DNA of 64,000 nucleotides from contig JACYXH010000129.1 of assembly GCA_026745465.1 (NCBI GenBank), positions 1,624,501-1,688,500 on the forward strand, read 5' to 3'. Positions within the stretch are counted from its first letter, which is position 1, and the number at the start of each line of letters is the position of its first letter. The notes below the pieces were generated by a model that saw only the letters and a program-made list of their open reading frames with translations, made no database searches and had not been told where the DNA came from. A program made the translations under genes and the position numbers. This document shows positions 1 to 64,000 of this stretch, piece after piece. The DNA is from Lota lota. Lineage: Eukaryota; Chordata; Actinopteri; Gadiformes; Lotidae.

Positions 1-630
1 GTTAACAAATCTTGATGCCTAAAATTATACTTCACGATTGAACAAACAAGAGATGTTGAAGTGAGTAAAAGATAAAAATGGACAGACTGACATGCACAGG
101 AAATGAATCAAATTATATATAAACGAACAATATCCAAAAAAGAGGTCAAACAGGAATGGAAAAGCATGAAAGATACTTAGAGACCTCTGGTTCAGATCAT
201 ATCTGCTTTTTAAACCACAGTACTGACACAGCTTGCACAGGATGAGCACGCATAACAGAGCAGTGATGCCTTGCAGGTAAAACCACTGGTGTAAAGGTCA
301 CAGCGCTAGATCAGTTGACTAGACATTATATAGGCTGCACCTTTTAAAGTCTCAGAGGTCAGAAATATATTGGTTGAGTTGATCTTGAGCCAACACAAAG
401 TGTTTATCGTGCATGCATGTGTGTAAGCACACAAAGACTAACACACAGCAGACACACACATCTAGTCAAATAGTCGTCCTGCACTTTTGAGCTGACAGAT
501 GTTTTTTTTACTATAACTCTTGCGTGTCTTTCTTTGGTACTTGGTGACTAGTTACACTAATTACAGCAAGTAGGATGGGAACTGGGAGAAGGAGAAAGGT
601 CCGAAGGTGGTCTAGTACTGGTAAGATAAA

Positions 631-872
631 GGCCCCCTATTTTACTACAAGGTGTCATGTTGAAAAGTTATTTCTGAATATATCCGTTGTGACATCACAA
701 TGTGGGAGTGTGCACTCGGCTGGGAGGAGTGGGCTGGTGGACTGCATCGACTGGGAGGAGTGAGTTGATCTGTGTGTCACACATCTGAGTAGACACTCCC
801 ACTTGTATAATGCAACACAGGGCTACACTTTGAAATGGCTCGTCAACACGACATCGGCCGGTAAATAGGGAC
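631..872. mobile_element. Foldback (long inverted repeat) element, copy 1
   Basis: The left arm (about 631-717) starts with CCCCTATTTTACTACAAGG and ends with the GTGGGAGTG box. The right arm (about 785-872) is its imperfect reverse complement, ending CGGCCGGTAAATAGGGAC. The arms of about 85 bp flank a loop of about 65 bp that contains TGACACACAG-type and CTCCTCCCAG-type words. No coding capacity is visible, so it is best described as a MITE or foldback remnant that was duplicated along with the array. Confidence 0.65.
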
Positions 873-1746
873 ACTATATAGAACCAAACAAGGCTAAGAT
901 AACTGACAGATCTACAAAGCACATGAACAAAAGGTGCTGGTAACAATTGCCACGACATCATTGGTTGTGTTTGAATGATTGGTGATGTGTCTCTGTAATG
1001 GACTGATGTTGCATCTGATGCTCTCTGCAGCCAAATATGATCCCAAGTGTATAATAATATTAAGAAATTAAAATCTCTGAATTAAATTAAAACAAGCATT
1101 GTAATAAAAATGTAACAATTGTTAAAGTACTGAGTTCATTCACTTTACTCTTAAGATAAAAATAATACAAATTTTACGAGTGAATCAAGTGAACATTCTC
1201 TGTTCACATACACAAATATCACAGTTTAGGTTCAGTCAGTGATGTGAAATGTATGTCAATTTCCTGGTTGGTTTCAGAAGGACCTCAGCATCACATCCTG
1301 TTGATACCTACAGCCAGGTCTATTTATGCTCACCAGTGTTGGTGGTGTGTGTAAAACAGACAATTCCAGCCACCTCCCTCGCCTCTCAGCTCATCTGCTG
1401 CTTGAGTCCTCACTCTCTCTTTCCAAACCAGTGGTTAAAGAAATAGCTAGAAAGGAAGTCACACTAAAAGTTGTTTTATCTGAGAAGGATGAGGACCCTT
1501 GATATTCATTTAGGCTAGATCATACAGCTTCTTTATTTCCTCTAACACGTTTATCTTAACAGTGGCCAACAGAGCCAAAAAGGTCACAACCGGTATTCCA
1601 GCACAGAAGCACAACTAATAGAACGACTTGCTGAGAAGGGGTTACCATGAACACAGTATTTACCCCCGACCCCCTCCCACCCCCAAAGTTGAAGTGTGGA
1701 AGGAAATGTCAAAGTCCTGAAGGAGCCCAGCTAGTGGGGCAAACTG

Positions 1747-2049
1747 TTAGTTGGAGGGGTAAACGGTTAGCTGGTGGGGCAAGCCTTCTGACCCCGGGGC
1801 TCCTTGTGTGACCACAGGATTAGCGGGGAGGTGGGAAGGAGCAGGCACCTTACGCAGGTTGCTGGCATGCCACCGAGACCTGTCTGTGAGCTGGTAGGAA
1901 GCCGGGCCCAGCTGGTGGTTACCCTGGCAGGGTGAGGACCACAATGAGCTCAGTTTATTGGCTCGTTGGGGTCCACAAGCTCTGACCCAGTCCAACACTC
2001 TGATAGCTGATGGCTTGGTTCTGTGTTTCCTGTCAAACCTTTGTTTCCA
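1747..2049 (-). pseudogene. Fossil Ty3/gypsy-type integrase C-terminal fragment, copy 1
   Basis: The reverse strand reads through KQRFDRKHRTKPS-like, DWVRACGPQRANKL and LGPASYQLTDRSRWHASNLR words. This is the pattern of the integrase C-terminal region of fish gypsy-type retrotransposon pol proteins (basic segment, DWVR, then the GP...Y.L.D...WHAS.LRK barrel). Only the last 80-100 codons are present, and the catalytic core is absent. It points away from NITR gene 1, head to head, less than 200 bp from that gene's first exon. It was carried along in every duplication and is not a functional gene. Confidence 0.7.
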
Positions 2050-2099
2050 TCAGACACAATTATATTAACATGAACCGCAACCCACAGAAAACTAGGAGG

Positions 2100-2240
2100 A
2101 TCATTGGCTTGCTTCATTCAGTGTCTCTAGGTTGCAGCCAATCACAGTTGGTCTATGGTATGTAAATGTTGTTTTTTAAGTTCAAACCTTTCATTAGAGC
2201 GAGTACAGGGCTAGTTCAAATTCAGCGCAGAAACGTTACA
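2100..2240 (+). promoter_or_regulatory. Promoter-like block of NITR gene 1
   Basis: A block conserved upstream of all nine genes. It has CCAAT at 2138-2142, about 100 bp before the ATG, and ATGTAAAT at 2160-2167, one base away from the octamer ATGCAAAT bound by POU/Oct factors. An inverted CCAAT (ATTGG) lies at 2103-2107. There is no TATA box at a usual distance. Promoter activity is inferred from position and conservation only. Confidence 0.5.
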
Positions 2241-4668
2241 ATGTTTTTCGCCATGATAATTCTGAGTACAGCAAGTAAGTAAATTCCTTCTCAAATTCCA
2301 TTCCTCTCTATTTTATATAACTTAATTAAATTTAACCAGAGGTGTTTGGTGACAAAATACTTGCATTGCAGCATAGGTCTATTTCTTAATCAATGTATTT
2401 ACAAACCTAAAGCTACAAAAATAAAGTATGAATGTTCAAGACCAATTGTTCATAGTTCTTATTTCTTATTTTCTTTTTTAGTGCTGATTCTGGCTCAGGT
2501 GGGACCTAGCTTGGTCAATGTGAAATCAGCAGGACTTGGAGATACTGTTACCCTTCATTGTGAAGCTAAAGGACATAATAGCGATTATTTATACTGGTAC
2601 AAGCTAACTCCTGGATATTTTCCCCAAATGGTCGCTTCGAGAGTGTATGATACAATTGCAATCAAGCCCCCCTTTGATGTAAGGTTCAGAGGAGAAGAAG
2701 GGGCTCCTGGCTTAAATCTGATCATTCAAAACGTAACTAAAGGTGATGAAGCAAACTATTTCTGTCAACAATACCCATTTGACAAGTGGAATAATTGCAC
2801 CTTTCTGTCTGTCAAAGGTAAGATCAATCTTTTTCAATGTTTATATTCAATATCATGACAAGCATTTTAAAACATTTTGATGATAGCTGTATTTTACTGT
2901 GCAGATCCCAACGACCATAGGTTTGTCTCCCAGACTGTGGTCCAACAGCCTGTGTCGGCATCAGTTCAGCTGGGAGACCCTGTGGCTCTCCAGTGCTCTA
3001 TTACCTCCCAGAGGACGGACCACAGTAACCAGTGCCAAGGGGAACCCAGTGTATACTGGTTCAGATCTGGATCAGGACCATCACACCCTGCTGTCGTTTA
3101 CATGAATGGAAACAGGAGCGGTGAATGTCAGGATAGTTCTGGGCCTCCGTCTGCTCCACAGAGCTGTGTCTACACTCTCCCCAAGAACAATGCAGACACC
3201 TCTGATGCTGGGACTTACTACTGTGCCCTGGCAGCATGTGGGGAAGTTGTGTTTGGAAATGGAACTAAGATCGACGTTACAGGTCAGTATATTGGTGTTT
3301 TGTCAATGTAGTGTAGATTCACTCAAAACAAGTGCTTTTCATTGAATGCAACTTTGCTCTTAATGCCAAACCAAATAGTCCCAAAGAATGTCAGTTTAGT
3401 ATTAACTTTAAATCTCTGGGATTATTTGTTACATTTCAACCATAATTTCAGAAGAGGAAGTAAAAAGCCTCTGCACATTATAGCTATGCAGCGCCGTCTT
3501 TTAAATTTTTTGATCAAAACTATAAAATGGAAGAATGCAGAAAGTACAACAAAAATCCCAAAGTATGATGCAAATGAAAAAACTAAGTACACATGGATTT
3601 ACAATAAAAGGTCTTTGTGGTTGTATATTTATATGACTAAAAAGGCCCATGCCAGTGGAAATGGTCCAGAATAAAAGTGACCTAAAGCGTTCTGATGAAC
3701 CAATGTTGATTATCTGATTCTAGAACCTAAGTGGCATCTAGTTACTATGGTGCTTGGAATACTGTTGGCTTGCTGTCTGGCTGGGATTATAATCCTGTTT
3801 CTGACCAGGATTAAAAACCATGTTTGTGATCATCGCAAAGGTACAGTACATTCTTCAGAGTAGAATTTGTTGGACATAGTGTTTTTACAGACATATTTAG
3901 TGGTGTGATATGGATCTTATGTTTTAACTAAGAGCACACATATTCTTTGGTTCTTATTGTCAGGAACACTGAGTGCTTCCTGCCATGTTCCAGGTGACTC
4001 AGGGATTCAGGAACAACAGGTACATCTGTTCAACATGTTGCATTGGTAGACTTTGTCAATTACTTTGATCGTGTCATATAGAGCACGAAACAAGTCTTTT
4101 CCTGAGACATTTTATCGAATGTTGATTCTTAAAATGAATTGTTAGCTTGCAGACATGTTCTTGGCCTATTGAATGGCTTGGAGATCAAAAATGAAAATGT
4201 ATCGATGTATGTAAAAAGTGAGATGGATATGAACATTTTAGTTTTTTTCTGAACTGTTAAAGAGGGGATTTACAAGAAAGTATCGCTAATGAAACTTAAT
4301 ATTACGTTCATTTTTTGCAATTTCGAACCAACTTCCTTCACAAAGTGTAGCTACCTGGTTAAATGAATGGGTGTAGTGTTTGGTTATTGTAACACACCAG
4401 CATGTTCTAGGCCTCTGTATATGATTAGACACAGACACACCAGTAGGATTGTAGCTTTGACTTTCACTCTAGAAGAAGTGATCTCTAGTACAGCTGTGAA
4501 TCCTCAGATGTTTAGTAGTAATACAGATCTCTGTTGTAGGACAGGGAAACTGATTCCTTGAACTACGCAGCGTTGGAGTTCTCTGGCAGGAAAACCAGAG
4601 GAGGGAAGAAGAAGAGTGAAAGGACTCAGGAGAGTCTGTATTCTGCTGTGAGAGAAACCTGCCACTGA
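2241..4668 (+). CDS. nitr: Novel immune-type receptor, V-I-TM-two-ITIM form (gene 1)
   Basis: The exons are 2241-2274, 2482-2817, 2905-3282, 3724-3840, 3964-4019 and 4540-4668, all with GT/AG borders and compatible phases, giving 349 residues. Residues 1-17 form a signal peptide (MFFAMIILSTA start). Residues 18-123 are a V-like domain with the LHC, YWYK and YFC landmarks. Residues 124-249 are an I domain with six cysteines that ends in FGNGTKIDVT. A single membrane segment lies near 254-278. The tail carries LNYAAL (Tyr316) and SLYSAV (Tyr341), both fitting the ITIM pattern. NITRs are cell-surface receptors that signal inhibition through SHP-type phosphatases; that role is inferred from the family. 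The V domain belongs to the same group as gene 2. The V exon carries three cysteines and no canonical J motif. Start choice: the only in-frame ATG opening the hydrophobic leader, with phase-1 splicing that creates Met12. Confidence 0.88.
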
Positions 4669-4900
4669 AGTCCATCAACCTGGGAGTTTGTCGACTCAGG
4701 AGGCTAAAGGAGGTAGTAATGGTAGTATTGATAAGGACTTGTTTATTGTCATGAGTACATGTAGATTGTTTCTAATGTTTAGTAATGTTGCTTTGTTTGG
4801 ATCATAAAAATGTAATTGCTCATTATTTCTCATGTATTTTGTAAAGTCTATCTGTTTGATGTGCAGCAGGACTTGGCCATGAAGAAAACATTTTGCAGTT

Positions 4901-4906
4901 AATAAA
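4901..4906 (+). terminator. Candidate polyadenylation signal of gene 1
   Basis: A perfect AATAAA lies 233 bp after the stop codon. Equivalent positions in the copies at 9841, 14655 and window position 2 read AACAAA, so this hexamer may be a private mutation and the real shared signal may lie elsewhere. Confidence 0.35.
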
Positions 4907-5530
4907 TCTTGATGCCTAAAATTATACTTCTTGAATGAAAAAACAAGAGACGTTGAAGTGAGTAAAAGATGAAAATGGACAGACTGACATGCACAGGAAA
5001 TGAATCAAATTATATATAAGCTAACAATATTCAAAAAAAGAGGTCAAACAGGAAGGGAAAAGCATGAACGATACTTAGAGACCTCTGGTTCAGATCATAT
5101 CTGCTTTTTAAACCACAGTACTGACACAGCTTGGACAGGATGAGCACGCATAACAGAGCAGTGATGCTTTGCAGGCAAAACCACTGGCGTAAAGGTCACA
5201 GCGCTAGATCAGTTAACTAGACATTATAAAGGCTGCACCTTTTTATGTCTCAGAGGTCAACATTTTGATATCGGTTGTGTTGATCTTGATCCCACACAAA
5301 GTGTTTATCGTGCATGAATGTGGGTAAGCACACAAAGACTTACACACAGCAGACACACACATCTAGTCAAGAAGTCGTCCTGCACTTTTGAGCTGACAGA
5401 TGTTTCCGTTACTATAACTGTTGGGTGTCTTTCTTTGGTACTTGGTGACTAGTTACACTAATTACAGCAAGTAGGATGGGAACTGGGAGAAGGAGAAAGG
5501 TCCGATGTTGGTCTCGAACTGTTAAGATAA

Positions 5531-5775
5531 AGGTCCCCTACTTTACCACAAGGTATCATGTTGATGAGTCCTTTCTGAATATCTCCCTTTGTAACATCAG
5601 AATGTGGGAGTGTCCACCCAACTGGGAGGAGTGGGCTGGTGGACTGCATCAACTGGGAAGAGTGAGTTGATCTGTGTGTCACACATCTGAGTAGACACTC
5701 CCACTTGTATAATGTCACACAGGACTACACTTTGAAATGGCTCGTCAACACGACACCGGCCGGTAAATAGGGACG
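5531..5775. mobile_element. Foldback element, copy 2
   Basis: Same arms and loop as the copy at 631-872. The left arm begins near the TCCCCTACTTTACCACAAGG word, and the right arm ends CCGGTAAATAGGGACG. The central GTGGGAGTGT / ACACTCCCAC pair is intact. Confidence 0.65.
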
Positions 5776-6669
5776 CTATATAGAACCAAACAAGGCTAAG
5801 ATAACCAACAGATCTAAAAAGCACATGAACAAAAGGTGCTGGAAACAATAGCCAAGACATCGTTGGTTGTGTATGAAAGATTGGTGATGTGTCTCTGTAA
5901 TGGACTGATGTTGCATCTGATGCTCTCTGCAGCCCAATAAGATCCTAAGTGTATAATAATATTAAGATATTAAAATCTCTGAATTAAATTGAATCTACCA
6001 TTGTAATAAGATTGTAACAATTGTTAAAGTACTGAATTCATTAACTTTACTCTTTAGATAAAAATAATACAAATTTTAAAGTGAATCAAGTGAACATTCT
6101 CTGTTCACATACACATACTGTATATCACCGTTTAGGTTCAGTCAGTGATGTGAAATGTATGTCCATTTCCTGGTTGGTTTCTGAAGGACCTCAGCAGCAC
6201 ATCCTGTTGATACCTACAGCCAGGTCTATTTATGCTCACAAGTGTTGGTGGTGTGTGTAAAAAAGAGACAATGCCAGCCACCGCCCTCGCCTCTCAGCTC
6301 ATCTGCTGCTTGAGTCCTCGCTCTCTCTTTCCAACCCAGTGGTTAAAGAAATAGCTAGAAAGGAGGTCAGTCTAAAAGTTGTTTTATCGGAGAAGGACGA
6401 GGACCCTCGATATTCATTCAGGCTAGTTCATACATCTTCTTTATTTCCTCAAACACGTTTATCTTAACAGTGGCCAACAGAACCAAAAAGGTCACGATGG
6501 GTATTCCAGCACAGAAGCAGAAATAACAGAATGACTTGCTGAGAAGGGGTTACCATGAACACAATATTTACCCCCTGACCCCCTCCCTCCCCCAAAGTTT
6601 TAAGTGTGGAAGGAAGTGTCAAAGTCCTGAAGGAGCCCAGCTAGTGGGGCAAACTGTTGGGGTAAACGG

Positions 6670-6921
6670 TTAGCAGGAGGGGCAAACGGTTAGCAGGAGG
6701 GACAAGCCTTCTGACCCCGGGGCTCCTTGTGTGACCACAGCATTAGCGGGCAGGTGGGAAGGAGCAGGCACCTTACGCAGGTTGCTGGCATGCCACCGAG
6801 ACCTGTCTGTGAGCTGGTAGGAAGCCGGGCCCAGCTGGTGGTTAACCTGGCAGGGTGAGGACCACAATGAGCTCAGTTTATTGGCTCGTTGGGGTCCACA
6901 AGCTCTGACCCAGTCCAACAC
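6670..6921 (-). pseudogene. Fossil gypsy-type integrase C-terminal fragment, copy 2
   Basis: The DWVR...LGPASYQL...WHASNLRK region is open. About 11 bp are missing just upstream (near 6931) relative to the other copies, which shifts the frame away from the KQRFDRKH segment. Confidence 0.65.
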
Positions 6922-7014
6922 TCTGATAGCTTTGTTCTGTGTTTACTGTCAAACCTTTGTTTCCACCAGCCACAATCAAATTAAACATGAACTGCACCTC
7001 ACAGAAAACTAGGA

Positions 7015-7157
7015 GGATCATTGGCTGGCTTCATTCAGTGTCTCTAGGTTGCAGCCAATCACAGTTGGTCTATGGTATGTAAATCATGTTTTTTAAGTTC
7101 AAACCTTTCATTAGAGCGAGTACAGAGCTAGTTCAAATTCAGCACAGAAACGTGACA
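7015..7157 (+). promoter_or_regulatory. Promoter-like block of NITR gene 2
   Basis: CCAAT at 7055-7059 is followed by the ATGTAAAT octamer-like word at about 7077-7084. Spacing to the ATG matches gene 1. Confidence 0.45.
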
Positions 7158-9610
7158 ATGTTTTTCGCAGTGATAATTCTGAGTACAGCACGTAAATAAA
7201 TTCCTTCTCAAATTCCATTCCTCTCTATTTTATATAACTTATTCAAATTCAGCCAGAGGTGTTTGACAAGATAGTTGCATTGCAGCATAGGTCTATTTCT
7301 TTATCAATGTATTTACAAACCTAAAGCTACAAAAATAAAGTATAAATGTTCAAGCCCAATTGTTCATAGTTATAATTTCTTATTTTCTTTTTTAGTGCTG
7401 ATTCTGGCTCAGGAGGGACCTAGCTTGGTCAATGTGAAATCAGCAGGACTTGGAGATAATGTTACCCTTCATTGTGAAGCTAAAGAACATGATAGCGATT
7501 ATTTATACTGGTACAAGCTAACTCCTGGATATTTTCCCCAAATGGTCGCTTCGAGAGTGTATGATACAATTGCAATCAAGCCCCCCTTTGATTTAAGGTT
7601 TAGAGTAGAAGAAGGGGCTCCTGACTTGAATCTGATCATTCAAAACGTAACTAAAGGTGATGAAGCAAACTATTTCTGTCAACAATACTCACGTGACAAG
7701 TGGAATAATTGCACCTTTCTGTCTGTCAAAGGTAAGATCAATCCTTTTCATTGTCTATATTCAATATAATGACAAGCATTTTAAAACCTTTTGATGATAG
7801 CTGTATTTTACTGTGCAGATCCCAACGACCATAGGTTTGTCTCCCAGACTGTGGTCCAACAGCCTGTGTCAGCATCAGTTCAGCTGGGAGACCCTGTGGC
7901 TCTCCAGTGCTCTATTACCTCCCGGAGGACGGACCACAGTAACCAGTGCCAAGGGGAACCCAGTGTGTACTGGTTCAGATCTGGATCAGGACCATCTCAC
8001 CCTGCTGTCGTTTACATGAATGGAAACAGGAGCGGTGAATGTCAGAATAGTTCTGGGCCTCCGTCTGCTCCACAGAGCTGTGTCTACACTCTCCCCAAGA
8101 ACAATGCAGACACCTCTGATGCTGGGACTTACTACTGTGCCCTGGCAGCATGTGGGGAAGTTGTGTTTGGAAATGGTACAAAGCTGGACGTGTTTGGAAA
8201 TGGAACTAAGATCGACTTTACAGGTCAGTACATTGATGTTTTTTCTATGTAGTGTAGATTCACTCAAAACAAGTGCTTTTCATTGAATGCAACTTTGCTC
8301 TGTATGCCAAACCAAATATTCCCAAAGAATGTCAGTTTAGTATTAACTTTAAATCTCTAGGATTATTTTTTACATTTCAACCATAATTTCAGAAGAGGAA
8401 GTAAAAAGCCTCTGCACATTATAGCCATGCAGCGCAGTCTTTTTTAATTTTTGGTCAAAACTATAAAATAGAAGAATGCAGAAAGTACAACAAAAATCCC
8501 AAAGTATGATGCAATTGAAAAAACAAAGTACACATGGATTTACAATAAAAGGTCTTTCTGGTTGTATATTTTTATGACTAAAAAGGCCCATGCCAGTGGA
8601 AATGGTCCAGAATAAAAGTGACCTAAAGCTTTCTGATGACCCAATGTGATTATCTGATTCTAGAACCCTACTGGCATCTGGTTACCATGGTGCTTGGAAT
8701 ACTGTTGGCTTGCTGTCTGGCTGGGATTATAATCCTGTTTCTAACCAGGATTAAAAAGCATGTTTGTGATCATCGCAAAGGTGCAGTACATTCTTCAGAG
8801 TTGAATTTGGCGGACGTTGTGTTTTTACAGACATATTTAGTGGTGTGATATGTATTTTATGTTTTAACTAAGAGCACACATATTCTTTGGTTCTTATTGT
8901 CAGGAACACTGAGTGCTTCCTGCCATGTTCCAGGTGACTCAGGGACTCAGGAACAACAGGTACATCTGTTCAACATGTTGCATTGGTAGACTTTGTCAAT
9001 TACTTTGATTGTGTCATATAGAGCACGAAACAAGTCTTTTCCTGTGACATTTTATCGATTGTTGATTCTTAAAATGAATCGTTAGCTTGCAGACATGTTC
9101 TTGGCCTATTATTTGGCCTGGAGATCAAAAATGAAAATGTATCGATGTATGTAAAAAGTGAGATGGATATGAACATTTTAGTTTTTTTCTGAACGGTTAA
9201 AGAGGGGATTTACAAGAAAGTATCGATAATGAAACTTAATATTACGTTAATTTTTTGCAATCTCGAACCAACTACCTGTACAAAGTGTAGCTACCTGGTT
9301 AAATGAATGGGTGTAGTGTTTGGTTATTGTAACACACCAGCATGTTCTAGGCCTCTGTATATGATTAGACACCGACACACCAGTAAGATTTTAGCTTTGA
9401 CTTTCACTCTAGAAGAAGTGGTCTCTAGTACAGCTGTGAATCCTCTCAGATGTTTCGTAGTAATACAGTTCTCTGTTGTAGGACAGGGAAACCGATTCCT
9501 TGAACTACGCAGCGTTGGAGTTCTCTGGCAGGAAAACCAGAGGAGTGAAGAAGAACAGTGAAAGGACTCAGGAGAGTCTGTATTCTGCTGTGAGAGAAAC
9601 CCGCCACTGA
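7158..9610 (+). CDS. nitr: Novel immune-type receptor with duplicated J-like motif (gene 2)
   Basis: The exons are 7158-7191, 7396-7731, 7819-8223, 8664-8780, 8904-8959 and 9482-9610, giving 358 residues. Domain order is as in gene 1 and the V domain is its closest relative. Exon 3 is 405 nt instead of 378 because the end of the I domain carries FGNGTKLDV directly followed by FGNGTKIDF, an in-frame 27-bp duplication. ITIM tyrosines fall at about 325 (LNYAAL) and 350 (SLYSAV). The exon 1 donor reads GTAAATA, weaker than the GTAAGT in the other genes, which could lower splicing efficiency. Cell-surface inhibitory function is inferred from the family. Confidence 0.87.
8164..8220 (+). repeat. 27-bp in-frame duplication of the J-like segment in gene 2
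   Basis: TTTGGAAATGGTACAAAG at 8166 is followed 27 bp later by TTTGGAAATGGAACTAAG. The two units differ at a few bases, so the event is not brand new, or the units were patched by conversion from sister genes. Confidence 0.85.
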
Positions 9611-10472
9611 AGCCCATCAACCTGGGAGTTTGTGTCGCCTCATGAGGCTAAAGGAGGTAGTAATGGTGGTATTGATAAGGACTTGTTTATTGTCATGAGT
9701 ACATGTAGATTGTTTCTTATGTTTAGTAATGTTGCTTCGTTTGGATTATAAAAATGTAATTGCTCATTATTTCTCATGTATTTTGTAAAGTCTATCTGTT
9801 TGATGTGCAGCAGGACTTGGCCATGAAGAAAACATTATGCAGTTAACAAATCTTGATGCCTAAAATTATACTTCACGAATGAACAAACAAGAGACGTTGA
9901 AGTGAGTAAAAGATAAAAATGGACAGACTGATATGCACAGGAAATGAATCAAATTATATATAAACTAACAATATCAGAAGAAAACGAAGTAAAACAGGAA
10001 GGGAAAAGCATGAAAGATACTTAGAGACCACTGGGTCAGTTCATATCTGCTGTTTAAACCACAGTACTGACACAGCTTGCACAGGATGAGCACTCATAAT
10101 AGAGCAGTGATGCATTGCAGGTAAAACCACTGGCGTAAAGGTCACAGCGCTAGATCACTTGACTAGACATTATATAGGCTGCACCTTTTAAAGTCTCAGA
10201 GGTCGGAAATATATTGGTTGTGTTGATCTTGTGCCCACACAAAGTGTTTATCGTGCACGCATGTGTGTAAGCACACAAAGACTTACACACAGCATACACA
10301 CACATCTAGTCAAGAAGTCGTCCTGCACTTTTGAGCTGACAGATGTTTCCGTTACTGTGACTCTTGCGTGTCTTTCTTTGGTACTTGGTGACTAGTTACA
10401 CTAATTACAGCAAGTAGGATGGGAACTGGGAGAAGGAGAAAGGTCCGAAGGTGATCTCGAACTGTTAAGATA

Positions 10473-10710
10473 AAGGCCCCCTATTTTACCACAAGGTATC
10501 ATGTTGATGAGTTATTTCTGAATATAACCCTTTTTGACATCACAATGTGGGAGGGTCCACCCAACTGGGAGGAGTGGACTGCATCGACTGGGAGGAGTGA
10601 GTTGATCTGTGTGTCACACATCTGAGTAGACACTCCCACTTGTATAATGTCACACAAGGCTACACTTTGAAATGGCTCGTCAACACGACACAGGCTGGTA
10701 AATAGGGACC
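10473..10710. mobile_element. Foldback element, copy 3
   Basis: The left arm starts GGCCCCCTATTTTACC and the right arm ends GGTAAATAGGGACC. The loop is slightly shortened. Confidence 0.65.
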
Positions 10711-11628
10711 CTATATAGAACCAAACAAGGCTAAGATAACTGACAGATCTAAAAAGCAAATGAACAAAAGGAGGTGGAAACAATAGCCAACACATCCTTG
10801 GTTGTGTATGAATGATTGGTGATATGTCTCTGTAATGGACTGATGTTGCATCTGATGCTCTCTGCAGCCCAATATGATCCCAAGTGAATAATACTATTGA
10901 AATACTAAAAACTCTGAATTAAATTAAATCTACCATTGTAATAAGATTGTAACAATAGTTAAAGTACTGAATTCATCAACTTTACTCTTTAGATAAAAAG
11001 AATACAGATATTACAAGTGAATCAAGTGAACATTCTCTGTTCACATAAACAAATATCACCGTTTAGGTTCAGTCAGTGATGTGAAATGTATGTACATTTC
11101 CTGGTTGGTTTCTGAAGGACCTCAATAGCACATCCTGTTGATACCTACAGCCAGGTCTATTTATGCTCACAAGTGTGGGTGGTGTGTGTAAAACAGAGAC
11201 AAGGCCAGCCACCGCCCTCGCCTCTCAGCTCATCTGCTGCTTGAGTCCTCACTCTCTCTTTCCAACCCAGTGGTAAAATAAATAGTTAGAAAGGAAGTCA
11301 CTCTAAAAGTAGTTTTATCTGAGAAGGACGAGGACCCTCGATATTAATTTAGGCTAGATCATACAGCTTCTTTATTTCCTCTAACACGTTTATCTTAACA
11401 GTGGCCAACAGAACCAAAAAGGTCACAACCGGTATTCCAGCACAGAAGCACAACTAATAGAACGACTTCCTGACAAGGGGTTACCATGAACACAGTATTT
11501 ACCCCCCCGACCCCCTCCCTCCGCCAAAGTTCAAGTGTGGAAGGAAATGTCAAAGTCCTGAAGGAGCCCAGCTAGTGGGGTAAACGGTTAGCTGGTGGGG
11601 CAAGCAGTTAGCAGGAGGGGCAAGCCTT

Positions 11629-11832
11629 CTAACCCCAGGGCTCCTTATGTGACCACAGGAGCAGGTGGGAAGGAGCAGGCACCTTACGCAGGTTGCTGGC
11701 ATGCCACCGAGACCTGTCTGTGAGCTGGTAGGAAGCCGGGCCCAGCTGGTGGTTAACCTGGCAGGGTGAGGACCACAATGAGCTCAGTTTATTGGCTCGT
11801 TGGGGTCCACAAGCTCTGACCCAGTCCAACAC
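11629..11832 (-). pseudogene. Fossil gypsy-type integrase C-terminal fragment, copy 3
   Basis: Same DWVR to LRKVPAPS region as the other copies, but a deletion near 11660 removes the ANPVV-coding segment and shortens the open frame. Confidence 0.65.
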
Positions 11833-11930
11833 TCTGATAGCTGATGGCTTGGTTCTGGGTTTACTGTCAAACCTTTGTTTCCATCAGACACAATAATATT
11901 AACATGAACCACAACCCACAGAAAACTAGG

Positions 11931-12074
11931 TGGATCATTGGCTTGCTTCATTCAGTGTCTCTAGGTTGCAGCCAATCACAGTTGGTCTATGATATGTAAA
12001 TCGTGTTTTTTAAGTTCAAACCTTTCACTAGAGCGAGTACAGGGCTAGTTCAAATTCAACGCAGAAACGTTACA
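11931..12074 (+). promoter_or_regulatory. Promoter-like block of NITR gene 3
   Basis: CCAAT at 11972-11976 and ATGTAAAT at 11994-12001. Confidence 0.45.
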
Positions 12075-14422
12075 ATGTTTTTCGCCTTGATAATTCTGAG
12101 TAAAGCACGTAAGTAAATTCCTTCTCAAATTCCATTCCTCTCTATTTTATATAACTTATTCAAATTTAGCCAGAAGTGTTTGGTGACAAAATACTTGCAT
12201 TTCAGCATAGGTCTATTTCTTAATCAATGTATTTACAAACCTAAAGCTACAAAAATAAAGTATGAATGTTCAAGACCAATTGTTCATAGTTCTTATTTAT
12301 TATTTTTCTTTTTTAGTGCTGCTTCTGGCTCAGGAGGGACCTAGCTTGGTCAATGTGAAATCAGCAGGACTTGGAGATACTGTTACCCTTCATTGTGAAG
12401 CTAAAGAACATGGTAGCAATTATTTATATTGGTACAAGCAATCGCCTGGATATTTTCCCGAAATAATTGCTTCGAAATTGTATGACTCGATTACAATGAA
12501 GCCCCACTTCAATGTAACATTCACAATGGAAGAAGGTGCTTCTGTCTTTAATCTGATCATTCAAAACGTAACTAAAGGTGATGAAGCAAACTATTTCTGT
12601 CAGCAATTCTCACGTGACAGGTGGAATAATTGCACCTTTCTGTCTGTCAAAGGTAAGATCAATCCCTTTCGCTGTTCATATTCAAAATCATGAAAAGCAT
12701 TTTAAAACATTTTGATAACTGTATTTTACTGTGCAGATCCCAACGACCATAGGTTTATCTCCCAGACTGTGGTCCAACAGCCTGTGTCGGCAACAGTTCA
12801 GCTGGGAGACCCTGTGGCTCTCCAGTGCTCTATTATCTCCCAGAGGACGGACCACAGTAACCAGTGCCAAGGGGAAACCAGTGTGTACTGGTTCAGATCT
12901 GGATCAGGACCATCTCACCCTGCTGTCGTTTACATGAATGGAAACAGGAGCGGTGAATGTCAGGATAGTTCTGGGTCTCCGTCTGCTCCACAGACCTGTG
13001 TCTACACTCTCCCCAAGAACAATGCAGACACCTCTGATGCTGGGACTTACTACTGTGCCCTGGCAGCATGTGGGGAAGTTGTGTTTGGAAATGGAACCAT
13101 GCTGGACATAACAGGTAAATATATTGATGTTTTTTCTATTTGATGTCGATTCACTCAGGTTAGTTGGTATCTTAAAACTATAGGATCATTTTATTTACAT
13201 TTCAACCATAATTTCAGATGAGAAAATAAAAGCCTGTGCTCATTATAGCCTGGCAGCTCACTCTTCTATAAAAAAAGATTTGCGGAGAAACACAAAAATA
13301 TAAGAATGCAGAAAGTGTAAAAAAAATCCAAAAGCATGATGGAAATAAAAAAACAAACCACATATGGATTTACGATAAAGATATCTATGGTTGAATATTT
13401 TTTATGACTAAAGAGGTCAATGCCAGTAGGCTCTTTAGACTATTTACACTGATGAACCAATGTTGATTATCTAATTCTAGAACCCTACTGGCATCTAGTT
13501 ACCAAGGTGCTTGGAATACTGTTGGCTTGCTGTCTGGCTGGGATTGTAATCCTGTTTCTGACCAGGATTAAGAAGCATGTTTGTGATCATCGCAAAGGTA
13601 CAGTACATTCTTCAGAGTTGAATTTGTTGGACATAGTGTTTTTATATACATATTTAGTGGTGTGATATGTGTCTTATGTTTTAACTAAGAGCACACATAT
13701 TCTTTGGTTCTTATTGTCAGGAACACTGAGTGCTTCCTGCCATGTTCCAGGTGACTCAGGGATTCAGGAACAACAGGTACATCTGTTCAACATGTTACAT
13801 TGGTAGACTTTGTCAATTACTTTGATTGTGTCATATAGAGCACGAAACAAGTCTTTTCCTGTGACATTTTATAGATTGTTGATTCTTAAAATGAATTGTT
13901 AGCTTGCAGACATTTTCTTGGCCTATTGAATGGCTTGGAGATCAAAAATGAAAATGTATCGATGTCTGTAAAAAGTGAGATGGATATGAACTTTTTTTTT
14001 CTGAACGGTTAAAAGGGGGATATACAAGAAAGTATTGCTAATGAAACTTAATTTTACGTTATTTTTTTGCATTCTCGAACCACATTCCTGCACAAAGTGT
14101 AGCTACCTGGTAAAACGAATGGGTGTAGTGTTTGGTTATTGTAACAAACCAGCATGTTCTAGGCCTCTGTATATGATTAGACACCGACACACCAGTACGA
14201 TTTTAGCTTTGACTTTCACTCTAGAAGAAGTGGTCTCTAGTACAGCTGTGAATCCTCTCAGATGTTTCGTAGTAATACAGTTCTCTGTTGTAGGACAGGG
14301 AAACTGATTCCTTGAACTACGCAGCGTTGGAGTTCTCTGGCAGGAACACCAGAGGAGGGAAGAAGAAGAGTGAAAGGACTCAGGAGAGTCTGTATTCTGC
14401 TGTGAGAGAAACCCGCCACTGA
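12075..14422 (+). CDS. nitr: Novel immune-type receptor, V group 2 (gene 3)
   Basis: The exons are 12075-12108, 12317-12652, 12737-13114, 13481-13597, 13721-13776 and 14294-14422, giving 349 residues. The leader starts MFFALIILSKA. The V domain carries the YWYKQSPGYFPEIIASK framework and a KPHFNVTFTMEEG segment, so it groups with genes 4 and 5 rather than with its neighbour gene 2. The I domain ends in FGNGTMLDIT, a variant of the usual KIDVT. Intron 3 (13115-13480) differs in sequence and length from genes 1 and 2, although the exons on both sides stay nearly identical. The tail keeps LNYAAL and SLYSAV. Confidence 0.88.
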
Positions 14423-15281
14423 AGTCCATCAACCTGGGAGTTTGTGTCGACTCAGGAGGCTAAAGGAGGTAGCAATGGTGGTATTGATAAGGACTTGTTT
14501 ATTGTCATGAGTACATGTAGATTGTTTCTAATGTTTAGTAATGTTGCTTTGTTTGGATTATAAAAATGTAATTGCTCATCATTTATCATGTATTTTGTAA
14601 AGCCTATCTGTTTGATGTGCAGCAGGACTCGGCCTTGCAGAAAACTATATGCAGTTAACAAATCTTGATGCCTAAAATTATACTTCACAAATGAAAAAAT
14701 GAGACATTGAAGTGAGTAAAAGAGGAGAATGGACAGACTGACATGCACAGGAAATGAATCAAATTATATATAAACTAACAATATCCAAAAACGAGGTAAA
14801 ACAGGAAGGGAAAAGCATGAAAGATACTTAGAGACCTCTGGTTCAGTTCATATCTGCTTTTCAAACCACAGTACTGACACAGCTTGCACAGGATGAGCAC
14901 GCAAAACAGAGCAGTGATGCTTTGCAGGCAAAACCACTGGCGTAAAGGTCACAGCGCTAGATCAGTTGACTAGACATTATATAGGCTGCACCTTTTTATA
15001 TCTCAGAGGTCCGAAATATATCGGTTGTGTTGATCTTGTGCCAACACAAAGTGTTTATCGTGCATGTATGTCTGTAAGCACACAAAGACTAACACACAGC
15101 AGACACACACATCTAGTCAAATAGTCGTCCTGCACTTTTGAGCTGACAGATGTTTCCGTTACTGTGACTCTTGCGTGTCTTTCTTTGGTACTTGGTGACT
15201 AGTTTCACTAATTACAGCAAGTAGGATGGGAACTGGGAGAAGGAGAAAGGTCTGAAGGTGATCTCGAACTGTTAAAATAAA

Positions 15282-15523
15282 TGCCCCCTATTTTACCACA
15301 AGGTATCATGTTGATGAGGCCTTTCTGAATATATCCTTTGTGACATCACAATGTGGGAGTGTCCACCCAACTGGGAGGAGTGGACTGGTGGACTGCATCG
15401 ACTGGGAGGAGTGAGTTGATCTGTGTGTCACACATCTGAGTAGACACTCCCACTTGTATAATGTCACACAGGACTACACTTTTAAATGGCTCGTCAACGC
15501 GACATCGGCCGGTAAATAGGGAC
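15282..15523. mobile_element. Foldback element, copy 4
   Basis: The arms run from GCCCCCTATTTTACCACAAG to CGGCCGGTAAATAGGGACG. The inner GTGGGAGTGTCC / GACACTCCCAC pair is intact. Confidence 0.65.
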
Positions 15524-16432
15524 GCTATATAGAACCAAACAAGGCTAAGATAACCGACAGATCTAAAAAGCAACTGAACAAAAGGTGCTGGAAACAATAG
15601 TTAAGACATCATTGGTTGTGTATGAATGATTGGTGATGTGTCTCTGTAATGGACTGATGTAGCATCTGATGCTCTCTGCAGCCCAATATGATCCCAAGTG
15701 AATAATAATATTACGATATTAAAATCTCTGAATTAAATTGAATCAACCATTGTAATTAGATTGTAACAATTGTTAAAGTACTGAATTCATTCACAATACT
15801 CTTCAGATAAAAATAATACAAATTTTACGATTGAATCAAGTGAACATTCTCTGTTCACATGCACAAATATCACAGTTTAGGTTCAGTCAGTGATGTGAAA
15901 TGTATGTACATTCAATGGTTGGTTTCTGAAGGACCTCAGCAGCACATCCTGTTGATACCTACAGCCAGGTCTATTTATGCTCACCAGTGTTGGTGGTGTG
16001 TGTAAAAAAAAGACAAGGCCAGCCACAGCCCTCGCCTCTCAGCTCATCTGCTGCTTACGTCCTCACTCTCTCCTTCCAACCCAGTGGTTAAAGAAATAGC
16101 TAGAAAGGAAGTCACTCTAAAAGTTGTTTTATCTGAGAAGGACGAGGACCCTCGATATTCATTTTGGCTAGATCATACATCTTCTTAATTTCCTCAAACA
16201 CGTTTATCTTAACAGTGGCCTACAGAGCCAAAAATGTCTCGACGGGTATTCCAGCACAGAAGCACAACTAATAGAACGACTTCCTGAGAAGGGGTTACCG
16301 TGAACACAGTATTTACCCCCCGACCCCCTCCCTCCCCCAAAGCTGAAGTCTGGAAGGAAATGTCAAAGTCCTGAAGGAGCCCAGCTAGTGGGGCAAACTG
16401 TTAGTTGGGGGGGTAAACGGTTAGCAGGAGGG

Positions 16433-16723
16433 TTAGACAGTTAGCAGGGGGGACAAGCCTTCTGACCCCGGGGCTCCTTGTGTGACCACAGGATTAGCGG
16501 GGAGGTGGGAAGGAGCAGGCACCTTACGCAGGTTGCTGGCATGCCACCGAGACCTGTCTGTGAGCTGGTAGGAAGCCGGGCCCGGCTGGTGGTTACCCTG
16601 GCTGGGTGAGGACCACAATGAGCTCAGTTTATTGGCTCGTTGGGGTCCACAAGCTCTGACCCAGTCCAACACTCTGATAGCTGATGGCTTGGTTCTGTGT
16701 TTCCTGTCAAACCTTTGTTTCCA
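16433..16723 (-). pseudogene. Fossil gypsy-type integrase C-terminal fragment, copy 4
   Basis: Reads DWVRACGPQRANKL and WHASNLRK as in the other copies. It is open over about 80 codons, without a catalytic core. Confidence 0.65.
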
Positions 16724-16769
16724 TCAGACACAATTATATTAACATGAACCTCAACCCACAGAAAACTAG

Positions 16770-16914
16770 GAGGATCATTGGCTTGCTTCATTCAGTGTCT
16801 CTAGGTTGCAGCCAATCACAGTTGGTCTATGGTATGTAAATGTTGTTTTTTAAGTTCAAACCTTTCATTAGAGCGAGTACAGGGCTAGTTCAAATTCAGT
16901 GCAGAAACGTTACA
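16770..16914 (+). promoter_or_regulatory. Promoter-like block of NITR gene 4
   Basis: CCAAT at 16812-16816 and ATGTAAAT at 16834-16841. The sequence is nearly the same as the gene 1 block. Confidence 0.45.
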
Positions 16915-18792
16915 ATGTTTTTCGCCATGATAATTCTTAGTAAAGCACGTAAGTAAATTCCTTCTTAAATTCCATTGCTCTCTATTTTATATAACTTATT
17001 CAAATTTAGCCAGAGGTGTTTGGTGACAAAATATACCGCTCAAAAAAATAAAGGGAACACTTGGAGTTACATTGTGTTGTTTAAGTGTTCCCTTTATTTA
17101 TTTTTTAGCAGTATACTTGCTTTGCAGCATAGGTCTATTTCTTAATCAATGTATTTACAAACCTAAACCTACAAAAATAAAGTATGAATGTTCAAGACCA
17201 ATTGTTAATAGTTATTATTTAATATTTTCTTTTTTAGTGCTGATTCTGGCTCAGGAGGGACCTAGCTTGGTCAATGTGAAATCAGCAGGACTTGGAGATA
17301 CTGTTACCCTTCATTGTGAAGCTAAAGAACATGGTAGCGATTATTTATATTGGTACAAGCAATCTCCTGGATATTTTCCCGAAATAATTGCTTCGAAGAT
17401 ATATGAATCATTTACAATGAAGCCCCACTTCAATTTAACATTCACAATGAAAGAAGGTGCTTCTGTCTTTAATCTGATCATTCAAAACGTAACTAAAGGT
17501 GATGAAGCAAACTATTTCTGTCAACAATACATACGTGATAACTGGAATAATTGCACCTTTCTGTCTGTCAAAGGTAAGATCAATACTTTTTTTATGTTTA
17601 TATTCAATATCATGACAAGCATTTTAAAACATTTTGATGATAACTGTATTTTACTGTGCAGATACCAACGACCATAGGTTTGTCTCCCAGACTGTGTTCC
17701 AACAGCCTGTGTCGGCATCAGTTCAGCTGGGAGACCCTGTGGCTCTCCAGTGCTCTATTACCTCCCAGAGGACGGACCACAGTAACCAGTGCCAAGGGGA
17801 ACCCAGTGTGTACTGGTTCAGATCTGGATCAGGACCATCTCACCCTGCTGTCGTTTACATGAATGGAAACAGGAGCGGTGAATGTCAGGATAGTTCTGGG
17901 CCTCCGTCTGCTCCACAGAGCTGTGTCTACACTCTCCCCAAGAACAATGCAGACACCTCTGATGCTGGGACTTACTACTGTGCCCTGGCAGCATGTGGGG
18001 AAGTTGTGTTTGGAAATGGAACTAAGATCGACGTAACAGGTCAATATATTTTGTTTCCTACTTCGTTTATTTGCTAATTATTTAATTAAGAAGACAATAG
18101 ACATTTAAGATAATAACATGTGAATATGCGTAATTCTCAGGGCATATTTGAGATTGTATTTGAAATATTTCATTGCACATGCCGTACTCGGAATGTATTG
18201 GTGCATATTACAGAAAGAATATGATCTCTACGGATTTATGATGACCCATTGTTGATTGTCTGATTCTAGATCCCCACTGTCATCTAGCGATCTTGGTGCA
18301 TCGGATACTGTTGGCTTGCTGTCTGCTTGTGATTTTAATCCTCATTCTAATCATACATTTCAGGTTTGTAAGCATGGTAACGCTACAGCACATTCAACAA
18401 AAAATTCATAAAAGGAAAGATATAAGAGCATCCCCACAACTTTGATAGAGAAGTTTCAGTATGCAAGATCCCCTACATTGATTCGACAGTACACTCTATT
18501 TTTAATTACTTTATTTTTAATAGCGCCAGAGAATTTTTTACATTATTTGTAAAAAATAACAATTTGCATAAGTGTTTGTTAGATTACTTTTAAAACAAAT
18601 CATGTCGTGTCAACTGTGAATCCTCTCAGATATTTGATAGTAATACATAGTTCTCTGTTGTAGGACAGGGAAACTGATTCCTTGAACTACGCAGCGTTGG
18701 AGTTCTCTGGCAGGAAAACCAGAGAAGGGAAGAAGAACAGTGAAAGGACTCATGAGAGTCTGTATTCTGATCTGAGAGAAACCTGCCACTGA
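16915..18792 (+). CDS. nitr: Novel immune-type receptor with charged TM and no linker exon (gene 4)
   Basis: The exons are 16915-16948, 17238-17573, 17662-18039, 18270-18367 and 18664-18792, giving 324 residues. The signal, V domain (group 2) and I domain (FGNGTKIDVT) are standard. Exon 4 is a different version: it starts DPHCHLAILVHR and continues ILLACCLLVI, so His260-Arg261 sit in or at the edge of a hydrophobic stretch (255-278). Its donor is TTT|GTAAGC, which leaves phase 0 and joins directly to the phase-0 tail exon; the 56-nt linker exon is not found in the 296-bp intron. The tail has LNYAAL (Tyr291) and SLYSDL (Tyr316), the latter differing from SLYSAV elsewhere. If the last intron is retained, the frame stays open past the donor and ends at the TGA at about 18443, giving a short basic tail without ITIMs. 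Exon 4 splicing is inferred from frame and from the matching exon in gene 8. Confidence 0.8.
17034..17117. mobile_element. Minimal Tc1-like terminal-inverted-repeat MITE in intron 1 of gene 4
   Basis: A TA-flanked palindrome of about 84 bp. The left end reads CGCTCAAAAAAATAAAGGGA and the right end is its near reverse complement (TCCCTTTATTTATTTTTTAG). The centre GGAGTTACATTGTGTTGTTT resembles the inner part of the right end of Tc1-like elements common in fish, as I recall them. No other copy of the array has this insert. There is no transposase, so it must have moved in trans or arisen by internal deletion. Confidence 0.7.
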
Positions 18793-19045
18793 AGTCCATC
18801 AACCTGGGAGTTTGTGTCGCCTCATGAGGCTAAAGGAGGTAGCAATGGTGGTATTGATAAGGACTTGTAAATTGTTTCTTATGTTTAGTAATGTCGCTTC
18901 CTTTGGATCATAAACATTTAATTGCTCATCATTTGTGATGTATTTTGTAAATCCTATCTGTTTGATGTGCAGCAGGACTTGGCCATGAAGAAAACCTTAT
19001 GCAGTTAACAAATCTTGATGCCTAAACTTATACTTCACCAATGAA
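18793..19045 (+). repeat. 3' flank of NITR gene 4
   Basis: Homologous to the 3' flank of genes 1-3 as far as TTCACCAATGAAAAAAG, after which similarity to the array stops. About 15-20 bp are deleted relative to the sister copies near 18868. Confidence 0.7.
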
Positions 19046-19680
19046 AAAAGAAAATACGTTCAAAATGCAAAAATGTTAACGTATGTAAAGGGTTTCACAG
19101 AATGCAGTAATAAACATATGTTAAGGTATTTAAAGAAGGAAAGACTCCCGCTATCCCTTTAAGAAAGCAGTCGCGTTGTTCCAGCTCAGACGGGTCTGCT
19201 GAGGTTTGCGCCAATCAGATCGCAGCTCATTTGTAAACAGCCTCTCAGAGTCAATCGAGGTCTCGCAGGTCGGTCCCGCCTACATAAATTAACCCTTTAA
19301 GGTGAATTCCCTTGAGACGCGGTGGGACACCGTGCGCGTCACTGAAGGTCGGGCGTCGGGTTCTCGAGCACGGCAAGTTGACACACCCAAAACCAGCATT
19401 CCGTCTTTTCGGACTGCACTGCTGGTCTATTGGTTTCAGAATGTCACCAAATGTTTAAAGATAGTTGACATATTTAATATTTATATCTTCTACTTAATTT
19501 CAATGGTAACAAACATATAACTAACACCATCATTAATATTGAAAGTCAACTTTAGTTTTGGATGTACAAAGTTCAATTCTTCATGATTCTTGATTATGAC
19601 ATGACCGTTGAATGTAAATAAGGTGCCAGTGCATATAAAGGCATCAAAATGTATATTTGTTTAATAAATTCTGTACTGCG
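19046..19680. other. Unique DNA at the inversion junction of the array
   Basis: This stretch matches no other part of the window. Its middle (about 19140-19400) is richer in CpG than the surrounding array, for example CTCGCAGGTCGGTCCCGCC and GACACCGTGCGCGTCAC. It also contains an inverted CCAAT-like word and a TACATAAATTAACC word. A 72-codon open frame (19302-19520) has no recognisable features. It could be a promoter or an LTR piece, or the ancestral sequence between the two half-arrays. Confidence 0.5.
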
Positions 19681-19840
19681 AGGTGAGGGCTGCTGCTGGC
19701 CATGGCTGTTCTACACAGAGCACCAAAACCTGTCAGCATTGATAGACTATAACCATGAACAGGATGTGTTGCTAAGGCAAACTATTTGGATGAATTCATA
19801 GTTAGCCTTGTTCGGTTGTTACAGCAGCGCCCCTACATTG

Positions 19841-20052
19841 CAGACCGGTGTCACGTTGACGATGAAAGACTAACTCTTTGTGACATCATATGAGTGGGAG
19901 TGTCTACTCAAATGTGTGACACACAGATCAACTCAGGCCTCCCAGTCGATGCAGTCCACCAGTCCACTCCTCCCCAGCCGTGTGGACACTCCCACATTGA
20001 GATTCTGAAATGGCTCATCCACATGACACCTTGTGGTAAAATAGGGACCCTT
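19841..20052. mobile_element. Foldback element, copy 5 (degenerate)
   Basis: Runs from GACCGGTGTCACGTTGACG to ACCTTGTGGTAAAATAGGGA. The outer part of the left arm is shortened, and the inner GTGGGAGTGTCT / GGACACTCCCAC pair is intact. Confidence 0.6.
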
Positions 20053-20208
20053 TATGTTCATGGTTTGGCACCACCTTTGGACATTCCCTTCCCCCCGTTC
20101 CAATCCTACCTGGTGTAATTAGTCACCAATCACCAGTGAAAGACACACAAGAGTTACAGTTAAGGAAATATCTGTGAGCTCAATACTGTAGGACGACTTA
20201 TTGACTAG

Positions 20209-20320
<112 letters not shown>

Positions 20321-20981
20321 GTCTGTGTGGTTATACACATGCACGCACAAAAAACACTTTGACAAGATCAACTGATATCTTTTTTACTTCTGAGGCATGA
20401 AAAGGTGCAGCCTATCTACTGTCTAGTCACATGATCTTGAGCTGAAACTTTATGCTTGTGGTTTTGGCTAAAAAGCATCAGTGGTCTTGTTATGAGTGCT
20501 CATCCTGTGCAAGCTGTGTCAGCATGATTTAAAAAGCAGTTATGAACTGAACTAAAGGTCTCTAAATATCTCTCACTATGTCCCATTCCTGTATTACATC
20601 GTTTTAAGGATATAGTTGATAAAATATAATCTGATTTATTTTCTTTGTACTTCAGTCTGTACATTCTCCTCCTTCACTCTCTTCTCAATGTTTCTTTATT
20701 ATTTTATTTGTGAATTTAAGTTTTATACACCAAAATTTGGTCACAGTGTTGAATTTTGTTCTTCAAGGCTAAGGACTGCTGCACATCAACCCGATAGGCT
20801 ACAAAAAAGATTACATCACAAATGATGAGCAATTCAATGTTTATGATCCAAACAAAGTGACACCACTAAACATAAGAGACAATCTACATGTACTCATGAC
20901 AATAAATAAGTCCTTATCAATACCACCATTGCTACCTCCTTTAGCCTCATGAGGCGACACAAACTCCCAGGTTGATGGACT

Positions 20982-23241
20982 TCAGTGGCAGGTTTCTCTC
21001 ACAGCAGAATACAGACTCTCCTGAGTCCTTTCACTGTTCTTCTTCCCTCCTCTGGTTTTCCTGCCAGAGAACTCCAACGCTGCGTAGTTCAAGGAATCAG
21101 TTTCCCCGTCCTACAACAGAGAACTGTATTACTACGAAACATCTGAGAGGATTCACAGCTGTAGTAGAGACCACTTCTTCTAGAGTGAAAGTCAAATATT
21201 ATCCTACTTCTGTGTGTGTGTGTTGCTGGTTTGTTACCATAACTAAACACTAGACCCGTTCATTTTACCAGGTAGCTCAACTGTTCAGATGGAACAAAGA
21301 TTGTCATTTGTGTCTGACTTTTTAAATACATTGGTACATTTTCATTTTTGATCACCAACACATTCAAAAGGCCAACGACATCTCTGCTCAAGAATGTTTC
21401 ATTTTAAGAATGAACAATCGATAAAACGTCACAGGATATGACTTGGTTTTGTGCTCTATGTGACACAAAGTAATTGTCAAAGTCTACCAAAGCAACATGT
21501 TGAACAGATGTACCTGTTGTTCCTGAATCCCTGAGTCTCGTGGAACATGACTGGAAGCACTCAGTGTTCCTGACAATAAGAAACGAAAAATATTAATGCT
21601 CTTAATTAAAACATGAAATACATGTCACACAACTAAATATGTCTGTAAAAACACAACGTCCGACAGAAAATATGGTGGAGAATGTACCGTACCTTTGCGA
21701 TGATCACAAACATGCTTTTTATTCCTGGTTAGAAACAGGATTATAATCCCAGCCAGACAGCAAGCCAACAGTATTCCAAGCACCATGGTAACTAGATGCC
21801 AGTAGGGTTCTAGAATCAGATAATCACATTGGGTCATCAGAAAGCTTTAAGTCACTTTTATTCTGGACCATTTCCACTGGCATGGGCCTCTTTAGTCATA
21901 AAAATATACAACCACAAAGACCTTTTATTGTAAATCCATGTGTACTTTGTTTTTTCATTTGCATCATATTTTGGGATTTTTGTTGTACTTCCTGCATTCT
22001 TCTATTTTATAGATTTGACAAAGAAATTAAAAAGACTGCGCTGCATGGCTATAATGTGCACAGGCTTTTTACTTCCTCTTCTGAAATTATATTATGAAAT
22101 ATGTTACCAAATGTTTGGTGAAACATTTGGTTTGGCATACAGAGCAAAATTGCATTCAATGCAAAGCACTTGTTTTGAGTGAACTACACTACATAGAAAA
22201 AACACCAATACACTGACCTGTAACGTTTATCTTAGTTCCATTTCCAAAAACAACTTCCCCACATGCTGCCAGGGCACAGTAGTAAGTCCCAGAATCAGAG
22301 GTGTCTGCATTGTTCTTGGGGAGAGTGTAGACACAGCTCTGTGGAGCAGACGGAGACCCAGAACTATCCTGACATTCACCGCTCCTGTTTCCATTCATGT
22401 AAATGACAGCAGGGTGGGATGGTCCTGATCCAGATCTGAACCAGTACACACTGTGTTCCCCTTGGCACTGGTTACGGTGGTCCATACTCTGGGAGGTAAT
22501 AGAGCACTGGAGAGCCACAGGGTCTCCCAGCCGAACTGATGCCGACACAGGCTGTTGGACCACAGTCTGGGAGACAAACCTATGGTCGTTGGGATCTGCA
22601 GGGTAAAATACAGCTATCATCAAAAGGTTTTAAAATGCTTGTCATGATATTGAATATAGACATTGAAATCTTTTTATCTCACCTTTGACAGACAGAAAGG
22701 TGCAATTATTCCACTTGTCACGTGAGTATTGTTGACAGAAATAGTTTGCTTCATCACCTTTAGTTACGTTTTGAATGATCAGATTAAAGACAGAAGCACC
22801 TTCTTTCATTGTGAATGTTAAATTAAAGTGGGGCTTCAATGTAATTAATTCATACAATTTCGAAGCTACAATTTGGGGGAAATATCCAGGAGATTGCGTG
22901 TACCAATATAGCTCATTGTGATTCTCTTGTTGAACTCCACAATGAAGAGTAACAGTATCTCCAAGTCCTGCTGATTCCACAGAGATCAAATGAGGACTCT
23001 CTTGGGTCTCAATCAACACTAAAAATGTAAGAAAAAAATGATTGAACTAAACATTTGTAAAACAAAAATAGCGGATTCAATTTTGTAACTAATTATATAA
23101 ATAAATAAACCTATGCTGCAAGTATGTTGTCATCAAGCACTTCTGGCTAAATTTGAATAAGTTACAAAAAAAAGAGAGAAATGGAATTTGAGAAATAATT
23201 AACTTACGTGCTGTACTCAGAATTATCATAGCGAAAAACAT
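20982..23241 (-). CDS. nitr: Novel immune-type receptor, V group 2 (gene 5)
   Basis: The exons in transcript order are 23208-23241, 22683-23018, 22218-22595, 21693-21809, 21514-21569 and 20982-21110, giving 349 residues. This is the first - strand gene and the one nearest the junction. Its V domain (YWYTQSPGYFPQIVASKLYE, KPHFNLTFTMKEGAS) resembles those of genes 3 and 4 on the other strand, while its N-terminus (QESPHLISVES) is closer to genes 6-9, so it looks intermediate. The I domain has a QSMDHRNQ variant and ends FGNGTKINVT. The tail begins DGETDS instead of DRETDS and keeps LNYAAL and SLYSAV. Confidence 0.87.
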
Positions 23242-23390
23242 TGTCACGTTTTGGCGCTGAAGTTGAGGTAGCCCTGTACTCGCTCTAATGAAAGATTTGG
23301 ATTTAAAAGACACCATTTACATACCATAAACCAACTGTGATTGGCTGCAACCTAGAGACACTGAATGAAGCAAGCCAATGATCCACCTAG
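23242..23390 (-). promoter_or_regulatory. Promoter-like block of NITR gene 5
   Basis: On the - strand, ATGTAAAT lies at 23315-23322 and CCAAT at 23340-23344, with the same order and spacing as in the + strand genes. Confidence 0.45.
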
Positions 23391-23433
23391 TTTTCTGTGA
23401 GGTGCGGTTCATGTTTAATTTGATTGTGGCTGA

Positions 23434-23718
23434 TGGAAACAAAGGTTTGACAGGAAACACAGAACCAAGCCATGAGCTATCAGAGTGTTGGACTGGGTCA
23501 GAGCTTGTGGACCCCAACGAGCCAATAAACTGAGCTCATTGTGGTCCTCACCCTGCCAGGTTAACCACCAGCTGGGCCCGGCTTCCTACCAGCTCATAGA
23601 CAGGTCTCGGTGGCATGCCAGCAACCTGCGTAAGGTGCCTGCTCCTTCCCACCTCCCCGCTAATCCTGTGGTCACACAAGGAGCCCCCAGAGGTCAGAAG
23701 GCTTGTCCCTCCTGCTAA
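23434..23718 (+). pseudogene. Fossil gypsy-type integrase C-terminal fragment, copy 5
   Basis: Carries the KHRTKP and DWVRACGPQRANKL words. An in-frame TGA (AAG CCA TGA) interrupts the link between them, and it ends in an altered C-terminus after ANPVVTQGAP. Confidence 0.65.
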
Positions 23719-24631
23719 CTGTCTAACCCTCCTGCTAACCGTTTACCCCTCCAACTAACAGTTTGCCCCACTAGCTGGGCTCCTTCAGTACTTTGACATT
23801 TCCTTCCACACTTGAACTTTGGGGGAGGGAGGGGGTCGGGGGGGAAATACTGTGTTCACGGTAACTCCTTCTCAGGAAGTCATTCTATTAGTTGTGCTTC
23901 TGTGCTGGAATACCGGTCGTGACTTTTTTGGCTCTGTTGGCCACTGTTAAGATAAACGTGTTTGAGGAAATTAAGAAGATGTATGATCTAGCCTAAATGA
24001 ATATCGAGGGTCCTCGTCCTTCTCAGATAAAACAACTTTTAGTGTGACTTCCTTTCTAGCTATTTCTTTAACCACTGGGTTGGAAACAGAGAGCGAGGAC
24101 TCAAGAAGCAGATGAGCTGAGAGGCGAGGGCTGTGGCTGGCATTGTCTCTGTTTTACACACACCACCAACACTTGTTAGCATAAATAGACCTGGCTGTAG
24201 GTATCAACAGGATGTGCTGCTGAGGTCCTTCAGAAACCAACCAGGAAATTGACATACATTTTCCATCACTGACTGAACCTAAACGGTGATATTTCTGTGT
24301 GTGAACAGAGAATTTTCACTTTATTCACTTGTAATATCTGTATTCTTTTTATCTAAAGAGTAAAGTTAATGAATTCAGTACTTTAATGATTGTTACAATC
24401 TTATTACAATGGTAGATTCAATTTAATTCAGAGATTTTAATGTCTTATTTTTATACACTTGGGATCATATTGGGCTGCAGAGAGCATTAGATGCAACATC
24501 AGTCCATTACAGAGACACATCACCAATTATTCATACACAACCAATGATGTCTTGGCAATTGTTACCAGCACCTTTTGTTCATGTGCTTTTTAGATCTGTC
24601 AGTTATCTTAGCCTTGTTTGGTTCTATATAG

Positions 24632-24873
24632 GGTCCCTATTTACCGGCCGATGTCGTGTTGACGAGCCATTTAAAAGTGTAGCCCTGTGTGACATTATAC
24701 ACGTGGGAGTGTCTACTCAGATGTGTGACACACAGATCAACTCACTCCTCCCAGTCGATGCAGTCCACCAGTCCACTCCTCCCAGTTGGGTTGACACTCC
24801 CACATTGTGATGTCACAAAGGGATTATTCATAAATGACTCATCAACACGACACCTTGTGGTAAAACAGGGGAC
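24632..24873. mobile_element. Foldback element, copy 6
   Basis: Runs from GTCCCTATTTACCGGCCGAT to GTGGTAAAACAGGGGAC. The arms contain ACGTGGGAGTGTCT and TGACACTCCCACATT. Confidence 0.65.
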
Positions 24874-25716
24874 CTGTATGTTCACAGATCGGCACCAACT
24901 CTGGACATTTTCCTTGCCCCCCCCCCCCCCCCCTTCCCATCATACTCACTGTCATAATTGTAAATAGCCTCGGAGCACCAGAAAAAGACTAACAGTGGAG
25001 GTAATATCGCTCATCTCATTAGTGTAGGATGTTTTATTGACTAGAGGTGTAAGTCTTTGTGTGGTTACACGCATGCGTGCTTGAGTAACACTTTGTTTGA
25101 GTACAAGATCAAACCAACTGGTGTATTTTTGACTTTCACGCCGTGAAAAGGTGTAGCCTCTATAGTGTATAGCCTCATGATCTTTTGCTGTGAACGTTAG
25201 ATCTGTGGTTTGAGCTGCAAAGCATCACTTGCCTTGTAAGGAGTGCTCATCCTGTGCTAGCTGTGTCAGTACTGTGGTTTTAAAAGCAGAAATGTACTGA
25301 ACCAAAGGCCTCTAAGTATCTCTCACCATGACCCCATCCGGTATTACCTTGTTTTTTGGATATTGATTGTTTAAATCTAATTTGATAGCTGTCTTTGTAT
25401 GTCAGTGTGTCCATTCTCATCTTTTACCCACTTCTCAAGGTTTCTTTATTTCGTTTTTATTAAGAAAACATGTACATTTTAACTGTAAAAGAAAAGATAT
25501 GGACTATCTACTGCTGCACATCAACCAGATAGGCTTTACAAAAGAAAGCATCATAAATGATGAGCAATTTAATGTTTATGATCCAAACGAAGCAACATTA
25601 CTAAACATTAGAAACAATCTACATGTACTCATGACATTAAACAAATCCTTATCAATACCACCATTGCGACCTCCTTCAACCTCATGAGGCGACACAAACT
25701 CCCAGGTTGATGGACT

Positions 25717-28037
25717 TCAGTGGCGGGTTTCTCTCACAGCAGAATACAGACTCTCCTGAGTCCTTTCACTCTTCTTCTTCACTCCTCTGGTTTTCCTGCC
25801 AGAGAACTCCAACGCTGCGTAGTTCAAGGAATCAGTTTCCCTGTCCTACAACAGAGAACTGTATTACTACGAAACATCTGAGAGGATTCACAGCTGTACT
25901 AGAGACCACTTCTTCTAGAGTGACAGTCAAATATTATCCTACTTCTGTGTGTGTGTCTGTGTGTGTTGCTGGTTTGTTACCATAACTAAACACTAGACCC
26001 GTTCATTTTACCAGGTAGCTCAACTGTTCAGATGAGAACAAAGATCTGTGTCTAACTTTTTAAATACATTGGTACATTTTCATTTTTGATCACCAATACA
26101 TTCAAAAGGCCAACAACATCTCTGCTCAAGAATGATTCATTTTAAGAATGAACAATCGATAAAACGTCACAGGATATGACTTGGTTTTGTGCTCTATGTG
26201 ACACAAAGTAATTGTCAAAGTCTACCAAAGCAACATGTTGAACAGATGTACCTGTTGTTCCTGAATCCCTGAGTCTCGTGGAACATGGCTGGAAGCACTC
26301 AGTGTTCCTGACAATAAGAAACGAAGAATATTAATGCTCTTAATTAAAACATAAAATTCATGTCACACAACTAAATATGTCTATAAAAACACAACGTCCG
26401 ACAGAAAAAAAATGTTGGAGAATGTACGGTACCTTTGCGATGATCACAAACATGCTTTTTATTCCTGGTTAGAAACAGGATTATAATCCCAGCCAGACAG
26501 CAAGCCAACAGTATTCCAAGCACCATGGTAACTAGATGCCAGTAGGGTTCTAGAATCAGATAATCAAATTGGGTTATCAGAAAGCTTTAGGTCACTTTTA
26601 TTCTGGACCATTTCCACTGGCATGGTCCTCTTTAGTCATAAAAATATACAACCACAAATACCTTTTATTGTAAATCCATATGTACTTAGTTTTTTCATTT
26701 GCATCATACTTTGGGATTTTTGTTTTACTTTCTGCATTCTTCTATTTTATAGTTTTAGCTAAAATAAATTAAAGACTGCGCTGCATGGCTATAATGTGCA
26801 GAGGCTTTTTACTTCCTCTTCTGAAATTATGGTTGAAATGTAAAAAAGAATCCCAGAGATTTAAGGTTAAAACTAAACTGACATTTTCTTTGGGAACGTT
26901 TGGTTTGGCATACAGAGCAAAGTTGCATTCAATGCAAAGCACTTGTTTTGAGTGAATCTACACTACATAGAAAAAACACCAATACACTGACCTGTAACGT
27001 CGATCTTAGTTCCACTTCCAAACACAACTTCCCCACATGCTGCCAGGGCACAGTAGTAAGTCCCAGCATCAGAGGTGTCTGCATTGTTCTTGGGGAGAGT
27101 GTAGACACAGCTCTGTGGAGCAGACGGAGGCCCAGAACTATCCTGACATTCACCGCTCCTGTTTCCATTCATGTAAACGACAGCAGGGTGAGATGGTCCT
27201 GATCCAGATTTGAACCAGTACACACTGGGTTCCCCTTGGCACCGGTTACTGTGGTCCGTCCTCTGGGAGGTAATAGAGCACTGGAGAGCCACAGGGTCTC
27301 CCAGCTGAACTGATGCCGACACAGGCTGTTGGACCACAGTCTGGGAGACAAACCTATGGTCCTTGGGATCTGCACAGTAAAATACAGTTATCATCAAAAG
27401 GTTTTAAAATGTTTGTCATGATTTTTTATATAAACATTGAAAACAATTGATCTTACCTTTGACAGACAGAAAGGTGCAATTATTCCACTTGTCACGTGAG
27501 GTTTTTTGACAGAAATAGTATGCTTCATCACCTTTAGTTACGTTTTGAATGATCAGATTAAAGTCGGGATCACCTTCATCTGCTGTGAAACTTAAATCAA
27601 AGGGGGGCTTGATCTCAATTGTACTAAACCTATTTAAAGCTACCATTTGGGGAAAATATCCAGGAGATTGCTTGAACCAGTGGATATTATAGTTATGCTC
27701 CTTTTTAGCTCCACAATGAAGAGTAACAGTATCTCCAAGTCCTGCTGAAGTCAGATAGACCAATCGAGGACTCTCATGGGCCTGAATCAGGACTAAAAAA
27801 GAAAAGAAAAATATGATTTATGAATAATTAACCCTAAACATTTGTTGATTTTTTTTGTGTCTTTAGTTTTGTAAATACATAAATAAATGAAGAAATAGAC
27901 CTATGCAGCAATGCTAGTTACATTCTCACCAAACACCTCTGGATCATTTAAAATAAGTTACATAAAATAGAAAGAAAAGGAATATGAGAAATAATTTACT
28001 TACGTGCTGTACTCATTATTATCATGGCAAAAAACAT
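25717..28037 (-). CDS. nitr: Novel immune-type receptor, V group 3 (gene 6)
   Basis: The exons in transcript order are 28004-28037, 27457-27792, 26992-27369, 26433-26549, 26252-26307 and 25717-25845, giving 349 residues. The leader is MFFAMIIMSTA. The V domain has the group 3 framework (IHWFKQSPGYFPQMVA, KPPFDLSFTADEGDPDF) and a YYFCQKTSRDKWNNC end, where genes 1-5 read CQQ. The I domain starts DPKDHRF and ends FGSGTKIDVT, the only FGSG variant among the nine. The tail keeps LNYAAL and SLYSAV. Confidence 0.87.
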
Positions 28038-28190
28038 CGTCACGTTTTGGCGCTGAAGCTGAGCTAGCCCTGTACTCGCTCTAATGAACGATTTTGACTT
28101 AAAAGACACCATTTACATACCATAGACCAACTGTGATTGGCTGCAACCTAGAGACACTGAATGAAGCCAGCCAATGATCCTCCTAGTTTT
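28038..28190 (-). promoter_or_regulatory. Promoter-like block of NITR gene 6
   Basis: On the - strand, ATGTAAAT at 28111-28118 and CCAAT at 28136-28140. Confidence 0.45.
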
Positions 28191-28228
28191 CTGTGGGTTG
28201 CGGTTCATGTTAATATAATTGTGGCTGA

Positions 28229-28531
28229 TGGAAACAAAGGTTTGACAGGAAACACAGAACCAAGCCATCAGCTATCAGAGTGTTGGACTGGGTCAGAGCT
28301 TGTGGACCCCAACGAGCCAATAAACTGAGCTCATTGTGGTCCTCACCCTGCCAGGTTAACCACCAGCTGGGCCCGGCTTCCTACCAGCTCACAGACAGGT
28401 CTCGGTGGCATGCCAGCAACCTGCGTAAGGTGCCTGCTCCTTCCCACCTCCCCGCTAATCCTGTGGTCACACAAGGAGCCCCGGGGTCAGAAGGCTTGTC
28501 CCTCCTGCTAACCGTTAACTCGTCCTGCTAA
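28229..28531 (+). pseudogene. Fossil gypsy-type integrase C-terminal fragment, copy 6
   Basis: The most complete copy. It is open from the KQRFDRKHRTKPS word through DWVR to WHASNLRK and about 30 further codons. It is followed downstream by a purine-only tract at 28691-28716, the order expected of a pol end and polypurine tract before a 3' LTR. Confidence 0.7.
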
Positions 28532-28650
28532 CCGTTTGCCCCTCCTGCTAACTGTTAACTCGTCCTGCTAACCATTTGCCCCTCCTGCTAACCGTTTGGC
28601 CCTTCAGGTAACAGTTTGCTCCGCCAGCTAACTGTTTGCCCCTCCAGCTG
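28495..28650. repeat. VNTR with unit of about 20 bp (CCTCCTGCTAACCGTTTGCC)
   Basis: Six to seven imperfect units follow the integrase fossil. The same unit occurs two to nine times in the other spacers, so copy number varies between array units. Confidence 0.8.
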
Positions 28651-29518
28651 GGCTCCTTCAGGACTTTGACACTTCCTTCCACACTTAAACTTTGGGGGAG
28701 GGAGGGGGTCGGGGGGTAAATACTGTGTTCATGGTAACCCCTTCTCAGCAAGTCGTTCTATTAGTTGTGCTTCTGTGCTGGAATACCCGTCGTGACCTTT
28801 TTGGCTCTGTTGGCCACTGTCAAGATAAACGTGTTTGAGGAAATAAAGAAGCTGTATGATCTAGCCCAAATCAATATCAAGGGTCCTCGTCCTTCTCAGA
28901 TAAAACAACTTTAGTGTGACTTCCTTTCTAGCTATTTCTTTAACCACTGGGTTGGAAAGAGAGAGTGAGGACTCAATCAGCAGATGATCTGAGAGGTGAG
29001 GGCGGTGGCTGGCCTTGTCTCTGTTTTACACACACCACCCACACTTGTGAGCATAAATAGACCTGGCTGTAGGTATCAACAGGATGTGCTGCTGAGGTCC
29101 TTCAGAAACCAACAATTGAATGTACATACATTTCACATCACTGACTGAACCTAAATGGTGATATTTGTGTATGTGAACAGAGAATGTTCACTTGATTCAC
29201 TTGTAATATATGTTTTCTTTTTATCTAAAGAGTAAAGTTAATGAATTCAGTACTTTAACAATTGTTACAATCTTATTACAATGGTTGATTCAATTTAAGT
29301 CAGAGATTTTAATATCTTAATAGTATTATTCACTTGGGATCATATTGGGCTGCAGAGAGCATTAAATACAACATGCTCTCTTCAGAGACACATTAGAGAG
29401 ACACATCACCAATCATTCATACACAACCAATGTTGTCTTTGTAATTGTTTCCAGCACCTTTTAATCATTTCCTTTGTAGATCTGTCAGTTATCTTAGGCT
29501 TGTTTGGTTCTATATATC

Positions 29519-29760
29519 ATCCCTATTTACAGGCCGATGTCGTGTTGATGAGCAATTTCAAAGTGTAGCCCTGTGTGACATTATACAAGTGGGAGTGTCT
29601 ACTCAGATGTGTGACACACAGATCAACTCACTCCTCCCAGTCGATGCAGTCCACCAGTCCACTCCTCCCAGTTGGGTGGACACTCCCACATTGTGATGTC
29701 ACAAATGGATATATTCATAAATGACTCATCAACACGACACCTTGTGGTTAAATAGGGGAC
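29519..29760. mobile_element. Foldback element, copy 7
   Basis: Runs from TCCCTATTTACAGGCCGATG to TTGTGGTTAAATAGGGGAC. Arms and loop are complete. Confidence 0.65.
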
Positions 29761-29816
29761 CTGTATGTTCACAGATCGGCACCAACGCTGGACCTTTTAC
29801 TTCGGCACCGCCCTAA

Positions 29817-29850
29817 CCCCCCCCCCCCCCCCCCCCCCCCCCGCCCCCCC
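29817..29850. repeat. Poly-C tract
   Basis: About 25 C in a row plus seven more after one G. The spacers at 24918, 34576 and 38780 have shorter runs at the same place, while the spacer at 43330 has none. Confidence 0.9.
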
Positions 29851-30632
29851 TTCCCATCATACTCACTGTCATAATTATAAATAGCCTCGATGCACCAGAA
29901 AAAGACTAACAGTGGAGGAAATATCGCTCAGCTCATTAGTGTAGGACGTTTTATTGACTAGAGGTGTAAGTCTTTGTGTGGTTTCACACATGCGTGCTTG
30001 AGTAACACTTTGTTTGGGTACAAGATCAACCCAACTGGTGTATTTTTGACTTTCACGCCATGAAAAGGTGCAGCCTCTATAGTGTATAGCCTCATGATCT
30101 TTTGCTGTGACCGTTAGATCTGTGGTTTGAGCTGCAAAGCATCACTTACCTTGTAAGGAATGCTCATCCTGTGCAAGCTGTGTCAGTACCGTGGTTTTAA
30201 AAGCAGAAATGTACTGAACCAAAGGCCTCTAAATATCTCTCACTGTGACCCCATCCTGAACTACCTTGTTTTTGGATATTGATTGTTTAAATCTAATTTG
30301 ATAGCTGTCTTTGTATGTCAGTGTGTACATTCTCATCTTTTACCCACTTCTCAAGGTTTCTTTATTTCATTTTTTGGAAGAAAACATGTACATTTTAACT
30401 TTAAAAGAAAAGATATGGACTATCTACTGCTGCACATCAACCAGATAGGCTTTACAAAAGACAGCATCATAAATGATGAGCAATTAAATGTTTATGATCC
30501 AAGCGAAGCAACATTACTAAACATTAGAAACAATCTACATGTACTCATGACAATAAACAAGTCCTTATCAATACCACCATTACTACCTCCTTTAGCCTCA
30601 TGAGGCGACACAAACTCCCAGGTTGATGGACT

Positions 30633-32945
30633 TCAGTGGCGGGTTTCTCTCACAGCAGAATACAGAATCTCCTGAGTCCTTTCACTGTTCTTCTTCCCTC
30701 CTCTGGTTTTCCTGCCAGAGAACTCCAACGCTGCGTAGTTCAAGGAATCAGTTTCCCTGTCCTACAACAGAGAACTGTATTACTACGAAACATCTGAGAG
30801 GATTCACAGCTGTACTAGAGACCACTTCTTCTAGAGTGAAAGTCAAATATTATCCTACTTCTGTGTGTGTGTGTTGCTGGTTTGTTACCATAACTAAACA
30901 CTAGACCCGTTTATTTTACCAGGTAGCTACACTGTTCAGATGAGAACAAAGATTGTCATTTGTGTCTAACTTTTTAAATACATTGGTACATTTTCATTTT
31001 TGATCACCAATACATTCAAAAGGCCAACAACATCTCTGCTCAAGAATGATTCATTTTAAGAATGAACAATCGATAAAACGTCACAGGATACGACTTGTTT
31101 TTGTGCTCTGTGACAAAGTAATTGTCAAAGTCTACCAAAGCAACATGTTGAACAGATGTACCTGTTGTTCCTGAATCCCTGAGTCTCGTGGAACATGACT
31201 GGAAGCACTCAGTGTTCCTGACAATAAGAACCAAAGAATATGTATGCTATTAATTAAAACATGAAATACATGTCACACTACTAAATATGTCTGTCAAAAC
31301 ACGACTTCCGACAGAAAAAATGCTAGCGAATGTACTGTACCTTTGCGATGATCACAAACATGCTTTTTAATCCTGGTTTGAAATAGGATTATAATCCCAG
31401 CCAGACAGCAAGCCAACAGTATTCCAAGCACCATGGTAACCAGATGCCAGTAGGGTTCTAGAATCAGATAATCACATTGGGTCATCAGAAAGCTTTAGGT
31501 CACTTTTATTCTGCACCATTTCCACTGGCATGGGCCTCTTTAGTCATATAAATATACAACCACAAAGACCTTTTATTGTAAATCCATGTGTACTTAGTTT
31601 TTCCATTTGCATCATACTTTGGGATTTTTGTTGTACTTTCTGCATTCTTCTATTTTATAGATTTGCAGATTTTTTTTAAAAGACTGCGCTGCATGGCTAT
31701 AATGTGCAGAGGCTTTTTACTTCCTCTTCTGAAATTATGGTTGAAATGTAAAAAATAATCCCAGAGATTTAAGGTTAAAACTAAACTGACATTTTCTTTG
31801 GGAACGTTTGGTTTGGCATACAGAGCAAAGTTGCATTCAATGCAAAGCACTTGTTTCGAGTGAATCTACACTACATAGAAAAAACACCAATATACTGACC
31901 TGTAACGTCGATCTTAGTTCCATTTCCAAACAGAACTTCCCCACATGCTGCCAGGGCACAGTAGTAAGTCCCAGCATCAGAGGTGTCTGCATTGTTCTTG
32001 GGGAGAGTGTAGACACAGCTCTGTGGAGCAGACGGAGGCCCAGAACTATCCTGACATTCACCGCTCCTGTTTCCATTCATGTAAACGACAGCAGGGTGAG
32101 ATGGTCCTGATCCAGATCTGAACCAGTACACACTGGGTTCCCCTTGGCACTGGTTACTGTGGTCCGTCCTCTGGGAGGTAATAGAGCACTGGAGAGCCAC
32201 AGGGTCTCCCAGCTGAACTGATGCCGACACAGGCTGTTGGACCACAGTCTGGGAGACAAACCTATGGTCGTTGGGATCTGCACAGTAAAATACAGTTATC
32301 ATCAAAAGGTTTTAAAATGTTTGTCATGATTTTTATTATAAACATTGAAAAAGATTGATCTTACCTTTGACAGACAGAAAGGTGCAATTAATCCAGTTGT
32401 CAATTGAGTATTGTTGACAGAAATAGTTTGCTTCATCACCTTTAGTTACGTTTCGAATGATCAGATTAAAGTCAGGATCACCTTCATCCACTGTGAAACT
32501 TAAATTAAAGGGGGGCTTGATCTTAATTGTACTAAACACACTTGAAGCTACCATTTGGGGAAAATATCCAAGAGATTGCTTGAACCAGTTGATATTATAG
32601 TTATCCTCCTTTTTAGATCCACAATGAAGAGTAACAGTATCTCCAAGTCCTGCTGAAGTCAGAAAGACCAATCGAAGACTCTCATGGGCCTGAATCAGGA
32701 CTAAAAAAGAAAAGAAAAATACGATTTATGAATGAGTAACCCTAAACATTTGTTGATTTTTTTCGTGTCTTTAGTTTTGTAAATACATAAATAAATGAAG
32801 AAATAGACCTATGCTGCAATGCTAGTTATATTGTCACCAAACACCTCTGGATCATTTCAAATAAGTTACATAAAATAGAAAGAAAAGGAATATGAGAAGG
32901 AATTTACTTACGTGCTTTACTCAGAATTATCATGGCAAAAATCAT
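30633..32945 (-). CDS. nitr: Novel immune-type receptor, V group 3 (gene 7)
   Basis: The exons in transcript order are 32912-32945, 32365-32700, 31900-32277, 31341-31457, 31162-31217 and 30633-30761, giving 349 residues. The leader starts MIFAMIILSKA. The V domain has INWFKQSLGYFPQMVASSVF and a CQQYSIDNWINCTF end. The I domain is almost the same as in gene 1 on the opposite strand, 30 kb away (EVLFGNG instead of EVVFGNG), although the V domains differ widely. The TM exon reads IIILFQTRIKK, with Gln near the inner membrane edge. The second tail motif is ILYSAV instead of SLYSAV and still fits the ITIM consensus. Confidence 0.87.
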
Positions 32946-33100
32946 CGTCATGTTTTGGTGCTGAAGCTGACCTAGCCCTGTACTCGCTCTAATGAAAGAT
33001 ATTGACTTAAAATACATCATTTACATACCATGGACCAACTGTGATTGGCTGCAGCCTAGAGACACTGAATGAAGCAAGCCAATGATCCACCTAGTTTTCT
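32946..33100 (-). promoter_or_regulatory. Promoter-like block of NITR gene 7
   Basis: On the - strand, ATGTAAAT at 33019-33026 and CCAAT at 33044-33048. Confidence 0.45.
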
Positions 33101-33139
33101 GTGGGTGTCGATTCATGTTAATATTATTTTGTCTGATGG

Positions 33140-33392
33140 AAACAAAGGTTTGACAGGAAACACAGAACCAAGCCATCAGCTATCAGAGTGTTGGACTGGG
33201 TCAGAGCTTGTGGACCCCAACGAGCCAATAAACTGAGCTCATTGTGGTCCTCACCCTGCCAGGTTAACCACCAGCTGGGCCCGGCTTCCTACCAGCTCAA
33301 CGACAGGTCTCGGTGAAATGCCAGCAACCTGCGTAAGGTGCCTGCTCCTTCCCACCTCCCCGCTAATCCTGTGGTCACACAAGGAGCCCCGG
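33140..33392 (+). pseudogene. Fossil gypsy-type integrase C-terminal fragment, copy 7 (with stop)
   Basis: Same region as the other copies, but CGG TGG became CGG TGA (near 33313), so the WHAS motif is cut by a stop codon. Confidence 0.65.
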
Positions 33393-34289
33393 GGTCAGAA
33401 GGCTTGTCCCTCCTGCTAACCGTTTGCCCCTCCTGCTAACCGTTTACCCCTCCAACTAACAGTTTGCTCCACCAGCTGGGCTCCTTCAGGAATATATTGT
33501 GTGAATATTGTGTTCACTGTAACCCCTTCTCAGCAAGTCGTTATTTGTGCTTCTGTGCTGGAATACCCGTCGTGACCTTTTTGGCTCTGTTGGCCACTGT
33601 TAAGATAAACGTGTTTGAGGAAATAAAGAAGCTGTATGATCTAGCCTAAATGAATATCGAGGGTCCTCGTCCTTCTCAGATAAAACAACTTTTAGAGTGA
33701 CCTCCTTTCTAGCTATTTCTTTAACCACTGGGTTGGAAAGAGAGAGCGAGGACTCAAGCAGCAGATGAGCTGAGAGGCGAGGGCTGTGGCTGGCATTGTC
33801 TCTGTTTTACACACACCACCAACACTGGTGAACATAAATAGACCTGGCTGTAGGTATCAACAGGATGTGCTGCTGAGGTCCTTCAGAAACCAACCAGGAA
33901 ATGGACAAACATTTCACATCACTGACTGAACATAAACTGTGATATTTGTTTATGTGAACAGAGAATGTTCACTTGATTCACTTGAAAAATGGGTTTTCTT
34001 TGAGTAAAGTTAATGAATTCAGTACTTTAACAATTGTTACAATCTTATTACAATGGTTGATTCAATTTAATTCAGAGATTTTAATATCTTAATAGTATTA
34101 TTCACTTGGGATCATATTGGGCTGCAGAGAGCATTAAATGCAACATGCTCTCTGCAGAGACACATTACAGAGACACATCACCAATCATTCATACGCAACC
34201 AATGTAGTCTTGGCTATTGTTTCCAGCACCTTTTATTCATTTCCTTTGTAGATCTGTCAGTTATCTTAGCCTTGTTTGGTTCTATATAG

Positions 34290-34531
34290 CGTCCCTATTT
34301 ACCGGCCGATGTCATGTTGACGAGCAATTTCAAAGTGTAGAACTGTGTGACATTATACAAGTGGGAGTGTCTACTCAGATGTGTGACACACAGATCAACT
34401 CACTCCTCCCAGTCGACGCAGTCCACCAGTCCACTCCTCCCAGTTTGGTGGACACTCCCACATTGTGATGTCACAAAGAGATTATTCATAAATGACTCAT
34501 CAACACGACACCTTGTGGTAAAATAGGGGGC
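34290..34531. mobile_element. Foldback element, copy 8
   Basis: Runs from GTCCCTATTTACCGGCCGAT to CCTTGTGGTAAAATAGGGGG. The arms are intact. Confidence 0.65.
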
Positions 34532-35373
34532 CTTTATCTTAACAGTACTAGACCAACTCTGGACCTTTTCCTTGCCCCCCCCCCCCCCCTTCCCATCATA
34601 CTCACTGTCATAATTGTAAAAAGCCTCGGAGCACCAGAAAAAGACTAGCAGTGGAGGAAATATCGCTCAGCTCAATACTGTAGGACGTTTTATTGACTAG
34701 AGGTGTAAGTCTTTGTTTGGTTACACACATGCGTGCTTGAGTAACACTTTGTTTGGGTACAAGATCAACCCAACTGGTTTATTTTTGACTTTCACGCCAT
34801 GAAAAGGTGCAGCCTATTTAGTGTATAGCCAAATGATCTTTTGCTGTGACCGTTAGAGCTGTGGTTTGAGCTGCAAAGCATCACTTACCTTGAAAGGAAT
34901 GCTCATCCTGTGCTAGCTGTGTCAGTACTGTGGTTTTGAAAGCAGAAATGTACTGAACCATGGGTCTCTAAATATCTCTCACTATGACCCCATCCGGTAT
35001 TACCTTGTTTTTTGGATATTGATTGTTTAAATCTAATTTGATAGCTGTCTTTGTATGTCAGTGTGTCCATTCTCATCTTTTACCCACTTCTCAAAGTTTC
35101 TTTATTTCATTTTTTGTAAGACAACATGTACATTTTAACTGTAAAAGAAAAAGATATGGACTATCTACTGCTGCACATCAACCAGATAGGCTTTACAAAA
35201 GACAGCATCATAAATGATTAGCAATTAAATGTTTATGATCCAAACGAAGCAACATTACTAAACATTAGAAACAATCTACATGTACTCATGACAATAAACA
35301 AGTCCTTATCAATACCACCATTACTACCTAATTTAGCCTCATGAGGCGACACAAACTCCCAGGTTGATGGACT

Positions 35374-37174
35374 TCAGTGGCGGGTTTCTCTCACAGCAGA
35401 ATACAGACTCTCCTGAGTCCTTTCACTGTTCTTCTTCCCTCCTCTGGTTTTCCTGCCATTGAACCTTAAAGCTGCGTAGTTCAAGGAATCAGTTTCCCTG
35501 TCCTACAACAGAGAACTGTGCATTACTACCAAACATCTGAGAGGATTCACAGTTGACACGACATGATTTGTTTTAAAAGTAATCTAACAAACACTTATGC
35601 AAATAGTTTATATATTTGGTTGCAAATGTATACATATCTCTGGCGCTATTAAAAATAAAGTAATTCAAAATAGAATGTACTGCCGAATCAATGTAGGGGA
35701 TCTTGCATACAGAATCTTCTCTATCAAAGTGGTGGGGATGCTCTTAAATCTTTCCTTGTATGAATTTTTTGTTGAATGTGCTGTAGCGTTACCATACTTA
35801 CAAACCTGAAATGTATGATTAGAATGAGGATTACAATCACAAGCAGACAGCAAGCCAACAGTATCCGATGCACCAAGATCGCTAGATGACAGTGGGGATC
35901 TAGAATCAGACAATCAACAATGGGTCATCATTAATCCGTAGAGATCATATTCTTTCTGTAATATGCACATATAGATTCCGAATACGGCATGTGCAATTCA
36001 ATATTTCAAATACAATCTCAAATATCCCCTAAGAATTACGCATATTCAAGTTATTATCTTAAATGTCTATTGTCTTCTTAATTACATAATTAGCAAATAA
36101 ACGAAGTAGGAAATAAAATATATTGACCTGTTACGTCGATCTTAGTTCCATTTCCAAACACAACTTCCCCACATGCTGCCAAGGCACAGTAGTAAGTCCC
36201 ACCATCAGAGGTGTCTGCATTGTTCTTGGGGAGAGTGTAGACACAGCTCTGTGGAGCAGACGGAGGCCCAGAACTATTCTGACATTCACCGCTCCTGTTT
36301 CCATTCATGTAAACGACAGCAGGGTGAGATGGTCCTGATCCAGATCTGAACCAGTACACACTGGGTTCCCCTTGGCACTGGCTACTGTGGTCAGTCCTCT
36401 GGGAGGTAATAGAGCACTGTAGAGCCACAGGGTCTCCCAGCTGAACTGATGCCGACACAGGCTGTTGGACCACAGTCTGGGAGACAAACCTATGGTCATT
36501 GGGATCTGCACAGTAAAATACAGTTATCATCAAAAGGTTTTAAAATGCTTGTCATGATATTGAATATAGACATTGAAAAAGATTGATCTCACCTTTGACA
36601 GACAGAAAGGTGCAATTAAGCCACGTGTTAACTAGGTATTGCTGACATAAATAGTTTGCTTCATCACCTTTAGTTACTTTTTGAATGATCAGATTAAAGT
36701 CAGGATCACCTTCATCCACTGTGAAACTTAAATTAAAGGGGGGCTTGATCTTAATTGTATTAAACACACTTGAAGCTATCATTTGGGGAAAATGTCCAGG
36801 AGATTGCTTGAACCAGTAGATATTATCGTTATTCCTTTTTTTAACTCCACATTGAAGAGTAACAGTATCTCCAAGTCCTGCTGAAGTCAGATAGACCAAT
36901 CGAGGACTCTCATGGGCCTGAATCAGGACTAAAAAAGAAAAGAAAAATAAGATTCATGAATAAATAACCTTAAACATTTGTTGATTTTTTTTTGTGTCTT
37001 TAGTTTTGTAAATACATAAATAAATGAAGAAATAGACCTATGCAGCAATGCTAGTTACATTCTCACCAAACACCTCTGGATCATTTAAAATAAGTTACAT
37101 AAAATAGAAAGAAAAGGAATATGAGAAATAATTAACTTACGTGCTGTACTCAGAATTATCATGGCAAAAACCAT
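35374..37174 (-). CDS. nitr: Novel immune-type receptor with charged TM and no linker exon (gene 8)
   Basis: The exons in transcript order are 37141-37174, 36593-36928, 36128-36505, 35802-35899 and 35374-35502, giving 324 residues. It pairs with gene 4: the same 98-nt TM exon (DPHCHLAILVHR, then ILLACCLLVIVI), and a donor TTT|GTAAGT that is a full consensus, supporting the splice model. The linker exon is absent. Its V domain, however, is group 3 and nearly the same as that of gene 9 (YLCQQYLVNTWLNCTF), unlike gene 4. The first tail motif is LNYAALRFNG where the others read LNYAALEFSG; the Tyr and Leu positions are kept. SLYSAV is intact. As in gene 4, the frame continues past the exon 4 donor for about 26 codons, so an ITIM-less isoform is possible. 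Confidence 0.8.
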
Positions 37175-37320
37175 TGTCACGTTTTGGCGCTGAAGCTGAG
37201 CTAGCCCTGTACTCGCTCTAATGAAAGGTTTGAACTTAAAAGACACAATTTACATACCCTAGACTAACTGTGATTGGCTGCAACCTAGAGACACTGAATG
37301 AAGCGAGCCAATGATCCTCC
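37175..37320 (-). promoter_or_regulatory. Promoter-like block of NITR gene 8
   Basis: On the - strand, ATGTAAAT at 37248-37255 and CCAAT at 37273-37277. Confidence 0.45.
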
Positions 37321-37365
37321 TAGTTTTCTGTGAGGTACGGTTCATGTTAATATAATTGTGTCAGA

Positions 37366-37668
37366 TGGAAACAAAGGTTTGACAGGAAACACAGAACCAA
37401 GCCATCAGCTATCAGAGTGTTGGACTGGGTCAGAGCTTGTGGACCCCAACGAGCCAATAAACTGAGCTCATTGTGGTCCTCACCCTGCCAGGTTAACCAC
37501 CAGCTGGGCCCGGCTTCCTACCAGCTCATAGACAGGTCTCGGTGGCATGCCAGCAACCTGCGTAAGGTGCCTGCTCCTTCCCACCTCCCCGCTAATCCTG
37601 TGGTCACACAAGGAGCCCCGGGGTCAGAAGGCTTGTCCCTCCTGCTAACCATTTGCCCCTCCTGCTAA
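37366..37668 (+). pseudogene. Fossil gypsy-type integrase C-terminal fragment, copy 8
   Basis: Open from KQRFDRKHRTKPS through DWVR and WHASNLRK, like copy 6. Confidence 0.7.
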
Positions 37669-38495
37669 CTGTTTGCCCCACCAGCTGGGCTTCTTCAGGA
37701 CTATATTGTGTGAATATTGTGTTATTGGTAACCCCTTCTCAGCAAGTCGTTCTATTAGTTGTGCTTCTGTGCTGGAATACCGGTTGTGACCTTTTTGGCT
37801 CTGTTGGCCACTGTTAAGATAAACGTGTTTGAGGAAATAAAGAAGCTGTATGATCTAGACTAAATGAATATCGAGGGTCCTCGTCCTTCTCAGATAAAAC
37901 AACTTTTAGTGTGACTTCCTTTGTAGCTATTTCTTTAACCACTGGGTTGGAAAGAGAGAGCGAGGACTCAAGCAGCAGATGAGCTGAGAGGCGAGGGCTG
38001 TGGCTGGCATTGTCTCTGTTTTACACACACCACCAACACTGGTGAGCATAAATAGACCTGGCTGTAGGTATAAACAGGATGTGCTGCTGTGGTCCTTCAG
38101 AAACCAACCAGGAAATGGACATACATTTCATATCACTGACTGAACCTAAACGGTGATATTTGTGTATGTGAATAGAAAATGTTCACTTGATTCACTTGTA
38201 ATATATATTTTTAATTTTCAAAAGACTAAAGTTAATTCAGTACTTTACCAATTTTTACAATCTTATCAAAATGGTTGATTCAATTTAATTCTGAGATTTT
38301 AATATCTTAATATTATTATTCACTTGGGATCATATTGGGCTGTAGAGCATCAGATGCAACATCAGTCCATTACAGAGACACATCACCAATCATTCATACA
38401 CAACCAATGATGTCTTGGCAATTGCTACCAGCACCTTTTGTTCATGTGCTTTGTAGATCTGTCAGTTATCTTAGCCTTGTTTGGTTCTATATAGC

Positions 38496-38736
38496 GTCCC
38501 TATTTACCGGCCGGTGTCGCGTTGACGAGCAATTTAAAAGTGTAGCCCTGTGTGACATTATAAAAGTGGGAGTGTCTACTCAGATGTGTGACACACAGAT
38601 CAACTCACTCCTCCCAGTCGATGCAGTCCACCAGTCCACTCCTCCCAGTTGGGTGGACACTCCCACATTGTGATGTCATAAAGGGATGTATTCATAAATG
38701 ACTCATCAACACGACACCTTGTGGTAAAATAGGGGC
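38496..38736. mobile_element. Foldback element, copy 9
   Basis: Runs from GTCCCTATTTACCGGCCGGT to CCTTGTGGTAAAATAGGGG. Confidence 0.65.
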
Positions 38737-39574
38737 CCTAATGTACCCAGATCGGCACCAACGCTGGACCATTTCCTTGCCCCCCCCCCCCTTCCCATCA
38801 TACTCACTGTCATAATTGTATATAGCCTCGGAGCACCAGAAAAAGACTAACAGTAGAGGAAATACCGCTCAGCTCAATAGTGTAGGACGTTTTATTGACT
38901 AGAGGTGTAAGTCTTTGTTTGGTTACACACATGCGTGCTTGAGTGACACTTTGTTTGGGTACAAGATTAACCCAACTGGTGTATTTTTGACTTTCACGCC
39001 ATGAAAAGGTGCAGCCTATATAGTGTATAGCCTCATGATCTTTTGCTGTGACCGTTAGATCTGTGGTTTGAGCTGCAAAGCATCACTTACCTTGTAAGGA
39101 ATGCTCATCCTGTGCTAGCTGTGTCAGTACTGTGGTTTTAAAAGCAGAAATGTACTGAACCATCGGTCTCTAAATATCTCTCACTATGACCCCATCCGGT
39201 ATTACCTTGTTTTTTGGATATTGATTGTTTAAATCTAATTTGATAGCTGTCTTTGTATGTCAGTGTGTCCATTCTCATCTTTTACCCACTTCTCAAAGTT
39301 TCTTTATTTCATTTTTTGTAAGAAAACATGTACATTTTAACTGTAAAAGAAAGGATATGGACTATCTACTGCTGCATATCAACCAGATAGGCTTTACAAA
39401 AGACAGCATCATAAATGATGAGCAATTAAATGTTTATGATCCAAACGAAGCAACATTACTAAACATTAGAAACAATCTACATGTACTCATGACAATAAAC
39501 AAGTCCTTATCAATACCACCATTGCTACCTCCTTTAGCCTCCTGAGGCGACACAAACTCCCAGGTTGATGGACT

Positions 39575-41883
39575 TCAGTGGCAGGTTTCTCTCACAGCAG
39601 AATACAGACTCTCCTGAGTCCTTTCACTGTTCTTCTTCCCTCCTCTGGTTTTCCTGCCAGAGAACTCCAACGCTGCGTAGTTCAAGGAATCAGTTTCCCT
39701 GTCCTACAACAGAGAACTGTATTACTACGAAACATCTGAGAGGATTCACAGCTGTAGTAGAGACCACTTCTTCTAGAGTGAAAGTCAAATATTATCCTAC
39801 TTCTGTATGTGTGTTGCTGGTTTGTTACCATAACTAAACACTAGACCCGTTCATTTGACCAGGTAGCTCAACTGTTCAGATGAGAACAAAGATTGTCATT
39901 TGTGTCTAACTTTTTAAATACATTGGTACATTTTCATTTTTGATCACCAATACATTCAAAAGGCCAACGACATCTCTGCTCGAGAATGATTCATTTTAAG
40001 AATGAACAATCGATAAAACGTCACAGGATACGACTTGGTTTTGTGCTCTGTGACACAAAGTAATTGTCAAAGTCTACCAATGCAACATGTTGAACAGATG
40101 TACCTGTTGTTCCTGAATCTCTGAGTCTCGTGGAACATGGCAGGAAGCACTCTGTGTTGCTGTCAATAAGAACCAAAGAATATATATGCTCTTAATTAAA
40201 ACATGAAATACATGTCACACTACTAAATATGTCTGTCAAAACACAACGTCCGACAGAAAAAATGCTGGAGAATGTGTTGTACCTTTGCGATGATCACAAA
40301 CATGCTTTTTAATCCTGGTTAGAAATAGGATTATAATCCCAGCCAGACAGCAAGCCAACAGTATTCCAAGCACCATGGTAACTAGATGCCACTTAGGTTC
40401 TAGAATCAGATAATCACATTGGGTCATCAGAAAGCTTTAGCTCACTTTAATTCTGCACCATTTCCACTCGCATGGGCCTCATTAGTCATAAAAATATACA
40501 ACCATAAATACCTTTTATTGTAAATCCATGTGTACTTAGTTTTTCCATTTGCATCATACTTTGGGATTTTTGTTGTACTTTCTGCATTCTTCTATTTTAT
40601 AGTTTTGCCAACAAAAGAAAATACTGCGCTGCATGGCTATAATGTGCAGAGGCTTTTTACTTCCTCTTCTGAAATTATGGTTGAAATGTAAAAAATAATC
40701 CCAGAGATTTAAGGTTAAAACTAAACGGACATTTTCTTTGGGAACGTTTGGTTTGGCATACAGAGCAAAGTTGCATTCAATGCAAAGCACTTGTTTTGAG
40801 TGAATCTACACTACATAGAAAAAACGCCAATATACTGACCTGTAAGGTCGATCTTAGTTCCATTTCCAAACACAACTTCCCCACATGCTGCCAGGGCACA
40901 GTAGTAAGTCCCAGCATCAGAGGTGTCTGCATTGTTCTTGGGGAGAGTGTAGACACAGCTCTGTGGAGCAGACGGAGGCCCAGAACTATCCTGACATTCA
41001 CCGCTCCTGTTTCCATTCATGTAAACGACAGCAGGGTGAGATGGTCCTGATCCAGATCTGAACCAGTACACACTGGGTTCCCCTTGGCACTGGTTACGGT
41101 GGTCCGTCCTCTGGGAGGTAATAGAGCACTGTAGAGCCACAGGGTCTCCCAGCTGAACTGATGTCGACACAGGCTGTTGGACCACAGTCTGGGAGACAAA
41201 CCTATGGTCGTTGGGATCTCCACAGTAAAATACAGCTATCATTAAAAAGTTCTTAAAATGTTTGTAATGATATTGAATATAAACATTGAAAAAGATTGAT
41301 CTCACCTTTGACAGACAGAAAGGTGCAATTAAGCCACGTGTTAACTAGGTATTGCTGACATAAATAGTTTGCTTCATCACCTTTAGTTACTTTTTGAATG
41401 ATCAGATTAAAGTCAGGATCACCTTCATCCACTGTGAAACTTAAATTAAAGGGGGGCTTGATCTTAATTGTATTAAACACACTTGAAGCTATCATTTGGG
41501 GAAAATATCCAGGAGATTGCTTGAACCAGTGGATATTATCGTTATTCCTTCTTTTAGCTCCACAATGAAGAGTAACAGTATCTCCAAGTCCTGCTGAAGT
41601 CAGATAGACCAATCGAGGACTCTCATGGGCCTGAATCAGGACTAAAAAAGAAAAGAAAAATAAGATTTATGAATAATTAACCCTAAACATTTGTTAATTT
41701 TTTAGTGTCTTTAGTTTTGTAAATACATAAATAAATGAAGAAATAGACCTATACTGCAATGCTAGTTACATTGTCACCAAACACCTCTGGATCATTTCAA
41801 ATAAGTTACACAAAATAGAAAGAAAAGGAATAAGAAGGAATTTACTTACGTGCATTACTCAGAATTATCATGGCAAAAAACAT
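39575..41883 (-). CDS. nitr: Novel immune-type receptor, V group 3 (gene 9)
   Basis: The exons in transcript order are 41850-41883, 41306-41641, 40840-41217, 40283-40399, 40104-40159 and 39575-39703, giving 349 residues. The leader is MFFAMIILSNA. The V domain is almost the same as that of gene 8 (IHWFKQSPGYFPQMIASSVF, YLCQQYLVNTWLNC). The I domain ends FGNGTKIDLT. Two splice acceptors are unusual: exon 3 follows GTGGAG instead of GTGCAG, and exon 5 begins ATQSAS after a CAG in place of the usual GTLSAS. The TM exon starts EPKWHLV as in gene 1. The tail keeps LNYAAL and SLYSAV. Confidence 0.85.
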
Positions 41884-42030
41884 TGTCACGGTTTTGGCGC
41901 TGAAGCTGAGCTAGCCCTGTACTCGCTCTAATGAAAGATTTGGATTTAAAAGACACCATTTACATACCATAGACCAACTGTGATTGGCTGCAACCTAGAG
42001 ACACTGAATGAAGCAAGCCAATGATCCACC
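41884..42030 (-). promoter_or_regulatory. Promoter-like block of NITR gene 9
   Basis: On the - strand, ATGTAAAT at 41958-41965 and CCAAT at 41983-41987. Confidence 0.45.
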
Positions 42031-42075
42031 TAGTTTTCTGTGGGTTGCTGTTCATGTTAATATAATTGTGGCTGA

Positions 42076-42378
42076 TGGAAACAAAGGTTTGACAGGAAAC
42101 ACAGAACCAAGCCATCAGCTATCAGAGTGTTGGACTGGGTCAGAGCTTGTGGACCCCAACGAGCCAATAAACTGAGCTCATTGTGGTCCTCACCCTGCCA
42201 GGTTAACCACCAGCTGGGCCCGGCTTCCTACCAGCTCACAGACAGGTCTCGGTGGCATGCCAGCAACCTGCGTAAGGTGCCTGCTCCTTCCCACCTCCCT
42301 GCTAATCCTGTGGTCAAACAAGGAGCCCCGGGGTCAGAAGGCTTGTCCCTCCAGCTAACCGTTAACTCGTCCTGCTAA
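42076..42378 (+). pseudogene. Fossil gypsy-type integrase C-terminal fragment, copy 9
   Basis: Open through KHRTKPS, DWVR and WHASNLRK. It ends just before the VNTR. Confidence 0.7.
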
Positions 42379-42520
42379 CCGTTTGCCCCTCCTGCTAACC
42401 GTTTGCCCCTCTTGCTAACTGTTTGCCCCTCCTGCTAACCGTTTGCCCCTCCTGCTAACCGTTTAGCCCTCCAGCTAACCGTTTGCCCCACCAGCTAACC
42501 GTTTTGCCCCACCAGCTGGG
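42345..42520. repeat. VNTR, eight to nine units of about 20 bp
   Basis: Repeats of CCTCCTGCTAACCGTTTGCC with small variations (CCAGCTAACC, CTTGCTAACT). Confidence 0.85.
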
Positions 42521-43055
42521 CTCCTTCAGGACTTTGACACTTTCTTCCACACTTAAACTTTGGGGGAGTTTTTTTTTACACACACCACCCACACTTGTAA
42601 GCATAAATAGACCTGGCTGTAGGTATCAACAGGATGTGCTACTGAGGTCCTTCAGAAACCAACCAGGAAATGGACATACATTTCACATCACTGACTGAAC
42701 CTAAATGGTGATGTTTGTGTATGTGAACAGAGAATATTCACTTGTTTCACTCGTTAAATTTGTATTCTTTTTATCTCGAGTGGAGTTCATGAATTCAGTA
42801 CTTTAACAATTGTTACAATCTTATTACAATGGTTGATTCAATTTAATTCAGAGATTTTAATATCTTAATAGTATTATTCACTTGGGATCATATTGGGCTG
42901 CAGAGAGCATCAGATGCAACATCAGTCCATTACAGAGACACATCACCAATAATTCATACACAACCAATGATGTCTTGGCAATTGTTACCAGCACCTATTA
43001 TTCAGTTGCTTTGTAGATCTGTCAGTTATCTTAGCCTTGTTTGGTTCTATATAGG

Positions 43056-43294
43056 GTCTATTTACCGGCCGATGTCGCTTTGACGAGCCATTTCAAAGTG
43101 TAGTCCTGTGTGACATTATACAAGTGGGAGTGTCTACTCAGATGTGTGACACACAGATCAACTCACACCTCCCAGTCGATGCAGTCCACCAGCCCACTCC
43201 TCCCAGTTGGGTGGACACTCCCACATTGTGATGTCATAAAGGGAGATATTCAGAAAGGAATCATCAACATGACACCTTGTGGTAAAATAGGGGA
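43056..43294. mobile_element. Foldback element, copy 10
   Basis: Runs from GGTCTATTTACCGGCCGATG to CCTTGTGGTAAAATAGGGGA. Confidence 0.65.
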
Positions 43295-44101
43295 CCTTTA
43301 TCCTTCCAGTACTAGACCACCTTCGGACCTTTCTCCTTCTCCCAGTTCCCATCCTACTTGCTGTAATTAGTGTAACTAGTCACCAAGTACCAAAGAAAGA
43401 CACGCAAGAGTCACAGTAACGGAAACATGTCAGCTCAAAAGTGCAGGACGACTGCTTGACTTGATGTGTGTGTCTGCTGTGTGTAAGTATTTGTGTGCTT
43501 ACACACATTCATGCACGATAAACACTTTTTGTGGGCACAAGATCAACACATCCAATATCAATATTTTTACCTGACACATAAAAAGGTGCAGCCTATATAA
43601 TGTTTAGTCAACTGATCTAGCGCTGTGACCTTTACGCCAGTGGTTTTACCTGCAAAGCATCACTGCTCTGTTATGCGTGCTCATCCTGTGCAAGCTGTGT
43701 CAGTACTGTGGTTTGAAAAGCAGATATGAACTGAACCAGAGGTCTCTAAGTATCTTTCATGCTTTTCCCTTCCTGTTTTACCTCGTTTTTGGATATTGTT
43801 AGTTTATATCTAATTTGATTTATTTCCTATGCATATACACAAGTATAAGTTTAGGCATCAAGATTTGTTAACTGCATAATGTTTTCTTCATGGCCAAGTC
43901 CTGCTGCACATCAAACAGATTGGCTTTACAAAAGACATGACAAATGATGAGCAATTCAATGTTTATGATCCAAATAAAGCAACATTACTAAACATTAGAA
44001 ACAATCTACATATACTCATGACAATAAACAAGTCCTTATCAATACCACCATTACTACCTCCTTTAGCCTCGAGGTGACACAAACTCCCTGGTTGATGGAC
44101 T

Positions 44102-44137
44102 TCAGTGGGAGGTTTCTCTCACAGCAGAATACAGACT
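44102..44137 (-). pseudogene. Truncated tenth NITR copy (last 11 codons only)
   Basis: The - strand reads SLYSAVRETSH and stop, the end of the tail exon with the second ITIM. Similarity to the array stops exactly after ACAGACT (44137), and the next bases start an LTR-like sequence. No upstream exon is present beyond the break, so this is a remnant. Confidence 0.85.
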
Positions 44138-44610
44138 GTGTCACATCACGCCCCCTTCATTGAAGACTGCCCTCTGTTCTTTTGTTTCCTGGTCCTGATT
44201 GTTCCCACTCACCTTGATTGTTTTCACCTGTCCCTCATTAACAGTTCCCTCCTAGTGTATTTAGTCTGTGTGTTTCCCTTCCTCTGTGCCAGTTCGTCTT
44301 TGTTCCTCCGTGTCAAACGTTCCAGCATTACTTTAAGCAATTTCTACGATTCCTGGTTTTTGATTCCTGCCTGTTATCCCCTACTACGCCTTTGCCTTCT
44401 CCCTGTCGGATTGTTTGCCTGATCTCCAACTGATTACCCGTGTACCGAACCACTACGCCTGTCTACTCCCTGCCGGATTGTTTGCCTGATCTCCAACTGA
44501 TTACCGACCCTTGCTTTTTAGTAAAGACCATTCTTACTTTCCAGACTGTTTCCTCTGAGTCGTGCTTTTAAGTCATTTTTTTCCCTGTGGTTCAACTAGT
44601 TCTTACACTC
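44138..44610. mobile_element. LTR-like sequence at the array breakpoint
   Basis: It begins GTGTCACATCACGCCCCC, has a pyrimidine-rich body typical of fish gypsy LTRs (TTCACCTGTCCCTCATT, GTGTATTTAGTCTGTGTG, AGTTCGTCTTTGTTCC) and an internal duplication of about 67 bp (CGGATTGTTTGCCTGATCTC at 44407 and 44474). AGTAAAGACC lies near 44520. No coding part is beside it, so it looks like a solo LTR. The right end is not certain. Confidence 0.5.
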
Positions 44611-44880
44611 TGTCATGCTGTCACTTCCGCCACCTAGCAGGTGCCAGTATCCACCACTCCACGTGCTCTTTCATTTCCTCTTGTTTACACACCGGCGGGC
44701 AATCAACATCAACACTATCATTCAAATGTTTTGGGCATGCAGTACCAGATTAAAGAAAAAATGTTAAATGTATTCATGTTAACACATTACAAAACAAAAT
44801 AAGGCTATTTAATTTAGTTTGAATGACCAACATAAACTGTATTTCGATCCAAAGTTCACCTAAATTCTCCTAATTTGCAG
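44611..44880. other. Unassigned DNA
   Basis: AT-rich after 44700. I see no gene, no array homology and no clear repeat. Confidence 0.5.
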
Positions 44881-44884
44881 GCGC

Positions 44885-45043
44885 GGATTTGTGGGTTGGC
44901 CAGGCTTCAGTCCACGGTGGCCATTTTAGTTTTTTATTAGGCGGAACCATTTCCGGAACCATTTTACAGCCGCGACGCACCTGGGATGCATTTTAGGCGC
45001 TCACACACCCACCAGTTCCCCTGGAGACGTACCTTTACAACTG
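44885..45043 (+). promoter_or_regulatory. Candidate TATA-less promoter and first exon
   Basis: A GC-richer island in AT-rich DNA. It has three CCATTT words (GGCCATTTTAG, AACCATTTCCGG, AACCATTTTACAG) resembling YY1 sites and a TTTCCGGAA ETS-type site. It ends in ACAACTG|GTAAGT (donor at 45044), which could close a non-coding first exon of a + strand gene. The gene itself was not identified. Chance occurrence cannot be excluded. Confidence 0.35.
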
Positions 45044-45362
45044 GTAAGTCTAGTCAACCAACAAATGAGTACAGGTAAGCTTATAACATCAGAAGGAAAA
45101 TGCTTTTCGACGCTTTAAATTATTCCATCCGTGACTGTATATTTTTAGCGAAGTTTAGAAAAAATATATAAAACGGTTAGCATTAGTTAACCTTTTTTAT
45201 GCATGGTGCAAACACCTAAAGTAAAGTTATCTCCCATAAGTAAACTGTCCAGGCACAAAACAGATGTATTGTTACATTTTGAGGCATAGCAGTGTGGAGT
45301 CCAATTATATTTCGAATAATTGTTCGTCGTTCACGATGCCGACCTACTAGTAAGGCAGTAGG

Positions 45363-45645
45363 CGTTTACTCTCCGCTCATTATGTTAGTGCGTTCCGTTT
45401 TATTTCAAATACGCTGGAGGCGTTTACTCTCCGCTCATTATGTTAGTGCGTTCCGTTTTATTTCAAATACGCTGGAGGCGTTTACTCTCCGCTCATTATG
45501 TTAGTGCGTTCCGTTTTATTTCAAATACGCTGGAGGCGTTTACTCTCCGCTCATTATGTTAGTGCGTTCCGTTTTATTTCAAATACGCTGGAGGCGTTTA
45601 CTCTCCGCTCATTATGTTGGTACGTTCCGTTTTATTTCAAATAGT
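45363..45645. repeat. 58-bp minisatellite, about 4.9 copies
   Basis: The unit starts CGTTTACTCTCCGCTCATTA and repeats at 45363, 45421, 45479, 45537 and 45595. The first four units are identical; the last has G and A substitutions (TGTTGGTACGTT). The near-perfect identity points to recent amplification. Confidence 0.95.
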
Positions 45646-46650
45646 AATTCACCAGTTTAATTTCTGCCTAGCTTCCTAGTAGGGGCTTGTTTTTAGATAA
45701 TCAAAGAGTTATAGCAAACACACTAATCCTTTGCTAAAGGATACAGTCGTTTGTTGCAATATTTTAGCTAATTGTATTGCTACAGTAACTTGATTAGATT
45801 AGCTACATTGAAATAAATTATAATTCGCTTGTTTTTACTACAGAGACATCTGTCAGGGCTTGATAAGTTGAGCAGGCAATTTCATAAACATAGTTATTTA
45901 GTTAACTTTGCCAGGGCGTTATAATGATGGTACGTTTTATATATTCTGCATTTTGCATTATGTCAGAAAAATGAAGCGAGAGACAGCAGATATAGCATCG
46001 CTTTGCAACAAACCACAATAATCGCAGAATACAGCTGTTGTAAGATGACCGTGTGACAGGCATGTCATATGTGTATGTTGCAGACAAGGGGGATTCAAAA
46101 GGGAATATTATTGCCTTTGAGCATTAGTTTGAGCCAGGTGGATCCAAAAGAAAATGCACTATTACCTCTTGTTATAAGTGTAACGTAGTATTTGTGCACA
46201 ATTGTGCAGAATAATAAGTGAAGTTTACTTTCAGTGCTAGCTCAGAGGGCCAGGTCATAGGGTTTTTGAAACAGACCTCAAATGTAAAAGTTGAGACACA
46301 CTTGCGCTTATGTCAATGTAAAATATGTATACAAATTTGAATTCAGTATGTACACAACAGAGGCCTTTCGCAGAGTGCTTGGTTACAGGCAGCCATGCTG
46401 GAAGAAAGAGACCTGGACAAATATTCGGTGCAAGGCCTCTATTGTCAGTCTGTTAAGGGCTATTGTGATTTACTTTCAAATGTTCGTGCAGCTTTTTGAG
46501 ATGTGAAATTTATTCTGAGCCAAGAATTCTTGGTTTTATGTATATGTTGATTATAAAGTATTTATTGGTTACATACAGTATCATGTAATCAGACTTAGAT
46601 GAGAAATTATTTTAAAGATGTTTCTGTGTGTCTTTGTATCCCTGATGATG
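45646..46650. other. Unassigned DNA
   Basis: AT-rich, single copy in this window. No open frame with recognisable features and no repeat noticed. Confidence 0.5.
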
Positions 46651-46651
46651 A

Positions 46652-47013
46652 TGGAATCCATCTAAAACAAAGCATGTTCATTAGCAATCATATGTACACA
46701 GAAGCGCTGAGCCATCGTCAGCGAAGCCACACCGGGAGATTCTCTATACTCTCTATAATTCCACACCTTCCTCCCTTTTGGGTGGTGGGAGGTTTTGGTG
46801 TTTATAGCATGCACAGGATGGGAGGTCATAACTCACAGGACATACTTGGTGATAAATGATTCTGTGTGTCGAGGCTGACCCGGGGGTCTGTAATATTCAC
46901 ATTTGAAACCATTAAGACAGCAACCACCTGAACGCAAGCCTAACATGGGGCCGTCTCTGTTAACTTGATCAAAAGTAATCCACTCTGTTTCGTTTTGTTT
47001 CATCGGCATAATG
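46652..47013 (-). repeat. Dispersed inverted repeat, copy A
   Basis: Reverse-complement match to 53868-54313, running from GGAATCCATCTAAAACAAAG to CATCGGCATAAT. It contains a - strand frame (46833-47057) with the words TFDQVNRDG, GGCCLNGFKCEYYR and RHTESFITKYVL. It could be part of an unidentified dispersed element or a duplicated exon. Confidence 0.75.
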
Positions 47014-47640
47014 ATGACAGTGATGGAGAATGAGCTCATAGTGCTGTTGAACATCATAAGCTGAGCTGAACACCTGCTCTCAGAACAGTAGCCCTCATAC
47101 TTTGTACCTATAGTGTAAGCTTCTGTGTTACTTTACCTACAGGAATAAGAAAGAAATGTTGGATACACTGAATATTATTTGATCTATTCCACCACTGCCT
47201 GAATTCCAAATAATGTAGTTATGTTTTGTAGGTGCCTAAAATAGCCCCTTGCTTTCTAGTTAAGACACATTTTCATGTTCATATAATAGTGATTTCTGTG
47301 CCAACCCAAAATTACCACTGGTCCCATCCTGGCCACCCCATTGAAAATTGCCTGACTCCACCACTGCTCATTTGAATTAAGTTTGACTGCCGGTAAGAAA
47401 ATCGGAAAATAATTTGACCAGAAGAGGGCGACATGTAACCGAGTTTTCCTTCACCTATTCCAGTATTCTTCAAACTACTAACAGCAGGCCTACAAGTTAT
47501 TACAATAATAGCAGTACTATAGTAGCCCTATACTGCAGGGGGGTATTCGAAAAAACATGAGCAGTGAGTCAACTCCCCTTATTACAAAACCAGTTTTTAA
47601 TACCTCTGGCCTACCATTTTAATCAGCTAACTTTGTTGCA
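47014..47640. other. Unassigned DNA
   Basis: No gene or repeat recognised. Confidence 0.5.
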
Positions 47641-47654
47641 ATTGTGTCAGGTCA

Positions 47655-47780
47655 GCACTACATGATGTATTATTTATTTAGTAATGTACTTATTTGTACT
47701 TTATCCAAGGTCACCTATGAATTCAGATAGCAGTAGCAGGTAGGGTGACTTGCTCAAGGATGCTTCAAACTGTAGTATCT
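47655..47780. repeat. SINE-like fragment
   Basis: Contains TTTATCCAAGGTCACC and GGGTGACTTGCTCAAGGATG, resembling a conserved region found in many fish SINEs (TTTTATCCAAAGCGACTTAC followed by a CTTGCTCAAGG block). Only a fragment. Confidence 0.4.
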
Positions 47781-48204
47781 CGTCCTAATGTTTTTGTGTA
47801 TTAAGTCTAAATGGACAATTCACACGCAGTAATGCGTACACCCCATCCACAAATACGCACACGGTTGATTCCCCATTATCAACACAAAATTGGCTGAAGA
47901 AACATTATTCCAGTAAACGCGTTCATATATTCTGTAAGCGTACTTTTCTTTTTTTGTCATGACAATTAGGATATTATTTAGACTGTATTCAAAGTGTATT
48001 TGAGTATTTAGAAAATCACTGTACCAATAAAACGTGTCGTACATCTATACATGCATTGTCGACACTGTAGGCTAACTTTTTGATGGCCTTCAGAAAGGGC
48101 ATTAAGGTGCTACTTAGCCTACAATGTAAAGCTAAAATATAAAGCTATAATATAAGCTATAAAAAAATATATATATATTTGGCGGAAAAAAAGAATATTT
48201 GCTA

Positions 48205-48400
48205 TTACTATTTATTTAGAAGACACTTTTATCCAAAGTGACTTAAAGTGATTGTAGTGATGGTGATTATAGTGACATCAAGGAGCATGTAGGGGATTAG
48301 GCATCTTGCACAGGGATGCCTACACGAGTGATTGGAACGCACAGGATCAAACCCAGTAGCAAGTAGGCCTACCACACTCGCAACAGTGCTATCCTTAATT
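48205..48400. repeat. SINE-like fragment
   Basis: Reads ATTTAGAAGACACTTTTATC and CAAAGTGACTTAAAGTG, then GCATCTTGCACAGGGATGCC and CAAACCCAGTAGC. Same type as the fragments at 47655 and 63168, more complete here. Confidence 0.45.
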
Positions 48401-51510
<3,110 letters not shown>

Positions 51511-51970
51511 GTCATGATCATGGTCAGTCTGAACACAGGAGGTCTATGTTTCGTCTCCTATATTTCTCTTCTGCTCAGCCTTGAAGACAAAGGCTCTCTG
51601 TCTGCTCTTATCAGCTCTGGAGAAGCACATCAGGGCTCCTCCACTCTTCCTCTCTCCCCTCCCGTGGAACCTTCTAGTGACACAACAGCATGGAAGAACT
51701 AATCAAATGCAAATCCATAGAGAATTGAACAACACAAATAAGATACCGTTGGTAATAGCTACAATATATACGCTACTGATTTACACAATGCGATTGCACA
51801 ACCAGCAGCGGCCCTATAGGAGGTTTGTTATTGTGAAAGCAAAATAGTGAGAGAATCTTTATTTTAGAATAACAGATCATGTCAGTGAAGTCATTAAAAG
51901 TGAGCATCGGACACACTGGCAGACAGACGGACATGTTGTAAGGATGTTTATCTTAGTGGAGCGCAGTGTA

Positions 51971-52139
<169 letters not shown>

Positions 52140-52499
52140 AGTACGCTATAAACTCAAACACAGTCCGCTCTATTTGACCAGTACATGTTTATTTTCTGTG
52201 TACTTCCAGGAAAGCTGGGATTGCTTGACAGCATGTGGGTTGTCAGGGATACAGAGCTGGCTCCTCTCAACAAAGGTGTATGGTGGGAGAAGATAGAAAA
52301 TATAGAGAACAGTTGTTGAGGATAATACAGACTGTGAAAACATAACTTTTTTTTATGTGCTCATTTAAATGCAATGAGGAAAGACAAGGTGGATGCCTTT
52401 ATCCAAACTTAGCACATTAATCCTCACAAATACCTTCTTAGCATGGGTTCACTGGACGGACAGGTTCGATCTTAGACAGATGGTTGCAGGCATGCTGGG

Positions 52500-52775
52500 T
52501 GGCTGAATTAATGAATTGATTGATTAATGAATTGAATTAATTAATTGATTGATTCATTAATTGAATTGAATTAATTGGTTGAATTGATTAATTGATTGAT
52601 TTACATTGTTTGAATGGACCAATGGACAGATGAAAGGATGGATGGAAGATAGGAGGATGGATGTACGGTTGGTTTGATGGGGGAAGGATGGACGGACAGG
52701 CAGACGGTTAAATAAATGAAGGGATGGATGGATGGACAGATGGTTGAATCGATGGTTGGTTGGATGGACAGTTGT
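52500..52775. repeat. Simple-sequence region: AATTGATT- and GGATGGAC-type repeats
   Basis: Degenerate repeats of ATTGATTAATGAATTGA (52505-52600), then of GGATGGAYRGATGG (52615-52775). The long open frames across this stretch are artefacts of the repeats. Confidence 0.85.
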
Positions 52776-53450
52776 ATGGTCGTAATCAGCATTAACAGTA
52801 AATAAGAAGATCCAGCTTTTGTTCTTGGTATGTAGCCAAGGGGGTTTCTTGAAGCCAGTGTTGACTTCATCTAGTTTCTGTGCAGTGGATAACTGCAGAA
52901 GAGCTGTCACTAGCTGTGGAGACAAGCCAACAACATGCCGACATGCCTCTGTGATGTGGCGACAAGAAGCCCTTGAGCGAGGTACTAACTGGCACATTGG
53001 GGATCCATTTTTTTCCCCCCAGTTGTTCCTGTATTGGAACTTAAAACCTTCTCGCTATTGTTCAGATTCCTGCGTGGTGCTAATGGCTTCTAGCGAGGGC
53101 TAATGGCTTCTAGCGAGGGCTAACAGAGAGGCCTTTGTTTTGGGTGGATTGGGTGGATTAAAGGCAGCTCCGACAAACCCTCCCTAATTACACCTTACTC
53201 CCCCAATGATAAAACATCAGTTTGTCGTCTTCTGAAAATGGTTCCCATTGTTCATTGTTGATTTGCTGGCGGGAGTGGAGGTGTAACAGCGTGGTTATGC
53301 TCTGAGATCGCAGGTGTCTAGCGCCCAGCCTCTGGGCCCCGTCTCTCTTTTTCCTTCTCTCTCGTGCTCCCTCTGTCCATCCTTCCTGTACTCACTGCAT
53401 TGTTCTCTCAAATACTAGCTCTTCCGATGTAAGTGATCACTCTCTCTAGA
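52776..53450. other. Unassigned DNA
   Basis: No gene supported. A 24-bp direct repeat (TAATGGCTTCTAGCGAGGGC) is at 53080 and 53102. Confidence 0.45.
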
Positions 53451-53867
53451 CAGGGGATAGAGAGAGCGTGGGAGAGGAAGAGCGGCAGGGACATAGAGAA
53501 CAGGGTGAGAGAGAGAGAGACTTATCATTTACGCCAGAGACTACAGGAATACTTGATTTGATAGAGAGGGGTAGAGGTAGAGAGGGAAGCCAGAGAGATA
53601 TATTGTACCGTCTACGATGTCAAGCCATTCCAGGCCAACCGGGAGTCTGTTTGGACCCGTTGCCATAGTCACAGGATAGTTTCAGCGGCTCTGCAATAAG
53701 GCGCAGGATTATGCAAGCATACATTAGAGGGGATTTGTCAAAGCATGGAAAAGAAAAAAGGACAACGTTGTCTTGTTTTGCACCACGTGTTTCGTAACTT
53801 CTCCGTCTGTTTATTCTTGGCCGTGTGATTAGGAGGGACATGGGAACTGATTCAGGTGGATTATGCC

Positions 53868-54171
53868 GATGAAACAAAACGAAACAGAGTGGATTACTTT
53901 TGATCAAGTTAACAGAGATGGCACCATGTTAGGCTTGCGTTCAGGTGGTTGCTGTCTTAATGGTTTCAAATGTGAATATTACAGACCCCCGGGTCAGCCT
54001 CGACACACAGAATCATTTATCACCAAGTATGTCCTGTGAGTTATGACCTCCCATCCTGTGCATGCTATAAACACCAAAACCTCCCACCACCCAAAAGGGA
54101 GGAAGGTGTGGAATTATAGAGAGTATAGAGAATCTCCCGGTGTGGCTTCGCTGACGATGGCTCAGCGCTTC

Positions 54172-54256
<85 letters not shown>

Positions 54257-54313
54257 TTTTAGTCTTTATATCCAATGCGATTGCTAATGAACATGCTTTG
54301 TTTTAGATGGATT
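53868..54313 (+). repeat. Dispersed inverted repeat, copy B, interrupted by an (AT)n expansion
   Basis: Reverse complement of 46652-47013. The + strand frame reads from an ATG near 53869 through TFDQVNRDGTM and GGCCLNGFKCEYYR to KYVL and TGA (about 54042). The second half is split by (AT)35 (54179-54248) plus a T run at the place where copy A has only CATATGTACA. Confidence 0.75.
54179..54248. repeat. (AT)35 microsatellite
   Basis: Perfect AT run followed by 12 T. Confidence 0.95.
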
Positions 54314-54819
54314 CCAGGTGGCCAGTCAGTCACCATTGCCTGTCAAGATGAAACAAACTAAAAACATTAAACATGTATACATAAAATTATTTTGAAGGGT
54401 GAATATTCCATATGAAAAAAGATCGCTATTAACATATAATTACATGTTGGCCGACACTAACATGAACTATTTAGAAACACACCTGCCTCTTTCCACACAT
54501 TGTTCTGTACAATTGGTAACAGAACCGCTGGACTCCATTACAGCGGCTGTTTGACCTCGGCTGCTTCAACCCTAGCCTGGTTCTACCTGTCTATCCTGTT
54601 AGGTCTTTTCAGTCCCTTCATCTAAGAAAACAATAATAATATATAAATAAAACATTTCAGTGTAAGGGCTGGCTCATGCCAGGCTACTTCAACGTGCCAT
54701 TTAGTGGGAAAAAAAGTATAATCTGAAATGTATGTCTTAAACCTTTTAGAAACAAACGAAAATGGACTTTTCCCCTACTTTCCTATAAATTGAAAAATAA
54801 ATTCTGGGACTACATCATG

Positions 54820-55000
54820 GTGTGTACCTCATAGTGTGCACTATGTTTAGTGTGTACCTCATAGAGTGCACTATGTTTAGTGTGTACCTCATAGAGTGCA
54901 CTATGTTTAGTGTGTACCTCAGTGTGTACCTCATAGAGTGCACTATGTTTAGTGTGTACCTCATAGTGTGTACTATGTTTAGTGTGTACCTCATGTATTG
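54820..55000. repeat. 30-bp minisatellite
   Basis: Unit CATAGAGTGCACTATGTTTA plus GTGTGTACCT, about six copies, one of them truncated near 54915. Confidence 0.9.
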
Positions 55001-57310
55001 AGGGCATCACAATCCTTTTTCTATTATTAAATAATAAAACATACCTTTCTAAATCTCGTTTGTTTAATTCTGCCCCTCAAATGTATCTGTGATTTATATT
55101 ATTGCTCGTTCTTGTTGCGTTGTTTCCTGAAAGAGTGGTATGAATGATGGTAGATTGATTTATTGATACATCATAGTGTGTGGAGATGTGCATGGAGATA
55201 ATGGACACAGGGAATAAGGAAACCTTATGATAGTCATTGTTTTTTTATTGTGACTCAGGGGCCTGCCTGTCTCTAGTTGAAATAGTCCGGAACAAACAGC
55301 TGCCTCCTTGTGTTGTCCTAACGTGTTCTGTCTGCATTCAACTATCATCTCACACACACATATACATACATGCCCACATGCACGCCCGCCCGCACACACA
55401 CACAAACACACTTTATGTGTCAATCCCTTTTTTCCTCTTTTACTGAACGTTTCCACAAAAAAAAGCTCAGTAAGACGATACGATTCTTGTTTTGCCGCGA
55501 GAAGCAGCTTCCTAATAAACTGGTGGTATTTATGCTGCTTTCACCTTTAGAGAAACATTTCACAAGTTGTTTGTGTTTGGTATAAACCTTGAAAACAAAA
55601 CCCTCACAATTTTTCACATTCAATGCTAGAAACCAAAGTAAATATATAAATACAAATGTAAGAAAATACCGTGTAGCCATTATAGGCATTATTAAATGAC
55701 TGTACTTCTAAAAGGTTTGATTGTGTGCAGCAGACACACAAAATTAAATTGAATGTAACACTAAAGTATTGATATGTCCTTTTGTTCATTGCTCTTCCAA
55801 ACGCATTTTAGAGATTCAGGAATAACTTTTCATTCTGGTGTGATGACATGTGCTGTTATGGCCGAAACCTGTCCTTTCCATAATGTTAGAATATTATCTG
55901 AACCTATCAGTGGCAAAACAAGAACTTTTAGAGGACGTACATTGCCGCAACGATATTGCCCCAAAGGATTACATTGCAGCCCTTTTTGCGGATTATGACT
56001 GCAGTGTTCTCGCTCAATACTGCACCAATTTCAAAAACTGTTGTCCACATTAGACCCTCAGACCCAAAACGATCTGAAAACATGGTCCAAGTTAAATAAT
56101 CCCGGAGGCTTTCCTTTAAGCCTTTGACCTCACAATGCGATGTCACATATGATTATTTTGGAGGAAGAATGTGTGCAGAAAACCTTTAATCATACAACAA
56201 CAACAAAAATGAATGGAAATGTGGAGAGAAGAAGGTAGGAAAAGAAGGGGCTTGGTTTATGAGATGTTAGATTAGAGGCTAAAGTTATGAAAATAATTAC
56301 TGGATTACCGGAACACTGGCCGCGGTCTACCTTTCAAGTGTCAACCCATTTGCGAGTCTCAGTCTTGCATGGGACTTGCTAGGTAGCCTGATAATGCCTA
56401 GAGCTCTTTCACTGTACTTGTTTAAACTTGTCAGTGGTGTAATTCAATGTGTAGTGTTTGTGATCGAGGGCATTTAATAAAACAATCAGTCAGCTTTCCC
56501 ACCCTTAATCCTGATTTTCATATTCTCTTCAGTTTCGTTGTTTCGCTGTATTATATTGTTTTGTTTTAGTATTTCGTCACTTTATTTCGTTGCTTCCTTT
56601 TATCGATGTGCTTATTGATTTTTTTAACAGGGTTGAATTTAAAGAGAGTTACCTTGTGATTCTCATTGTCATTCCATCGGGGCAATGGAATCCTTTCTTC
56701 TGTTGATTTGTTCCTTGGTGGAAATCAATCCGAATTGTAACAGTTTGCCATCCTTCTGTTCTTGTATTACTATATAATTTTCTCCTATATGTAAAGCGTC
56801 CTTGGGTCCCTTGAAAGGCATCGAATCGAATGAATCCACAGTATTTGTATTAATATTAACAGCCCTCGTGGTCGACATTCCCATTCTTAGCCGTTCTTCT
56901 GATGAATAAAACGGCAACCTCTTGGCAGAGCTATTCTTTGCCGTTTGTTGACAAACTGAGAAGATATGAGCGAGAGTGAGATAGTTTGCATCAACTTGTC
57001 GGGCACACTTTCATCAATCTATCGCCCGGCTATCAAAGTGTCCGATCTACCGAACTCCTTTTTCTAAAACGCACATCATTGCCTTTTTCTTTGTGTACCT
57101 TGACGATTCCCATAAACACTAGTTCTCTGACTATCATTCAACCCCCAAACGGAGCCAGGAGCAAAGGAGCCAGCAAGGAGGAGCACTTGGTGACAGACGG
57201 ACCGTCGAGAGACGATTAGGAGACGAGATGTCAGCACTGTGAGTGAGAGCCAATAGTGAAACGCTGGGGTGGGTCCATTAGTTAACCTGCCATGCCTGAC
57301 CTGTTGGAGG
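55001..57310. other. Unassigned DNA
   Basis: Mostly AT-rich. A - strand 82-codon frame (56669-56917) contains SFDSMPFKGPKDALHIGENY and KEQINRRKDSIAP words; it has a protein-like composition but no family I recognise. No splice context was convincing. Confidence 0.4.
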
Positions 57311-57315
57311 GGGGA

Positions 57316-58047
57316 TGACAGATGGCCATCAACCCTCCAGAAAACCAATGTTTCGGCCATTGTTTGTATGTTGCTGTCTTGTCTCCCCTCTGTTGTCATG
57401 TGCAGGTGCCAGTCAATTAATACTTTGATCATCATCCCGCCTCTACCAATCAGCTCATCAGATTCCACCAATCACCTCATCAGTTCCCAGCAAGGGAGGC
57501 CTGCCACACATTTAAAAGCCAGTTTTGTTAGGCTAGTGCTCTCTCACTTTTGGGTCTGCTGAGGGTAACCCTGTTTTGTGTCCCTGGATAGTTTTGTTAT
57601 ACTTGTGAACTGTTTGTTAGCCCCACCATTTATATGTTCTTTGTTGCTACTTTGCGGTCTTGGGACAGGTAGAACAGAGGCCTCTATACATTAACATCAT
57701 GTAGTGCTGTTCTGTTTAGATACATTAGGTTAGGAGTGTTGCACTGTATTTTTGGGTTAGTTTAGTTAGGGAAGTAGATGTGTAGTCTACTTGTTAGCTG
57801 TTAGCTTAACTTTGTTTTGTTTGGTTTCTTTTCTTTGGCAACACTCGAGTCCCAAGGCCGGGTTGCATTGTGGTGTGGTGCTTGTTTTGTGTTTTTGTTC
57901 ATCAATGCCCCAGTAAACCCCTGTTCACCATCATCTGTTGTTTCCAGTCCTTTATTGTTCACCCACAACTTACTCCTCTATCATCCATAACCTGGCCATT
58001 ATACATCCGTTACCTCCCCCACTACCTCTAGACAGTGGGTTGTAACA
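57316..58047 (+). mobile_element. Probable LTR with upstream polypurine tract
   Basis: GGAGGGGGGA (57306-57315), polypurine-tract-like, precedes TGACAGATGG. The sequence runs about 730 bp to GGGTTGTAACA, giving TG...CA ends. It holds a TTTAAAAGCC TATA-like word (57509) and polyadenylation-like AGTAAACC (57912). No pol or gag frame is beside it, so it is a 3' LTR or solo LTR remnant. Confidence 0.45.
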
Positions 58048-58620
58048 CCCGCCAAAGGTCAATTAGAACCAACAGAAGCCCAGAGGAACCATCAAGACCC
58101 CAAAAGAACCACCGGAGATCCATCAAACCACCACAACCAACCAATCAGAACTCTGCGATCCAAGGAGAACCAGTAGAACTCAGCTGGACTTGCTAGTTGT
58201 TGTTTTGGTAGCACTAAGCCCAAAGCATACAGCTGTATCAGGACATACTTTATAGTACAAAAATAAGTACTTCTTACCAGCTGTACATTGTCAGAACTTT
58301 CAACACCATCAATAGTTTTACAGGAAGGGGAAAACTAAACTGAATGTGTTTTTGAAGAGCTGAATTCAGATTACACCCGCTAGCCTTGTGAGACCATCTA
58401 GATATTCACTGTCGTGTTTCACAATGGTTATCAGTCTGGTCTTGGCTGTGCACCAATTTATTTCAAAATATGCCAAAATAAGTCTCACATTATCCGGAAA
58501 ACTTTGACATGGAAACAACTGTTTCAATTGCTCCGTAGATTGCCAAACTTTAGTTTGTTATTCATTAATTGAAACTCGATCACTGTTTGGTCCTGTCATT
58601 ACATTTTTTTCTTTCAACAG
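58048..58620. other. Unassigned DNA
   Basis: Begins CA-rich (ACCAACAGAAGCCCAGAGGAACC). Ends in a polypyrimidine tract with a good acceptor (TTTTTTTCTTTCAACAG) at 58620. Confidence 0.5.
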
Positions 58621-58714
58621 GATCAAGGCAATTATGATCTGCAGAGAACATTATGTGAACTTGCAAGACCGGGATGATCGCAACGAGGTACCAACTGTCA
58701 ACAGTAATGTATAA
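58621..58714 (+). CDS. Candidate 3' terminal coding exon of an unidentified gene
   Basis: A strong acceptor (TTTTTTTCTTTCAACAG) opens a phase-2 frame of 30 codons that includes IMICREHYVNLQDRDDRNEV and ends NSNV, stop TAA at 58712-58714. AATAAA follows at 58815-58820, a normal 3' UTR distance. The residue composition is acidic and protein-like. I do not recognise the family. Upstream exons were not found, so this could also be a chance frame; the acceptor plus AATAAA is the main support. Confidence 0.4.
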
Positions 58715-58814
58715 ATAACATTACTATAGATATTTTATTCTTTAAAACACATTTTATTTCTTTGTCTTCCTTGTAAAACACATTTTATAGCAGTTTTGCA
58801 AAATTTGACATTTC

Positions 58815-58820
58815 AATAAA
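58815..58820 (+). terminator. Candidate polyadenylation signal
   Basis: AATAAA 100 bp after the stop of the candidate terminal exon. Confidence 0.4.
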
Positions 58821-59400
58821 GTTTGATGGATTGATGGTGGAGGATCGATTGAAATTATGTTATATATTTGGACATTAACTTGTGTTGAAAGATAAATACA
58901 ACCCTGGATGTATTTGTTTCCATTCTTACCTTATGACCTCTTGATTTTGCTCCTGATGATCTTGGTCCTTGTCTTGTTAATGTCAGGGTGGATTGCTGGT
59001 TGTAGCAGTGGAGCGGGGCTGGTATGTGGAGGTCTCTGTGGCTGGGGGGAGGGTGGAGGGATGGCCCAGCATGGTTCTGCTGGGAGAGGCTGATAGTCTT
59101 GATTCCCTCCTCTCAGGGTCACCTGGAGGTCCTGGTGGATCGCTGCCCACCTTCTGTTTGTGTTTATTTCAAGGTATTATCCCATCCCCCCCCCCCCTCC
59201 ACTCCTCTCCACCACATCCTTCTGTCCGTTCCAGCCTGCTCTCGCTCGCTCTCTCTTACTTTACCTCCTTCATTCTTTGTATTTTCATTAAAGCCACTTT
59301 AATTTTTTTCCCTTTCCTCCAAAAAATCGATCTCATCCAATCGTCTCTTTTCTCTCATCTTTCACATCTCTTCTTTATCTTTCTCTGTCTCGCTCTCTAA
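58821..59400. other. Unassigned DNA
   Basis: A possible small exon lies at 59118-59173 between CCTCTCAG and GTATTA, but it has no family signal. Pyrimidine-rich from 59180 on. Confidence 0.35.
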
Positions 59401-59700
59401 CGTCATGGGCGTCTGTCTCTGTCCTATAAAACCAACTTCCCCTTCATCTTCCTCTTACTGATTCCATCCATCTCTAGCAATTGTAATGCTCCAGTCCTTT
59501 AAACCTCTTCTCTCCTCTCCTCTTTGTTCTTGCATCTCTCTCTTCTCTCCACTCCCCCCTCTCCTCCCTCTCTCTCCCCTCTCCTTCACCATCCTTTTCG
59601 TCTCCCCCTCACGTCCTCTTCTATCCACAACCCCCCCCCCCATGTCCCCCCCCCCCCTCCCTCCTCCTCCCCATCTCCTCTCCTCCTCCTCTCTCCACAG
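59400..59700. repeat. Long polypyrimidine (CT-rich) tract
   Basis: About 300 bp of C/T-biased DNA with poly-C runs. The open frames on both strands reflect this composition. It ends in TCTCCACAG|GTCC, which is acceptor-like. Confidence 0.8.
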
Positions 59701-61325
59701 GTCCATGTGGTCTCTCTCTCTGGGGTGTAAATGTCAGCTCTCTCTACCTTGGCCTGAACACACTGGGCCTCCAGCCTAGCGGATGCCGCAGCCTGTTTCA
59801 TCCTTAAAGGGGAAGCGTCTCTCCCCCCCCACCCCCACCCCCATCCTTTGAAACGAGACCATTTCCCAAGCCATTCTCCATTTTCTTAGCTTGACGTACA
59901 TCGCTCATGTTATATTTAGTGTTCCGCTGTTTGGTGTACTTCTCTCCCAGCAGTCGCCATTGATCTGGGGGAAGATGTGCTGTTTCTTTTCCCTGTTAAA
60001 TACTTTTCCTTGATAAAATGTTGGTTCATGCCCAACAGTTTGACTTTACAAGACCTAAAGAGAAAAAGATCAAGGAGGGATTTCACCAGGGAGAAAAATA
60101 AGGTTTTCAGGCGGGATTTTGAAGTGTCCATAGAAAGAGCAGATGGAGACTTTTGCAATGGCTTGGGGCAGCAATGGCAAAAGCATGATCACTCTTTGAT
60201 TTAAACAGAGTCTGCAGAAAGAGTTTAAGTAGGCTATCTGGTCAGAGGACCTAAGGGACCTAGAATTATAATGGAGGGCCTAGGACATCAGAGATATAGG
60301 AAGTGGCCAACCCATTCAGAGCTTTAAACACAAATAACACCTCTTCCTGTGTCTGCAGATGCCAACGCAATTAGTTTCACTGTGTTCAGAAATTCATTCA
60401 TACATAAATTCAAGTTCATTCATAAGGGGAAGCTTTTGATCTTTGTGACCATCCCTTTCATGTTTTGCGTTAATTAAAAAGGCATTAATTTAATAATTAC
60501 CGTGAATTGCATCACAAAAGGCCTCCAAAGTCACTGTCTTCATTGCAATAACATCTATCTATATTTATAGTACACACTGGCCCACGATTACTAATCCACT
60601 CTATGATTTGCATGTTGGCGTTAGGTTAACGAGGCTGGTTAAGCCAGTTCCATGCGTGTCATTATGTTGTTGACTTTTATTTCAACATAATTATTAATTA
60701 TCAACATGAGGCGGGGGGGGGGGGAAACAACAGTAAAAGGTTATTGTGCACCAAGATGACATATTATAGCCCTTGCAGTTGTGGAGATATACTACATTTA
60801 CTTTGGGTATGTTATTTTCAGAAAAACCTGGAGAAATAGGCCTAGTGATAAAGAGGTAATAATGCATTTTCTAAAAGCATTTGCTAAATTAATTTTGCTT
60901 AAAATTAATGATAGACTTGGAGTGAATAATCACAGTAATCATTTATTGTTGTGATTTACATAAGCGGATGCACTGTATAATATTTAGTATCGACTTCCAT
61001 TCATTAATTTGTCATGAATCACAAATGGGCTGTACAAAGTCCTGTGATGTGTGTGGGTGATCGCCAGTTTTCCCTTGGCGATAAATGAAGTTTGGTGTAT
61101 GACCTATGAAGTATGGGATTTGTGAAATTATGGGTTTGCTTTGGAAATGTTTTAGCATACTTTAAAATATTGTTTTTAAAACACATATGTCCGATGATAT
61201 GGTCACGATGTTTCTCTCACTCTTTTTCACTCTGCTACTCTTACTGCCACTCTCTCTTTCACTCCTTTTTTGTCTTTCTCTCCCTCTCTCACATGCAGAC
61301 ACACGCGCACACATGCTCACATACC

Positions 61326-61329
<4 letters not shown>
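59701..61329. other. Unassigned DNA
   Basis: No supported gene. A 75-codon frame (59977-60204) has no recognised features. A G run is at about 60713-60723. Confidence 0.45.

Positions 61330-61411
<82 letters not shown>
61330..61411. repeat. (AC)n microsatellite, about 41 copies
   Basis: Perfect run. It faces the (GT)n 60 bp downstream. Confidence 0.95.
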
Positions 61412-61413
<2 letters not shown>

Positions 61414-61470
61414 AAGTAGTTTTGCCAGGGCCCCAGCAGAGTGCAGGGCGGGAACCCTGCACCACAATCT

Positions 61471-61619
<149 letters not shown>

Positions 61620-61847
61620 TAGAGAGTGGGGGTACACATTCATCCACACGCACACACACAGTAAGTAAAGTAACACACAAATGTTAATTTACATTAGTTA
61701 CTTGTAAACAAATAACAAATGTTACTTTACATTAGTGTTTATTAATTAACATTAATTATATGTATTAGTGTATGAGAGCATGACTTTGTCTTCACTGAGT
61801 GTGTGTGTGCGTGTGTGCGCGTGTGTGTGTGTGTGTGTGTGTCATGC

Positions 61848-61956
61848 AGGAGGGACGGTGTCTACCATGGAGGAGGGAGGAGGGGAGAGGCAGTCAGAGG
61901 TGTCTCTGCCCCACTCCGGTTCACACAAGTTTAGCGGTAGTACGCTAGGTACTTAG
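61848..61956 (+). other. Possible 5' coding exon
   Basis: After a CATGCAG acceptor-like word there is ACCATGG (Kozak-like) at 61865, followed by 29 codons (MEEGGGERQSEVSLPHSGSH start) to a stop. A GTACTT donor-like word precedes the stop. A further frame (61990-62180) ends in CTCAG|GTGAGTG, a strong donor. Together they hint at a first-exon region of a + strand gene, unidentified. Confidence 0.25.
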
Positions 61957-62618
61957 CACACTCCTATGACAGTGTGTGAGTGTGTGTGTGTTTCTGTGTC
62001 CACATCATGGAACTTACTCCAGACTGCTACAGTGGTTCACCGCTACTCCTCTCTCTGCTGTCCAAGGACTCCTAAAGGCTCCCAAGAAGAACAGAGAGAA
62101 GACAGACTGAGAGAAGACCGATACAGTTTTGGGGTGAGAGCGGGAGGCTTTACCAGAGGAACGGATTTGGAGGAACTCAGGTGAGTGCATGGAGTTGTAC
62201 TTCAGCTACTTAATGACTTACTTTGAGAAGAATATAAGACGGCTCGGAATACAAACGGGACTCAAAACAAACCCGTTGATGTTCATAGTATCTGAATGAC
62301 GTGTAGGATACATGGTGAGTGTCCCGGTATGTGTGTGTGAGTGAGCGTTATCACGCTGTCCCCAAACGGATTTTCCGCGTTTGCGGCTGCGGCAGGGGCG
62401 CCCGGCGAAGTGCGCGCGTGTTGGAGCGTGCAGCGGCAGGTTCCACGGTTCCAGTCGGCACACGGTGCAGTGTCCGCTCCAAGCCTCTCAAACGGACTTC
62501 AGCTCGACTTGGCAGAAATAAACAACTTGTAGAGGGGCATCTTTTCTGGTTGAGAGCAACTCCTAAGTTCCCCTTTTGAAGCCATGTTTATTTGAACGGG
62601 AAGGGGGGATGGGTTGCT

Positions 62619-62673
<55 letters not shown>
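62619..62673. repeat. Poly-G tract, about 54 bases
   Basis: Uninterrupted G run. Confidence 0.9.
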
Positions 62674-62674
<1 letters not shown>

Positions 62675-62769
62675 GATGCATGGTAATTAACGCCACGCGC
62701 ATTCGGTTGAAGCTTGAGGCAACGGTGTTGGGCCTGCTGGTTGTCACCGAAAAGACGGGTTTCTCTCAC

Positions 62770-62898
62770 ACCCCCCCCCCCCCCCCCCCCCAACGAATCT
62801 ACACAGTCTGTTGGTTCCTGTAACCGATACATATGCAGATCATGGTTTTGGTTTTGTTATTATGTGACACATACCGACCCCCCCCCCCCCCCCCCCCC
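62770..62898. repeat. Two poly-C tracts
   Basis: C runs at about 62771-62790 and 62878-62898, separated by 87 bp. The first is complementary to the G run 100 bp upstream. Confidence 0.9.
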
Positions 62899-62901
62899 AA
62901 C

Positions 62902-64000
<1,099 letters not shown>

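Follow-up and report, generated by a model that had tools for sequence, protein, structure and literature searches.

A lopsided NITR gene cluster in Lota lota with near-identical I exons and a second transmembrane cassette

The stretch of DNA analysed here, 64,000 nucleotides of the Lota lota genome (C129:1624501-1688500, referred to as the window), very probably holds the distal end of a cluster of 19 NITR copies, 14 on the + strand and five on the - strand. NITRs are thought to be the fish counterparts of NK receptors and are known for fast birth-and-death evolution. The locus is of a known kind while the pattern of cassette exchange within it is unusual; beyond what a first reading of this DNA had noticed, a second transmembrane (TM) cassette, a mosaic gene (gene 8) and a homogenised I exon were found.

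Self-comparison of the window revealed that pieces of at least 400 nt from different copies match at about 77-95% identity, a similarity far exceeding chance. Nine copies start in the window, at 2241, 7158, 12075 and 16915 on the + strand and at 23241, 28037, 32945, 37174 and 41883 on the - strand, and the arms meet tail to tail, as originally predicted, with gene 4 ending at 18792 and gene 5 at 20982. The features are:

1..2240, + strand: spacer; the window starts inside the array, 225 bp past C2 of the neighbouring copy on the left
2241..4668, + strand: NITR gene 1, 349 aa; exons L 2241-2274, V 2482-2817, I 2905-3282, TM 3724-3840, C1 3964-4019, C2 4540-4668
7158..9610, + strand: NITR gene 2, 358 aa; exons L 7158-7191, V 7396-7731, I 7819-8223, TM 8664-8780, C1 8904-8959, C2 9482-9610
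12075..14422, + strand: NITR gene 3, canonical six exons, 349 aa
16915..18792, + strand: NITR gene 4, variant; exons L 16915-16948, V 17238-17573, I 17662-18039, variant TM with His-Arg 18270..18367, C2 18664-18792; 324 aa if spliced at TTT/GTAAGC
19064..19675, no strand: stretch of 612 bp between the opposed arms, matching no unit
20982..23241, - strand: NITR gene 5, canonical six exons, 349 aa
25717..28037, - strand: NITR gene 6, canonical six exons, 349 aa
30633..32945, - strand: NITR gene 7, canonical six exons, 349 aa
35374..37174, - strand: NITR gene 8, variant and mosaic; V 36593-36928, variant TM with His-Arg 35802..35899, C2 35374-35502; predicted product 324 aa if spliced at TTT/GTAAGT
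39575..41883, - strand: NITR gene 9, canonical six exons, 349 aa
41884..44101, - strand: spacer from gene 9 to the tenth-copy remnant
44102..44137, - strand: tenth-copy remnant, the final 36 nt of C2; homology to the array stops at 44137/44138

The truncated tenth copy of the original prediction is thus this 36-nt piece of C2 (44137-44102), and the proposed nine-gene mirrored array turned out to be an effect of the window's edge. Ten further + strand copies were identified in the 90 kb to the left of the window (15 kb masked), and the cluster is therefore lopsided (14+5) and not a mirror; on the right-hand side, where 60 kb were searched (5 kb of them masked), no further copy was found. Two of the left copies, a and b, have divergent V domains and b also has a broken I exon. 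Rfam at gathering thresholds gave no match anywhere in the window, and none of seven ORFs from 44-64 kb (among ten stretches sent to Pfam) matched at E<=0.1.

When following the splice borders, which are predicted from sequence alone, all nine genes, four on the + and five on the - strand, show an open frame to the stop and GT/AG borders; for gene 2 this holds only with an I exon of 405 nt, which is 27 nt longer and has FGNGT doubled. The exon order L/V/I/TM/C1/C2 is complete in seven of the nine, with genes 4 and 8 lacking C1 (none found at E<=0.5). Exon sizes, which had been described as common to all, are exactly alike in six genes (1, 3, 5, 6, 7 and 9) and differ in gene 2, by its I exon, and in genes 4 and 8, by a 98-nt TM exon and the C1 not found. 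A conserved block upstream of the genes contains a few short RUNX/ETS motif matches, which carry no weight.

The name NITR is well supported by family features and genome context, not by alignment to published NITRs; the family criteria were taken from the medaka NITR paper (PMC2442602), where NITRs were found by a six-cysteine I-domain criterion. Pfam placed the V domain in PF07686 with 42.3 and 40.1 bits (cut-off 26) in genes 1 and 9, the only two sent, and in both V-set scored above the cut-off for the V as well as the I exon. Alignment of the nine genes revealed six invariant I-domain cysteines (C30, C43, C74, C87, C106 and C111) and an FGNGT-type J-like end, FG(N/S)GT(K/M)(I/L)(D/N)(V/I/L), in which F, G, G and T are invariant and which is mostly J-like and not the exact FGXGTXLXV, while no J or J-like motif was seen in the V exons. 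The tails carry two ITIMs per gene in all nine (LNYAAL together with SLYSAV, ILYSAV or SLYSDL), though for genes 4 and 8 this requires in-frame splicing of the 98-nt exon to C2. In searches of solved structures antibodies filled the best 60 of 5631, 5459 and 1891 matches, and therefore no NITR structure was seen among them.

A search of the assembly (575 Mb) with the I domain gave 37 matches, 21 on C129 (19 copies), 13 on C425 and three weaker ones on C19; medaka NITRs are likewise found at three places (PMC2442602). Open frames of ~317 aa had suggested V and I on a single exon in the C425 cluster, a reading rejected for the pieces examined, as there the V-I intron simply reads open. Published NITR linkage is to SPON2/FGFRL1 or MAP4K2/MEN1/RTN3 (PMC2442602). 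Spondin_N matches occur on four contigs (C129, C429, C659 and C216), and the gene on C129, about 319 kb from the array, which may be SPON1 or SPON2, would fit the SPON2-linked clusters of PMC2442602. Of further published neighbours, CSTF2 sits on C429, together with a Spondin_N gene, and MEN1 on C232, neither being on C129.

That the array belongs to a different Ig receptor family of teleosts (DICP, NILT, LITR or CD300-like) appears quite improbable: these families also have V-set domains and ITIMs, and Pfam cannot separate NITR from them, but the six-cysteine I domain with its J-like end is present in all nine genes and C129 carries a Spondin_N gene. Misassembly as the origin of the opposed arm is a shade less probable still. 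Repeats as similar as these assemble poorly, yet the window contains zero N, pieces matched across the two arms show differences of about 7-23%, and the 3' spacers of genes 6-9 are 0.031-0.058 apart and at least 0.21 from the nearest + strand unit, with gene 5 of a different type. Rearranging immunoglobulin or T-cell receptor V segments, to which the V-set fold and J-like ends could point, can be practically dismissed, with no RSS-like site in 94.2 kb of array (such sites being present at 8/8 V-set control loci from this genome), GTAAG or GTGAG donors ending 17/17 V exons, and TM and ITIM exons in every full unit.

With the array read as a NITR cluster, comparison of its exons revealed an I exon that is near-identical among copies with divergent V domains. 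Within the C129 cluster (136 pairs) dS of the I exon is 0.030, lower than that of V in 127 pairs and lower than the divergence of the V-I intron in 125. Between the two clusters, on C129 and C425, it is 0.056, with three fixed differences in 362 sites and four shared polymorphisms, and windows over the flanking introns are diverged by 0.29-0.65 and barely alignable. An exon near-identical despite such poorly aligning introns points to gene conversion, which most likely keeps both the I and the C2 exons alike. Diversifying selection on V was considered and was not significant, the pN/pS of CDR-like codon positions of our own choosing being 1.34 (bootstrap 0.82-2.37).

Genes 4 and 8 contain a different TM exon, of 98 nt, carrying His-Arg close to the N-terminus of the hydrophobic stretch, with the Arg just outside the 19-residue hydrophobic peak. 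His-Arg is kept in all six readable copies (genes 4 and 8, left copy e and three copies on C425), and DNA identity of the cassette across the two clusters is 90-94% over 71-97 nt. The cassette occurs on two V lineages and, by sequence comparison, gene 8 is a mosaic, resembling gene 9 outside the TM cassette (its V included) and having a cassette like those of gene 4 and copy e. With the TM cassette exchanged, similar V domains are therefore found with two different membrane segments, gene 8 against gene 9, and gene 4 and copy e against copy i and gene 3. The AG acceptor of the variant exon is missing in e and in the C425 copy L040. Use of an alternative donor at 94 nt would, as derived by hand from the sequences, shift the frame and bring a stop seven residues on. 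Read-through of the variant exon as a conserved short tail was rejected, the frame being open in genes 4 and 8 and broken in e.

Two other explanations bear on these exons. The low divergence of the I exon could reflect constraint at the nucleotide level, on protein and splicing signals, as the low-divergence block coincides with the exon borders. However, divergence is about even across the three codon positions (0.031, 0.023 and 0.023) and dN/dS is 0.7-0.8, and protein constraint therefore does not explain it; the few fixed differences and the shared polymorphisms also speak against constraint, which we consider unlikely. Somewhat less unlikely, though still doubtful, is a reading of genes 4 and 8 as copies in decay whose changed TM exon is functionless, as the missing C1 and the lost acceptors of e and L040 might indicate; against this stand their open frames, the cassette's presence on two V lineages, and the retention of His-Arg and of DNA identity over two clusters.

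The medaka and zebrafish NITR clusters (PMC2442602) resemble the present one in a V and a six-cysteine I domain, J-like end, TM and C1/C2 ITIM exons, in occurring as several clusters and perhaps in the Spondin-family gene on the same contig, and the chromosome 10 NITRs of medaka also in V and I on separate exons. Unlike them, the cluster described here is a tandem 14+5 array whose I exons are near-identical from copy to copy and from cluster to cluster; in the medaka work concerted evolution was regarded as less likely to be primary (PMC2442602). In herring a large NITR cluster likewise exists, in a region of high diversity and variable copy number (PMC11088111). Activating zebrafish Nitr9 and medaka NITR9 share with genes 4 and 8 a positive residue in or beside the TM (PMC2442602, PMC3463160) and differ in that the NITR9 types described there are without ITIMs, whereas genes 4 and 8 keep the ITIM exon beside the cassette, an exon that would add ITIMs if spliced in frame. 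Macaque activating KIRs, Ig receptors of another family, arose via recombination with KIR2DL4, a swap of TM and tail that adds an Arg (PMC8102735), while the fish form retains its ITIM exon. Among CC-licensed full texts no paper was, judged by title, on a tandem or inverted NITR array, nor, among the matches listed, on gene conversion in NITRs; in CC-licensed full text NITR paired receptors gave no match, and NITR concerted evolution was found only in PMC2442602. In zebrafish nitr genes mark, and are restricted to, an NK-like cell population (PMC5340972).

Each full copy would encode a germline, non-rearranging type I receptor consisting of a signal peptide, a V domain, a six-cysteine I domain, a transmembrane helix and a two-ITIM tail, and judged from the family these most likely act as inhibitory receptors on lymphoid cells, whether NK-like or of another type. 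ITIMs, once phosphorylated, recruit phosphatases; in these receptors the V domain would meet the ligand and the phosphorylated ITIMs would do the same, as suggested by the family and general ITIM biology. Evolution would be modular, with V exons diverging, I and C2 exons being homogenised and the TM cassette between them swapped. As a speculative extension, which we think rather improbable, the converted I (and C2) exons may serve as handles by which an old His-Arg TM cassette moves among V lineages, yielding pairs of receptors with similar V and different signalling, and the two donors 4 nt apart (98 nt with an ITIM tail, 94 nt with a short tail and no ITIM) could give both signs from one gene. 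An array with diverging V exons, near-identical I exons and a TM cassette moving between V lineages would show how germline receptors can change ligand and signal independently of each other, in parallel to the macaque KIRs.

When comparing the window with itself in pieces of at least 400 nt, repeat units ~77-95% identical appeared on both strands. Exon searches with gene 1 as query placed the nine NITR copies of the original prediction, four on the + strand and five on the - strand, and confirmed the truncated tenth copy that it had proposed.

Features of the window and of a third NITR-like locus
2241, 7158, 12075, 16915 (+): starts of genes 1-4, from gene 1 exon search
23241, 28037, 32945, 37174, 41883 (-): starts of genes 5-9, from gene 1 exon search
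44137-44102 (-): last 36 nt of a C2 exon, remnant of the tenth copy, from gene 1 exon search
19064-19675: 612-bp stretch between the opposed arms, matching no unit on comparison with the units
1736, 6659, 11570, 23707, 28496, 33404, 37633, 42343: 20-bp minisatellite
45360-45643: 58-bp tandem repeat, 4.9 copies, 99% alike
L037 1872-2726 (-), sequence piece from contig C19: third NITR-like locus, I domain 34% identical to that of the array

The exon borders of the window's copies, read from the sequence, all show GT/AG. The exon sizes 34/336/378/117/56/129 nt (leader, V, I, TM, C1 and C2; product 349 aa), which had been described as shared by all copies, are exact in six of the nine genes. Gene 2 (358 aa) has an I exon of 405 nt with a doubled FGNGT end, and genes 4 and 8 (324 aa each) have a different TM exon of 98 nt and no C1 exon found in the search with gene 1 at E<=0.5; the locus is less uniform than first described. 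A 27-nt in-frame duplication in gene 2 (8150-8223) and in copy h, left of the window, has doubled the J-like motif FGNGT at the end of the I exon; the end in left copy e is doubled similarly.

The window corresponds to positions 1624501-1688500 of contig C129 in an assembly of 575,287,041 bases and 867 contigs. Of the flanks, 90 kb on the left side (15 kb masked) and 60 kb on the right side (5 kb masked) were examined; the left flank holds ten further + strand copies (a to j), and none were found in the right one. The array is thus cut by the window edge and, as far as unmasked sequence shows, consists of 14 + and 5 - copies, so that the proposed mirrored layout does not hold once the flanks are included. 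Eight of the ten left copies (c to j) have exons resembling those of the window copies; one of the eight, e, carries the variant TM exon, the AG acceptor of which is lost in this copy. The other two, a and b, are divergent in their V domains, which share about 42-44% identity with gene 1, and the I exon of b is broken. The gene whose 3' end lies left of the array, which we take to be SLIT-like, gave only a sub-threshold cystine-knot match in Pfam. To the right of the window lie a gene in which a single open stretch holds nine cadherin repeats, read here as FAT-like, and a melatonin receptor 1A-like gene.

The published account of medaka NITRs (PMC2442602) names, as marks of the family, an I domain with six cysteines, an end of J or J-like type, ITIMs and the exons L/V/I/TM/C1/C2. 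All of these are present in the array, and by comparison with this published description the genes are correctly named NITR. A consensus scan of our own found no recombination signal sequences in the 94.2-kb array and at least one at each of the best 8 V-set loci among 150 matches listed in the same genome, used as control; a splice donor terminates the V exon in 17 of 17 array copies. A genome search that used the I domain as query returned 37 matches, of which C129 accounts for 21 rows (19 copies), C425, which holds a second cluster, for 13 and C19 for 3. The one C19 gene read seems to combine V and an I domain with six cysteines in a single open frame. C129, one of four contigs carrying a Spondin_N gene, has it at a distance of about 319 kb from the array, which fits the published linkage of NITR clusters to SPON2 (PMC2442602). 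However, another published NITR neighbour, CSTF2, lies on C429 together with a Spondin_N gene, and MEN1 is located on C232, not C129.

Divergence was compared in 136 pairs among 17 C129 copies (c to 9; a and b left out). The I exon shows a dS of 0.030 against 0.163 for V (bootstrap of the I/V ratio 0.11-0.35), the V-I intron distance being 0.106, and is less diverged than V in 127 pairs and than the V-I intron in 125. Since its dN/dS is 0.7-0.8 and the three codon positions are about equally different, protein constraint explains the low divergence poorly. Between C129 and C425 the I exon is 3-9% different per 60-nt window and windows of the flanking introns 29-65% (4 vs 4 copies); between-cluster I exon dS is 0.056 (17 vs 2 copies), with 3 fixed differences in 362 sites (17 copies vs 3 of the 13 on C425). 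We infer that gene conversion would lie behind the I-exon similarity both within and between clusters; constraint at the nucleotide level is a less likely rival to gene conversion. Divergence within C129 is low for C2 too. For this short ITIM exon the nine genes give a mean dN of 0.041 and a mean dS of 0.026, with dN>dS in 23 of 36 pairs.

The variant TM exon common to genes 4, 8 and e encodes His-Arg close to where the hydrophobic stretch begins, ahead of the hydrophobic peak, which starts after the Arg. A genome search with it gave seven matches, three on C129 and four on C425, and His-Arg is present in six of six copies read (three from each contig), the fourth C425 match, at 59% identity, standing outside this count. 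In the degenerate copy of sequence piece L036 the His-Arg stretch is lost, and in pieces L040 and L041 of C425 no I exon was found between the V exon and the variant TM exon. Two overlapping donors are present in the variant TM exon: that at 98 nt joins C2 in frame and keeps both ITIMs, and that at 94 nt would shift the frame, with the protein ending seven residues later (derived by hand). By eye, both donor GTs are kept in 7/7 variant copies, L036 included, and sequence alone therefore does not decide between them.

Gene 8 has a mosaic make-up. Between its V exon and that of gene 9, 5 of 111 residues differ and there are no synonymous changes; its 3' spacer, too, is nearest to gene 9's (distance 0.031). 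In the 420 nt preceding C2, by contrast, its distance is 0.057 to e, 0.065 to gene 4 and 0.365 to gene 9. A sliding comparison places the switch points near the I exon end and near C2. As the V of gene 8 is like that of gene 9, and genes 4 and e share the V type of canonical, six-exon copies i and 3, the cassette occurs on two V lineages, both of which include canonical copies as well. A comparable exchange, bringing Arg into the transmembrane part, is thought to have given rise to the activating KIRs of macaques (PMC8102735).

A block upstream of the ATG (1814-2053, with equivalent sites in six other units) is 0-3% diverged, far less than the introns of these seven canonical units, and had no match in the C425 pieces examined; it is a candidate shared promoter or enhancer. 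The spacers also hold the 20-bp minisatellite, TTGCCCCTCCTGCTAACCGT-like or its complement, in about 2 to 8 copies each. Regions 46599-47132 and 53851-54258 have a common translated sequence in opposite orientation, perhaps a mobile element; two ORFs from the former had no Pfam match.

The encoded proteins are read as putative inhibitory receptors with two ITIMs, and V shows a non-significant hint of diversifying selection. In zebrafish, nitr genes are described as restricted to NK-like cells and used as their markers (PMC5340972). The signal given by genes 4 and 8 may be inhibitory or activating. The locus is of a known kind, and its interest lies in the exchange of modules and in the homogenised I exon.
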